A DNA stretch of 64,000 nt from Heliocybe sulcata. Taxonomy: Eukaryota > Basidiomycota > Agaricomycetes > Gloeophyllales > Gloeophyllaceae. Location: NCBI GenBank assembly GCA_004369045.1, contig ML213527.1, forward strand, positions 269,652 to 333,651, in the 5' to 3' direction. Of the stretch, positions 1 to 64,000 are shown piece by piece (position 1 is the first letter of the stretch; every line of letters starts with the position of its first letter). The position numbers were made by a program, and so were the translations under genes. Below the pieces are notes generated by a model. It had not been told where the DNA came from. It was given only the letters and a program-made list of their open reading frames with translations, and did not search any database.

Positions 1-117
1 ATAATTGCAAGAGACAACGAAACGAAAGCAAGCGTGGCAGATGGAAGAAACGAACGAACGACAAGGCTCCCAATTGCGACAGTCTATACACGGGAAAGGG
101 AGGGGAAGGTATCAACA

Positions 118-1869
118 TCAATACGGCGGGCGCTTAAACTCATCGCTGATGGCCTGCGCCTCGGGGTCGAACGCGCCGTCCTTGGCGGCCTTGCCCGACG
201 CGTCGTACTCCATGAAGGACTCGCCGCCCTGCGGGTCCTGCGCCGTGAACGTCTCCATCTACATGGGCGCACCGCAGTGAGGACGAGGAAAAAGAGTGAG
301 GGAGGAAGAAGGGAGGAAGAGTCAGGGCGGAAGAAGGAAGAAGAGTCAGGGCGGAAGAAGGAAGGAGGAAGAGCGCGCCACGAACCTGCACGTGCACGCC
401 CATGCTGTCCGTGCCGATCGATTTCTTGAAGGACACGGCGCCGGGGTTGGGCCGCGTGCCGCGGAAGGCGAGGGTGGAGCCTGCGCCGCTTGACCTGAAG
501 GTACGACATGAGATGAGATGAGATACTTGATACTTTTTTTTGAGAGAGAGAGTGGCTTACGCAAAGAACTCTGGCCCCTTCTGGGTGAACTTTGTCAGCC
601 GCCGGACCACGCGGCAAGCTACGATCTAAGCGCGCGGATGAGAACACGAATACGGGAGAGACAGAGGGTAGCGTAGACGTACGGTGGATGCGATGGCAGC
701 AGGGACGTTGGCGATGATCGACATGACAGCGTTAAGGTCCAATAACATGAAGATCTGCCCAACCGCCCGTCAGCCCTATATGACCCCCCACCCCACACCG
801 CACTCCTCACCGTCGCAATCAAATTCGCCAAGAACCTGTACAAGGCTACTCAGCACACTCCTCCCCTGGTTATGTGTAACGGGGCGCTTACGCAACGAGG
901 AAATAAATCAAGCCGTCGCTAAAGATCATCTTGAACAGCGCGGAGCGGCCCGTCCAGGGGTACGCGAGCTTCGCCGCCGTCAAGCACAGCACGGAAAAGT
1001 CAAAGCACATCGAGTAGATGAACGTCGCCGCGAGCAGCGTGTTGTTTGTATTCGTGATCGCACAGCCCTGCCCGGGGATGTACGCGGCTGTTAGGAGGAT
1101 GCCTGCAACGCGATGTCATGTCAGGTTTTAGTTGGCACGGGTGGGGGGAGGGGGGGCTTACCGTGCAGGAGCATGGACCAGTGGCCGAGGATGACGACGA
1201 CGAGTGGGACGACGATGTACCACTTTTGCGACCAGACGGCCATTCTGTGTGGGTGTCAAGACGGCGGGCGCAGCGAAGGGTCGGAGGGGACTTACGTCCG
1301 GATGGACAAGTTGATGCTGGCGAGGCCGATGGAGGCGTTGCCAAAGCATTGGATGATCGTGTACAGCGCCTGGCAGTTGATAGGTCTGCTCATCCGGTAA
1401 GACTAGGCGCTACGAGCACTGGTGGGTGGAGCGTACGTTGTAACGTTCAGAACGATGGCACTGCACGGTCGTTAGCAGATGAAGCTGAGTGTTGGATGGA
1501 TAATGGTGTACTTACATGCCGATCAGCGCGAATAGCAAAAAGTAGCGGTTGGCAAAGTAGAAGATCTATATTGCGCGGTGAGCAGGGGGGTATGGTATGG
1601 GTTGGTGGACTGACCATTGGCCATCGGAAGCGTTTCTTTCCTGAAATGAACTCCCAATCGAACGGGAGGGAAGTGACGAACTCCCATCTGCGTGATCCAT
1701 CAGCGCGGTCAAGGCGTGCATCCAAAGCCACTCACATGTAAAGGCCGATCAAGCAGTGCATGAACCTTGCAAAGGCCTCTGTACATGCTATCAGCCACCA
1801 GCAGACGTTGAATAACGTGGCCTTACCGCTGTCCTTTGCGATCTCGGCTTCGGACTTCCAGTCGACCAT
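118..1869 (-). CDS. Basidiomycete 7-TM integral membrane protein, paralog A
   Basis: Multi-exon gene on the minus strand. The start is the ATG at 1867-1869, giving an N-terminus beginning MVDWKSEAEIA, and the stop is at 118-120. Exon by exon it matches the plus-strand gene at 4521-6231: the FDWEFISGKKRFRWPM block near 1590-1680, INCQALYT and ASINLSIR near 1290-1385, GHWSMLLHG near 1160, a PGQGCAI extracellular loop near 1060, and a VMSIIANVPAAIAS helix near 680-740. Introns fall at the same codons in both paralogs, including one just before the last exon, which starts METFTAQ. About seven hydrophobic helices and a soluble C-terminal tail indicate a plasma or endomembrane protein. The family is abundant in Agaricomycetes and, to my knowledge, has no assigned biochemical role; a receptor-like topology is an inference only. 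Confidence 0.85.
316..363. repeat. 24-bp purine-rich tandem duplication in the last intron of the 7-TM gene
   Basis: A GGAAGAGTCAGGGCGGAAGA-type unit occurs twice back to back, in a purine-rich tract lying in the last intron of the minus-strand gene (between the VHVQ and METF codons). On the coding strand this is a pyrimidine tract next to the 3' splice site. It is probably replication slippage. Confidence 0.6.
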
Positions 1870-4520
1870 GGCGATCAATAATTAGCAGGAAGGACAGACT
1901 CGGTGGGCTTGCGAGGTGGCTGGAGCAGCACACGGCTCTTATAACGCGAGGGACTTCTTTCTGGGAACACGATGGGTTCTGCCATACTGGCTCTCTGCGG
2001 GATCCCGCCACGCGTTAAACCCGCTTCTCTTTTCCAGGCACTCTGGTCAATCACACTGCCATTCCCGGCCTTTGACGATTCGCGCCGCCGCTGCTTCGTC
2101 CGGTGTCCCATGTTTTCCAACAGAAGTGGCCTCCACAGACGCACACAGACCCTCTTCGACGCCGGCGTGCGCGGGATTAGCAAACGGACGGGTCGGCAAA
2201 GTCCCCCAGATGCAGACGGAAGCAAAAGGAGGGTGCACTGTCACAATCACGCGTTCTTGCCGTATTGGGGGGTCACATTGTTATGTCGTGAAGGGCATCG
2301 TCCGCGGCCGGCAATGTTCGTATGGAAACTCTCCTCAGGGCATTGGAATGAACACCAGGCATTTGGATCCGAGCCAAATGAATGTGTACGCCTTCAAATA
2401 AACCTGGTCCTTGCTTTGAGCGGCTCTGGTTTCGTCAATCAGCTCCACCGGCTGCCTTTCACGAAATCCGCCATCGCCGAGGTACCCAGACCGTGATCGG
2501 CGTTCCCCCGCCTGTATACTGTTGCAAATCCCCGCACTCGTATCCGCCGTAACACATCACGAAAGTATTGATGCGGGGTGTCCATTTCCACGGTTCTCGA
2601 GCCTCGTCGCCATCGAGTTCTCCACCAGGCGTATGCATACTTGGCGTTCATACCAGTTTGACGTTGGAGCGTACCTCCTTACTATCCCCAGAGTACACCT
2701 GTCTTCGCGTTCCATGTCCATTCATCTGCCAGTGTCTACCGTTCATACGCGTACAGTATTCTCATGCACTCATTATTCACGCTCCAATACTACGCACCTG
2801 ATAAAGCGCCCGCATTACAAATGCAGGAGCGTCCTGAACGACCCACAGAGAACCCCCACCTCTACGGCACTTACGGCCTCTCGCGAATCACCCATCCCTG
2901 CGTACTTATTCTCCCCTTCTCCGTTCAACCCAAAAAAGGCAGTCCGCTTCACCCTCCCATTTACGGACGTAGCCGGAACGGGCGACTTGCTTGTTCGGCT
3001 AGATCTTGCAAGAGTAGGTTGTGGTCTGATTCATGGTTGCTGGGGACCAGGGGACGTAAGGGGGTGAGTATGGCCCCGCGCCCATACTGGTTGCGAGCTT
3101 CTGAGAAGGCGGAGGTTCGACGAGGTTAAAGTACAAACAAGTGGACGGATTGAGAATTGTATGAGCGAAGAGGTGAGTTGGGCCTGGATATAGAGGCCCC
3201 AAGGGCGAGGTGGCTGGGTTGTTAATGCGATAACCGAAAGATCGACGGAGACGAGGACTATATGTCTGGTCCCGCCATACTCGGAGACATTTAAAGTACC
3301 AGATGTCAAGAACCTCCAGTTGTCGGTTCTGGTGTGCGTTACTCCACATGAGAGAGCGATAAGTAGCAGTCCAGAGTCCAGGCTAATAGGTCTTCTGATA
3401 CACTAAGACCTCGCGAGATATATAGTCCACACTCGTCTTGAAACTGAACAAGGGCCTGTTTACCATTGCCTCCGGTAACGAGGGCAGCAGGTAAAGTCGC
3501 ACAGACTGTGAAACCGCAATGAAGACGCCGGATTGGCGACTCTGAGCTCGAGGTGAGTGACCGAGCAGCCTCTGCCATATGTTGTGTTGACGAGAGCCTC
3601 TCATCGTATCATGGAACCAACCGATGAATGGAGACCGTCCGATATGAAGCCAAGCTCTATAACGACAGTGTCTTGATAACACACTGTCATTATAGCACTA
3701 GCGCTTCATACCCCGGGGCCTGGGCGACATCCACTCGAGTCCGTACCCAGCGTACCTGTATATCCAAGCGCCATATATCAGAGTTCGGTCTGGCCGACAT
3801 GTCCTGTGAATATCCTTGATCTTCAGGATCGTTCCCTGAGATGAACCTGGTGCGTCAGTGAGAAAATGCCGAGGGTACCCGTCAGATCTATTTATGCCAT
3901 TGCAGGGACTCGCGCGGAAGTCTAGAAACGTAGCGCGGACTGCGTGCTTGACGGAGGATTACGCGTTACGCGCTCGCATCTTGACATGGACAGACTGATT
4001 GGAAGGCCTCGTTGCAGTTCCTGTCAGGTTTGCGCCGACACCATCACCGTGAGGTTCTGCCCGCAGCACAGAAAGACAGGCGCGGGAGCGAACCTGAGAG
4101 GGCTCGCCTAACAAGCGGCGGGGCGGCGTCGGCGGAGCGGAGGGCCCGAGAACTTCATTTTGAGTTTCCCAGGAATCCGGAAACGGCGATCGGGGGTTCT
4201 CGGTGCCTGGTTTAGCAAATGGCGGTGGCTGTAAGGACCTTCCATTCCGGTCATAATGCAGGCTGACCTTGTCCCACAAACGCACTGGTCGCGGCGGCAT
4301 GATAGACTTTTGGGTGGCAGATCGGGCGTGCACGCGTCCGAGTACGGCGGTCCCCTTGAGCGTTAGGTAACACCGTCCTGATGGAACTGGCGAGGCACCA
4401 GCTCTTCTGCTTCTTTTTTACATAGAGCTATTCCGTACACAAGAATCCTGTTATAACGGACCACGTAAAGCGATGGGTATCCGCACCCCGCCCTCTCCCG
4501 CTGGTATCCGACTGCTCAAG
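1870..4520. other. Intergenic space between two divergent 7-TM paralogs
   Basis: About 2.65 kb between the two start codons. Open frames here are short, occur on both strands and resemble nothing I recognise. A GC-rich stretch near 4090-4150 lies upstream of the plus-strand gene and may be part of its promoter. No RNA gene or repeat was seen. Confidence 0.5.
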
Positions 4521-6231
4521 ATGGTGGACTGGAACTCGCAGGCGGAACTTCAGACGGATGCAGGTCTGTTCCATCCGCCGCGACCTTACGCCCGGATGCT
4601 GACTCTCGCAACAGCGGTCTTTACAAAGTTTATGCACGCCATCCTCGGCTTGTATGCGTAAGCAGCGTCTCTGGAGGGGGACCTCGCAGCGGCTCTGACA
4701 TTACGTTCTCTGCAGCTGGGAGTGGTTCACTTCACTTGACTTTGACTGGGAGTTCATCCGGGGCAGGAAGAAGTTCCGATGGCCTATGGTAAGCACCCTG
4801 GAAGAAAAAATTTGGCTCTCTATCCATTAACTCAAACTGCGCTCTAGATCTTCTACTTTTGCGGAAGGTATTGCCTCCTCATCGCGCTGATCGGAATGTA
4901 AGTCCATCCTCGGACCCCATGGAACCCCCCCATACTGACCCAACGCGTAGTGCTATTGCACTGGACACGACAACGTAAGCTCAGATCCGCAGGTTTTGAG
5001 CGAGCCTGACGGAATATATACTCGTTTCAGGCGGATCAACTGCCAGGCATTGTACACTTTCAACCAAGTGAGATCTCGCACCCCATCTTCCCATACAAAG
5101 TTCTTGCTGACCAGGGATCCCCCTTAGCTTACCGGGCAAGCCACCATCGGCTTTGCCAGCATGAACCTCGCAATCCGGACGTACGTATCCCATAGCGCTT
5201 TGTGGCTCTTGCGTGCGCTGACCGCGTAAACCAGTATGGCTATATGGTCGCAGAGGCGGTACATCGTCATTCCTTTAGTTATCGTCATCCTCGGGCACTG
5301 GTCCCTCATTCTCCAAGGTCCGTCCCACCCCCCTCTCCCCCAACCCTTAATAGTCTCCTCTCTGACGCATTCTCACCCTGTAGGCATCCAACTGACCGCG
5401 ACGTTCGTCCCGGGGCAGGGCTGCGCGATCATCAGCACCAAAACCACCATCCTCTCCGCCACATTCATTTACACGATGGTGTTCGACCTGATCGTGACCG
5501 TCCTCACCGGCTACAAGCTGATCTTCGACAACCCCGGCGGGCAGCGGAGCTCGCTGATGAACAGGATATGGAACGACGGGCTCATCTATTTCTTTATCGC
5601 TTTCTTGTCCAACGCGGTTGCTACGGTACGTCGTCTTTCGTGGTGGATGGTTGGGCAGCGGTGATTGAGGATTTCGGAAAGACGTTTATGCTGTTGAATT
5701 GGAACCCGGTGATGAGCATCCTGTTCAACGTCCCGTCCGCAACCGCATCGACGGTAAGTACCAAGTCCCCGCGCGTCCCCCCTCCTCCCCCAGGCTGATC
5801 TCGATGACACTATAGATCGTCGCCTGCCGCGCCGTGCGCCGCCTCACCAACTTTGCCAGCTCAGGGCCCGAAGTCTTGTACGTCCCCCTTCCCTTCCCTT
5901 CCGACCCTCCCTCCCCGCTCCCGCTAACTCGCATCAGCTCCAGCTCCGGCGCGCACTCGGGCATCCGCTACCCCCCCAGCGCGACGGCCAACCGCCCGGT
6001 CATGACCGCCGTCTCCGTCGGCGGCCGCCGCAACAAATCCGACGGCGTGCACGTGCAGGTCAGCGTCCCCCCTTCCTCCCACCCTCTTATAAACTCACAC
6101 TCACACGTATGCGGGGACAGATGGAGACGTTCACGGTGGCGGAGGGCGACAGCGACAAGGAGCTGGACAGCTCCGCAAAAGCCTCGCCCATCAACCCCCT
6201 CCCCGAGGACCTCGAAGCCCAGAGGTACTGA
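4521..6231 (+). CDS. Basidiomycete 7-TM integral membrane protein, paralog B
   Basis: The start is the ATG at 4521 (MVDWNSQAEL) and the stop is the TGA at 6229-6231. Splicing joins AVFTKFMHAILGLYA to WEWFTSLDFDWEF, then FRWPM, a tyrosine-rich helix, INCQALYTFNQ, MAIWSQRRYIVIPLV, GHWSLILQG, the loop PGQGCAIIST, FIYTMVFDLIVTVL, a cytosolic loop, GLIYFFIAFLSNAVAT, FMLLNWNPVMSILFNVP and VACRAVRRLT, followed by a polar tail. The predicted product is about 330 aa with seven membrane helices. The cysteine-bearing PGQGCAI loop and the VACRAVRRLT segment after the last helix also mark paralog A. The two genes are divergently oriented and share intron positions, so they look like an old tandem duplication. 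Function is unknown. Confidence 0.88.
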
Positions 6232-6433
6232 GCAACGGTTCTGCTTTATTGATATTAGTCGTGATGATACCTCGGGGCGACTCGGATGCCTGGTGCACAT
6301 AGATCTTTTCGGAAAGGTAAATTTCGATGTAATGTGCTTGGAGAAGTAAGGATACCACGTGATGTATAATAATACCCTTCGTTTGTACGGGGACTCAAAA
6401 CTAAGTGTAGTGCGTTGACCGAATAGTATTCAT

Positions 6434-8551
6434 TCAGCTGGTCGACACTTGAGCTTGAGAGGAGGAGGGTGCCCGTTTCTTCGAGGACGTGAACTTCTTC
6501 CCGTCCGCCGTCGCCAGGTCATCCGTTTGCATTAGTACAAGTGACAAGAACTCTACGGCTACACATGCCCCATTACAAAAAGCTGGGAAAAAGTACACTA
6601 TGTAACGCCAAGAACCCGAACAGACTGGCTCATATCGCACGAGGGACCTCGTCATCCTAAATTTTCGGGCTCAACACCACGCCATAACCTGCTTTTAACA
6701 AGGAGTGCTCACCATCTCGAATCGCACCTCGCCCTCGGAGCCAAGGTAATGCGCCCTCGCGCTTTGGAGGTGCCGCGAGTAGCCCCCGATCGTCCCGGGG
6801 CTCCAAAAGCTCGAAGACGTCCCTCTAGAAGTGAACACGTTCGCGGCGGGCGTCGGATACTCGCTCCCGGGCGACCGCTGCCGCGCATTCAGCCTGCGTG
6901 ATGGATGAGTCCTAGTCCCGGAGATAATGCCCAGTGCGATTGTGTACGCACAGTGCCAAGTACGAGTTGACGTAGACTGAGGCAGCACCGTCAACGCGGG
7001 ATCTGACAGTCGAAGAGTGGTGATGGCTTACCCTTGACGACGACGATGTTGACGGTGAATACCGCCATGGTGTTTGGAAGAAGCGCCAGCTGGCGAGCGT
7101 ATCAGGGTCGCGTATCACGAGCAACGTTCCGCGGGGACGCACAGTGAACATCTCGAGAACCGCCCCAGCACTGCACGATCGCGTCCGAGATGAGCGCCAA
7201 CCCTACACAAAATGCCCACACTTACATCGTCAGCAACCCGTTGCGCAGGGACGCTACAGCCACAGTCCTAATAATCGAGTTCGTCCTGCAAGAAACACGT
7301 CTGCAAAGCGTACGACAAGCGGGACACGGGCACTAACGCGTGGAACCGACTCCGCCGACTGAGCAGGGACAGAGACAAGATCAAGGATATCATCAAATCG
7401 ACGCAAATGGCGATCCCCGTGGACATGTAGATTACCCACTGGCATAGCGAGACGGTCATTTGGAGGTGCAGCGTATGAGCTGAAGACGCACGTTGACTTG
7501 GCTGATCTGTGAGATCACGTGGACGGTGTATCTGCAGCCTTGAATGATCAGGGGGATGCACGTCCTTCTCCGCGAAGTGGCTCACATTGCCCATATCACG
7601 GCTGAGGGGCGCGGATAAGTCCTGAGACGGCGGAATAAATTAGGCCACTCACTGGTAGTTGCAGCTAGCATTTATTCGATCACGACGGTCACCCAATGAA
7701 AGACAGGCCACGTACCATACGTCAAGACAAGCAGGAAAATCTTGAGATAGTTGCACCGTCAACTCCCGTGTACTCGAATGCCAGTGGCGCTGGAAACCTA
7801 CCAATACCAACTGAACCCCCCGCGTATTGTTCGACAGGACGCCACAGACTTAGAAGCGACACTTGAGCGCGGGACCGAAACCCAGCGCTGGTACAACTCA
7901 CTTTGCCATATTTGAATAATATATAAACTTGACGTCCGCCATTTAGCACGTCATCACGAGAGATATCAAACACAAGAACCGACCTCTGAACCGAAATGAT
8001 CACTAGGCACTGTGATGATCACGATGGATTTCTGTTGAGGGATGATATTGGTTACAGACTCACCCCAATCGCTATCTGCAGCTGAGCAACAAGGTGGTAC
8101 TCAGCGTCGACCTAATTCGTTGCAGCAACAGGCTTACCGTGAGACTCCACACAATGTCCAGCTGAATCTCTCCGCGATTTGTGACTAGACTGTAGAACAA
8201 GCCGTGCGCAACCAAGGCCGTGTGGCATGTATCCAGTAACCTGCCACTGATGCGTAAGAGGGTCTTCGTACTTCTTACTTTACAGACCCACCATAGTTCT
8301 ATGACCTTCAGCACCAAGTCAGCGGGTGAAACGGTCGACGTGATCGAGGATACTTGCCCCCAGCTTACGAAGAATACCGTCGTAAGGATATGACCTGAAG
8401 TACTTCACCGTATGCAAGTTCGTGACGCCCCATAGTCTAAACGAATTATCAGGATTACTGAGATAATAGTAACAGAACGCGTACTCACGCAGCGGAGATA
8501 ACTAGTCCCACAAAAAGGGCACCGTAGGTGTCGTCGTAAAACGTCATGATA
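6434..8551 (-). CDS. DUF6534-type multi-pass membrane protein
   Basis: The start is the ATG at 8549-8551 (MTFYDDTYGALFVGLVISA), typical of the family's first helix. It is followed by LYGVTNLHTVKYFR, LLDTCHTALVAHGLFY and a WSLT segment. The helix MSTGIAICVDLMISLIL near 7360-7430 precedes LSRRSRFHATNSI and SLRNGLLT near 7210-7290. The C-terminal tail after LNARQRSPG near 6890 is soluble. The last short exon, ending QAQVSTS with stop at 6434-6436, is joined by inference. There are many small exons with 50-60 bp introns. The Agaricomycete DUF6534 family has seven predicted helices and often ends its membrane domain with a LNAR motif, as here. The biochemical role is unknown. Exact boundaries of two internal exons (7550-8000) could not be fixed by eye, so an inactive copy is not excluded. 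Confidence 0.72.
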
Positions 8552-10337
8552 AAAGAAACATCCGCACAGCGGGCTGTCGCGACCAGAAAGAGCACTAATC
8601 AGCTACCGCGTGCGAGATTGCACTCATATATACAGTGCACACATCGGAGCGCCGGCGTGATCCTGTTTGGAACGCACAATCAAACTTAATCCAATATAAA
8701 CCTGAGAGCACTGAACGAGAAACAAGGCCATCTCCGGCGATGGCTGTTGGGCACTCCGGCGAGGAATCGCATCGGCCTATGCATGCGGCGGTGGGGGAGC
8801 GGTAGGCATCATCGTTGGAGCGAGGGTCGAACAGGTTACAGTGAAGCCCGCTACGTCCATACCACCTAACAAGGTCCGATGAGCTTAATGACGGTTGAAG
8901 CCGTGCCCCGATACCAAGGCACGCCATTGTACGCATTAGACGAAGCGGGGGCGTTAATCTGTATACTTGGGCCATCAGCGCCGGACGCGCCACCTTGGAC
9001 CGGACCAAAGGGCGATGCCAGTTCCTAAAACGTCCGAGGTACCAAGATTGCCGTGAATGGAAAGTATCAGCTTTCTGATAGTCACAGCGCCAGTCGTTAC
9101 TGAAGCAGAAATAACAACCACTGGGTATCAGCCGAACAGAAACAACCACTGTCGCAGGACGTCGAACGTACCTCACTCTGGGTTCCAGGTTGACTAAGGC
9201 AGGGGCTATATTTACAACATATTGGCATGACCGCTTGCGAAAATCAATACTGTCCGTCAGATATATATTACTTCACAACAATTGTAGTTGCCCAAGTGAT
9301 ACTGTGGATGGGATCATAGTTAGATCATGGCGCTTGATGTAGTCTTTACGGAATACTCGTACGGACAGAAGACATCTAATGTGATGTGTTTGGACCCATA
9401 TCGTGTTCACTAGTTCGACGACACCGACGAATGGACGAGCTGGGAGACCGCCGCGAGCTCCTGCAGACGGTATGCTCAAGGACCATCTTTGAAAGAGCCA
9501 GGGGCAGACTTCCAGATATCACGAACTCGTTCAAAACACGGGATTGATAATGCACTCACCTGAGTCTACGACGTCCGCTAAGATGCGGCCATGAGCGTGA
9601 CCCTCATCGTCCGGTGTTGCTTCGATCGTCATGCAAAGTCGGGCGCTCGCCTTTTCAGGCCTTCGAACACTACCTCTAACAGATCTCAGTCTCACAACTG
9701 GATGTCACAATCTTGCTCTGGACGTGAATCCTGTGAGTATGCTCTCCCGAGCCGACAACGTCCGCTGCGGCAACAGTTAGCTGTGGACGTAAACCGTCGA
9801 GGCTGGGACTCCGTACCGAGCGGCCATGGTAGGCCAGCCATCAATCATACAATACTGGTTCAGTGCGGATTCATGGCTTTGCTCGCGACACTATTGGCAG
9901 GCACCGGACGTCGGATCACGCTGCGGGGGGCACTGTTCAAGTGCCCTGTTACAGAGTCCGATTCCCAAGTATAGCAGTAAAGGCAAATATTGCAGGAATA
10001 TTGTGTCCGTTACTGATAGATGAGTTTCTTCCTCCTCACCGGGCGCTCAAGAGTTACCTACAATACTGCATAGCCGATGGCCGGATGTCAGTATCCCGTT
10101 TGAACGTAGGACTTAGGATGCACTCACTTAAGACCCAAATGGCCTGTAATGAGCTGCAGACTTACCTCACCCCGATGTCAGTCCAGCGTCACGACGACAA
10201 TCGCTGTAATTACCATCAAGTCTATTGAGGTGCGTCAAGGATACATCTCAGCTCCCCCTCTCATAGCATTCGCGTGGTACAGAAACGTTCACGCTCGCCG
10301 TATGAGACTACACCCAGTTCCATCGGAAAGAGCTGAA
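8552..10337. other. Gene-free interval
   Basis: About 1.8 kb between the DUF6534 start and the CFAP20-like stop. Several frames stay open for 100-190 codons on either strand, but none has recognisable motifs, and codon and hydropathy patterns look random. I call no gene here. Confidence 0.4.
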
Positions 10338-11247
10338 TCACTCTGCGGCATAAAGCTGGAACTCCCACGGAACCGCCTGCCCCGATCCTGTCTCGCTGAA
10401 CCATATCCTTCTCAGACGACAGGTGGCGTATACCTTGACATACGAGACATGCGAGTATGTTCCGCTAGGTAAAGCGATTGAATCGGTTCGCCCTTCCCTT
10501 TGGGACCTCTCGTATGCAGATTCCAGCAGAGACAGTGAGGTGAAATGTGAGAGCAAGGAAGGCAGGTTGAGGGCGACAGTAGACCACGTGGTTAGTCTGT
10601 GAGGAGAGGGAGACGGGAAGGAGAGGGGCAGGTGTAGGAGGGGCGGATTTGATACGGTCAGACGGGGGATTTCCTACACGACCGTAAAGACAACGGTAAG
10701 AATGGATGTAAGACTGTGCGACGGTCGGACAGGCAAACGCTTACTGTATTCCATCATAGACAAATTTCATAGAGAAAGCGAGTACACAGTATGCAATGCA
10801 GCAGGGAATGAAATAACCGACCTGGAACGTCGAACACCTTATCGCTCCCTGCCTTCCGCCTCGATCAACAACACCGACCTCAAAGCTCCACTGACGACCC
10901 AAGTCTCGCACTTGAATATGCATCCAGGGGTGCTTCAATCCCAAGTGTTCACTACTCCCCGCAGGAGGGCAGCGGACATATGTGCTCCTTATCGTTGGGC
11001 TCTGAATATGCAGCACTGTCTGACCCAAGGTATATCCGCTCTCTTCGCCACTTGTCGAGACTGCGGAAGATGAGATGAGGCATGCGGGTGAAGGTGGTGC
11101 GGGTTCGGACTTGGAATCGTTCAAGAGATGTATGAAGGAATCAGAGGGCAATTGGGGATCAGTGTGTGTCGACAAAAGAGCTAGAGAGTCGCTGTTCGTA
11201 GATGAGAAGAGGGAGACAGTGCTTGGCTGGATCGACGAGGAGAACAT
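10338..11247 (-). CDS. CFAP20/DUF667-family protein
   Basis: The start is the ATG at 11245-11247 (MFSSSIQPSTVSLFSS), which aligns with the conserved start of CFAP20. Upstream in-frame codons lack homology. Exon 1 (10822-11247) contains TVLHIQSPTIRSTYVRCPP, then LGLKHPWMHIQVRDLGRQWS and FEVGVVDRGGRQGAIRCSTF, the central beta-sandwich of the family. Exon 2 (to about 10510) carries HRLTTWSTVALNL, matching the family's GWNQIQFNL block. Exon 3 ends with YVKVYATCRLRRIWFSE and EFQLYAAE, matching its C-terminus. The predicted product is about 240 aa, longer than the roughly 193 aa of animal CFAP20 because of a serine-rich insertion near residues 30-65. In ciliated cells CFAP20 is an axonemal inner-junction protein; here a nuclear or RNA-related role is more plausible, but that is inference. 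Confidence 0.85.
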
Positions 11248-11382
11248 GCTGATAGCTTCCGCCAACTTGGGAGTAGCTCCGTTACGGGACAACGAGTGTG
11301 GCGGAGAGGACGAGATACGGGAAATGCCGAAAGGCACTTCGATTCTCTGGATACATCGGACGCTTGGTCTCCAAACTGTTTT
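11248..11382. promoter_or_regulatory. Bidirectional promoter between CFAP20-like and FMT genes
   Basis: Only 135 bp separate the two divergent start codons, so both core promoters and 5' leaders must share or overlap this interval. No obvious TATA box was seen. Confidence 0.6.
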
Positions 11383-12853
11383 ATGTTCAACCTTTTGGTC
11401 AAATGCAATAACGCACGATATGCCAGGAGTACAAAAGTATTTAGCCAGCACGTGAGATATTTACAGCAAGCAGCCAGTTCTCAGCCGTTCAGAATACTTT
11501 TCCTTGGCCGAGATAACTTCTCTTGCCTTGTCCTCGAGGCACTCCACAATGCCAAAGGTGCGCATATCAATTTCTTAAGCAACAAAAAGTATGAACTAAA
11601 GTTGTGACCCAGATGTGTGGCAAGAGCTAGCCATTGTAACGCACGCCGACGAGAAGGTGGGCCGGCGCGGATCACAGCTCTCTGTCGGTAGGGTCTCGTT
11701 CATATACCTGCAAATCCTGGTACTTATGCTGTAAATTACAGCGCCTCTGAGAGTACTAGCTGAATCAATAGACTTACCAGTCCACCTCATACCTCGCACA
11801 AAGCCGCTTTTCAAGTACTGGGAGGTCTGTTCCACTCGTTCATCTTCATTATTCAGGGTGTCATCTCAGGCGGTATACAGCCACCACCTCCATTTCTTGA
11901 TCCCCATCCCTCTCATCTTATTGTGACGGCTTCCTTCGGTCGCATCCTCTCCAAGAAGCATCTCCAGTATTTTGACCCGCCCCAGAGACTCAATGTCCAT
12001 CCTTCCCTGCTACCATTGTACCGGGGACCAGCACCGATACAGCACACATTGCTCGACAATCGGGAAGAGACTGGGGTGTGCGTCATTGAGATGGAGGAAT
12101 TGAGGAAGGGTATAGATACCGGAGGGATCTGGGGATGGGAGCGCGTTGTGAGTGCACATCACGTCTATATGATATTACGTTACCACATACTGTGTGATTT
12201 CGGTTGCAGCCTGTTCCGAAAGGTGCGACTCACGACTCACTACTCGATGCGCTCGGTCGAGAAGGTGGGCAGTTACTAGTCAAAGTGTTGCGCGACAAGC
12301 TAGCCGGAAAGGTACGCGCCATCGTGCCCGTGCTCTCACTACATCTGAACATCGCGCACGAAGGCGGTCCAGGTTCCTCAAGAATCGGCCGGTCTGGCGG
12401 AAACCGTCTCACACGCCCCTATGATCACATTAGAAGACGCGATCATTGATTTCTCCACCATGTCCGCTGAGGACATCGAGAGACGGCATCGAGCGATATC
12501 ACACCAAGTCAGTATCTTCCCCATTTCCCTAAAACTGACTTTATATTTCTTCATCTTCGCAGAAACCACTCACAACATACCTGCCCACGTCCAAAACGCT
12601 CCAGCTCCATTTCCCCTCTGTATACCCCTCTGAAGCTCCATTGCTCCCACCAGAGCCAGGCGCAGCAGTGTACCACGCGATCACGCGCTCGCTCTTGATC
12701 AGGTGCGCTGGTGATACCGTCCTCAGTGTGCCGAAGGTCAAGCAGCAGGATCGGGCGATGCTGGATGCAAAGGATTGGTGGAGCGGGTGGAAGAGTTATT
12801 GTGGCAAGGATTGGCAGGGATTCGTGGTGTTTCACCGCACACCTAGCCAGTAG
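11383..12853 (+). CDS. FMT1: Mitochondrial methionyl-tRNA formyltransferase
   Basis: Transfers a formyl group from 10-formyl-THF to Met-tRNAi for mitochondrial translation initiation. The start is the ATG at 11383 and the stop is at 12851-12853. The first about 35 residues are basic and Arg/Ser/Gln-rich, as expected for a mitochondrial presequence. Then comes FRILFLGRDNFSCLVLEAL, the Rossmann start of the N-terminal domain. The catalytic block LNVHPSLLPLYRGPAPIQH near 11985-12045 has the Asn and His of the family signature, and GIDTGGIW near 12110 has the catalytic-loop Asp. After four introns the C-terminal (OB-like) domain ends with GKDWQGFVVFHRTPSQ. The predicted length is roughly 380 aa, normal for fungal Fmt. 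No frameshift was seen. Confidence 0.93.
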
Positions 12854-12939
12854 CCGCTGTCTCCGAGCTTCCTTTGATCACTTGTCCAGCTCTTGTAGTC
12901 TCATTTTAATAGAGCAGTGCTGGTCTTGGTCTGTCGACG

Positions 12940-13794
12940 ACTGACCACTGAGGCATTCCGGCGAAACTATTATCCGACAATATGCACTGTGGCTTGTGGC
13001 CTGCACAGCCACAGCCACAATCACGCTAAAGCTTCCGTGCCGTCGGCATATGAAATACCGCTGGTGATGATCATTGCAAATTCACTACGCTTTCCATCTT
13101 ACCTCCACCACATTCCCTTGGTCCTGAAGATACGCGCAGTACACTGAGCTGTAATGAACAAGACAGCTGCGTATGGAGAGTAGGCTATCTTAGGGCGGAT
13201 TTACCAGAGGTATACCGCTATACCCAGGTCCTATGTTTGCACAAGGGTACGTGTTCCATGGTCTTGATAAGTGCTTTTCGTGGTTTGATCCCATTGACGC
13301 GTCCTCTGTACAGATACATACAGGTGTCAGCATACTTTAGAATATGACACTGAAAGCACACTGGGCTCTACGACCTTTCGCTCAAGTTCCGATGGCTTTC
13401 GCGCGTTTCCCGGGTCAAAAGGAACTTTCGTATATGCCTTCTTTCACAGTGGACACCAGGCTAGGAAAGCGCGCAAAGACGCATTAATACATTGAAAGAA
13501 AATGTGCATGGTATCCGCTGCGAGAATCTCGTGCTGACCCAGTTCCTTTCTAATATCCCCGCAACATGGGTCGGTGCAAGTATGTCTGTCAACGGTAAAG
13601 TATCATTCCTGTTCCTCCATTCCTATGAGTTCTGCGAGGACTATGGTAAACTGTTCTGGCCCCGTTTACTCTCCATGGTAAGTCACTTTCTGCCCTCCGC
13701 CGCCTCACGGCGTCGATTGACATTTCGTTTTCTTGCAGAATATGCATCCAAAGCAGCGAGACAAAAAATTGCAATGCTCCTGAATGAGCCCAAT
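12940..13794 (+). repeat. Diverged outer shoulder of duplicated element, copy 1
   Basis: This stretch is homologous, in inverted orientation, to about 35834-36690. The best anchors are a near-identical CTGTGGCTTGTGGC-TGCACAGCC segment at about 12989-13016 (reverse strand at about 36616-36650), a GGCAnATGAAATA match about 40 bp later, and CATTGAAAGnAAA near 13488. Identity is much lower than in the core that follows, perhaps two thirds, with indels. Both strands carry stops in the corresponding frames. An open frame from 13492 to past the core start can be read in this copy but its protein is not matched well by the other copy. Confidence 0.6.
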
Positions 13795-13913
13795 GCAGTG
13801 CCGGAAGGTGAAGTAAACGTCAAATGTGAAGGTGCGCTCGCGTGCGCCCGTCACACCCAAGTTCAAAAGCGCGCGCGGCGCGTCTTCCTCCCTCTTCAGT
13901 TTAGAACCATACG

Positions 13914-16229
13914 ATGTCTACAAGCTCACGCAACGCAAACATCACGCCATCAGGAATCATGTCCTACACATCGATTCCTCACCATCCCCTTCAGCCGCCT
14001 CTGCCTGGTGCAGAACCGGCTCCCTTGGCCAAGTCGACGCAGCTCCTCGCGCGACACCGGCCTCGCTCCTCCTCCCCTCTCGTCCCACCTACTCATCGAC
14101 TTCCTCTTCCTCCTGATCCTCCCTCTAAACCTCCCCACCACAGACAGCTTGCGTCGAAATCTCGCTACCCTGCGAACCGGTACCTCTTGCGGAGTGTCCT
14201 CGTCCACAACCACCACAAGGACGTCCGCCTACGGCTGCAGGAAGCGACGCCCGACCGCGAGAGCGTCTTCGTCAGCCACACGCACCTCTCAAGATCTACG
14301 CAACGTCAGCTGCAGGAGAGTTCTTTGGACAACGAGTACGTTCCAGGCTGTCTTGCTCCCGGGCATCGCAAACGTCGGAGAGACACGAGTCCCGATTCAA
14401 CCTTGCTTCGACGCGTCGACAGCTGTCCAGAGCCACCGCACGTATGGGAAACATGGTTCGAGTGGACCAGTCTCGTCGCTAACCAACAACGGTGCGCTCG
14501 GCGTCAACTGGAGGAACGTTCTCTCGAGCAGGAATACGTTGATGGCTCGCTCGCTCCTGGCTGCCGGAAACGTCGGATAGGCGCGGACCCCGCTTCAGCT
14601 TCACACCAACCCGTCGACTACCATGCACTGTTTCTGGCCAGATGGCGTCGCAAGAACGGGAGGCGGGTATGCACGCCGAGGAGAGTCCTCAAGTATCTTG
14701 TCGGGAGAGATGTCGAGTCGGTGACAGTAAGCTTCTTTCGCTTCCATTTGATGATGCGACGTCCTGAGAGTACCCAAGATTTACGACTTCGACACTGTTG
14801 ATGAGGAAGAGGAGCATCCCGTGTTGGAGCCTTTGGAGATCGAGCCGGTGAGTTGTCTCGCGTGTCGGGTGCTGTATTCTAGCTGACGAGGCAATAGTCT
14901 TTCCTTGACGTCGGCACGTACGACGAACGCTTCGAGGAGCTCATCGACACTTTCGGACAGTGGAGTCTTCGGGATACTTGGGTCTCTCCTGTGACCATGG
15001 ACAAGCTCATCGACGGGCTCTCTCGGTTGTCAATTACGGACCCGTCAACTGCGGTCGAGGAGGTGGACATGACAGAGGGTGAGGACGTACCATCCACCCT
15101 GCCTCCGCCAGCATCGCCGTCCGACTTCCCGATGGCGTCGCCGATGCTCGAGGACGACGTGTTCCCAGTCCAGTCCTCAACCGCTCCTGCACTATCCATC
15201 GCCGTCGTTCAGGCCCCAATCCTCACTGCTCCAGCCGCCGTCGTCCTCGTCCCCTCCGTTACGGCTACAGCACCCTCGGCACCTCCTGTTCCTCTGTCCA
15301 CCGTCCCAGCGGTTGTCGGCCATGTTAGTCCAGCATCGTTGTCGAGGTCCATCGCCCGTGCTTCCGGTCGCAAACAGTGGTCGGCGTCGTCCGTCCTGAA
15401 GGACGCCAGCGCGAAGCATAATCGACCGACGCCGTACACCAGGCCTTCGAAGGAGACCTGCACACCAAGCGTGGACGCGGAAAAGGTGGCTCTCAGTCTT
15501 GTACGAGCGAACGTGCCGCCTCTTCTTCTGCAGTGCGCTTTGACAGAAGACGTCGTGATGGTGCGGGACCGGGTGCTGGGCAAGGTGGGATGCGACGTGT
15601 ACTGATCTCATGGCTTCGACAAGTGTGCCAAAGGGTGGACCGTCGGTGTCGTCGCGCAGATCGTGAAGAGGCGGGAAGTTGTCATTAACGCGTTGGGCGG
15701 TGTGAAGGGGTTCCATGATGTCATGCTCTGGACACTCGGCGTACTGAAGATCGATCAGAAGCTGCTGCCGCTGCGGTACAAGCACCTCGCCGAGAAGGAG
15801 AATCGCCGTTCTCTCGCTGAATTCGCTGCCGCTGCCTCGTCGTCGTTCCGGCAATCCGTCTCAAGATCTCCTGGCGTCGCTCTCCCGACCGATATCCCTC
15901 CCGCTCAATGGCACGACAACGTTGTCCTCGCTGGTCATTTTGCACAAGGCACGTCTCGCTCGTGCTCTGAAGCAACAGTCCCAGGCATGTGCAACCCTCC
16001 GGTTCTCGAATACGACGCTTCTGGCTCCAGCGAGGTGTCGCCACAACCATCGCCTCCAGTTATTGAACAATCGTCACAACCTGCGTCGGAGCCCAGTACT
16101 GCAGCTCCTGCAGCTCCCGAGCCCGAGCCTGCGTCAGAGGCAGTCGATACCGATGACCTGTTTGGGGACGAGGACAAAGCAGAGGCCGGAGACGAGTTCG
16201 ACGCGGCGTTGGACGCGCTCGGCGAGTAG
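13914..16229 (+). pseudogene. Element gene, copy 1, with one premature stop
   Basis: Exons 13914-14726, 14779-14847 and 14898-16229 match the intact gene at 33327-35714 with the same splice positions and reading frames. A TGA at 15603-15605 replaces the TGG of copy 2 (VYWSHGF), which would cut the product to about 529 aa. Downstream the frame stays open to the stop at 16227-16229, so this single nonsense change is the only inactivating lesion seen. Exon 3 is 72 nt shorter than in copy 2; one 36-nt unit of this is accounted for by a tandem duplication present only in copy 2. The domain layout is described under copy 2. The product's function is unknown. Confidence 0.7.
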
Positions 16230-17612
16230 TTCTGTTCTCCTGTTGTATGCTCCTGGTATGTCTGCTCTTTCCCACATCCTCGCGCCACTGTCCTGACAGA
16301 CACCCTCGCAGGCTAGCTCTCACGTGTCGTGAGCACTTATTGGCTGCGGCAGTAGCGATGGATGGTGAGGGGGCGAAGCGGGTTGTGGAGTGGTTTCATT
16401 TCTTTGCATATATTCCTATCTCATTCCATTTAATATCTCTTCCTCTTGTCTCTTTCTTTCATCCCCTTCGTAGATGTGTACTTCTTTCTTCTTCTCTACT
16501 CCTTTCCCATCCAAGCTGGGTCATCGCGTTCACGTGGTACGTGCTACGCTTCCTTCTCGACTTGATTGTTGACTGACACATACTTCCGCTAGGTCCCGTC
16601 TAGCCACCAGCTGTGGTAGCCATTCCAAGCATCCGAGCCTCCAGCTCATCGCTCCTTCTCCGACGACGCTTTGATATTCTTCTCGACTCGCAGCCAGAAC
16701 GATCGTCAGAGCATGGTCCGAACGCTCTCTAGGTAAGTAACATCCTCTTTCTGTTCCTGTCCCACGAGCTCATACTCTCTTTAGGACCCACCGTTCGACG
16801 GCTGCACCCTGACGTAGCTTCGCTCATCGACTCCCCGACTCCTCATCGGACGACACCTCACTCGACTCTTCTCGCGACACGAACACCTCTAGCGGTGATG
16901 GCAGCTGCGCACGCCGAGGCGACGCTGGGACCTACTCGCGGTAAGGTGACGGTTGATCCTGTTCTCTTTGACAAGGCGGCTCCGACGGCGCGGCGGTGGG
17001 CGGGCTCCGACGCGATTGTTGGATGGGGGCTCGGGCGTTCTCGTAGGATACCGGCCGGCGGGAGGGTGTCTTATCCCCTCTTTTGACTGGCGACCGCTCC
17101 GCTTGGATTCTCCAGCCCCCTGTGCTCTCATTAAGCCACTAATGCGCTCGGTGAGTCCGTGCTGTTCTTTGAGACGAGAGGACGCTGTTGCTGGTCCGTT
17201 TGAGCTGTGGTTACTGGTGTTGCGGTAAGCGGGCAGCTGTTTCCATAACCCCTCTCTCGCCTCCATCAGCTGCTAGAGGTTTGGGCCCGACATCGGCCCC
17301 ATCAATGTTTGTGTCTCGTGAGACAGCGAGAGTCTTTCTTGTCCCTTTGGAGATGGACATCCTCGACGGCGTGGCTTTCGAAGGTCAATCATCCTTCCGT
17401 TAGGTCTACCATCAAGAAGTTTCATGTCATTTCGTCGGACACCAGCAGGCAGTTAGGCATTGCTAGGATGGGATTGGAGATTTTTTTGCGTCTGCCTTTT
17501 CTCTTAGATTACAGCCTATCCGCCAGCCTATGCGGTTATTCGTAGTGTATCACCTAGTTCCGTTTTGTACTTTACAGCCTAATCTATGTCGCTCCCCTCT
17601 GGAGGGGTTGCA
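16230..17612 (+). other. Conserved 3' tail of element copy 1
   Basis: About 1.38 kb after the element gene stop, nearly identical to 31958-33326 reversed. It contains intron-like segments (for example GTAAGTAACATCC...TTTAG at about 16733-16784). A 63-codon frame at 16895-17086 (MMAAAHAEATLGPTRGKV) differs from its partner at 32486-32677 by only two residues. Because all frames are conserved this closely, conservation alone does not prove that it encodes a protein. It may be a 3' UTR, an alternatively spliced end or a second small gene. Confidence 0.45.
17595..17608. repeat. Terminal imperfect palindrome of element copy 1
   Basis: CCCCTCTGGAGGGG, one mismatch from the perfect CCCCTCCGGAGGGG in copy 2, lying 4 bp inside the shared right edge (TTGCA). 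It could form a 6-7 bp hairpin. Confidence 0.6.
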
Positions 17613-17936
17613 TCAGACCAAGTCTCTCAGCGTGACTTGCGAAATTCCGGGCTCTCCATAGGCAGACACTCACACGCTTACATGCACACTTCGACAGAAG
17701 AGCCCACGGTATGCATAAAGTGGCTCTATCATCCCACCTTGCTTTGTGAGAACCTCATCTTCACTGTTGCGCCGTAGCTGGGCAATTTCACCAAGACACT
17801 ATGTTCGGACCGAGGACAGAAACAACTGATATAGATAGATTATGGCTAGGTATATATGTGGATTGCAGTATTGTCTTCTGAGCGTACGTCCTTGTCTACG
17901 TCTAGGAGTATATGAATATATGAACAGAAACCCCCC
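17613..17936. other. Short spacer between element copy 1 and kinase gene
   Basis: About 320 bp with no recognisable gene. It includes the 3' flank of the minus-strand kinase gene. Confidence 0.4.
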
Positions 17937-20924
17937 TCAATTCACGACCCTCTGCACGCCATCCATCAGCATCCCACTCCCACCAAGCATCGGCGAATGG
18001 ATACCCTCCAACCTCCAGTGGTCCTTAAGTCGGCTGTAGATGAGCCTAAAGGTCGACACCGCGCCCTTCTCCTGAATCAGCACCATTGCGCACGAGACCC
18101 CCGTCCCCGCCACGTTCTTCATGCTGCTCTTTGCCAGCATCGAGCTGGCATGCGAACTCATCCGGCTCGAGGACACAGGCACCTGTGGTGGCACAAACCT
18201 CGCAGCCGAGCCTGCTTGTCCAGCTTGGATGGGCGAGAACTCCACGCGAAAGCGCACAGACTTCTGGAGGACTATGCCCATCTGGTCGACAATATCGTCC
18301 ATACGGCATTTGAGTACGCCTGTGCCCTCCGAGTCTTCCATCATCACGAATACCCCGGCCTCTTCGAGAACACGGACCGTCTCGCGCTGCGCGCTGAAGA
18401 TGTCGTTACACGAGTACAGGACGTAGCTCTGCTTCCAGCTGAAGAGGTTCGAGAACCAGCCCTTGAATTCGCCGACAACGGGAGAAGCGAGGAGTGAAGC
18501 CGACGCGTTAGGAGACATCAATGGGGAAGCTTTGCTGGACGACGAGAAGGTGGACCGTCTGCTCATGGGTGGCGCCATGAAATCAAGGGCAGGGGCTAAT
18601 CATACGCAGTCGATCAGTGATCATGCCTATATGAGTAGTACTGCAGTAAGAGACTCACGGCGATGACGTCGCTCCCTTCTCTCCTTCCCAACCTCCGCAG
18701 AAAACGCGATACGCCCAGCACTCCCGCTCTTACCGCCGTTCATCTTCGCAAAGCCTAGTCCGCCCGAGCTCTGCATCGGGTTGTTCGCCGTATACCGATT
18801 ACAATTCTCCTTGTCTCCGCCATCCTCACGGTTGGAGGACGCTAGCCAACACTGTGATTGTCCCCGCGCGACGGGAGACTCAGGAACATACGCCTGCGCC
18901 CGAGCGTAAGGATGCACATAGTCCGCATGCTCGTACTCCGGCTGATACGCGAAAGGATGAGGATGTCCTATGTGCGTGTTGTCCCTGGGGCCCAGCACGT
19001 GTCCATAGCCACTTATCTGGCAGAGAACATCGTCGATATTCCTCTGCTGCATATCCACGTTCGGCGCCTGATGACCAGAGCCAGAGTCGGCGCCACTATA
19101 CCCAGCCCCAGAAAGCAGAGGCATAGACCCAGTCGCTCCAGGATACTGCGGCACAGGCGCATGCACAAATTCTCGACCAGCTGGACCAGACATAAGCAGG
19201 AAATCATGATAGTGATGAGCCCGGTGAGCGACTTGAGCAGGTGACATACTAGCAGGTGCAGACACGAAGACATCGTGAGGATCAGCGTGGAAAGCAGGAG
19301 CCGTGGCGTTGCGAGCCATCGAGGGCGCTTCCGTGTTCGGGCGGAGCACACCAGGAACAGACGGACCAAGGATAGGACTCCCAGTTGACTGGGAACGAGC
19401 AGACATCGAAGGACAAGCAGGCCTAGGTCTAGGTCCCATAGGTGAGACTGGCTTCGAGCGTTGCGGAGACAACGCGGGCATTGGTATTGGCGGCATAGAC
19501 ATCAGTTGGCCAGAGGCAGGCGGAGCTGTCGACATGCGCACGGGTCGTAACCTCTGAGGACGCTCGATATCAAGAGTCAGCGATGTTTTCGGCTTGGGCG
19601 AGGGAACGACATAAGGCTTCATAACAGCCTTCTCCTGTTCCCTAATGGTAGCATTCTGGATGTCCATGAGAATCCCTCGCTCTTGCAGGGCGCACTCGCG
19701 GTGACGAGCAAGCAGGAAGTAAAACGCCTTCGCAAGAGAGCCATATCCCGGTGCACTCAGCAGATCAAGCTTGATAACTTCAACGTCAGCGTTCTTGCCC
19801 CAGATGACGCGCAGAGACTCGAGGAGCTCCCCGTCAATATGTGCTGGTGAGAGCAGAGGCTCAGCAAGTTCCGCTACGGACGGTGCCCGAATGTAGGTGA
19901 TACCGGGAGTGTCGTTCTGCAGCCATGGATGCGCGAGAATCTCAGGCATCTGCGTAACAAAGGTAAGAAAATGTGATAATCACATACAAGAACAAAGACC
20001 ACTTACAGAGATACGTTTGGTGACGTCCACAACCAACATCCGCGAAATCAAGTCCTTAGCTTGAGGATCGACATAAGCAGGCACTTCATACTTGCCGACC
20101 TTGACCTTGCTCAAGAGCGTCCGGACGTTCTTGTCGTCAAAAGGAAGCCGACCAGTCAAAAGAGCGAACAGAATAACGCCGCAGCTCCAGATATCAGTAG
20201 CAGTGCCTTCGTACTTGAGTCCATTGACGATCTCAGGGCTAGCATAGTGAGGACTGCCGCAGCTAGTATCCAGTTGCCTGTCAGGAGGAGCAAAAGCAGC
20301 CATACCCCAGTCAGCGATCTTGACAAGCGGAGGGTTAAACGAGTGGATGAGGATATTCTCAGGCTTGAGGTCACGATGGATAATAGAGAATGTATGCGCG
20401 TAGTTCAGGCCGTAGACGATCTGCTTGAAGTACGCGAGCGCTTGGAGAGGGCGAAGCTTCCCATGGTTGACGAGGTAATCAAAGAGTTCTCCGCCTTCGA
20501 CGTACTCCAGAATGAGATAGAGTTCCTTGTCGCCCTCGTAGACATCGTATATGCGCATGATGTTCGGGTGGTTCATGAGCTTCATCATCGTGATCTCTCG
20601 GTCGACCCCGAGGCGCTGCTTCTCGGACTTGGCCTGTTGCGTCGAAAGAGAGGCACGGCTGTTGACTATAGGCTGGAGTGGGAGGATCTTCACGGCCGCT
20701 AGCTGGCCTGTGCGGCGGTGTTTGGCAATCTTGACGCGTCCGCTCGCGCCCTTGCCGACGCATTCGCCGATGACCCAGGGCCCGACATACTTGGGGTCGT
20801 CGGGAAAGTCAAACGCGTTCTTGCCTGCCGCGGCCTTCTCTTTCTGCCAGCGCGTGCCGAGAGGGGCGTTGTACTGGACAGGGGGTGCACGAGGAGGGCT
20901 GTTCGGGACGTTCTTAGAGGACAT
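17937..20924 (-). CDS. Ser/Thr kinase of the Gin4/Hsl1/Nim1 family
   Basis: The start is the ATG at 20922-20924 and the stop is at 17937. The kinase domain spans about residues 45-310: glycine loop GECVGKGASGRV, ATP lysine in AAVKIL, HRDLKPEN catalytic loop, metal-binding motif DWG (IADWGMAAF), activation segment SCGSPHYASPEI, DIWSCGVILF, and LISRMLVVDVTKRIS. Exon 2 starts MPEILAHPWLQN, adds the GYGSLAKAFYFLL helix typical of septin-associated kinases, then a long Pro/Ser-rich disordered region. Exon 3 (about 18595-17937) holds a KA1-like C-terminal domain (FKGWFSNLFSWKQSYVLYS ... CAMVLIQEKG ... FRLIYSRLKDHW). The predicted length is about 950 aa. In yeasts these kinases localise to the bud neck, organise septins and regulate Wee1. 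KA1 binds acidic phospholipids. The exon 2-3 junction (63-bp intron) was inferred from frame. Confidence 0.9.
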
Positions 20925-23073
20925 TACGAAAGAATAGTAAGATAGACTAGTAATGGTATAGAGTGTGAATTAGAGAAAGCGGTATAGAGTAGAATGTTGG
21001 TCGTCGTAACCGCCGCTGCTGTCGCCGCCGTAGATGTCGTCGACCAGGACGAAGGGAGAGAAAGAAAGAACGCGAACTTGGACGTTTTGTAGGGCGTGAC
21101 GCCATGTGACCGGATGTGACCGGCTTTCTCGGCCTGATCGTGGCCCATGACTTCACCGGTGCTCTTCTCTGCCGATGCATGTCAATTTGTTGTGTCCTCC
21201 CACGTTTTCTTGACATAGAACCAATTTCAGCCGCGTTGTGGGTCCTTGTGGGCGCCAGCATCGCGGGACTTCCATCCGGACCGCGTTCCCATACCGGAAA
21301 GGGCCGGGGAGCGGGTTGCCACAGCCAGTACTCTGAGTCGCAGGCACCAATCCGTGAGTCTTTGCTCATATGCTCACAGAAAAGATCTCACCCGCGACTA
21401 CACTAGTGTGTTTTTCGTACTCCTGGCAAACGTTACTGTCTGGCAGGTCTGGCCGCGAATGCTCCCCCTAGAACAGCGAATTTCCGCAAACTTGTTTCTC
21501 GTACATGCGCTCGAGAGAAGTTCCAACAGGATTGAGAATTCGTTTTCTGACCCCATTTGTCTCTCCGAGCGAACATCTGCCGGAAAACATCCATAGGCTC
21601 TTTCATTGACAATATCTGTGACTTGCCACTCACCTGAATTTCGGTTGGGACTCAGTTACTCGTGACTTCGCCACGGAGCTGGCGCTTCGCATGCTCGGTC
21701 TGAAGAAGCGCAGAACTCTTGGGTGATGGCGCTACACTATTCCTTTCACGACTGGTGGCCATGATGGTAGACGATAGCGCAGGCGGACCCGTACTTGATG
21801 CAAGAGAACAACACCATGCTCCTCATTATCCGAACCGATAATACAACCATCGGAATGCTGAAGCCGGATCCAGTCATCGCACAAGCCATCGTTGATTTCC
21901 AGTATAAAAATGCAGCCCGCAATCGCCTTGGTTTGGACTGGCTGGATAACATGGCGGTTCTTGCTATATATCGCTGTACTCGGCACTCGTCCCTCTCGCC
22001 TACGAAGTCTCAGTCACTCAGCGACCGAACGAGGCCGTCGATCTGGGTCGTCATCCTATCTCGCCAACGAAAGGGCGGAGTGCGTATTGGCATGGTGCTC
22101 TGGCCACCTGGACGAAGGAATGGAAGTTCCTGAGTTGAGGCAGGAGATTATGCAACACTACAGGGGGGTCAGGAGATCTTTGAAGGCATGCTGGACCCGT
22201 CTCTGTCTGACTTAAGTAGGTACGGTCAGTTCCCATACGCGGGCGGCTCACACCAGGCGCCGAACTTTTCTTCCTGCTCACGAGGACTCATTGCGCACCT
22301 CCGTCAGCTAGAATGGCCTCAATGACTGACATTCGGTGCACGGCTCGTGTCCCGATGCTTCCAGCGTCCTCCAAATCATGTGCTCACATCAAAATGTCTG
22401 GAGTCGTGGTCAGATGCTGCGAATGCGCTCCAGCCCTCGAAGGCAGGGTTGAATCTGGGCAAGCGAGGCTGCTCTGAAAGCCTCGCCACCTCCACATATT
22501 ATCCGCGGTTAGAACTTTGCAACACTGAGCAGTGACTTCCGCGTTATGCCTCCCGTTGCTACTCACACGGCATGGTGCATTCATCCTGATGCGGTCGATC
22601 CGGAAGATATCCTGGGAAGCATACGAAGATAGTACCTGTCAAGTTTCTCTTGAGCTCCTCTAATCGCACTTCTCTTTGGAATGCCGTACGTGTGGTATGA
22701 ACGCACTATACTCCATGTTGCGCCACCCAACGTACCTCACTGTCTGGGGTCCGCTTGCTGACAGATGCCAAAGTGGCTGAAGCCTGTGCTGACCGCAGAC
22801 GACAGGTTCGCAGAGCAACTAGTTGAGCGTTGTTTACGGACGGCGAGCTCTGACATGATCCTACGCATGCGTGTATATTCTTTCTTGGCATGGCCGTGCG
22901 ACGGAGGTGAGAAGGGCAGAGAGCACCCCGGGAATACAGTGACGGTCACGTCACGCCGGCACTGGTGTCATGATTCCCATAGACGGTTTTACGCCGGTAC
23001 CCCTTCTCGCTGTGGAAGGAGTCGTCCCAATATCAGGCGGTGTACCCAACTCTTTTGCTTCCTGACACCGAGC
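20925..23073. other. Intergenic interval upstream of kinase and SKG6-like gene
   Basis: About 2.1 kb holding the promoters of two divergent genes. Open frames of 70-140 codons on both strands have no recognisable motif. No repeats or RNA genes were seen. Confidence 0.4.
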
Positions 23074-24551
23074 ATGCTTTCCTCCCTCGCCGTGCTCGCC
23101 GCCCTCTGCCCGTCGCTGGCAGCGGCATACTCATTCGACATCACGACCACGCCTCGACAATGCCAGACCCTCGACGTGAGCGTCACCGGGTCGGGCTCCC
23201 CGCCCTACTCCCTCTTGATCATCCCATTCGGCCCGTCGCCATTGCAGAATAACATAGAAGCGCGGACGATTGTGCAGCAGAACTTCTCGGGGAGCTCGAC
23301 GTCATTTCAGCTCAAGTACCCGACCAACTCGCAGTTTGTGGCGGTGGTGAGTGGATGTGTTGTAGTCGTGCGAGCGAGCGAGACTAACGTACAGCCGCGA
23401 TTATGTAGATGAGCGATAGCTCCGGTTTCGGTTCGGGTGGAACGAGTGTAACAGCTACCGTTCTCCAGAGCAGCGATTCAAGTTGTTACGACGCAAGCAC
23501 GAACGTGCAACCAGACTGGACCTTCAAAATCGACCCTCCCAATCAACTAGTGCAATGCCAGGCCGCTCGATTGTGGTGGGACCAGGGGGATCCCCAAGGG
23601 TACGTGCCTTCATCTTTGCCATTCGCCGGACCCTCACGACAGCGACAACCAGTGACCCCTCCTTCTTCGGCGTCATCCCTGGCGGCGAGTCCTTCTCCAT
23701 CCCTTTGGGTGCGCTCTCGGATGTTGTTGGCACCGGCCGCGGCTTCAGCTGGACGCCCTCCATCCGCGGCGGCACGGAAGTTATTCTGACATCGGGTGAC
23801 AACCGCGGCTTCGGCGTGGGCGGAAGTGTCGTCTTTACAGTCAGCTCTGGGACAACGAATGATGGTTCGTGCCTGAGTAATAACTCTCCTTCGTCCACCC
23901 CCGGATCCCCTGCCGGCGGCAGCTACCCCACTAGCACGAGCGGCGCGGGGGTCGGCGGAGGAGCCGATACCGGTAATGGCAGCAGTAACGGTGGCAGTGG
24001 AAGCCAGTAAGTAACTTTTACTCCTCCTCTATTCTATAGTAAATTAACATAATCTTCAAAGTTCTAACGTCGGTGCGATAGTCGGCGGTGTAGTCGGTGG
24101 CGTAGTTGGCCTCCTCGCCCTTGGCCTCCTCGGGCTCTTCTTCTACCGCCGACGCCGCTTCCACAAGCGCCCTGTGGACCTCCTTAATGAAGATCCCACC
24201 GACGGACCGACCACTGAGACCCAGCAAGCCTACTACCGTCCAGAACCCTTTGTTCTCCCAGACCCAACGGAGGGCGGCTCAACCGTTGGCGCCGCAGAGG
24301 CTTTTGGAACCCGCGAAGACATGGGGAGCCGGCGCGCGTCGACGACATCCCTCGGTGCAACAAGCACTCTTCCCCCACCAAGCGGGATCGCCAGCTCTAG
24401 AACGGGCAAGTCAGGCAGAGCGCCGTCGCTCAGACCTGTCAACGTTGTGCAGCACGAAGACGCCGGCCCGCCGCCGCCTCAAGAACCCGCGCCTGAGCAA
24501 GAACCCGAGACGGTCGAGCTGCCGCCTGCATATACTAATATTCGCCGATAA
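23074..24551 (+). CDS. Secreted-ectodomain single-pass membrane protein (SKG6-like architecture)
   Basis: The start ATG at 23074 is chosen because it begins a clean signal peptide, MLSSLAVLAALCPSLAAAYS. A longer upstream frame lacks one. The ectodomain has CQTLDVSVTGSGSPPYSLLI, a beta-rich repeat-like module with several cysteines, then a Gly/Ser/Thr-rich stalk near residues 240-290. A single membrane helix (VGAIVGGVVGGVVGLLALGL) is followed by FFYRRRR as a stop-transfer signal. The roughly 140-residue cytosolic tail is Pro/Ser-rich with a PPPPQEP tract and ends YTNIRR (stop 24549-24551). Three short introns lie near 23347, 23600 and 24008. This shape is common in basidiomycetes; wall sensing is a plausible but unproven role. 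Confidence 0.82.
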
Positions 24552-25132
24552 TTTCTCTTAATTTCTTAATGCCTTACCTCTCCCCGACTTGGACCTACTA
24601 TTGCACTTTCCTTCGTTGTCATCTCATCTCGTGCATCACTTATACCTTCGCAATGCGCATATGTGCGGCGCACCACCTCCGACTTTCTCTACCCCATACC
24701 GCGTATCTATGGACGACAGGTTGGACTGTACAGTAGCATTCATTAGTATCTTATACGTTCTACCTTTGGTTATCAGCACCGGGTCGGGTTGGGATGACTA
24801 GCTTCCTATGTACGTCGTATAGTACGATGGAAATGTTATGCCCGTTACTTGACATAAGACAAATGGCTGTGGCTCAATAGCACACCGGTATCTATGGAGT
24901 TTTACTGTCTTCTAATCCAGCGCGTGAGGCTACGTTTGCCAATATACAGACGAATCTTCGTGCGGAATAGGGAGACGAATCATACTTAAGGCCTAAGGGG
25001 CAGGCTCGGTCGACTCCGAGGATAGCTGGGCTAGTGAAGTTTCTTGCCCCTAAGACCGCTAGGGGTTCAGAAGCTCTGGTGGGACTAGAACCGAATCCTT
25101 AGTCGAGTACCTTGTCGGACTACGTGCAAAGT
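24552..25132. other. Convergent 3' flanks
   Basis: About 580 bp between two convergent genes. No gene was recognised. A possible arm-like palindrome near 25040-25100 does not fold as a tRNA by eye. Confidence 0.4.
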
Positions 25133-27346
25133 CTACTCACTTCTACCGTCCACACCTCCCCTAGTCCTGTCAAGCTGCTCCAGAGCATGAAGCAGATCCA
25201 GCGCCTGATCCGTCCTCCAATCCGTCCCATAAACATACCGGAACCGCTCTACCAATCTGTCTTTCACCTGCAACGCCCCAGGCAACCTCCGGCTATCCAC
25301 CAGCCCCCTCAAGACAGTCGTATATGTCGCAAGGTTCGGCCTGAGCATGTGGGGCGGCGTCTGTTCGTTCACGGCCGCGCTGACGACCATGTTGTCCAGC
25401 TGCTCGAGGATCATGAGGCAGCGGTTAGTGCGGCCCGCGGCTGCGTACACGCCCACGAGCGCGGTGTAGTTGTAGAGGTCGGGCTCAATGCCGAGGGACG
25501 CCATGTCCACGAAGATGCGGGCAGCACGCCGAGGTGTAGAGTGCTTGCCTAGGGCTTGGATGAAGGGAACGAAGTAGTAGGGGCTGAGCATTGCCCGTGG
25601 GTTAGGGACTGCAGGGATGGAGTGATCCGGCAGCCTTGCTAGTACGTCGGGATCTTCTCTCGCAGTCTTGCCCATAGCAGACCCTTGAGGCTCTCTTGGA
25701 GCGGGCGAAGATTCCGCGTCGGAAGACTCTCTTACCCAGGTGATGTCGTTCCCAGCCTCGTTTACAGCAGAAGAATCAGAACCGGAGGATATTTCCATCC
25801 TGGCATCAGCTATCTTCCGCATCAAATGAGCATAAAGCACTTCCGCCCCATTCAGCGAATAATGATGATCCAGCAATGCCTTCCACGCATACACTGTGTC
25901 TGTAGGAGTTGGATCTAGCTTCCGTATCCCTTCCACCTTGAAGCCCCTAGCAGAGGCATACCGCTCGAGAGTTTCCTCTACCAGAAGCTTCGGAACTGCC
26001 GTCAAGTGGAAGTAGCTGCTGTATATGGCCAATGCATATACTGGCTTCCGCCAATGGAGATGGTATACCATCTCCGCCATAGCCCATGTGCGAATGGTAA
26101 TGGTACGCCGCATGGCTCGCTTGTAGAGTAGTTCCACAGCACGAGTGCGTTTCAAAGATCGATAGGCTAAGAGGAAGTTGGCGATGGCTTTGGCGGAAGG
26201 AGGGTAGCGGGAATTCATTGTTCTACGGAGATTGCGCAGCCAGGTGACGACATTAACGTCCTCGCGAAGGTCCTCTTCATCGAAGCTGAGGCCCAGTACT
26301 CCTTCGTCGCCAGCCGGTATGCTCGCGTAGGCCTCGTGCAGTACCGTTGGCATCGGGAGACTCCTGGCTTGCAGATGCTTATACAGGCGAGTGATCGTCC
26401 TTTGGTCAATCGTTATATCCCGAGCAGCAGCATCTTTCAAGAATTGCACGGCTAGATTATGGCGCCCATTCCATTGCTGGCTCCTGATAGCAATGCCATA
26501 GAGACGAGCGAGAAGCGAGCGATCAGCCATATTCGCTCCAGCTTCATGCTCGTGGACGGTGATGAGTTCTTGCAGGAAGCGGGTGGCGTGCTCTGGCGAT
26601 GCCAGCTGCATGATACGCCGAATACACCCGAAGGGCAGGTCCTCGGTGTATCCCTTCGAGATGCATATCATCGCGAAAGCCATCCCTATGCGCAAGTCCG
26701 GAGACTGTTCTGTGTCGGTGTTATCCAATTCGCTAAGGAGAAATTCCGAGATAGCTTGCAGGTGACCTTGGGTCTCCGTCGTAATTGGACTTGGATCCGA
26801 ATAGGCAGGAACGAGGGAAAGCCATGCAGCGAAGAGCCGGATACGATCAGTTGCACCGGCCGTCTGTAAGGCATACAGTGCTGGTAATGCATAGACAGGA
26901 TCCTGCTGTATGTGAACTCCGAGATTCAGCAAGTCCGTCCGTATCCCCTCAGCATCTACGTATCTGCCTTCCTTAACAGAGCGATATAACGGATAGCAAG
27001 CTCCTTGCTGAGCATGGGATACCTCTCGTTCTGCTGCGGAGAGTAGTGGCTGAGAGATGTGCGCCTCATGAACAGCGTATTCCGCGCTATCTTCCTCGAA
27101 TATGGACGTATCAGGAGCATTAGAAGGATAAGGGAGTTCTTCAACCATTTTCTTGAACTGATTCTCGGTTGACCAAGACGATACGGTACGCCAGGCATTT
27201 TGGTTGCGAGACCAGGCATGAGAAGACCAATCCAGCAACCTGAGACGAACACTCGTGCGAGCCGCAGCTGAGAGGACGGCTGATGTTGCTGTGAGGCTCC
27301 ATGCCAACATACGGTCTCGCCAACGTCGACTGGGATTGGAAAGCAA
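25133..27346 (-). CDS. Mitochondrial pentatricopeptide-repeat protein
   Basis: Uninterrupted 737-codon frame, start 27346, stop 25133, one of few intronless genes here. The N-terminus is rich in Arg, Ser and Ala with few acids (first about 35 residues), as in mitochondrial targeting signals. Helical repeats fill the rest. The clearest PPR unit is ARIFVDMASLGIEPDLYNYT ALVGVYAAAGRTN, followed by a second with MLRPNLATYTTVLRGLV. Weaker 35-residue helix pairs are visible upstream (for example AMRRTITIRTWAMAEMVYHL). PPR proteins bind organellar RNA and help its maturation or translation. The specific target cannot be told from sequence. Confidence 0.8.
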   Translation of the reverse strand: MLSNPSRRWRDRMLAWSLTATSAVLSAAARTSVRLRLLDWSSHAWSRNQNAWRTVSSWSTENQFKKMVEELPYPSNAPDTSIFEEDSAEYAVHEAHISQPLLSAAEREVSHAQQGACYPLYRSVKEGRYVDAEGIRTDLLNLGVHIQQDPVYALPALYALQTAGATDRIRLFAAWLSLVPAYSDPSPITTETQGHLQAISEFLLSELDNTDTEQSPDLRIGMAFAMICISKGYTEDLPFGCIRRIMQLASPEHATRFLQELITVHEHEAGANMADRSLLARLYGIAIRSQQWNGRHNLAVQFLKDAAARDITIDQRTITRLYKHLQARSLPMPTVLHEAYASIPAGDEGVLGLSFDEEDLREDVNVVTWLRNLRRTMNSRYPPSAKAIANFLLAYRSLKRTRAVELLYKRAMRRTITIRTWAMAEMVYHLHWRKPVYALAIYSSYFHLTAVPKLLVEETLERYASARGFKVEGIRKLDPTPTDTVYAWKALLDHHYSLNGAEVLYAHLMRKIADARMEISSGSDSSAVNEAGNDITWVRESSDAESSPAPREPQGSAMGKTAREDPDVLARLPDHSIPAVPNPRAMLSPYYFVPFIQALGKHSTPRRAARIFVDMASLGIEPDLYNYTALVGVYAAAGRTNRCLMILEQLDNMVVSAAVNEQTPPHMLRPNLATYTTVLRGLVDSRRLPGALQVKDRLVERFRYVYGTDWRTDQALDLLHALEQLDRTRGGVDGRSE

Positions 27347-28616
27347 GCTATTCAGCGCGATTTAACGGCTGAGAAAATGAAGTAGCGCTCACCCCTCTGC
27401 GTATGGATGCCCTGGACGTCTAGTATAATTGCAATGACTTCTCGTAGTTCGCTTTAACGCTTTGGTAGCGGCATTAGCTGACCGGCTGCAATCAGTGCAG
27501 TCCTACCCAAGCTATAGCCTGAGCAAGTCGTCGCGATCAGTGGCAAAGTCGGTCCGCTCGCCATGCGACTCGTCCGCGTGCGAGCGACTCCCACGCGGAC
27601 GAGGATACTTGAATGCCGCCCACTGCTCCTCTGCTCCTTACGGTGCCCTGCCTGCTTACCCTTCTACCTGGGTCCTCTATCAAGAGCCAGTGATATGTTA
27701 ATAAACTACACAACGACGTTCGTATAGTGTCTTCCATCAGCTTCACAGTCGGAGCTCGAGTACATCCCTTCGTTCTCGATCTCGACTTGCGAAATCCATC
27801 TTCGAATCATGACTCCGCTCTGGATAAATTCTTTGTGAAGAAAGACAGAGAAGATATGTTACTCTATGCTCTACACCACTGGCGGAACAACATCACGCCC
27901 TTAAAGAGGTCTCCCGAAGTCTCTCGCCAACACTTGCAGCGCAACATAATATGGCTCAAAGGCTGTGCACTTACATCTCGTGCGCAGTGCCAGGTTTCCA
28001 TCGCACTGTAAGCTGCCCACTTGTGTAAACTGCGATCTCAGAATGCTCGCATTGTATCCAGATCTTATCTGGGTGATGCCCAAGCACAGATACTTTGCAA
28101 CTGTGCAGTCTCACCGGCGTGCACCGACTAGTGCGGCATAGTCTACTGCTTTGTGCTATCATTCTCCTACTCTGGTGGTGTTTCATCAGGGACCCAGAAT
28201 CATTCATCCCAACTTACCCTGAACGCATCGCCAACGCAAGATCGCAACATATACTGAATTCGAGCAGTACGGCTCTGAGTAGAATGTCAGGCGCAGCTCC
28301 TACTCGCTTCAAGTTTAGTGAACGAAGCGAAGTGAGACAGCATACCTGAGTTCAGGATCATATTTGATCAGTGGCGCTTCCTGATATATCAGGGTATCAG
28401 GAACGGAGACCCGACATATCCACTAGCTTTAGATGACTATCAGCATAACAGACCTCCGTGAGTTTGTTTTCCAGTGCTGCAATCAACCTTATCTTACTCG
28501 GACATTCTGACACTCAGGGAAATCAGAATCACTGACCGAAACGAGTACTTACTGTGAGCCCTTATATCATGCCATTCCATGTCCATTAGACCTGAGACAG
28601 GACTACCTCTGTCACT
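27347..28616. other. Gene-free interval with one strong hairpin
   Basis: About 1.27 kb between the PPR gene start and a plus-strand DUF6534 gene. Only short frames are present. It contains the 12-bp inverted repeat listed separately. Confidence 0.4.
27569..27603. repeat. 12-bp perfect inverted repeat with 11-nt loop
   Basis: CTCGTCCGCGTG at 27569-27580 and its exact complement CACGCGGACGAG at 27592-27603, separated by 11 nt. It lies about 220 bp upstream of the minus-strand PPR start codon, so it could be a transcription-factor site pair or an RNA hairpin in a leader. Confidence 0.7.
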
Positions 28617-30481
28617 ATGTCTTTGTCTCTCGATACCTATGGTGCCTACCTCACCGGTGTCACTCTCTCTACGGCGTACGCCTTCCAATTTATTAGCATG
28701 GTTTCGATTAGTGACTAAAGCGTGTCCTCAGGATGTACGGCATCACATGCGCTCAGGTGGCGTCGTATTACTGGGCATACCGCGACGACAATCGTGCATT
28801 CAAGGGACTGGTAAGTGCTACACCGTTCCAAATCAGTTTCTACGAGGCGCTGATAGCTGATAGGTCGGGTTTATATGGATGGTGAGCTACGTCGATTTCT
28901 CCTTGGTACAAATGTTTCAAGCGATATATCAGACGGATAGCTTGCAGCAAGCTCTGCTGCTGCACTCCGTGTATTTCTTTCTCGTTATATGCAGGGAGAA
29001 GGGCGACCTTGTAGCCTTATTGTCCGCCAATTGGTTAGTCAGTTCTCGGACTAACGCAGGGTCCGTGACTATGCTCTTCCTTGCTAACTCGAAGAACAGG
29101 AGTATGATTGTTAGTCCTCCGTCTGCTCTTAGGGCCAGTCATGACTGACGAACTTGCTGTCCCAGTCCATGATTATCCCAGGGGTAAACACGCATTCCAG
29201 TGATACGTGCTCGGTCCTCTAACATCATCATGTTTAGGAAATTTCTATTTCTCTAGTCGAGTGGTAAGTCTGCCAGTTTGAGTCGTGCAAGTGTCTGCTC
29301 ATGCGCTTCGTCAGCTACTTTATCTGGAGGACACTTAGATGTTTGTCTGTTTATCTACTTGAGGTCCCCACGGTGACGACAGCTGTGCAGTTTGGAAAAC
29401 AAATTACATACTCTTCATGGTATGATGCCATCTTTTGTTATGCCGGTGCCCGGGCTTACAACTTGTAGCTTATACCGTTGGTCTCTAGCACTGGTAAGTG
29501 ACATACATATGTTACGCTTTTTTTTCTGTCCTTGACCAGTCTCAGTCGGAGCATTTCGTAAGTCACTAGTACACAGTATCACTCTCCATTTTGCTAATAG
29601 ATTGCACTCAGTCTACATTGGGAAACTGTATGTCCAGTTCTGCTTGGGATATACGCTAGGGAACCAACCTCGGGTTCGATACAGGTTCCGTTACCCATCA
29701 TTCAACGAGGCCACCAGGGCACCTGTGAGTTATCCGCTTTCATGAAGTATCCTTGGAGACTTCGACTCCTAAGCAGCCGACTTCTGCAGTGGGAAATCTG
29801 GCTCGCTGCGGGCAGTCGAGTGGTCACGGACGTGGTCGTTGCGGCCGTCATGTCTTACAAGCTCTATACGTCGCGTAGAGTTACGCTCGCACATCGGTAC
29901 GCCTTCCTAAGTCGCTGGTGGAGGCTACTGACCACTCATTCTGCAGGCATCTTTTGACTACTCTGACAAACTACACGATTGCAACCGGCGTCTTGAGCTG
30001 GTAGGATCTATCCGTTATACTCCCTCGAACACGTCGAAAACTGATCTGACAATCATACTCTAGCGTCTTCGCCATCACGTATCTTATAACGGTGCGCTGA
30101 GCCTAGTTTGTTTTTGCTGAGTCTGGGGCACTCAGGAGTCAGCTCTTCTTAGTACATCATCATGCCTTTCAGCATGTTCTACGTCGGAGTATACTGTGTC
30201 CATACGAAAAGTACGTCCTCGTATTTGTCTTGGACTTGCCTGTGTACATTGCTGACCGACGCATGCTGTTCCAGTATATGTAAATTCCATGATGGCCACG
30301 TACGTGTTCCTATATCCTCTTGTCGGGTTATAAATCTGAGCCAAGGTTCTACAGCCTGAACAGCCGTCAAAGGCTTCGAGAAATGAGGGGACGTGTGATC
30401 AACGTCTCCTCTGACTCAGAGCCGGGCTCTGGAGCATCAGGGCGAGGCCATTCCAGGGCTGCCTTGCCGCCCAAGGTCTAG
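28617..30481 (+). CDS. DUF6534-type multi-pass membrane protein
   Basis: The start ATG at 28617 gives MSLSLDTYGAYLTGVTLSTA. It is spliced to MYGITCAQVASYYWAYRDDN, FKGLVGFIWMVSYVDFSLVQ and LLLHSVYFFLV. Later exons carry SYFIWRTLRCLSVYL and TVTTAVQFG (29320-29395), WEIWLAAGSRVVTDVVVAAV near 29800, LTTLTNYTIATGVLSC near 29955, YIIMPFSMFYVGVY near 30150 and YVNSMMAT near 30280. The final exon contains LNSRQRLREMRGR (the family's LNAR-like end) and stops at 30479-30481. At least ten small exons are needed, some under 40 nt, so boundaries in 29040-29290 are uncertain. Seven helices are predicted. It is related to, but well diverged from, the gene at 6434-8551. Function is unknown. Confidence 0.75.
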
Positions 30482-30567
30482 ATATTCGGGAAAATACCCC
30501 ATATAACGTGTTCTGAAAGAGAGCTAACCAACCGCGCGCAGCTTACATTATTATATCTATACATCTA

Positions 30568-31824
30568 CTATTTGCTATCCGTCCAAGCCTGATGCCGTCT
30601 TACCAGTTCCCGAACAATATCCTCCTCGATTTCCCGGGTACGCACGTCCTTTTCGCTTAATAATAACCAAGATTCCTTGAACGTCCCGTCGTTGGGAGAG
30701 ACGAATACGACTTCGAACTTTCTACGATTCAGGTCGTTGCCGATGACCACTTGATGCCCGTATCTTTCAAGTGCTTGACGGCACTTGGGCAGAAGGAGTT
30801 GTGGGTCGGTTTCCAACTAGATAGCACGTTGGATATATTCGTTAGCAAGCGCATAGAGAATAGGAACGAGTTATGTGCCTTAAAAGATACGATGAATCCT
30901 TCTCTTGTCCATTCGTCGACCATAGGCTTGAGAACCTTCGGTACTTGATCCATCTCGATGTGCAGACTGCCCTTGCCAGATTGGATCTTATGCTCGGACT
31001 ATCATATATATAAGTTGTCAGAAACGCCGTAAGTCATGATGAACAACACAATACCCACCATCTTCTGTCTAGGCAGGAAGAAATCGCTGACAGCAGCCGC
31101 CAAGTAATACATTGCATCTCTCCTCATTTCCGACAGCTCTTGACTGACAGCCCGGAGAAGCCATAGGTAATCATTCACCGTCACAAAAGTGAGAGTGAGC
31201 AGTGTGCCTTGTCGCTGGACTGTCTTGTACGCAGTAAGCACGGACAAGAGATCTGCCCTCTTCTCCGGAGTCACCGTAATCTTGGGGTTGGACAAGGAGT
31301 CCTCGATCTCAAGGAAGTCCAAGAATGGATTGGTGGAATGAGAATAATGTCTGCTGAAGGGTTGCAGACTGAACTGTCGGTGCATGAATATGACAGCGTA
31401 GCCCGCTTTTAGAAAGTACTCCGCCGACGTTGCCCCTCGCGTACCTAGCAAAGATGTCAACAAGAACCTATTGATGAGCCTAAAAGGTACTTACCAGCAC
31501 TGAAGTTATCCAGGAACCGTACCCTGCAAGGCGTCATATGCAGACGTCCGGTCATCGTGCAACGGTGCTCACATATTACGTTCCAGCGGCACCGTCGTCC
31601 CTCCACTCTACGAAATGCAGTTAAATAAGCGACGTGCAACCCATGTCGGGCAATCTGCACGCACTCACCGTGACCAGTACGACTTTGTTTCCCAAGCCCG
31701 TCTGCCTCCGAACGAAGTCGCGAGCGCTTGCTCGGTCATGGTCGAGCGACGCCGGTGCAGTTTGCGTCGCAAAATACGCTTCCGCTGAGAATGGGGTAGA
31801 CTCTTTACTGTCCACGACGCTCAT
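30568..31824 (-). CDS. CAB2: Phosphopantothenate-cysteine ligase
   Basis: Second step of CoA synthesis from phosphopantothenate: joins 4'-phosphopantothenate and cysteine using a nucleotide triphosphate. The start is the ATG at 31822-31824 ([18 protein letters not shown]). Exons give [17 protein letters not shown], then [30 protein letters not shown], the conserved nucleotide- and substrate-binding core. [18 protein letters not shown] is a strong family marker, followed by [16 protein letters not shown] and [14 protein letters not shown], ending [10 protein letters not shown] (stop 30568). At least four short introns are present. The predicted length is about 350 aa, as in yeast Cab2. The stop lies 86 bp from the stop of the convergent DUF6534 gene, and the start is only 133 bp from the edge of element copy 2. 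Confidence 0.92.
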
Positions 31825-31957
31825 AGCTTGGATCTACAGTCGGTGTACGACATTAGCATCGCGAAGTCACATCCCGCCGGCCCGGGTCTCACGGTCGTCC
31901 GTCCCGAGCAGATGTGGTTCCTCTCAAAGTAGGATCACGACTGGATATTGTTTAGAG

Positions 31958-33326
31958 TGCAACCCCTCCGGAGGGGAGCGATAAAGATCAGGCTGTAAAG
32001 TACAAAACGGAACTAGGTGATACACTACGAATAACCGCATAGGCTGGCGGATAGGCTGTAATCTAAGAGAAAAGGCAGACGCAAAACAATCTCCAATCCC
32101 ATCCTGGCAATGACTAACCGCCTGCTGGTGTCCAACGAAATGACTTGAAACTTCTTGATGGTAGACCTGGCGGAAGGATGATTGACCTTCGAAAGCTCCG
32201 CCGTCGAGGATGTCCATCTCCAAAGGGACGAGAAAGACTCTCGCTGTCTCACGAAGCACGAACGTTGATGGGAGGCCGATGTCGGGCCCAAACCTCTAGC
32301 AGCTGATGGAGGCAAGAGAGGGGTTATGGAAACAACTGCCCGCTTACCGCAACACCAGTCACCACAGCTCAAACGGACCAGCAACAGCGTCCTCTCGTCT
32401 CAAAGAACAGCACGGACTCACCGAGCGCATTAATGGGTTAATGAGAGCACGGGGGGCTGGAGAATCCAAGCGGAGCGGTCGCCAGTCAAAAGAGGGGATA
32501 AGACACCCTCCCGCCGGCCGGTATCCTACGAGAACGCCCGAGCCCCCATCCAACAATCGCGTCGGAGCCCGCCCACCGCCGCGCCGTCGGAGCCGCCTTG
32601 TCAAAGAGAACAGGATCAACCGTCACCTTACCGCGAGTAGGTCCCAGCGTCGCCTCGGCGTACACAGCTGCCATCACTGCTAGAGGTGTTCGTGTCGCGA
32701 GAAGAGGCGAGTGAGGTGTCGTCCGGTGAGGAGTCGGGGAGTCGATGAGCGAAGCTACGTCAGGGTGCAGCCGTCGAACGGTGTGGTCCTGAAGAGAGTA
32801 TGAGCTCGTGGAACAGGAACAGAGAGAGGATGTTACTCACCTAGAGAGCGTTCGGACCATGCTTCGACGACCGTTCTGGCTGCGAGTCGAGAAGAATATC
32901 AAGGCGTCGTCGGAGAAGGAGCGATGAGCTGGAGGCTCGAATGCTTGGAATGGCTACCACAGCTGGCGGATAGTCGGGGACCTAGCGGAAGTATGTGTTA
33001 GTTGACAATTAGCTTGAGAAGGAGGCGCAGCACGCACCACGTGAACAAAATGCCCCAGCTTGGATGGGAGAAGAGTAGAGAAGAAGAAGTACACATCTAC
33101 AACGGGAATGAAAGAAAGAGACAAGAGAAATAAATATCAAATGGAATGAAATAGAAATAGATGCAAAGAAATGAAACCAAGCCGCTCCAAAACCTTCCTC
33201 GCCACTCATCACTGCTACCGCTCGAGACATGAGAGGGGTAGCCTGCAGGGGTATTTATGAGGATGACAGAGTGAAGATATAAGAGGAATTGCAGACATAC
33301 CGGGGGCATACAATACAAGAGCAGAA
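31958..33326 (-). other. Conserved 3' tail of element copy 2
   Basis: Partner of 16230-17612, nearly identical. It contains the 63-codon frame at 32486-32677 and intron-like segments. Coding status is unresolved, as for copy 1. Confidence 0.45.
31962..31975. repeat. Terminal perfect palindrome of element copy 2
   Basis: CCCCTCCGGAGGGG reads the same on both strands and lies 4 bp inside the sharp shared edge. Confidence 0.65.
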
Positions 33327-35714
33327 CTACTCGTCGAGCGCGTCCAACGCCGCGTCGAACTCGTCTCCCGCGTCTGCTGTTTCGTCATCCGCAAACAGGT
33401 CATCGGTATCGGCTTCGTCGGAGGGAGGCTCGGGCGTGGGCGCGAGTGCTGCAGGAGCTGCAGTACTGGGATCCAACGGCGGCAGTGACAATTGTTCGAC
33501 GACTGGAGGTGATGGTTGTGGCGACTCCTCGCTGGAGCCAGAAGCGTCATACTCGAGAACCGGAGGGTTGTACATGACTGCGACTGTTGCTGCCGACCAC
33601 GAGTGAGATATACCTTGCTGAATATCCGCGGGAGCTGCAGAATCGCCAGCGAAGACAACGTTGTCGTGCCATTGAGCGGGCGGGACACCAGTCGGGAGAG
33701 CGACGCCAGTAGATCCTGAGACGGATTGCCGGAACGACGAGGAGGCAGCGGCAGCGAATTCAGCGAGAGAACGGCGATTCTCCTTCTCGGCGAGGTGCTT
33801 GTACCGCAGCGGCAGCAGCTTCTGATCGATCTTCAGTACACCGAGTGTCCAGAGCATGACATCATGGAACCCCTTCACACCGCCCAACGCGTTCATCACC
33901 ACTTCCCGCCTCTTCACGATCTGCGCGGCGACACCGACGGTCCACCCATTGGCACACTTGTCGAAGCCATGAGACCAGTACACGTCGTATCCCACCTTGC
34001 CCAGCACCCGGTCCCGCACCATCACGACGTCTTCTGTCAAGGCGCACTGCAGAAGAAGAGGCGGCACGTTCGCACGTACAAGACTGAGAGCCACCTTTTC
34101 CGCGTCCACGCCTGATGGGCAGGTCTCTTTCGAAGGCCTCGCGTACGGCGTCGGTCGATTATGCTTCGCACTGGCTTCCTTCAGGACGGACGACGCCGAC
34201 CGGTGTTTGCGACCAGAGGCTCGGGCGATGGACCTTGATGTTGACGAAGGAGACGAGATAGGATTGGCGTGGCCGACAACCACGGCGACCGCGGGCAGAA
34301 CAACAGGAGGTGCCGAGGATGCTGTAGCCGTAACGGAGGGAACGAGGACGACGGCGACTGGAGCAGTGAGGATTGGGGCATGAACGACGGCGACTGGAGC
34401 AGTGAGGATTGGGGCATGAACGACGGCGACGGAGGGTACAGGAGCGATTGAGGACTGGACTGGGAACTTGTCATCCTCGAGCATCGGCGACGCCATCGGG
34501 AAGTCGGACGGCGATGCTGGCGGAGGCAGGGTGAATGGTACGTCCTCACCCTCTATCATGTCCACCTCCTCGACCGCAGTTGACGGGTCCCTAATTGACA
34601 ACCGAGAGAGCCCGTCGACGACCTTGTCCATGGTCACAGGAGAGACCCAGGTATCCCGGAGACTCCACTGTCCGAAAGTGTCGATGAGCTCCTCGAAGCG
34701 GTCGTCGTACGTGCCGACGTCAAGGAAAGACTATTGCCTCGTCAGCTAGAATGCAGCACCCGACACGCGAGATCACTCACCGGCTCGATCTCCAAAGGCT
34801 CCAACACAGGATGTTCCTCTTCCTCATCAACAGCGTCGAAGTCGTAAATCTTGGGTACGCTCAGCACGTCGCATCATCAAACCGAAGCGAAAACAGCTTA
34901 CTGTCACCGAATCGACATTTCTTCCGACCAGATACTTGAGAACTCTCTTTGGTGTGCAGACCCGCCTCCCCTCCTTGCGACGCCATCTGGCCAGAAACAG
35001 GGCATGGTCGTCGACGGGTTGATGTGAAGCTGAAGCGGGGTCCACGCCTATCCGACGTTTCCGGCACCCAGGAGCGAGCGAGCCGTCAACGTATTCCTGC
35101 TCCAGACAACGTTCCTCCAGTTGACGCCGAGCGCACCGTTGTTGGTTAGCGACGAGACTGGTCCACTCGAACCATGCTTGCCATACGTGTGGTGGCTCTG
35201 GACAGCTGTCGACGCGTCGAAGCAAGGTTGAATCGGGACTCGTGTCTCTTCGACGTTTGCGATGCCCGGGAGCAAGACAGCCTGGAACGTACTCGTTGTC
35301 CAAAGAACTCTCCTGCAGCTGACGTTGAGTAGATCTTGAGAGGTGCGTGTGGCTGACGAAGATGCTCTCGCGGTCGGGCGTCGCTTCCTGCAGTCGTAGG
35401 CGGACGTCCTTGTGGTGGTTGTGGACGAGGACACTCCGCAGGAGGTACCGGTTCGCGGGGAAGCCGCCTTTGGACGCGAGCTGTCTGTGGTGAGGAGGTT
35501 GAGAGGAAGAAGGAGGAACAAGAGGAAGTCGATGGGCAGGCGGGACGAGAGGGGAAGAGGAGCGAGGCCGGTATCGCGCGAAGAGCTGCGTCGACTTGGC
35601 CAAGGGAGCCGGCTCTGCACCAGGCAGAGGCGGCTGAAGGGGATGGTGAGGAATCGATGTGTAGGACATGACTCCTGAAGGTGTGATGTTTGTGTTGCGT
35701 GAGCTTGTAGACAT
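33327..35714 (-). CDS. Element-borne 761-aa protein of unknown function (intact copy)
   Basis: Exons 34902-35714, 34781-34849 and 33327-34730, with 52- and 50-bp GT-AG introns, give a 761-aa protein from MSTSSRNTN to ALDALDE. I do not recognise the family. Visible features: a Pro/Ser-rich start; a basic region (residues about 90-260) with two related units, RQLQESSLDNEYVPGCLAPG and RQLEERCLEQEYVDGSLAPG, each followed by an RKRR cluster; an acidic linker (DEEEEHPVLEPLEIEP); FLDVGTYDERFEELIDTF; a long Pro/Ala/Val-rich low-complexity stretch; a globular segment ALTEDVVMVRDRVLGKVGYD ... GGVKGFHDVMLWTLGVLKID; and an acidic DDLFADDE-type tail. Conserved frames and introns in both copies support a real protein. 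Basic blocks with acidic ends suggest a nuclear or chromatin role, which is inference. Confidence 0.7.
34351..34422. repeat. 36-bp tandem duplication inside the element gene (copy 2 only)
   Basis: Two adjacent 36-bp units encode VHAPILTAPVAV twice. Copy 1 has a single unit (VQAPILTAPAAV), so the duplication arose after the copies separated or was lost from copy 1. The frame is kept. Confidence 0.8.
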
Positions 35715-35833
35715 CGTATGGTTCTAAACTGAAGAGGGAGGAAGACGCGACGCGCGCGCTTTTGAACTTGGGTGTGACGGGCGCACGCGAGCGCACCTTC
35801 ACATTTGACGTTTGCTCGGCCTTCCGGCACTGC

Positions 35834-36690
35834 GTCCTACTGCTTCAGAGATATTTGCGATCACCTTTCGCGCAATTTGGAGTTACCTGGCTAAGAAAGT
35901 GGAATTATCAGTCGATGGGACAAGGCTGACATAAACGAAATATCACTTTACGCGTAGAACTATAGAAACAGGCAGGAATTTGAAGTATCTTGAGGGAGAA
36001 GACCATTGACGGCCCCCAGGACTCGTTATGGGAACGAAACAAAAACACGTCTTACAGCGGAGAGACCTACCAAAGCCCGATCGAGGTCGCGAGGATGCCT
36101 TGAAGCAGCTGGGCGTGCGGGGAATGATCCCAAGGGCACCGTGTAAGTTTACTTTCAATGAATCCTTGGGCATATGCGCCATTGCATGGCCTGATGGCCC
36201 ATGGTGAGAGAAGACAGACGAAATTTTCCCTGACCGTGCAAACACTCAAACTTCATGCTGAGATTCGTTCCACTGGGGCGAAAATCCAATGTAAAGCAAT
36301 ATCCGCTCCCTAATTTATAGCATAGCGTATATCTCCGTCTACCTGTACTAAGGAAGTGTTAACAGGGTCGCACGGATGAAACCACCTGACAAGCCGACAA
36401 ATCACATACCCATATCGCACCGCAGCAAAGATCCCCTGTTCTCCAGCAACTTCGTATTAGTGAGGCTCTTGATTCGGGTCTCCTACACGCTAGGTACGAA
36501 GAAGCGTATTCTGTTCACTGCGGCCTTCGAGGAACGCGATGAAGGCAAGAAGGAAAGCATTGGGAATTTGCAAATCGCATGATCGCATATATTTCATGTG
36601 CCGGCGGCCCGGGAGCTTTGCTGTGGCTGTGCAAGCCACAAGCCACAGCATCCAATCGGGGACAGCCGGATTGCAGCGGGCGCCACAGTA
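35834..36690 (-). repeat. Diverged outer shoulder of duplicated element, copy 2
   Basis: Weakly but collinearly similar to 12940-13794 in reverse orientation, as described there. The frame at 36490-36720 (minus) includes WLVACTATAKLPGRRHMKY, and copy 1 reads WLVACTATA and then, after a 12-bp insertion, LPCRRHMKY. This suggests an old coding sequence now decayed in copy 1. Confidence 0.55.
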
Positions 36691-37450
36691 TGTACTCGTG
36701 CAGGTAGCATTAGCAGGCAATTATCGCATACACTGGGGTACTCTGGGAGACATTGTATGGTGTCCGCAAAAGCACATGCATGTAGCCCTCCCAAATCTTG
36801 CCGCAACAATTTTCTTGATCCTTTTACTTTTTTGTATTTTAGTAGGCCGACCCTGCTGCTTGACCTTCCGCACGCGAAGATCGGTCAGTTCGATATTTAG
36901 GAAACCAGTCTACCTATCTCTCAGCCCTGTCAGAGCACTGGGAGGGTGGCGTTCTCATTCAGGTGTTGCCAGAAGGAAAGTGCACGACGTTGTTGATGTC
37001 CTCAGTTCCTTGCTCACAAACATGTGGCATAGAAATTGCGGTTGACCAGAAGGCTGAGCATAGTTCTTCTGCAATAAAATGCACAAGTAAATCTACTTTT
37101 CACTTGGAGGTAGAGATTGAAAGTACGGTCGTGCTGCTTGCACGTTCATAGCCAGCGCGTGTTCGAGGTGTAGTCTTCCTAGTGTAGGGACAGTTCATTA
37201 TGATGGCCAGGGGATGAAGTCTATCGAGGAACTTCAGGTCGGAGTAGTCGACTTGAGAAGAGGACTGAATCAAGCTTCAAGCTCAAGGACGAATGGCTGA
37301 GAATACGTCACAGCCACTGATCAGAGTGGACAATCACGATAAGATCGAGATAAGATGATTACGTACGTGGCAGGACGCGTCCGTGGCGGTGGAGTGCCTC
37401 ATCTGTATCGTCATAGCCAATCTATTCTTATGTCCTTGCAGTTACTACAA
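36691..37450. other. Upstream region of trehalose phosphorylase
   Basis: About 760 bp with no supported gene. It should contain the promoter and 5' leader of the downstream plus-strand gene. Confidence 0.4.
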
Positions 37451-40400
37451 ATGTCAGAGATCTCGCTACTGCATCGACACTACGACACTCATGCCCGGTA
37501 CGTCCGTCCCAGCTTCACCCTGGTTTCACTAACACGCCCGCAGGCCACGACCAAGACAGCAGCGGCCCGCCCACGCCCGCCGAGCGCAAGCTCCAGCTCC
37601 GGCGCAAGGCCACCCGCAAAGCCTCCGCGAAGCCGTCCTCCATCTATCTCGGCCTCTCCCTCCGCGTGCGCGACCACCAGGTCGAGTACGCCGTCATCGT
37701 GCACGACGGCATGGGCTCCGTCGGCTCCGAGCACGACGTCCGCGCGTTTGAGCGGGGGACCGACGGCCGGGAGGTGATGGACGTCATCCTCAACCGCGCC
37801 AGGGAGTACTCCGAGGCCCGCGGGCACAAGGCGCGTTCCCCCTCCTCTCCCTCGCACTGCAGGACTCACCCACACGCAGATCGAAGTCTTCGCTATCTCT
37901 GGGCCGCTCGACGCCCCCTTCTCCCTCCCCGCACGCGCGTCCTCGCTCTCCGCCTCCTCGCGTACCTCTGCGCAATCCTTCCTCACGCGCATCTGGCTCG
38001 AACTCGACGCCCTCCCCTTCGTCGCGCCCTGCCGCGACACCCAATTCAGCCTCGAAGGCGAGGCCACCCTCGCCGTCGAGAAGGCCCTCGCCTGGCTCGC
38101 CCCGACCTCCAAGAGCATCGTCAAAGTCGGGCGGGAGCACGACACGGGCGAAGTTCAAGGTGAGTCCCCTCCTCCAATGCATGCATGGTTCCTTGACTAA
38201 CCCGCACGCCCAGTCGACGCCAACGGCCAGATCCACCTGTACGACCTCCACGAGCAGGCTGCGCTCACTTCCCCTGGGCTATGGGACACCTTCAGCGCCC
38301 TCGCGAGCCTCGTCAAGCAGGCTGGAGTGCGCGTTACCTTCTTCTCCGCCACCCCCCGCGGAGGCGGCGTCGCGCTCATGCGGCACGCGTTGATCCGGCT
38401 ATGGCGTAAGTGATAATGTATTGTGGTAGGTGTGAATTGGGACTGATTGTGCGTTGGATGCAATGGGATAGGGCTGGCGGGGCTGGACGTGCGTTGGTAC
38501 GTGCCCCAAGGAGACGCAAGCGTTTTCGATATCGTGCGTCCTCTCTTTCTCCTTTCCGCTTCCCCATACCGACCGCTATCCGCGTAACAGACAAAGCGAC
38601 GGTTCCACGTACGTGTCCCTCTGTATATGCTCTTACCGCTTACCTACTCAGCCCCACGCACACCTAGAACGTCCTGCAAGGCGTGAACCCGCCCTCGATC
38701 ACGCTCGGCACGGAGCACAAAGAGACGTTCGAGCGCTGGACAGACTGGAACTACGAGCGTTTCTGGCGGGGCCCTGAGAGCCCGATCCGCGCAGACGTGG
38801 TGGTCATTGACGATCCGCAGGGTGAGTGCTGCTGCGCTGATTTTGTGGATGTGAGCCATTTGCTTCATCCCGCCCCTCGCGCCTCCCGACTCTTCCCATT
38901 CGCATGCGATATGCACGCGACATAGCTGGTACTGACTCTATATTTTGCAGTGATTGGGCTGATCCCGCTGATTAGGAGGGATAGCCCGCGCACGAAGATT
39001 ATTTATCGGAGTCATATCGAGAGTGCGTCTTCCCTTCCTTCCTCCCCTATCCCTACTTGTCTCCCTCCCTCCCTGTCTCCTGTCCGTAATTACTAACTCT
39101 CCCTGCCGATCTCCTGTCGTCGATCAGTCCGCAGCGACCTCGTCGACGCAGGCGCGCAGCCCCAGGCCGACGTGTTTGGGTACCTGTTTGGGTTCATCAA
39201 GCAGGCGGATTTGTTTGTGTCGGTGAGTCTTCATTCCTCTCCCCCTTCTTCCTCTCCTCCCGGACCACCACTAACGCCCCCTCAAGCACCCCATCCCCGC
39301 CTTCGTCCCTTCCCTCGTCCCGGCCCACATGCCCGTCGTCTACATGCCGCCCTGCACCGACGCGCTCGACGGGCTGAACAAGCCGATCCCGGAGACAGCA
39401 CTCGGGGTGTACCGGCACGTGTTTGCGGATCTGGTAAGCGCGAGTACGGGCCAGGTGCGTTGTGTTCTCTGTCTCGTGTCTGCTGTCTGCTGTGCGCTGG
39501 GCTGATGCGGGGTGGGGTAGACTGTGGATTGGCAGAGGGGGTATATTTTGCAGGTGGCGAGGTTTGATCCGTCGAAAGGTACGTGTGGTGTGTGCTTGAG
39601 TGCGGGGTGAGGTGGGCTGATGTGTGGGGGTAGGGATTCCGGATCTTGTGGAGGCGTATAGGCTGTTCAGGGAGGAGGTGGAGAAGCAGGGGATGGGGAA
39701 GAATGCGCCGCAGCTTATACTTGTGCGTGTTGTCTCTTGTGCTGTCCTACTTGCGTACTTTCGTGGACATACCCGGTCATGTTGCCCTACCCATGTATCT
39801 TTTCTCTCATACTCCCCTCCTCTCTTTCCGTGTTACGGAAGAGGTTCAATACTGACCGGCACGCAGACGGGGCACAGCAGCATCGACGACCCGGACGGGA
39901 CGTACATCCTGCACAAGCTGCAGGACACGCTGTGCAGCGAGGCGTTCAAGGCGATCAAGGACGACGTGTTTGCGGTGCGCGCGCCGGCGGAAGGTGAGCG
40001 TTCTTTCCTCTTGTGGAGGTGAGGGGACGTGCTGAGCATGAATCTCTTTTTTGCGTGGGACAGACCGGCTGCTGGACGCGCTGATGCGCGGCGCGGACGT
40101 GGCGTGCCAGGTGAGCACGCGCGAAGGGTTCGAGATCAAAGTGCGTCCCTTCCCCCCTCCCCCCTCCCCTTCCTTTCTAACCACCAACACCCCCCGCAGG
40201 TAACGGAAGCGATCCACAAAACGCGCTGGGTCGTCGCGACGCAGGCGGGGGGCATCCCGCTGCAGATCCGGGACGGCGTGGACGGGGCGCTCGTGCCCCC
40301 CGGGGAGCCGGAGGCGATTGCGCGCGCGTTGGTGGAGTTTTATACGTCGGGGAAGGACGGGCGGAGGACGGGGGAGAGTCGCGGGAACGAGCCGGGGAGG

Positions 40401-40728
40401 CCGTTGGGGGGACGGTGGGAGGGAGGCGGGGAGGGGGGCGAGGGAGGGGAGGGGCCGAGGGAGGAGTTGTTTACGGTGGGGAATGCGGCGATGTGGCAGG
40501 TGAGCATTTGTTGTGTTGATGGGTGGGGAGAGAAGGGAATTAGGGGGCTGATGATGCTTTGCGTAGTACTTGTGGTGCCGCGTGTTGGGGCTGGATAGTG
40601 AGGGCTGCGAGAGCTTGCCGGAGGCGCATAAGAGGCGGGTGGCAGCACTTGGGTTGGATGGGAAGGAGGACTTGAAGAGTTTGCAGGGGAGGAAGGTGTG
40701 GGATTTGGTGAGTGAGGGGAAGATGTAG
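37451..40728 (+). CDS. Trehalose phosphorylase (retaining, GT4-type, fungal)
   Basis: Cleaves trehalose with phosphate to glucose and glucose-1-phosphate with retention; cytosolic. The start ATG at 37451 gives MSEISLLHRHYDTHAGHDQD after splicing. The N-terminal domain runs through SSIYLGLSLRVRDHQVEYAV, GSEHDVRAF and LALWLAP-like helices. The GT-B core follows: VTFFSATPRGGGVALMRHAL, WYVPQGDASVFD, TLGTEHKETFERW, VVVIDDPQ, IIYRSHIEIRSDLV, ILQVARFDPSKGIPDLVEAY, LMRGADVACQVSTREGFEIK (EGFE-type GT4 motif) and GIPLQIRDGVDGALVPPGEP. About 15 introns. The end is LQGRKVWDLVSEGKM, stop at 40726-40728. The predicted length is about 740 aa, as in other basidiomycete enzymes. A Gly/Arg-rich insert precedes ELFTVGNAAMW (see findings). 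Confidence 0.93.
40394..40462 (+). repeat. G-run tract within trehalose phosphorylase coding region
   Basis: More than eight runs of three or more G on the coding strand with 1-8 nt spacers, enough for one or two G-quadruplexes. It encodes a Gly/Glu-rich insert that has no place in the GT-B fold. Confidence 0.6.
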
Positions 40729-41259
40729 AAGTAGATTGGGGCAGAGTCTCCTAGATGGTAGAGGGTGGTTGCGTGCTAAGAAAGCGGATATGGAAGCTGG
40801 ACTGAAGGACGCTGCAGATGTACGATTGAATTTGTTGTATTGCATTAGAGTGTATCTGCTATGAGAATCACCACAGATCTATCTGTATTCTAAATCTTGT
40901 GCCAAAACAAGAGCGAAATCTGCTGCGACCACGTAGGTGAGGAGACGCCCGCCAGCAAGTTTTGGCGTAAGCAGTGGTTGGTCGTGCAGCTAATTGCTCG
41001 TGATTCCTGTAGCAATTGATATGCTCTGTTGTAGTACGGATTCATGTATGGACTACTGTGACATGGCATTGGTATACATCTACATACTCCGCCCGATCTG
41101 AATGTCCGATTGAAAATGAGATGGAAAGCGATGATGGCAGGGAGAACAGTGCATTGGTATCGTACAAACGTGACGGGTATTCTTGATATTTGACTGCAAG
41201 TGATGAATGACTGCTTTCTGAAGTTTGCGAAAGTGGCGTGCTCCGGCCTGGAATGAAGT
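40729..41259. other. Convergent 3' flanks
   Basis: About 530 bp between convergent stops. No gene was seen. Confidence 0.4.
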
Positions 41260-42708
41260 TTATGCTGCTGATGAAAAGAGCCGCGGGTACGGGTGGTCGG
41301 GAGAGTCCGCTTCTTCGAGAACGGCATCGAGCTCGGTGGCATACAGTATGAATGCACGCTCGAAGTCGGCCGTGGTGCGAGGGATTGCTTCCGCATCCAG
41401 TGGCGGGGTGTGTGTGTCCGAGGCAAAGACCTCTCGGAGGAGCTCGTACACGGGTTGCCGTGGAGGTGGACCAGCTTGCCCGTGGTCTGCCCTGCCAGGT
41501 ACTTGGGATCTCGGCTGCAGATGCTCCGTGGCATGCAGGCTGTCCACATCCATGGCCTCGGGCTCGGAGCTCTGGCGGGCACCACGGCCACATCTCCCTA
41601 GCACGGCCTGGTCATGCTCCGGGTGCCAGTGGTCCGCAGCATGCGGGTGATCGATGTCCATAGCCTCAGGCTCCGAGCTGGACTGTGCATCATGGGCAGT
41701 CCTCCCAATGTGCTCGACCTTCCCTCTGTCAACAACTCCGGCCTGCACAAACGCATCCACAACATTTCGCAATTCCGCTGGAGGCAATGCTTTCTCAGCA
41801 ACCAGCAAGAATGTGTGTGGGTCTACTCGACTGCCCGAAGCGATGGGTGTGACGGGTGATGGCCGTCTATGAACGGGCTCCGGGGATATGGAATGCAAGG
41901 GCGTGGGAAGGTGTGCTATCTGCCGGCGTTCCGATGCTTGCAGCTCTTCCAGGGTTGGTTTTCTCTCCAGCTGTGATGGGTCCTGAGAGGCACCAGCGGG
42001 CAGAGTGAGCGAGTAATTTTTGATCTGGATGTAGATGTCAATGGCTTCGGCATCAATGCCCAACACAATGCTCCATTGCCTGATGTGATCAGGGGTTGGT
42101 TTTGGGTTGGTAGATAGAAGGGCTTCCAGCTTGACTATGGTGTCTGGTGTGTATTCTAGCGTGGCTTTTTAGTATGGCAAGAAGAGAAGGATCCAGTACT
42201 ACATAGGTGGCAACTCACGGATGTCCGCGCTTCCAGATCTCGCACGACTGACACTGAGACTGCTGGATCCGGCCTGAGATACGGGGGTATTCGCATTGTC
42301 CCGACTCCCTCCCGCAAAAGCCCTGTCCCTGGGTTTCCTCTTGGTACTGAACCAGCGCGACAGATGACCTCTGGTGTACCAATCATCACCCACAGCATGA
42401 ATATTTTGTAGCAATTCGGTCTTTTTCTGCGGATCAGGGCATTCATAATGTGATGTCTCCCAGTAGTCTAAAATCGTGTCAGACACGCCCATTGTTCACA
42501 TCTTAATGAGCTGAATGGCCCCACCCCTCAGGATTTTACTTGCAGCGGTAGATAGCTGCCTCCGTGCTTTCTTTGACTTGATGTTTCCGGATTGTTGGGC
42601 CGCGATGCCCCAGTCTTCCCTCTCCATCATCATTGATGCTGATACTGATCCATCATCTGTGGGCGTCACTGGCGTTATTGGAGCATCCACAGGCTGCGTG
42701 TCGGTCAT
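41260..42708 (-). CDS. Homeodomain-like protein
   Basis: The start is the ATG at 42706-42708 (MTDTQPVDAPITPVTP). Exon 1 ends in KKARRQLSTAA. A roughly 110-bp intron (through TTTTAG near 42465) joins it to YWETSHYECPDPQKKTELLQ and then HLSRWFSTKRKPR, which together make a 60-residue homeodomain-like unit whose third helix has the WFxxxR signature. After another intron comes YTPDTIVKLEALLSTNPKPT PDHIRQWSIVLGIDAEAIDI, a second helix-turn-helix-like segment. The remainder is Pro/Ser-rich with two SSEPEAMDID/VDS repeats, ending PYPRLFSSAA (stop 41260). The product is roughly 430 aa. If the first intron were not removed, a TGA would interrupt the frame. It is not flanked by MIP, so it is not placed like a mating-type HD gene. 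Nuclear DNA binding is inferred. Confidence 0.55.
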
Positions 42709-43263
42709 GTTGCGTGTTTAGAAGGACAGACCAAGTACTGGTGAGGGCTGCAGATTGCTGGCACAGGGAGCACCCAAGGCATGGGTTCAGGGTTCTGCCA
42801 AAAGCCGCCTCGGCAAGCCCACGGCTCCATAGTCGACTGTACAGTACAAAGTCGCGGACTCGGAAAGCCAATGCATTAATGAGCTCCAAGACAATCTCCT
42901 TTTTATACCTTATGACCGCCACACGTCCATTCCTCGTCTGATACGTTGTGCCGGGCCCGCTATAAAAGACGTGTACGTCTGAATCCGGCAGCACCGGCCT
43001 GGCCACGGACAACAACAGGAACAAGCAAGGGCCAATCTAAAAGCAACCAAGAGCATGTCCATGAGATATACATAATAACATCCAGCCAATACAAGACACA
43101 CGTAACATTACATGTTCACATGCACCGATTACTCCGGGGGCGGGGGGCAGGGAGAATGTGTAAGTGGGCAAGCATACATAAAGCACAGAGCCGAACTTAG
43201 CATCAAAATACAACAATCACGACGAATCAAAACAACATAAACTCCAGCATGCTGATCCATCGT
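42709..43263. other. Intergenic interval
   Basis: About 555 bp holding the promoter of the minus-strand homeodomain-like gene and the 3' flank of the RING gene. A TATAAAA sequence occurs at about 42961 on the plus strand with no plus-strand gene downstream. Confidence 0.35.
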
Positions 43264-45240
43264 CTACACGACAGAAGGCGTGACAACCGCCTGCGGGCCC
43301 TGACCCCGCTCCAAGTCCGGGGGCATAGTCGTCGACGCAGGGTTATTCCCTCTGAAGGACATGTTTCGGAGGAATGCAGGAGCAGTAATAGACCCGAGAG
43401 GACCTCGAGAAGCCGGAGCAGCAGCTGGTACAGGCGCCGTGGGAGTCCCCTCAGCTGGGGATTCCATACCGTCGGTAGATGTCGAAGCACGCTTCTCCAT
43501 ATCCTTTGCAGCAGATGGAGGTGCAGTGGTGATACGAAGCAGAGACGTGTATGCTAGAGATTCACATGAGGCGGTGGACACGACACGAACAAGAGACAGG
43601 ACTTACGCTGCCGGCAAACGGGGCAGAACCAGCCCTTGGCCTTTCGCTTCCTTCTGGGTGTGGGTTGCGGCGCAGCAGCCTCACTAACGACGTTTGCGGA
43701 TCCACCATTCTCCCCACCAGTGGCGTTCGCATCCCCGCTGCCACCAGCCCCGTCCGCGTTTCCAGCCGTCGTGTCGTCATTAGAGTCATGATGCACTATG
43801 GCTCCGCCCGCACCGAACTCGACCATATTAATGGCGCACTCCTTGCAAGCGACTAAATGGCGGCAGGGTAGTAGCACAACTTCACGCGGCGAGGATAGGC
43901 AGACGAGACACTCCGACGATGGTTCGTCCTCGTGAGAAGCAGGGGTAGGCGCGGGTGGATAGGTATGCGTCGTAGGCGAGGCAGTAGGCGCAGGAGGCTG
44001 CGAAGGAGTGGACGAGTACGACGATAGACCGTAAATCTCGTGCAGATGGAATGTATGCGCGCCGATCTGAGCAATATCAGAGTCCGAAATCCATGCACAT
44101 CGCAACGGCTCACCGTAGCTTCCCGCTTGACAACTCTAACAACCCAGGGCCGCTTGTCCTCCTCGGGCGCGGTACCCTCGACTTTGAGCGGTGGTTGACC
44201 AAATCGCACAATGTGCAGATAAGTTACCTGCTCGTTAGCGACCTCAAGCTCCTTTCCCTCCTCGTCCAAGGCAACAAGCTTGATTGCTACTCGTACTCCC
44301 TCGTTGTCAGAGGCATTGCTCGAATGAGCGAGCTCTTTGTTGTCAGTCTGGTCAGCACCAGGTGTTCCAGGAACAGTCGGGGCTGCCGGCTGGGCATCAA
44401 CCACGGCGAGAGCGGGGCCTGCGACTGAGTGGCCGCGTCCGTTTCGCTTGCGGAAGGGAAAAGACGAGAAGCGTTTCTTACGCTCGCTAGGACGGGCCTG
44501 GGTGGTCTCTCCTTCAATGGGCGGGGAAGCAGCGGCCTCGTTCGGCCCTTGAGCCTGGACGTTCACTGAAGACGTAGAAGGATCCACAGCGGGACCAGCA
44601 GCGCTGGCTTCTCCAGCATGTTCCCGCTCAGCCCCACCATTCTCAAATTGCGCTAGCTCCAGCAAAGCGCCATGATCATGGGTAAGGAACTTGGCAAACC
44701 CTCCCTCCGTGACAGTGTCAAAGACGAGGACACGGGAGTACTCGCCTTCAGAGTTCTTCTCCGTGGCCAGCGGGTGATCCGACGGGAGGACGACGTATAC
44801 GTAGATACCGCATTTGGCAGAGTCGCAGTCAAATTCAAACTCGAGACCGTGGTTATGGTCGACGTCTACATGGTTAGGATCCTCGGTCGACTCGTCTTTA
44901 AACGGGATGAGGCGGATGGTCGGGCGTTTGAGGTTTACGAGAGCTTGCAGAGTGGTCGTCGCTTGGGAGCTCTGATGATACCAGTATCATGCATCTGTAT
45001 AGAATACACGAAGTAGGAAAAGCTTCTCACCTGCTTGCTCTTCTCAATCCATCCCTTGATCACATCTGGCGTGAGCTCATCTCCCGCCGCCCTCTGCGCC
45101 TTCGGCTGCTCCGTCCACGCCGGTCCTGTATTCACAATCCCGATATTCGGCCCAAATAGCGTATCTGACTTTTTCTTCTCCTCCCCATTGCTGGCCGGAG
45201 TATTTGGAAGGAGCGTCACATCAACCCGACCCTGCGCCAT
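43264..45240 (-). CDS. MGRN1/RNF157-type RING E3 ubiquitin ligase
   Basis: The start is the ATG at 45238-45240 (MAQGRVDVTLLPNTP). The N-terminal beta-domain contains LVNLKRPTIRLIPF, LEFEFDCDSAKCGIYVYVVL and VALDEEGKELEVANEQVTYL with IVRFG, characteristic of MGRN1-like ligases, but interrupted by a roughly 150-residue disordered insert with a basic RKKRF cluster. The RING is C3HC4: CLVCLSSPREVVLLPCRHLV, ACKEC, then after a 60-residue Gly/Asn/Asp-rich insertion FCPVCRQR. The following exon starts AYTSLLRITTA, equivalent to the conserved segment after the RING in animal MGRN1. A Pro/Ala-rich tail ends at 43264. The protein would ubiquitylate trafficking or membrane substrates; the substrate is unknown. 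The RING insertion between the fifth or sixth and seventh ligands is unusual. Confidence 0.85.
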
Positions 45241-45974
45241 CGCCGTCGCGGTGCGTGAAGCCGTCGTATCTGGCCTGACTACGAAAGGCGTCGCGTGGAG
45301 TCGCCGGGTGCGGTTCCAAGCCGCGTACTGGCTGTGGTCTGTGCACAGAGTACAAGGTCAGCGTGTGCGCCCTACTCTGGCGAGAGAAGAATGCAGGCGA
45401 CGCAGAGCAGCACACGCTGGAGCTTCGGTTGCCCCACGCCCGTTCGCATGCGCATATAGTATCTCAGACCGGACTTCCGCGCTCCCGTGGAACATCCGAG
45501 CCCAGCATGCTGCTCTGCTATACGCTCGACAAGGAGTACTCACACCAAGTTGCGATAGTCGCCATCCGAGACGCTAGCAATCAGGAGACAAGTGGTGAGA
45601 GCACAGGCGGTGCATTCGATATGCTGACCTAGTGTGTCCTATAATTAACGCTCCGTGCGAAGGGCACTGCATTACAGCCGCGGCTTCGTCGGCATTGAGC
45701 CAAGGATGAGCCAAGGATTTGGCGGAAGTTTCGAAGTTGTTGAGAACGAGGAGGGACGGCCTCGAGAAATGCAAGGCAGTGCACAGCACGGTCTTGCAGG
45801 CAGGTGGAGAACGGGCAACGTGCAAAAGGCGGAGGATGCTTTTCTGGGATTTGTGGATCTGGATAAGCCGAACTTGCGTAGACCCAACAGATCATCTAAC
45901 ATTACAGAGATATACACATGTAGATACAAAATACAGCGACCCGATAAGACAACAGAACAACACGGTGTATGCAC
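45241..45974. other. Intergenic interval
   Basis: About 730 bp between the RING ligase start and the RPB11 stop, both on the minus strand. No supported gene. Confidence 0.4.
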
Positions 45975-46517
45975 CTAAAAATCCAGGTAATCTCTGCCAC
46001 CTGGCCAGGTCGGACCCCCAGTCGAGGGAACACCATATGGGTCTTCGGACACGGCAGCACCTTCGACGTCCTTAAATGAAAACTCCCGTTTAAACTTGGC
46101 CTCCAGCGTGGACAGCGTACCAATCAACCGATGGCAAGATTGCGTTAGTACGTCCGCTGGCGTAACCGTACCATCTGTTTGGATCTTCAAGATGGAGTAC
46201 GGCTGGAGAGGGTGCGGAACCTTGTAACCGGCGAAGAGGACGGAGGGACTGGCAAGCAATTGACTAGACTGGTGTAAATCGTAGCGGTTACCTGCGAGAC
46301 GAGGACTCACGCGCGAAGCATATTGGCCAGAGTGTGGTCTTCCTTCACGACCTTGATCGTAGCGGCATTAGGAATCTTAGTGTCCTCGATGATTTCAACA
46401 CTGAACGTGAAGTCGAAAGGTGAGGCTCGATGTGTGCAAGGCCTGAGTAGGGTCACTGACGCACGCCTTTTCGCCGTCCTCCAAGACAAACAGCTCAGAC
46501 CGGTTGGGAGCGTTCAT
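45975..46517 (-). CDS. RPB11: RNA polymerase II subunit RPB11
   Basis: The start is the ATG at 46515-46517 (MNAPNRSELFVLEDGEKA), identical in style to RPB11 from yeast to animals. A 63-bp intron is followed by VEIIEDTKIPNAATIKVVKE and DHTLANMLR, the alpha-motif that dimerises with RPB3. The next exon gives LLASPSVLFAGYKVPHPLQP and the C-terminal helix ending GGRDYLDF (stop 45975). The predicted length is about 150 aa, slightly longer than yeast Rpb11 because of a Gly/Pro-rich end. The subunit sits in the nuclear Pol II assembly core. It is divergently arranged with the uL15 gene, a common pairing of highly expressed genes. Confidence 0.95.
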
Positions 46518-47234
46518 GGTGTCAGACTAAGAACCACTATGAAGCAAGCAAAGAGAAGATGTTAGTAACATCCTCAAAAGACCCGACGATAAAACTTGGG
46601 AATCATATAGCAGTTGGACAAAGAGTTCTCTCCATCGTGCATAAGCACTCGGCGGATTGACAGATATGGTAAAAGAGTATAATCCTTCGGAAGAAGAGAG
46701 GATCAACGGTACGTGGATGCTCACCAAAGATATCCGGACAAGATAGCACTGACACCTTAGAACAGAAAGTGTCAGTAAGACATGCCAAGGCAAGGACAGT
46801 AAAATCGCATAAAGCGCGAAGTCAGCACATGTTTTGAAATCATAGAGATCATCGACAATAAATATTGGCTCAAAGGCCCATCATTTAACAAGCAGTGAAA
46901 AGAACTCACCAGTGCAACGGCAGAGGCCTTCAAGGGGAGAGGAACAACACTAGTGCTCGAACGAAATGAAACTGTGGCGACCTCCGGTCGGAGTTCAAAG
47001 TTTCGGTGAGAGCAGCCCGCCAGTCCATCTACACAACCATCCGACCCCCGCCTCGTCCTCCTCAAGGTGAGTCATGCTGCTTTTCTGTTGTGGGACCCGT
47101 TCAGACGACTCTACACGACCTCCCAATGCTGCTCGTTTTTGTCCGGGAGCGGGAGGTGCAGTCTGAGGCGGTGGATGGGTCGCGCGGCGCTCGGATGCGC
47201 TTATAGATGCTAATTGAACTGGTCTACCTAGAAA
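46518..47234. promoter_or_regulatory. Divergent promoter of RPB11 and uL15, with 5' UTR intron
   Basis: Both genes start outward from this 717-bp interval. On the uL15 side a GT-AG intron (47067-47231, GTGAGT ... CCTAG) ends 3 nt before the start codon, so the 5' leader is spliced, as often seen in ribosomal protein genes. Confidence 0.6.
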
Positions 47235-47837
47235 ATGCCCACCCGGTTCTCAAACACTCGCAAGCACCGCGGACATGTCTCCGCCGGTCATGGACGTGTG
47301 GGCAAGCACCGCAAGCACCCAGGTGGTCGCGGTCTCGCCGGTGGTATGCACCAGCACCGGTGCGTACATCCCGACCTATCCTGATACCCGGACAGATGCT
47401 TAGGCTGCCCACAGAACGAACTTCGACAAGTACCACCCTGGTTACTTCGGTAAGGTTGGTATGCGCCGCTTCCACCTGACGCGCAACCTGCAATGGCGGC
47501 CGATCATCAACGTCGACAAGCTTTGGACGCTTGTGCCCGACGAGGAGAAGGAGGGTCTCACGGAGGACTCGGATGTTGTACCTGTTATCGACACGCTGCG
47601 CTTCGGGTACGCGAAGGTGTTGGGCAATGGACAGTGAGTCTGCATCCCTTTTGCATTTGGGTACTCAGGCTAATAGGGATCAGGCTTCCCAAACTCCCCT
47701 TCATTGTGAAGGCACGGTTCGTCTCTCAGATCGCAGAGTGCGTCGGCTTCTTTCTGCTATGTCATTGTTACCTTAACTCACATCGTCGCAGGCGCAAAAT
47801 CAAGGAAGCTGGCGGTGTTGTCAAGTTGATTGCATGA
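47235..47837 (+). CDS. RPL28: 60S ribosomal protein uL15 (L27a/L28)
   Basis: The start ATG at 47235 gives [20 protein letters not shown]. The early Gly/His/Arg-rich stretch ([20 protein letters not shown]) is the rRNA-binding N-terminus. Exon 2 has [20 protein letters not shown] and [15 protein letters not shown]. Two short introns later the protein ends [32 protein letters not shown] (stop 47835-47837). The predicted length is about 148 aa, the family norm. Part of the large ribosomal subunit near the peptidyl-transferase region. Preceded by a spliced 5' UTR. Confidence 0.96.
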
Positions 47838-48404
47838 GTTACCTGCTGTCATCTATCCCGTTCCCTTTACATCCTACAGCATACGGCATATGTGTTACTA
47901 TGACGCTTCTGCACTCCCACTATGATATGTTCTATTCGCAGAAATTGTGCGTGAAGCCTGCCACAGTCGAGATGACCGGTCGTACGTGGGATATGAAGTC
48001 GAGCGGCCCTCGATGGTCCAAACGTCGAGTCGCTTCTGTTTCTCCGAGCAGACGGAGTCGGTTCTTTGGCTTATCATCTGCGACGACCGCATCGCGTTTG
48101 AATTTGAGACCCGGTCCACCTCCTGTAATCCGACATATACGGAGCGATTAGTCTCTGGACGGCGGTCTACTTTGCGTTATGTGGTTCCCCGCCGAATTGC
48201 TCCAAGCCCCTTTCTTCAGAGTTCTGCGACGCGGCGACGTATTACGTGAACGTTCAATATCATAGAGTCGCTCAGCAAATGTCTTTTCATCTTCCGACAA
48301 TTAAGGAGACGTGCCTAATATGCGCCGGAAATGACTGAGCACTACCGTTTCATCTGTAAATGAGGTGCGCCATATTTCATGTACTGAGTACTCAACACCT
48401 GCAG

Positions 48405-49056
48405 TCATTCTTCCTTCGCTAAGATGGAAGGCTCATGACTTGATACAAGCCGAAAGAATATCAGTCGAGACGCATCGGTGTACACAACATACCTGAAGCT
48501 CCGATCGACGTACCCATTGGCCGCTATCAGCCTGTATACGCGGAAGTGGTCGGAGACTGGGTACTTCGCGCCGAAATGTAAGCATACTCGGGATCCTGCA
48601 GCATCCGCGTCGATCTGCCATGGATTGTACCCTATATAGACAGATAGATATCCGTCAAGGTTGAATCGGAGCGAGAAGTGAATCCCAGAGCCATGGGATG
48701 TACAGCCGATGGTACCGACTGCAGTACTTGATCGAGCGGGGTATGAGATGTGCAGATATCTCAAGCCAGGAGAACTGGCGGGAATCGCTTCAGATGTGCG
48801 TGGTATCCGGACGAAGACAGATTATCATGTCACTGCTTTGCGGAGACAGGAGTGCGAGCTCGTCTTCAGTAATGTGCAGCGCTTCAAGCGGCGGTGGCTG
48901 GACTTCGGAATCGATAATGCAGTAACGAGTCTCGAGGGTACCAGCCACGGCCTCGAGGCGCGATTTCACTGCCGTATCGTGGATGTTAGGTCTAAAATCA
49001 GCGTATGCCAGTCGGCTCTCGCACATATCAGTCGAATCCAACGTATAGAAAAGCAT
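48405..49056 (-). CDS. Hypothetical protein, doubtful
   Basis: Two minus-strand frames suggest a small gene: MLFYTLDSTDMCESRLAYAD to PQSSDMIICLRPDTT (49056-48790), then FSLRFNLDGYLSVYIGYNPW and AKYPVSDHFRVYRLI (48764-48405). They are in different frames and no clean splice pair joins them. The plus strand is also open for 161 codons at 48709-49194, overlapping most of this. I do not recognise either product, and one or both may be chance. Confidence 0.25.
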
Positions 49057-49457
49057 GGCTTAGTCACCCGTGTAATCAAGTTAAACTCCCCGCTGCCATC
49101 GCCGGGAATGATATCAGTAGTGGTGATAGACAGACCTGCGCCCACCCTCGAGGAAGCCAATAACCGCCCAAATGGCAGACAAGTCAGTTATTAAAAGACA
49201 CCTCTGCGAGTCGCGCTGAGTACGCGTGCTGGTCAATGGCCAAGACGCGTCGTCCCTCACGCGAGTCCTTGGTGAGTCACGTGTCCATTTGTGGCGCATG
49301 TATTTGGTCCTGCGTGGCTATTGTTGAGTGCATCTTGATCCGTTATACGTATCGTACTGCCACCGAGATCTAGGAACAACTTATGTAATGCAGTGCCTCT
49401 GTTCTGCTTCGGACGTGTCAATACAGTGCTATCTCTGCGTTCGTTTTTCAAACCACG

Positions 49458-50136
49458 ATGTCGCAGCCGCAAGGGATGGTGGCGAGAAGCCCACTGTAAG
49501 TTATGTCCTCAGCTCTGCTGCTGATTAATGATCGTATTCCTGTCGGCTAGGTCTGTGGTTTTCTTGCTTCACCTTGCTCTGGAGGTACCACTGGCAATTC
49601 AGGGCGTCTGGTCACCTACGGCTCTCCCGTTCATGCAGCTGAACAATACCACTCTAGTTTTTGTGAAGGTAGGAGAGCTGTTATTTATTACCCAAAACTC
49701 GAGAGCTGGATGTCATTCCTTCGTTTCAGCTGTACTCATGTCTGACACTGGCCACGTGCATCGCGTCATTCCTCTGTTTCAGCCTACCTGGTAAGCCACA
49801 GATAAGCCTTTGATATTCGCAAAGTCTAACCAGACGCGATCCACAGAGTTCCTTCCAGGGAAGCGTGCTCTCGCCATCGGACTCTGCGTCTATCACTCCG
49901 TCGCATCTACTGTACTATATCAAGCACCTCGGTTCATCCCGCATTCATTTGGAGCTTTAGCTGAAGCGTCAGTACTGACATGACACCTTATGCAATTCCC
50001 TGCTGACCTGCGCTATTTTAGGTACAAGGTGACTCCGGAAAATGTGTGGGGCACCCTCCATGGGGTACTCGGCCTAGCGTTTGTCGTTTGGTGGCAGGCC
50101 ACGGTGCAATATGCTCAGCTCGCAAGAAGAGCGTGA
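49458..50136 (+). CDS. Small multi-pass membrane protein of unknown function
   Basis: The start ATG at 49458 (MSQPQGMVARSPL) is followed by a 50-bp intron. Helix 1 is VVFLLHLALEVPLAIQGVW, then SPTALPFMQLNNTTLVFVK, helix 2 YSCLTLATCIASFLCF, helix 3 RALAIGLCVYHSVASTVLY with APRFIPHSFGALAEA, and helix 4 GTLHGVLGLAFVVWWQATVQ. The stop is at 50134-50136. Four introns; about 160 aa. The YHSVAS, APRFIPHSFGALAEA and HGxxGLAxVVWWQA motifs resemble a small fungal membrane-protein family I have seen but cannot name. The orderly splicing and conserved-looking motifs argue for a functional gene. Confidence 0.7.
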
Positions 50137-51150
50137 CACACCTCCATTGACGTCTAGGGACGTGGAAACGGTATATCACTGAATCTGCACAAGACCTGCA
50201 ATGGACCGCCGCAGTCAGTGCGTGTTCAAAGACTAATTTCTTCGTATACATTATCGCCAGGCGCAAAGAGGCGTTGTATATCGCTCTTGTACCTCAAATC
50301 TCTAGAAGTGCAGATACTTGAACTGCCGCAACGTCCAAGTCGTCCGTTTCCCCTTGCCGAAAATCAGGGCAGCTTTAGATGCTGCTCGTGAAGCGGGGGA
50401 TACCTCCATTATCTCCAGGCACGGCAGGGTGAAGACTAGCCTGCTGGTATTTGAGACAGCCGTATCTGAGGAATGCCTGCGGTGACTACGACATATTCGG
50501 CTTAGCCTGCCTTACTCGCCATATGACTCTGCACATCGACAGAGCAGTTGCGTGCTAAGCACGCTTCCATAAAGTATCTTCGTGCCCGGATAACTTTGCA
50601 TTAACCGCCGGTACAAACAATACCGGAGGAAGATATCTGTAGTCCCCGCGCATTCTTAACCGTGAAGAAACGAGGCCGACCTCATGCAAGCAATTGACGA
50701 CGGAACCGGGCACAACAATTGGGTTGGTACATTGGGATGATCCTTTCCCATGACCTCTCTGTTTAAGCTTGTGCGTATAGACCCCTGGGTCGTACACTCC
50801 CTCGTCCGAGGCATGGAGACCAAGAATAGAGTAACAATAACCCTCACGACCCGCTCCATTGATGGCAATGCACGGTGACAGCTGTCCAATCCCGAGATCG
50901 GAATCACAACATTTACAGGTGAATGTCCCAGAGGGATTCTAAGCTCTGGGAAGCTATGTACCTGTCACGGTAAAACCATCCACCATAGGAGGCCGGTCCA
51001 ACCAACGGCCGATCAAGAAAGGACAGCTGCGATTGTCAGCGGACGCTTTCTAACTCACCGGCTCTTCAAGGAGGCGACAGCGATGCAGCAAGGAACTCTC
51101 CCATCCGAGAGGTAGCGGCCACGCTCGCCGCCCGGTGGCACAGAAACCCG
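50137..51150. other. Gene-free interval
   Basis: About 1 kb between the small membrane protein and the MTG1 stop. Only short frames and no recognisable motif. Confidence 0.4.
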
Positions 51151-53877
51151 TTATAGACTGCCGGAGAACCTAGCCTTCATCTTCGCTGCCCGTTTCGCAA
51201 TCTTCTCCGCTTTCGCCTTCTTCTTCTCCTGACTGGAACTGACACCTGCGCGTCCGCTCTCCGCCTGTGCGCGCTCCACCGTATATCGGTCGATACACCC
51301 TTCCATTTTGCGCTGCACCATCGCCGACGGCTCCTCGCCCGGGAGTTTGTCGACCACCCACTCGAAATCAAAGCCCCAGCCCTGCCGCTGCTGTCCCTCA
51401 GGGGAGGACGAGAGTGGCGCAGAAGCTGACTCGAGGCCGCCCTCCTCGCGCCACCACTTGACGAACCACGTCGCGGCTCTACTCCTATCACGCAGGCCGC
51501 CCCGTTTAAGCATCCCGAGTCGGGTGGCCAGCTGCTCCAGGAACTCCAGCTCATCGGCAGTGGCGGTGGCTCCGTCGGGCAGAAGCTGCAAGTACGCGGG
51601 TGCTAAAGATAGATAGGAGTCAGATTCCCGGGCTAAGCCAAACAGACTACCAGACTAACACCGAGGGTTCAACACGTTTAGTCTATATAATAGATACGCG
51701 GCCAGCGTCTCGACATCGTATAGCCCTTCTTTAATTCCAGCTTGAATAGAGTGAGAAAGTTAGTCAGCCCTCTCGAGCTTCTCCTCTTATCCACGCTCAT
51801 AGAGTACGTACCGATCAAAGCTAACTTCACCCCGCGCTCGGCGCCCCTTGCCCCGTTTCCGAGAAAAGGGAGCATAACACCGGGCGAGTCATAGGCGTAC
51901 ACCAGTGGATCAAGGGATAGCTTCAGCCTCGTCGAGAGTGCCCGCGTTAGGCCGGGCTGAGCGGACGTCCGGAGAGCCTTCGCCGTGGCTACAGCGCAAA
52001 AAATAACGTGCTTACCAATCAGTTAATTGAAACAGCAGCCGCAACGAGGCAGCCAGCAGTCTCGAAAAAAGGACACTCACGGCCCGGAATCCCGGTATGT
52101 CGCAACGCGTTGAGGAGCGTCGACTTGCCCACATTGGGCATCCCGACTACAAGGACATTCAGCTCTTGCGAGAGCGGGTATTCCTTTGCTACGCCTGCGA
52201 AATCGCGACATATGTGAGGTTAACAATCACTACGAACATTAGGCAGCTCGTGACCTACTTACGAGCATGTCATTAAGGGCGTTGATATCTCGTTGCCGGT
52301 GCCATGACGCAAAGAAGAAATTCTGATCGGGAAATTTGGAAAGCATTGCGCGGTGAAACGGCTAATGCGGGCATAATCATGTTTTCAGAGTGCAGGTGTC
52401 GAGCAAAGGCGGGAAGTACCTCAAGACCCCATTCTGGAACGAGATCGCGCTTGTTGAAAACGACAATACGCTCGCATGGGGTTGAATACCTGGTGGGCGC
52501 AGGAAGACCGTCGGAGGCCGTGAACCGTCCCCGGTCCCTTCGCCATTTGTGGAGCGCCCCTATAGATTACGAGAGGAGATTAAGCGTCACATCAAAAAGC
52601 CGCATGGAAACGCATAGAAAGAGAGAACGCGCGGTTGACGGATCTCAGAGACCAAATATCACCGACACGGCGTACAGACATACGCCCCTTTCTTCAATGA
52701 CTCGGAAGCGCCGTAATGACTGTAACACGCGAAGGGCAGAGGTAACGTCTGAGATCCCACAGATAGTGGGGGCGTTAGAGTGGCATAAGCACCCAGGGGA
52801 CCAGCCCGAGAACCCGCGAACTCCCGGCAGCAGCGAAAATACGACGACGATACAACCGACCAAGAAATGAAGACAACATTGTGTAAGCCGCCTGAACCCG
52901 CGTAAACGAGGCGAAGAGAGCGCGCGCAGGTAAGCCGATCCTCGAGACGTCTCTTCGAACCTCAGGGATACGTGATTCGAGAGAGCTTGACAGCGGAAGC
53001 CCAAAACGCCTGCAGGGTAGGACCGCTCGACAGCAACCCAGCGCAATCCACGTTCCTATGTTACAGAGCGGGGTACACCATACAATCGACGCACTGCGTG
53101 GGGTGTCATCAAACACAAGGAACAATATCCCTATGGATTGCTTACGACGCTATGTAAAAACCTGACCTCCAGTAATGCAGCGCAATCCCTAGAACCGTGA
53201 TGCAGCAGGGGATCAGGATGAGAATCAGAGAAAGACCGGTGAGCCGTCCGTCTAAGGGATTGGAATATCCCGAGACAGGCTACAGCGGGAGACTGCCGCA
53301 CAGGTGGCAGACCATCTGCGCATGAAGTACCGCCGCGGTCCCGAGCATTTTCTCTGCCTCACGAAATTCGGACAGCCACGAAAAGAGGTACCCATCAAAG
53401 GCGAACCACAATTATTCGTCATTGCGATCCCGGCGCAATTTTTCACATCACAGGAACTGAGCAGCCCGTGCATAGCCTAACGACCAGCAAACAAACGCAT
53501 GGGCCTTGAGGCGCGGGCGCTATGCCGAAAATAGGGCGCAGCACACAAATGCTGTACAGCCCGCAGACACGCCGTGACCTCCATCCACCTGCGGCGGCTA
53601 ACACCCTGCGCGCTCTCGCAGCCACAACCCCACACCCCCCGCTCAATCACTCCGCTCTTCCGCGCCCTACTCCAAATACCCGAGAATTTGGAACCCCGAA
53701 CGACTCACCTTCCAGCGTCTCGTTGATGCTCGTCAGCGGCAGGCGCGAGTCGCGCAGCTCGAGCACGACGTCCGTGCGCCTCAGGAGCGCGGGCAGCATC
53801 CGCGCGAACTTGTCCATGTGGCCCGGGTACCAGGAGGGCGGTGCTGGCAGCACCGGGAAGGGTATGTGGGCCAGCAT
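51151..53877 (-). CDS. MTG1: Mitochondrial ribosome-assembly GTPase MTG1 (RbgA/YlqF family)
   Basis: The start is the ATG at 53875-53877 (MLAHIPFPVLPAPPSWYPGH), with WYPGHM as the family's N-terminal signature. G motifs are circularly permuted: DVVLELRDSRLPLTSINE first, then G4 NKRDLVPEWG (about 52450), SWHRQRDINALNDML, then G1 VVGMPNVGKSTLLNAL (about 52110-52160), the switch region QPGLTRAL and G3 DSPGVMLPF. The C-terminal part, about 51150-51650, includes a helical KWWREEGGLES segment and a basic tail EKIAKRAAKMKARF, ending at 51151. Introns 2 onward are 50-120 bp, but intron 1 (52560-53708) is 1149 bp. The protein associates with the mitochondrial large subunit during assembly. Predicted length about 380-400 aa, normal. 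Confidence 0.92.
52560..53708 (-). other. 1149-bp intron 1 of MTG1
   Basis: Donor GTGAGT follows the codons for LTSINETLE. The acceptor TATAG precedes GALHKWRRDRG, phase 1 on both sides, so removal restores the conserved frame. It is about twenty times longer than other introns in the window. A minus-strand frame inside encodes a hydrophobic run SLILILIPCCITVLGIALHY (about 53170-53230). No terminal repeats were seen. Confidence 0.75.
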
Positions 53878-54905
53878 CGTAGTATTCTTCCGAGCGAGAG
53901 ACCGAGCAAGAGTTAGGACGGCGTGGATAGTGTACTAGACAGACTCCTCGGTGCGTGCGGTTAGCTCGGGTCAGCGTCTCAAGTGGCCGCTTGCAGCTCG
54001 AGAGGACAAGTAACCCGGGCTTAGAAAAGGCACCTGAGTCGGAGACTTTGCCTGCAGCGCCTGCCTAGTATTTCTCGGTAATTCGACGCGTATTTGGCGC
54101 GTGCAGCAGCAGCAATCGCGCGTCCTGTCGCAGCAGACAATTTGGCGAAGACAGAGTCTAAAGTGGCGCCCACAGAATGCCGGACAATTGGCGCGGAGGA
54201 AAATCAGCGGCACACCGGCTAAACGTGCTCCCTCATTACGTAAGTCGATCGTTCCTGCCAATGGCAAGATGGAATCGCGGGGTGCCATCTCCGCTTGCCC
54301 AATATCCAATCCTGTACGGTCGTGATAGTGCAGTGCATATCCTCCTTACCCCGCATGATGCAAACGACGAGAATGGGCGCTAGAATGCTCGCAGATAAGA
54401 GGAAGAAGGATTGGAATGGAATACGAGAAACAATGGAGAATGCACTGTGGCACAAGCACGGTCGTCAGTGTTCTTCATGATCCCATCTCCAGTCACCAGG
54501 TGCAATGTGGTAACCGAGGACCGCCTTGGTCAGCAGTCGAGGGGCACAACAAGCTAGGCTGTGGCAATACGTGGGTTTTATATTTCCTAGATTTAATGAG
54601 ACATAGCATGCAATAGCCAAGACGACGACAAAGAAAGTACAAGCAAGCCAGAACGCGCCAACGCAGATCACCGAGGAGATAACATACACAAGAGAACAAC
54701 AGACCTAAAGGAAACCATATTGTAGCGCAGATAAGACTCTTTCTTCTACTCGTCACTGGGGTCGTCATAAGGGAGAGGTTTGCATGGATAGGATTCATTT
54801 ATGGCTTCGCGAATGAGGCCGGAAGCTTGCCTGGTGGCACAGTATGTCTGCGGCGACTTGTCAGAACCGCAGAGCCGCTAGACAAAAAGATATCACGCAC
54901 ATTGT
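53878..54905. other. Gene-free interval
   Basis: About 1 kb between the MTG1 start and the stop of the next minus-strand gene. Short unmatched frames only. Confidence 0.4.
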
Positions 54906-55613
54906 TTACACCCAGCCCTCCTTGCCGAGACTGATGGCGTCGAAGTTTTTGCCGCTGCGGGTCCTGCGCTCCGGAAGTACCTGAGCCGTATCAAGGTTGA
55001 TGAGCTTATCGGAGGGCGGAGGCGAGCCCTCAACCCAGCCCTTCCAGCCCTTGCGGGCTGCGGCACGTCGCTTGCGCTCCCGCATGGGCTGAGGGGACAT
55101 GGTGGCAGAGCTGGCAATATCGATGTGCTGGTAATCGTGGACATCAGACGGCGTGTACGGCCTCTTGGACGAGTTGCGCGACGAGGAAGCAACGTAGCGG
55201 TCGGGGGTCGAGCGTGGAGAAGGCGGGGGTGTCACCGAGGACTGCCGCTGGCCAGCAGAAGGAATGTGAATGGTCGGACGCGCGCGCCAGAAGGACGAGG
55301 TGCTCGTGGCAGGGATGGGGATGGTGAGTAGGGCCTTGGGCGCGGCAGCCGAGCCCGACGCGTTTGAGGGACCGGCCTGCGCCTGCTCAACCTCCTTCTG
55401 CTTGGCCTTTTCCGCTGCCTTGGCCTTTCTCCTCTCCCGTTCACGCTCCTTCTTCTCCTTCTTCCTATCCCTGCGCATCGTTTCTTCCTTCTCGACCGCC
55501 TTGTAGGGCCCGACACCGTTCAACAGGCTGGTGAGGACGTCCCTGGCGGGATTGGGGTCGAAGTCGCCGGCGAGGACCGTGGTCGCGGTGCGTCTGCGCT
55601 TGCAAGGATACAT
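54906..55613 (-). CDS. Basic nuclear-type protein of unknown function
   Basis: Single 235-codon exon, start 55613 (MYPCKRRRTATTVLAGDFDP), stop 54906. An N-terminal KRRR cluster may act as a nuclear localisation signal. Residues about 45-80 form a highly charged Glu/Lys/Arg helix (RRDRKKEKKERERERRKAK). The middle is Ser/Pro-rich with TPPPSPRSTPDRY, a possible proline-directed phosphorylation region. RERKRRAAARKGWKGWVEG is a second basic patch. The C-terminus (LPERRTRSGKNFDAISLGKE) is rich in ordered residues and likely a conserved binding motif. I do not recognise the family. The clean frame and composition differ from the surrounding noise, supporting a real gene. Confidence 0.7.
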   Translation of the reverse strand: MYPCKRRRTATTVLAGDFDPNPARDVLTSLLNGVGPYKAVEKEETMRRDRKKEKKERERERRKAKAAEKAKQKEVEQAQAGPSNASGSAAAPKALLTIPIPATSTSSFWRARPTIHIPSAGQRQSSVTPPPSPRSTPDRYVASSSRNSSKRPYTPSDVHDYQHIDIASSATMSPQPMRERKRRAAARKGWKGWVEGSPPPSDKLINLDTAQVLPERRTRSGKNFDAISLGKEGWV

Positions 55614-55667
55614 GGGCGCGTCAGGAAAGGGGATTCGGGGATGAACGCGTCGCTGCGGAGGGAGGGG

Positions 55668-55676
55668 CTTTTATAT
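55668..55676 (-). promoter_or_regulatory. Candidate TATA box
   Basis: ATATAAAAG on the minus strand about 55-63 bp upstream of the start codon at 55613, suitably placed for a short 5' leader. Confidence 0.4.
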
Positions 55677-58600
55677 GTAGCGTGGGGAGTTGTGGTTAGG
55701 GAGGAAGAGGTGCGATTCCGTAAACGTGCCCAAACAAAACGCGCGCTTTAAAGAAGCTTCACGTGGTCTGAGCGGTGCCAACGCCACAATCGACTAGACT
55801 TCCATTGCTTCCACGCTTCCACGGGCTTCTAAAGGGACCAATTTCTGATGGTTTCTTTCTCCTCCGTGTCCATCTCCGCTATCGGACTCTGAATTTCGAC
55901 GCACTTGCCCTTTTCCGGCAACTCCTCCAGACATCCACAACAAAGATCTGGTCCCCACGCGCCGACTCTTCGGAAAAGCGCAGGCACTGATTCATTCGCT
56001 GGATCTGACTCCGTCTGCTACAGCAGCCTGCAGGCCATTGTTCTGCGTCATTTCTATGCATCAAAAGCTTCCTGATTGACTCGAAGCCTTTTTCTCCTTT
56101 GTCCGGACGGCACCGCGCAACCTGACAACGTCTTTGTCCAGGGCTCGCCCGTGCGCAGAGATATACGGATAAAGTTAGATCTGGGAACTGCCGACGACAG
56201 AAGCTCCGCCGCGCGCGTTCCGATATCGACATCTGCACCGAAGCGAGAGCGAGCACCCGACACCCTTCCCAGTCAGCTGCGGACACGGACACGCGCAGCC
56301 ACGACGCTAGACGTAGTTTACAGGCCGTGAAGCTGCAGACGACGCAGGGGGGACAGCCTCAGGCGTGTCTCAGTCGAGGCCGGGCAGCCTCTGAGAATCT
56401 CACGGCAATATTAATACATGGAACTTCCCGCCGCGTGCCCCCATTCAAAGGACTCGGAAACGGCCAACGGTGACCCTAGAAAAAGTCTGCCCCGATTACT
56501 TATCAGGGCAATCCGGTAGCCCTTCCTGGCCCGTAAGTGCATATCCATATACAGCTGCTCTCAGGCCTTGGACTGAACTCGGGCTTCTGCCCCCTGATGC
56601 GAGGTTGATGCAGCGCACGCTGATTATCGCACGCATCTCACCACCCTACAGCCCGACCTGCTCCGTTGGAGCCAGCCCCCAGAACCACGTCAGATAACCA
56701 GATCTATGTGGCACACTAGAACACGCCTCTAGCGTCTCGTCTATATTAAGGCCAGTACAAATGCCGGTATCCTGCATTTTAAAGGCGTAACTGACCATCG
56801 TTTCATCCGCTGAAATTCAGTGCTGATTGTATTCTCCATGAGCGCAGCAAGACTCCGTGATATCGAGCCATGTGGTCCGCATGTTTCTGCACGCCGCGCC
56901 GGTCCGAAAATAGGCACAACTTTGTCTTCCGCTCGACATTCCTGATGTCCGCTTTCTCTGATGAATGTCAACACACCCGAGTTAGCCATATGTTTTCCGT
57001 AGGTCTTTAGCATCTGTGCCACGGTACCAGACTAACGACCGGAGTTTGATGTTGCGAGGACGCGTTGCCGTGCGCTGTGGAGCGGAACAGCTCCCATCAA
57101 CCCCGACTTACCCGCCCAAAACTCTTGGAGTACCGCAGACTGCGGACTGATCTGTTCTAAGACATGGACTGGTCTCTTGCGTGCTGCACCTGACGCCATT
57201 ACTCGCAGTTGCAGCTGCCGCCATAGGAGCTGTCCATGCACCATATCTCCAAGTATACCGGTCAAATTTGCTATTAATCGAGTGAAGGTACTCAGATCTG
57301 ACCTACAGATGCAGTTCACAATTTTCAAATGCAATGCGTCCTGTCGAGACATCTCAATGCCCAGTGCTCTCTGCCCGTGCTCTGCTACCCTGAACGGCGA
57401 CTGACTCCTTGGTTACACAGACGCAATATCCTGCAGGGCTGCAACTGAATTGCTGTCTTCGTACAATATTGACCATCAAGATCTGGAGGTTTTCGAGATC
57501 GCCGCCATGATATCAACATGAGTCAAGGCTTACCTCTGGTCACAGCGACTCTTCAAGGCTCTGTTGCTTGGTCTTCATCGTCGCTGAGTCAATACAACCG
57601 CAGTGAATAACCCTGGCGGAACTCCTGGATGCTGACTAGATTTTTGCAGTCAACATCCTTCGTAGCATGGCCACGCCTTGAAAAGAGCGGAGCGGCTGTA
57701 ATGTTGTGCCTACTTTACCCTCGGGCTTGTGAGTACTTGGGCGATCGATCTCTCGCCATGCTTGATTCATGTTCCGCTGCGCACAACCTTACTAACTCCT
57801 CACATCATTTGGCTCGTTGGCTGTCTCTCACGGCTAATGACTCGATACTTATGGTCGTTCGGATCGCACACCTGCACGTCTCTGCCCTGCTGCAACTCCA
57901 CGTTCTGTTGCCAGGTCTCCTGTCAGCTTCTGGCAATGCTGCAATCCTCTCCGCTCTGCTCTCGTACCGGATATGATCTGCTTGATCTTTAGGCTAAAGC
58001 CAAAGCTTCGTACACCCTCGAGGTATTTTTTATGCTGTCATGTGCCTTATACGCTCTCTGTAGTCGACCGGACGACTTCTGAAGCTAACGTCTGATGTCG
58101 TGCAAACTGGGCCTGCTGCTCAGTACCAACCCTGATTCCATGAGCCCCTCTCGTCTCCCACACCTCCTACATCCGTCGGAAGGACGACTGATTAATTGGC
58201 TGCTTCCTCTACCGCACCTTAAAAGACTCTCATCTCTGATGTGCAATTGCGTATATGACTGATGATTAGCTCCCACACGACGCGTCTACCTTTGCGGCAT
58301 GGGTTTTCTGCCCCTGCTCTACCGGTATGTACCACTGTATTGCATATTGGAGTATGTTCTTTTCCCCCGTGCACTATTGGTACGAACCAGAACGCTCAGA
58401 GTGCATCGCTCCGATGCCTTGTCCACAATTTCATGTTCAGCCCTGGCCATGTCAAACAAGGTTTGTATCCAATTAATCCGGCCGTCCCATTTCAGTGCCG
58501 GTCAGCGCAATGCTTGATGTCATCTAACTTTGACTAACCTACATTCAACAGGTTGGCAGCCGATTAATATCTTTGATACGTGATTGATGTCCATATGAAT

Positions 58601-61323
58601 ATATAGCGTCGGGCTATCTACGTTCATGATCAGCCCGCAAACCGTGTCCTCGGCGGCCAATCTTGACTAGTGGCTGTCGATACGTTGGGCTAATCGCGCC
58701 GTTCAGGAGATGCCTAATTATACAATTCACACCAAAGTCCTGAGAAGCGTCAGATAGCACTATCCATTGTCGGTAACTTGCGGAGGCCCTCCCCTTGACG
58801 TGTATTTCGTATTCGTTTGTATACACGGGTGCTTCGATTCTTTCCAAGTTTACCCCATCCGAGCTCCGCTAAATGCCTCCGAGTACAGCCTCTGCGAGCC
58901 AGGCTCTGCCTCTAGCGCCCCGTACGTGTATGTTTTGAGTTCGCGTCAAACCCCGCGCTGGATAATTCGAGCTACATGTTGTATGTGTTGTCCTGTGAGA
59001 CGGGCCAGTCGGTCCGTCTCTTCAAACTATGCAGGAGCCTGCGGGTTGGCCAGTAGACTCGGAGATGCCGCCTGAGATAGAGCCGAAAACGCACATGTGT
59101 GGAAATCCTTGTAAAAGAAATATGGGCTGTACGTGTAAGAACAAGGGCTCGGCGCACGGCGACACTCGTCCCTGACGAAGTGATCTAGTTTCCAGGCTGG
59201 ATCTAAAGCATGTCTCTCGGCTTCCAGTGTATTTGACAATTTTTCGTGCCTGGGGTGTCAGCTATTTCTTGCGACAAACCAATTCTCGAATTGAGTGTTC
59301 ATTACTAGTCCATATGCATCGGATATACCTTGCGCTACTGCTTTCAATCATTGCCAGGTCCCGAAGTGCACCGAGGGTGACCCGACTTGCAAAGCAGACA
59401 TACGACCTACACGCGACTCACGGCGGCGCCTACGCAGTCCAGGTATCCAGCTTACGCTAGAGAGCGCAGTGCAATGGGCAGGGCTGCGATCCCAACCTCG
59501 GAGGCTCCTGTGCCACAGGCGATCTTTCGCAGTGAGGTCATGGGCGCGTCGGTGATAGGTAATGATTAGTACGCCGAGGTAACCAGCGCGTCCGATTGAG
59601 ACTGGAGCTAGGATTGTACAGCATCTCCAAACCAGCCGCCCACGGGACGATCTGACTGTTGCCCGGTTCCACTAGCGGGACCCGGAACAATAAGCCTCGC
59701 GGTTTCGAGCCACTGAGCGGGAGGTCATTCAAATTAGCACGCCAATGTAAAGTCGACGTTAATGATAGAACAGACCTAACTGCTTTGGGAAGGCACAACC
59801 ATAAGTCAAGGACCGCGAGATACGTGCCGACGATCGGAGCATTGCGGATATGGTTTTAGGACCAGGACGTGAGATAGAGAAGACATGAGGCTTGAGTGGG
59901 ACATCGTAGTTTTGGATACGGAAGTAATGGTCTGCCAGACAGCAATTGACAAGAAAGCAAGAAGATTTGGATGCATACTCCGCTGCCACAACCAAGTGGC
60001 CGCGCTCGCCTGTGTTGCAGAGCGAACCCGCGTATATGGAGACAATGCTCGATGCATACAGGTGCTAGGTTTTAGTTGATATTGAAAGAGCCTCCGGTGC
60101 TTTGTAGTGATCCTTATCCTGCGACGACCTGGCGGTACCTATACAGACGGACTGGGGAAGGCAAGCCTAGGCGGTGGTTGCACCAAAATCGCCTATAGAG
60201 TCCGGCAGTTTCCATAATCAATGGCAGTGCTCTATGTGCTCACCTGCGAGGCGTTAAATGGCAGGAGCGGCTCCCCGTAGGTAAACCTCGTTCTGGGGAC
60301 CTTTCGGATTAAAATGCATACTGTGGTCACCTGTTCACGCCGCGTGATTCTGTAACGAGAGTGCATGTGAAGCCATGGCACTCTCAAACTGTTTCCCAAT
60401 TCTGTTGCGAGAAGTGATTTGACTCGTACCGATATCAATGGGCGATGGCATTTCGGATAGTCTTGAGTACGCACAGAGTTACTCGGACGAGAATGTCTAC
60501 TATATAGGTCCTGCGAAGACTGTTTGATGTACACGACCGGCTGACTCGAGTGCAAGCCTCACCTATTCCACCACCGGCAGAGCAAGACGCATACCTCTAA
60601 GGCAACTCTAACGCGAGTCGCTTTGGAAACCGAGTACTCGGCTATTCAAGCTCCTCCCGAAGCCATCAGATTCTTCCCACGGTAGATCAACTTCCGTCCA
60701 CGGCGAAGAGCATAGGCGAGAATATCCACAACAGACGAGATATACAGATTCGAGACGGTGAAAAAATCTCAAACGATGTACTAAAGTCCCTGCTTAGCGT
60801 CCGATTACATATGCTCTAGATGCAAGGCACTACTCGCACGCTCTTCTACACTTCACCGGGCACGTTCCCGCCTCGTACGTGTTCGGTCTATTTGTTGCTC
60901 CCGGCCGGTCAATTGGTTAATGGAGTTTCCATTCACACTGACTAGTATGAATCGAGGCATCTAGATGGTTAATGTTCGGAGCATGCAATGGTCCCCATAG
61001 GCTGAATGGTCCGGTGGTGAACTACTCGTCTGAGTCGTTACCCGTACTACGGCTAGCAGGATGAGGCAAGGTATCGCTCTCCGTCCTGTCTAGCCTGGCA
61101 AATCGTGGTGGATAAGGTGTATAGACATACGAGACCACCAGGGTATTTGTATACCACGGCTCGATGATCGTGGACGACCTTGTGACCAAGAGGACTATCC
61201 AGAAGGACAATAACCGTCGATTCAGAGTCGAGCGAGTCATACAATAACGATAGCTGGCGATAAACAGCGAGAAAAACAACAATAGAGCTACAAAAGCACG
61301 TCACCATATACTGGCAGCTCAGC
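55677..61323. other. 5.6-kb gene-poor interval
   Basis: No confident gene. Frames up to about 137 codons occur on both strands without recognisable domains. Hydrophobic fragments at 57518-57976 faintly resemble a DUF6533-like membrane protein (see findings). Frames just beyond the SWI3 stop (61022-61307) are probably its 3' flank. No tRNA was seen. Confidence 0.4.
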
Positions 61324-63456
61324 TCAGCTAAGCTGCATCATATTCCCTCCAGTCATAGGGCCCAAGTCGCCCGACAAAGAAGCACCCTCTTGCACCGGGT
61401 TAACGACAGTTCCCTGGCCACTCGTACCGAAGCTGGCTTGAGCGGCGGTACCGGCGGCGGCAGCAGCGCCATTTTTCTCCAGCTCACTGCGCACTTTCTC
61501 TATCGTTTGCTTCAGCTGTACGCGCTCCTCGACGACCTGCTGCCGCGCGGTCTCAAGCGCCCTCCTCTCCTCTTCAAGAATGTCCTCCAACTCTTCAAAC
61601 TGCGACATCTTGAGCTCCAACTTTGTCAACGTCAGTTTGATAAGGTTCGCCAAGGTTGAACGGATCTGCCCGTCTTCGGCATCCGCAAGGGCACCAGCAG
61701 CCTTCCCCGACGCTTTCAGAGCGATGTCAGCAGCGCGTACGACCTTGGAGTGCGGGATCTTGGTGGATGGCGGTTTGCTCTCTGCATTGTCAGCGTCCGT
61801 GTGCGGGGCAGGAGTGCTCGGCTTGCTCGAGGTCCCCTGTGCTGGCATATCCTGGTCCATCTTGTCGTCAGCTTCTGCCTCTTCACCCTCCTCGGCGGGT
61901 TTATCCTCCGCTTTCTCCTCTTTCGCTGCGCCGTCAGTAAGCTCATGTAAGGCCACCTTAGCGGCCTCCGCAGCCACTCCAGGGCCAACTACACCCGCCA
62001 GGAAAGCTACGACGCTCATGACGGGGTTGTCCGCCTGCTCAAAGGGTACACGAGCGTACCGGAGGCCGCCCATAGAGCCTTCCGTCTCCAAGTAGGGGTC
62101 TTCAATTGGCAGCTCGAGGAATTTGCGTATGCACTGTTGCGCTGAACGAGTGCCCACGTGCTCCTCCACTAACGACCAGTCGTCGTCGTACATCTCGACA
62201 CCTTCTAGCAGTCTCAGGATTTCGTCGTCCTGCCAGTCATCATCACTGAGATGCGCGTTCCCAGACGCAGTCGAGGCGTTCGTAAGCTTGACAAAATCAC
62301 CGCTGAACATCGTGGAAGGGAATCGACCGTCTAGGTAACAGGGTGGACATAATTCGAAGTTCTTGACTTTGAGAGAATGATACCGGACCGCCGTGCAGTC
62401 CACGCCACATGTGTCGCACTGGAAGGTGATGGAAGCGGTAGCCCGACCATTCCCGCCAGGAGCAGAGGCACCGTTAGCCAGATCCTTCGCTTGTTCAGCG
62501 GTAACAGGTCGGGAGGCTTTTGCAGTGGTCTGGTAAATGTTAGAGCGGAGCTCGAGCGACGCAGAAGCGGCCGTAGAGCCAGGCTTGGCAGCACCATTCA
62601 TGCCAGGAGCATGGGGATGATTCGAGGGCCGAGTCCCAGGGTGCAGTGACTGAAGACCGCGTGGAGTGTCCAAAATGACACGGTAATGACCGGTGAAGGG
62701 TGGGGCTAATGTCGCCGGACGGGACTCGGGGTCAATCTGGCGAAAGTCAGGTCAAATCAGAAGCGAGGTATCCAGAAGACGACACACCTGGTAATTTATT
62801 AAGGCCCATTGCTCCAAAAACGCATGCACACGCATGATGGCGCACACGTCCCCCGCCAAATTTCTCCTACAGGCCGTCACAGTCAGGTATTCGGAGGGGC
62901 GGAGTCGATAGGTGTTGACCATGAAGTCGCGGTAGTCTTTGTATATGGCAGGCGTTTTGGACTTGTTGCGGGAGTTGAAGAATTCGGGAAGAGCGTGTTT
63001 TTCGATGGAATGTATCTTAGCCATGTCGAACCATCCTGCATACGATGGGATAATAACTTCGTGCGTCTGTGCAGCCAAGTACTTGCGCGCTTGCTCCTCG
63101 AGACGCACTCGTGTTGCTTCAAGCTGGGCCGGATCCTCGTCCTCGTTCTCCTCTCCAGAATCTGCCTCCTCGTCGCCACCCTCGCCCATCTCCACATCAC
63201 CCGCATCTTCTTCGCCTTCCCCCAGCAAGCGAACCTTCGCAGCGGCGCTCGACTCTGGGCGCGTCTCAGCAGACGATTCGCCGGGTAGGTTGCCTATGTC
63301 TCCGCCCAGTATTGGCTCCAATTCGCCTTTCTTTCCGGGTGCATTTTCAGGGTCGACCGCCTCTACTCCTTGGTTTTGTTGCGGTACAGTCAATCGAATA
63401 CGTTTAGTATCAGAAGAGCCTGGTGAAGGAGATCCAGCGCGCTTGGGAGAATCCAT
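61324..63456 (-). CDS. RSC8: SWI/SNF-RSC chromatin-remodelling subunit Swi3/Rsc8
   Basis: The start is the ATG at 63454-63456 ([14 protein letters not shown]). An acidic stretch is followed by the SWIRM domain, about residues 120-220: [75 protein letters not shown] 53-bp intron precedes [20 protein letters not shown] and [12 protein letters not shown]. Then comes a ZZ-like zinc finger, [20 protein letters not shown] plus CPPC, the SANT domain [20 protein letters not shown] ... [37 protein letters not shown], and a C-terminal coiled coil ([20 protein letters not shown]) for dimerisation. The stop is at 61324. The predicted length is about 690 aa, the expected range. It acts in the nucleus as a scaffold of the remodeller. 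Whether it serves RSC, SWI/SNF or both cannot be told. Confidence 0.94.
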
Positions 63457-63653
63457 AGTCGTGTTTCACCAGTTCCGGCCTTATGGTGGAGCAAACTTTG
63501 TCTCGTTTGCCTTTATCGCACGCGGTTGCTACAGCCGGCAAGGAATGGTGGTTAGAGTGGAACGGGCGGTAATGTTTACTGCCCAACACGGCCACATCGC
63601 GCTTTCAAAATAGCACCAAATAGTCGAGCCACATCGCCATTCCCTTTGTGTCG

Positions 63654-63674
63654 AAGTTGAACGTTGAACGTTGA
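63654..63674. repeat. 7-bp tandem repeat (GTTGAAC, about three units)
   Basis: GTTGAACGTTGAACGTTGAA lies about 200 bp upstream of the SWI3 start and about 50 bp before a long palindrome. Confidence 0.6.
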
Positions 63675-63720
63675 AAGCTGCCACACATTCCGTCCTACAT
63701 TAATAATGTCCTGCGTGTAT

Positions 63721-63752
63721 GTTGTACCAAAGCTTGCAAGCTTTGGTACAAC
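63721..63752. repeat. 32-bp perfect palindrome
   Basis: The left half is GTTGTACCAAAGCTTG and the right half is its exact reverse complement, with no spacer. It ends exactly at 63721 and 63752, because the next base pair does not match. It lies about 265 bp upstream of the SWI3 start codon. Confidence 0.85.
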
Positions 63753-64000
63753 CTTGCCATAGACCTGGTCTACCGTATGCCATTCAACGAAAACCACAGG
63801 CAGTTGTACGCCTTCACTCTTAGAGTCGATAAGCTCCGCTCTCGGAATCCTGCTCTAGCTGGAATGGTTCGCTCTTTGGTCATACTGCACAATCAGGGTC
63901 GCTTCAAATGAAGTAGGAGCTTCCAACACTACAGGAGTCCGCGTATTGGAGAGTTGGCACCTGGGCTTCCCAAATGAGCAGTCTTATAATACTGGACATA

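What the first reader, a model, noticed from the sequence alone, without database searches (positions are those of the whole stretch)
13795..35833. Two inverted copies of an unrecognised 3.8-kb element carrying a spliced 761-aa gene
Seen: 13795-17612 and 31958-35833 match in opposite orientation through the same three-exon gene and a 1.35-kb tail, with shared intron positions and sharp right edges. Known: transposons normally carry a recognisable transposase, RT or Rep, and here I find none. Inference: this is either an unknown transposable element or gene-capturing unit, or a recently duplicated lineage-specific gene. This is the best candidate for an undescribed system in the window.
Basis: partly seen in the sequence, partly recalled or inferred. 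Interest (0 to 1): 0.8.

Follow-up and report, generated by a model that had tools for sequence, protein, structure and literature searches.

The report
Inverted duplicated fungal gene segment
A stretch of what looks like a fungal chromosome holding one gene of unknown function was copied in reverse some 14 kb away, with the tail of the gene next door dragged along, so it is most likely an ordinary duplicated segment whose two copies kept partly overwriting each other, not a new mobile element.

Summary
In detail: 13795-17612 and 35833-31958 match in opposite orientation at about 90%, through the same three-exon gene (761 aa in copy B; 737 codons with one in-frame TGA in copy A) and a 1.4-kb tail. 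The transposon reading is not supported. The left "edge" is a sharp change in divergence, not the end of homology: colinear homology goes on leftwards for another kilobase at about 54% identity, above shuffled controls, and reaches into the last exon of copy A's neighbour, a formyltransferase gene. Copy B thus carries a decayed fragment of a neighbouring gene, which points to A's place as the source and to an inverted DNA-level segmental duplication. The 3.8-kb core is far more alike (CDS dS 0.14, far tail 4% different) than its own old flank and patchy inside, as gene conversion would make it. Terminal inverted repeats, target duplications and Helitron ends were tested and not found beyond chance; no mobile-element domain appeared in the ORFs scanned. 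The 761-aa protein matched nothing in Pfam or PDB sequences; structure models were too poor to use. No fungal genome collection was available, so copy number and orthologues are untested.

The parts
13914..16229 (+). Copy A of the three-exon gene (exons 13914-14726, 14779-14847, 14898-16229), 737 codons with in-frame TGA at 15603-15605
   Evidence: a 75-nt in-frame candidate intron 15585-15659 could remove the TGA, so pseudogene status is open
33327..35714 (-). Copy B of the gene (exons 35714-34902, 34849-34781, 34730-33327), 761 aa, no internal stop
   Evidence: dN/dS between copies 0.45 over 738 aligned codons
13795..17612 (+). Homogenised core of copy A
31958..35833 (-). Homogenised core of copy B
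16230..17612 (+). Tail of copy A: 78.1% identical to B in 16230-16600, 95.9% in 16601-17612; no RNA family, no Pfam or PHROGs match for the tail ORFs searched
12716..13794 (+). Old, diverged left part of the duplicated segment at the source locus (end of the formyltransferase gene and the DNA after it)
35834..36885 (-). Old, diverged left part of the duplicated segment at copy B, with a decayed formyltransferase 3' fragment at 36885-36759
11764..12853 (+). 3' part (several exons) of the formyltransferase gene next to copy A; the whole gene was not modelled
   Evidence: Formyl_trans_N 7.1e-15; Formyl_trans_C 0.0018 and 0.00074 on two ORFs, both just under Pfam's cut-off

Best explanation
An inverted, DNA-level segmental duplication. 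A segment of about 4.9 kb, from the last exon of a formyltransferase gene to 17612, was copied in reverse to the place now at 31958-36885. Shown: colinear homology on the left, the truncated neighbour gene at B, shared introns, a sharp right end. Inferred: A's place is the source, because the neighbour gene is whole-looking there and a decayed end piece at B. Afterwards the left kilobase drifted to about 54% identity, while the 3.8-kb core with the gene was homogenised, probably more than once, by gene conversion between the two inverted copies (inferred from divergence). The gene encodes an unrecognised protein rich in proline, serine, valine and alanine; copy B is open, copy A has one in-frame stop or a spliced-out segment.
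For: Left-flank homology: best score 70 against a maximum of 19 in 150 dinucleotide shuffles; the outer, formyltransferase-end piece scores 29 against a maximum of 17 in 150; right flanks 12 against mean 12.7. Flank global identity 54.2% over 1030 sites against 42.0% mean and 44.1% maximum in 30 mononucleotide shuffles. Formyltransferase domains beside copy A. Core much closer than flank: dS 0.141, dN 0.064; far tail 41 mismatches in 1012 sites. Patchiness: longest identical run 210 bp against a maximum of 153 in 2000 permutations; five longest runs sum to 554 against a maximum of 424. Both introns are present in both copies, so not a retrocopy.
Against: The 195 bp directly left of the core align no better than chance (41% and 43% in the two windows from 13600), and so does 13100-13199 (41%), so the old flank is not continuous with the core. 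The permutation test treats all sites alike, so varying constraint could give part of the patchiness. No outgroup copy was available, so conversion was not separated from a second, partial duplication. Both cores end 5 nt after a 14-nt palindrome, which a mobile element could also show.
Confidence: 0.85

Rival explanations
1. Segmental duplication as above, but the close core comes from a second, younger duplication or replacement covering only the core, not from repeated gene conversion.
For: One sharp step from 43% to 95% identity at 13795.
Against: Needs a second copy to land colinear with the old one; the core itself is patchy, 64% to 100% per 100-bp window, which one recent event does not explain easily.
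Confidence: 0.08
2. A non-autonomous mobile element or gene-capturing unit (Helitron-like) of 3.8 kb carrying the gene.
For: Sharp right edges ending ...CCCCTC(T/C)GGAGGGGTTGCA in both copies, found nowhere else in the window at up to 3 mismatches; the core begins GCA and ends GCA in both copies, which could be read as a 3-nt repeat; single flanking bases agree, T/T at A and C/C at B; fungal Helitrons carrying genes of unknown function are published (PMC4289320, passages).
Against: Homology continues past the left edge into a neighbouring gene. The ends are GCAG and TGCA, not TC and CTRR. A direct repeat of 3 nt or more turned up for 86.7% of 2000 random pairs of places in the window and of 4 nt or more for 41.1%. 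Longest exact inverted repeat between first and last 120 nt is 6 nt (A) and 5 nt (B); 500 random pairs average 6.6. Hairpin little better than shuffles, z -1.33 and -1.24. No mobile-element domain in the ORFs scanned.
Confidence: 0.04
3. The core evolves slowly through selection alone, without conversion.
For: CDS dN/dS 0.45 shows some constraint.
Against: Synonymous sites (dS 0.14), introns (88.5% and 94%) and far tail (95.9%, closer than the exons at 93.4%, 95.7% and 91.4% taken together) are all far closer than the 54% flank.
Confidence: 0.03

Closest known systems
Duplicated genes under gene conversion (concerted evolution)
   Same: Low divergence in the converted stretch beside an old diverged flank, in patches; the review PMC3924837 (abstract and passages) describes divergence kept low by conversion and advises judging paralogues by collinearity and flanking sequence
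   Different: That review says that in yeast the stretch under concerted evolution is in almost all cases restricted to coding sequence; here about 1 kb of apparently non-coding tail is included
Helitrons of Pleurotus ostreatus, HELPO1/HELPO2 (PMC4289320, passages)
   Same: Can carry genes of unknown function; subterminal palindrome
   Different: No TC/CTRR-like ends here, no RepHel found in the ORFs scanned, and homology runs past the left edge
Helitron2-type FoHeli elements of Fusarium oxysporum (PMC5148889, passages)
   Same: A palindrome near one end
   Different: No inverted repeat between the two ends beyond chance; no outstanding hairpin at the left end (z 0.57)

Membership tests
Segmental duplication (DNA-mediated) | Copied stretch spans gene borders and non-coding DNA, introns kept | tested here: met
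   Includes a formyltransferase 3' end, intergenic DNA, the intron-bearing gene and its tail
Concerted evolution by gene conversion | Silent-site divergence far below that of the rest of the same duplication, in patches | tested here: met
   dS 0.14 against a flank with 46% differences; run-length permutation test
Concerted evolution by gene conversion | Paralogues closer to each other than to orthologues in sister species | not testable with these tools
   No fungal genomes held; no genome held for this window
Helitron (canonical) | 5'-TC and 3'-CTRR ends | tested here: not met
   Shared core starts GCAG and ends TGCA; definition from passages of PMC5148889 and PMC4289320
Helitron (canonical) | Insertion between A and T | tested here: not met
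   Flanking bases of the shared core are T and T at A, C and C at B
Helitron (canonical) | Hairpin shortly before the 3' end | tested here: inconclusive
   A 14-nt palindrome lies 5 nt before the edge, but folding is little better than shuffles (z -1.33, -1.24)
Helitron (any) | Rep/helicase, in the element or in an autonomous partner | tested here: inconclusive
   None in the window ORFs scanned with Pfam; not all six frames were scanned, and a partner elsewhere cannot be excluded
Helitron2 / Helentron | Asymmetric terminal inverted repeat | tested here: not met
   Longest exact inverted repeat between first and last 120 nt 6 nt (A), 5 nt (B); random pairs average 6.6, and 90.6% reach A's value
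TIR DNA transposon | Terminal inverted repeats | tested here: not met
   5 (A) and 6 (B) of the terminal 20 nt match;
TIR DNA transposon | Target site duplication | tested here: not met
   GCA at both ends of both cores, TGCA in A; not above chance. A duplication lost by decay cannot be excluded
Retrocopy / retroelement | Introns lost, or RT present | tested here: not met
   Both introns in both copies; no RT domain in the ORFs scanned

The most novel reading that the evidence does not exclude
The 3.8-kb core is a mobile or self-homogenising cassette that spreads a gene of an unknown family, and it happened to lie in a segment that was also duplicated.
Probability: 0.04. Interest if true: 0.6.

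Novelty: new member of a known kind. Interest (0 to 1): 0.15.

Why it matters
Mainly as a caution: a sharp identity step beside a gene looks like a transposon edge, but weak colinear homology beyond it, here a broken piece of the neighbouring gene, gives the duplication away. The unrecognised protein may merit a look in fungal databases, and an inverted pair 14 kb apart with a partly homogenised core is a fair case for studying gene conversion in fungi.

Tried and rejected
Copy count in the window's own genome: not possible, no genome held. Relatives of copy B exon 3 in IMG/VR and in prokaryote genomes: 13 and 94 stretches matched a pattern, 0 confirmed; neither collection is fungal, so this says little. 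Pfam on the 761-aa protein at E up to 10: 0 families; exon 3 alone: DUF677 at E 6.2, far below cut-off. PDB sequences at E up to 10: 0. PHROGs: 0 families for each of 4 stretches, two exons of copy B and two tail ORFs. NCBIfam and PADLOC were not searched. Tail as a gene: Rfam 0 matches, whole window at gathering scores and tail up to E 1. A 125-aa minus-strand ORF and a 62-aa plus-strand ORF are open in both copies; by my reading of that output the first differs at 5 residues, with 9 nucleotide differences in its range, the second at 2; too few to judge. tRNA scan: 0 genes (bacterial settings, so weak for a fungus). Helitron and TIR readings: see membership test. Literature: five answered searches, listings only except passages of three papers; nothing on this locus in what I saw, but the library cannot be searched by sequence.

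Full report
Observation. Self-comparison of the 64-kb window gives one strong inverted pair, 13795-17612 against 35833-31958, 89.8% over 3901 columns. Within it both copies hold the same three-exon gene. My model of copy B is 761 aa; copy A has 737 codons and one in-frame TGA where B has TGG. Gaps in the coding part are multiples of three, third positions change most (87 against 47 and 39), and dN/dS is 0.45 over 738 aligned codons (dS 0.141, dN 0.064), with A's stop codon counted as a change. So the gene is very likely real and was under some constraint for at least part of its history. The ratio varies along the gene, from 0.20 to 1.05 in blocks of 100 codons.

The left edge is not an edge. 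A gentler self-search joined the core to more homology upstream, 12987-17635 against 36648-31935, plus a separate piece, 12716-12843 against 36885-36759. In 150 dinucleotide shuffles each, the left flanks score 70 (shuffle maximum 19), the outermost piece 29 (maximum 17), and the right flanks 12 (mean 12.7, maximum 16). Aligned end to end, the left flank is 54.2% identical over 1030 sites; 30 mononucleotide shuffles gave a mean of 42.0% and a maximum of 44.1%. The piece at 12716-12843 lies in the last exon of a formyltransferase gene, whose ORFs match Formyl_trans_N (7.1e-15) and Formyl_trans_C (0.0018 and 0.00074, both just below Pfam's cut-off). That it is the methionyl-tRNA enzyme is my recall, not a result. 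At copy B the corresponding piece is decayed, and no homology to the part of that gene from 11800 to 12715 was found. Hence B carries the broken end of A's neighbour, and A's place is the likely source.

Why the core looks young. Inside the core, the 5' non-coding part is 95.8% identical, the introns 88.5% and 94%, the exons 93.4%, 95.7% and 91.4%, the near tail 78.1%, the far tail 95.9%, while the flank of the same duplication is 54%. Constraint on the protein cannot explain the silent and non-coding sites. Identity within the core swings between 64% and 100% per 100-bp window, and the longest identical run, 210 bp at 16911-17120, exceeds the longest run in each of 2000 permutations (maximum 153). 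Conversion between the two inverted copies is the simplest reading. Against it, the 195 bp just left of the core look random, and without outgroups a second partial duplication remains possible.

Mobile-element tests. The core ends ...CCCCTC(T/C)GGAGGGGTTGCA, found twice in the window and nowhere else with up to 3 mismatches. The palindrome's stretch folds only slightly better than shuffles (z -1.33 and -1.24). The ends are GCAG and TGCA; terminal 20-mers match 5 and 6 of 20 as inverted repeats. Both cores begin and end with GCA, and single flanking bases agree (T/T, C/C); but 86.7% of 2000 random pairs of places give a direct repeat of 3 nt or more and 41.1% one of 4 nt or more by the same procedure. 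The longest exact inverted repeat between the first and last 120 nt is 6 nt (A) and 5 nt (B), below the random mean of 6.6. Passages of PMC5148889 and PMC4289320 give the Helitron features used as yardstick; TC/CTRR ends and the A/T site are not met. Pfam scans covered selected ORFs and some predicted genes, not all six frames, and showed no transposase, RT or Rep.

Surroundings. Between the copies lie a kinase gene (Pkinase 2.2e-65; best PDB match HSL1, 1.6e-92), a predicted 397-aa protein and a PPR protein. Beyond copy B's right end is a gene that I take, from recall and one sub-threshold Pfam match on one of four ORFs (DFP, E 0.077), for a pantothenate-metabolism enzyme; beyond its left end lies a trehalose-synthase-like glycosyltransferase (TreT_GT1 3e-26). 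Further off are L27A, an MMR_HSR1 GTPase and a SWIRM/ZZ/Myb protein. Gene models are from a simple script of mine, not a trained predictor; it missed the formyltransferase gene and split exon 1 of the 761-aa gene.

What the gene does is unknown. The protein is rich in proline, serine, valine and alanine (10% each), has a diverged tandem repeat in exon 1 (14304-14420 and 14502-14618, 68% in DNA), basic clusters and an acidic end. My best guess from those features is a nuclear, partly disordered protein; this is inference only. No library searched gave a match and the structure models failed.

Verdict. An ordinary inverted segmental duplication with a homogenised core, about 85% likely; a transposable unit about 4%.

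Noticed in passing
118-1869 (-) and 4473-6231 (+): A second inverted gene pair, apparently older: predicted multi-exon proteins, 59% identical DNA over 994 columns. The second was scanned with Pfam: no match above cut-off; the first was not scanned. That they are membrane proteins is a guess from the sequence.
   Followed up: partly
12987-13015 and 36648-36620: Within the decayed left flank 29 bp (CTGTGGCTTGTGGC-Y-TGCACAGCCACAGC) differ at one place between the copies and hold an 8-nt inverted repeat; a possible conserved regulatory site.
   Followed up: partly
34348-34434: A 36-bp in-frame tandem repeat (2.4 copies) in copy B exon 3; copy A lacks 36 bp there.
   Followed up: no
63721-63752: A perfect 32-bp palindrome.
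   Followed up: no
3643-3710 and 27569-27603: Two imperfect palindromes, 78% over 69 columns and 86% over 35.
   Followed up: no
15585-15659: A 75-nt in-frame stretch with GT..AG ends that holds copy A's stop; A and B differ at four bases in it, each changing the protein by my reading, so it could be an intron in A, or in both.
   Followed up: partly
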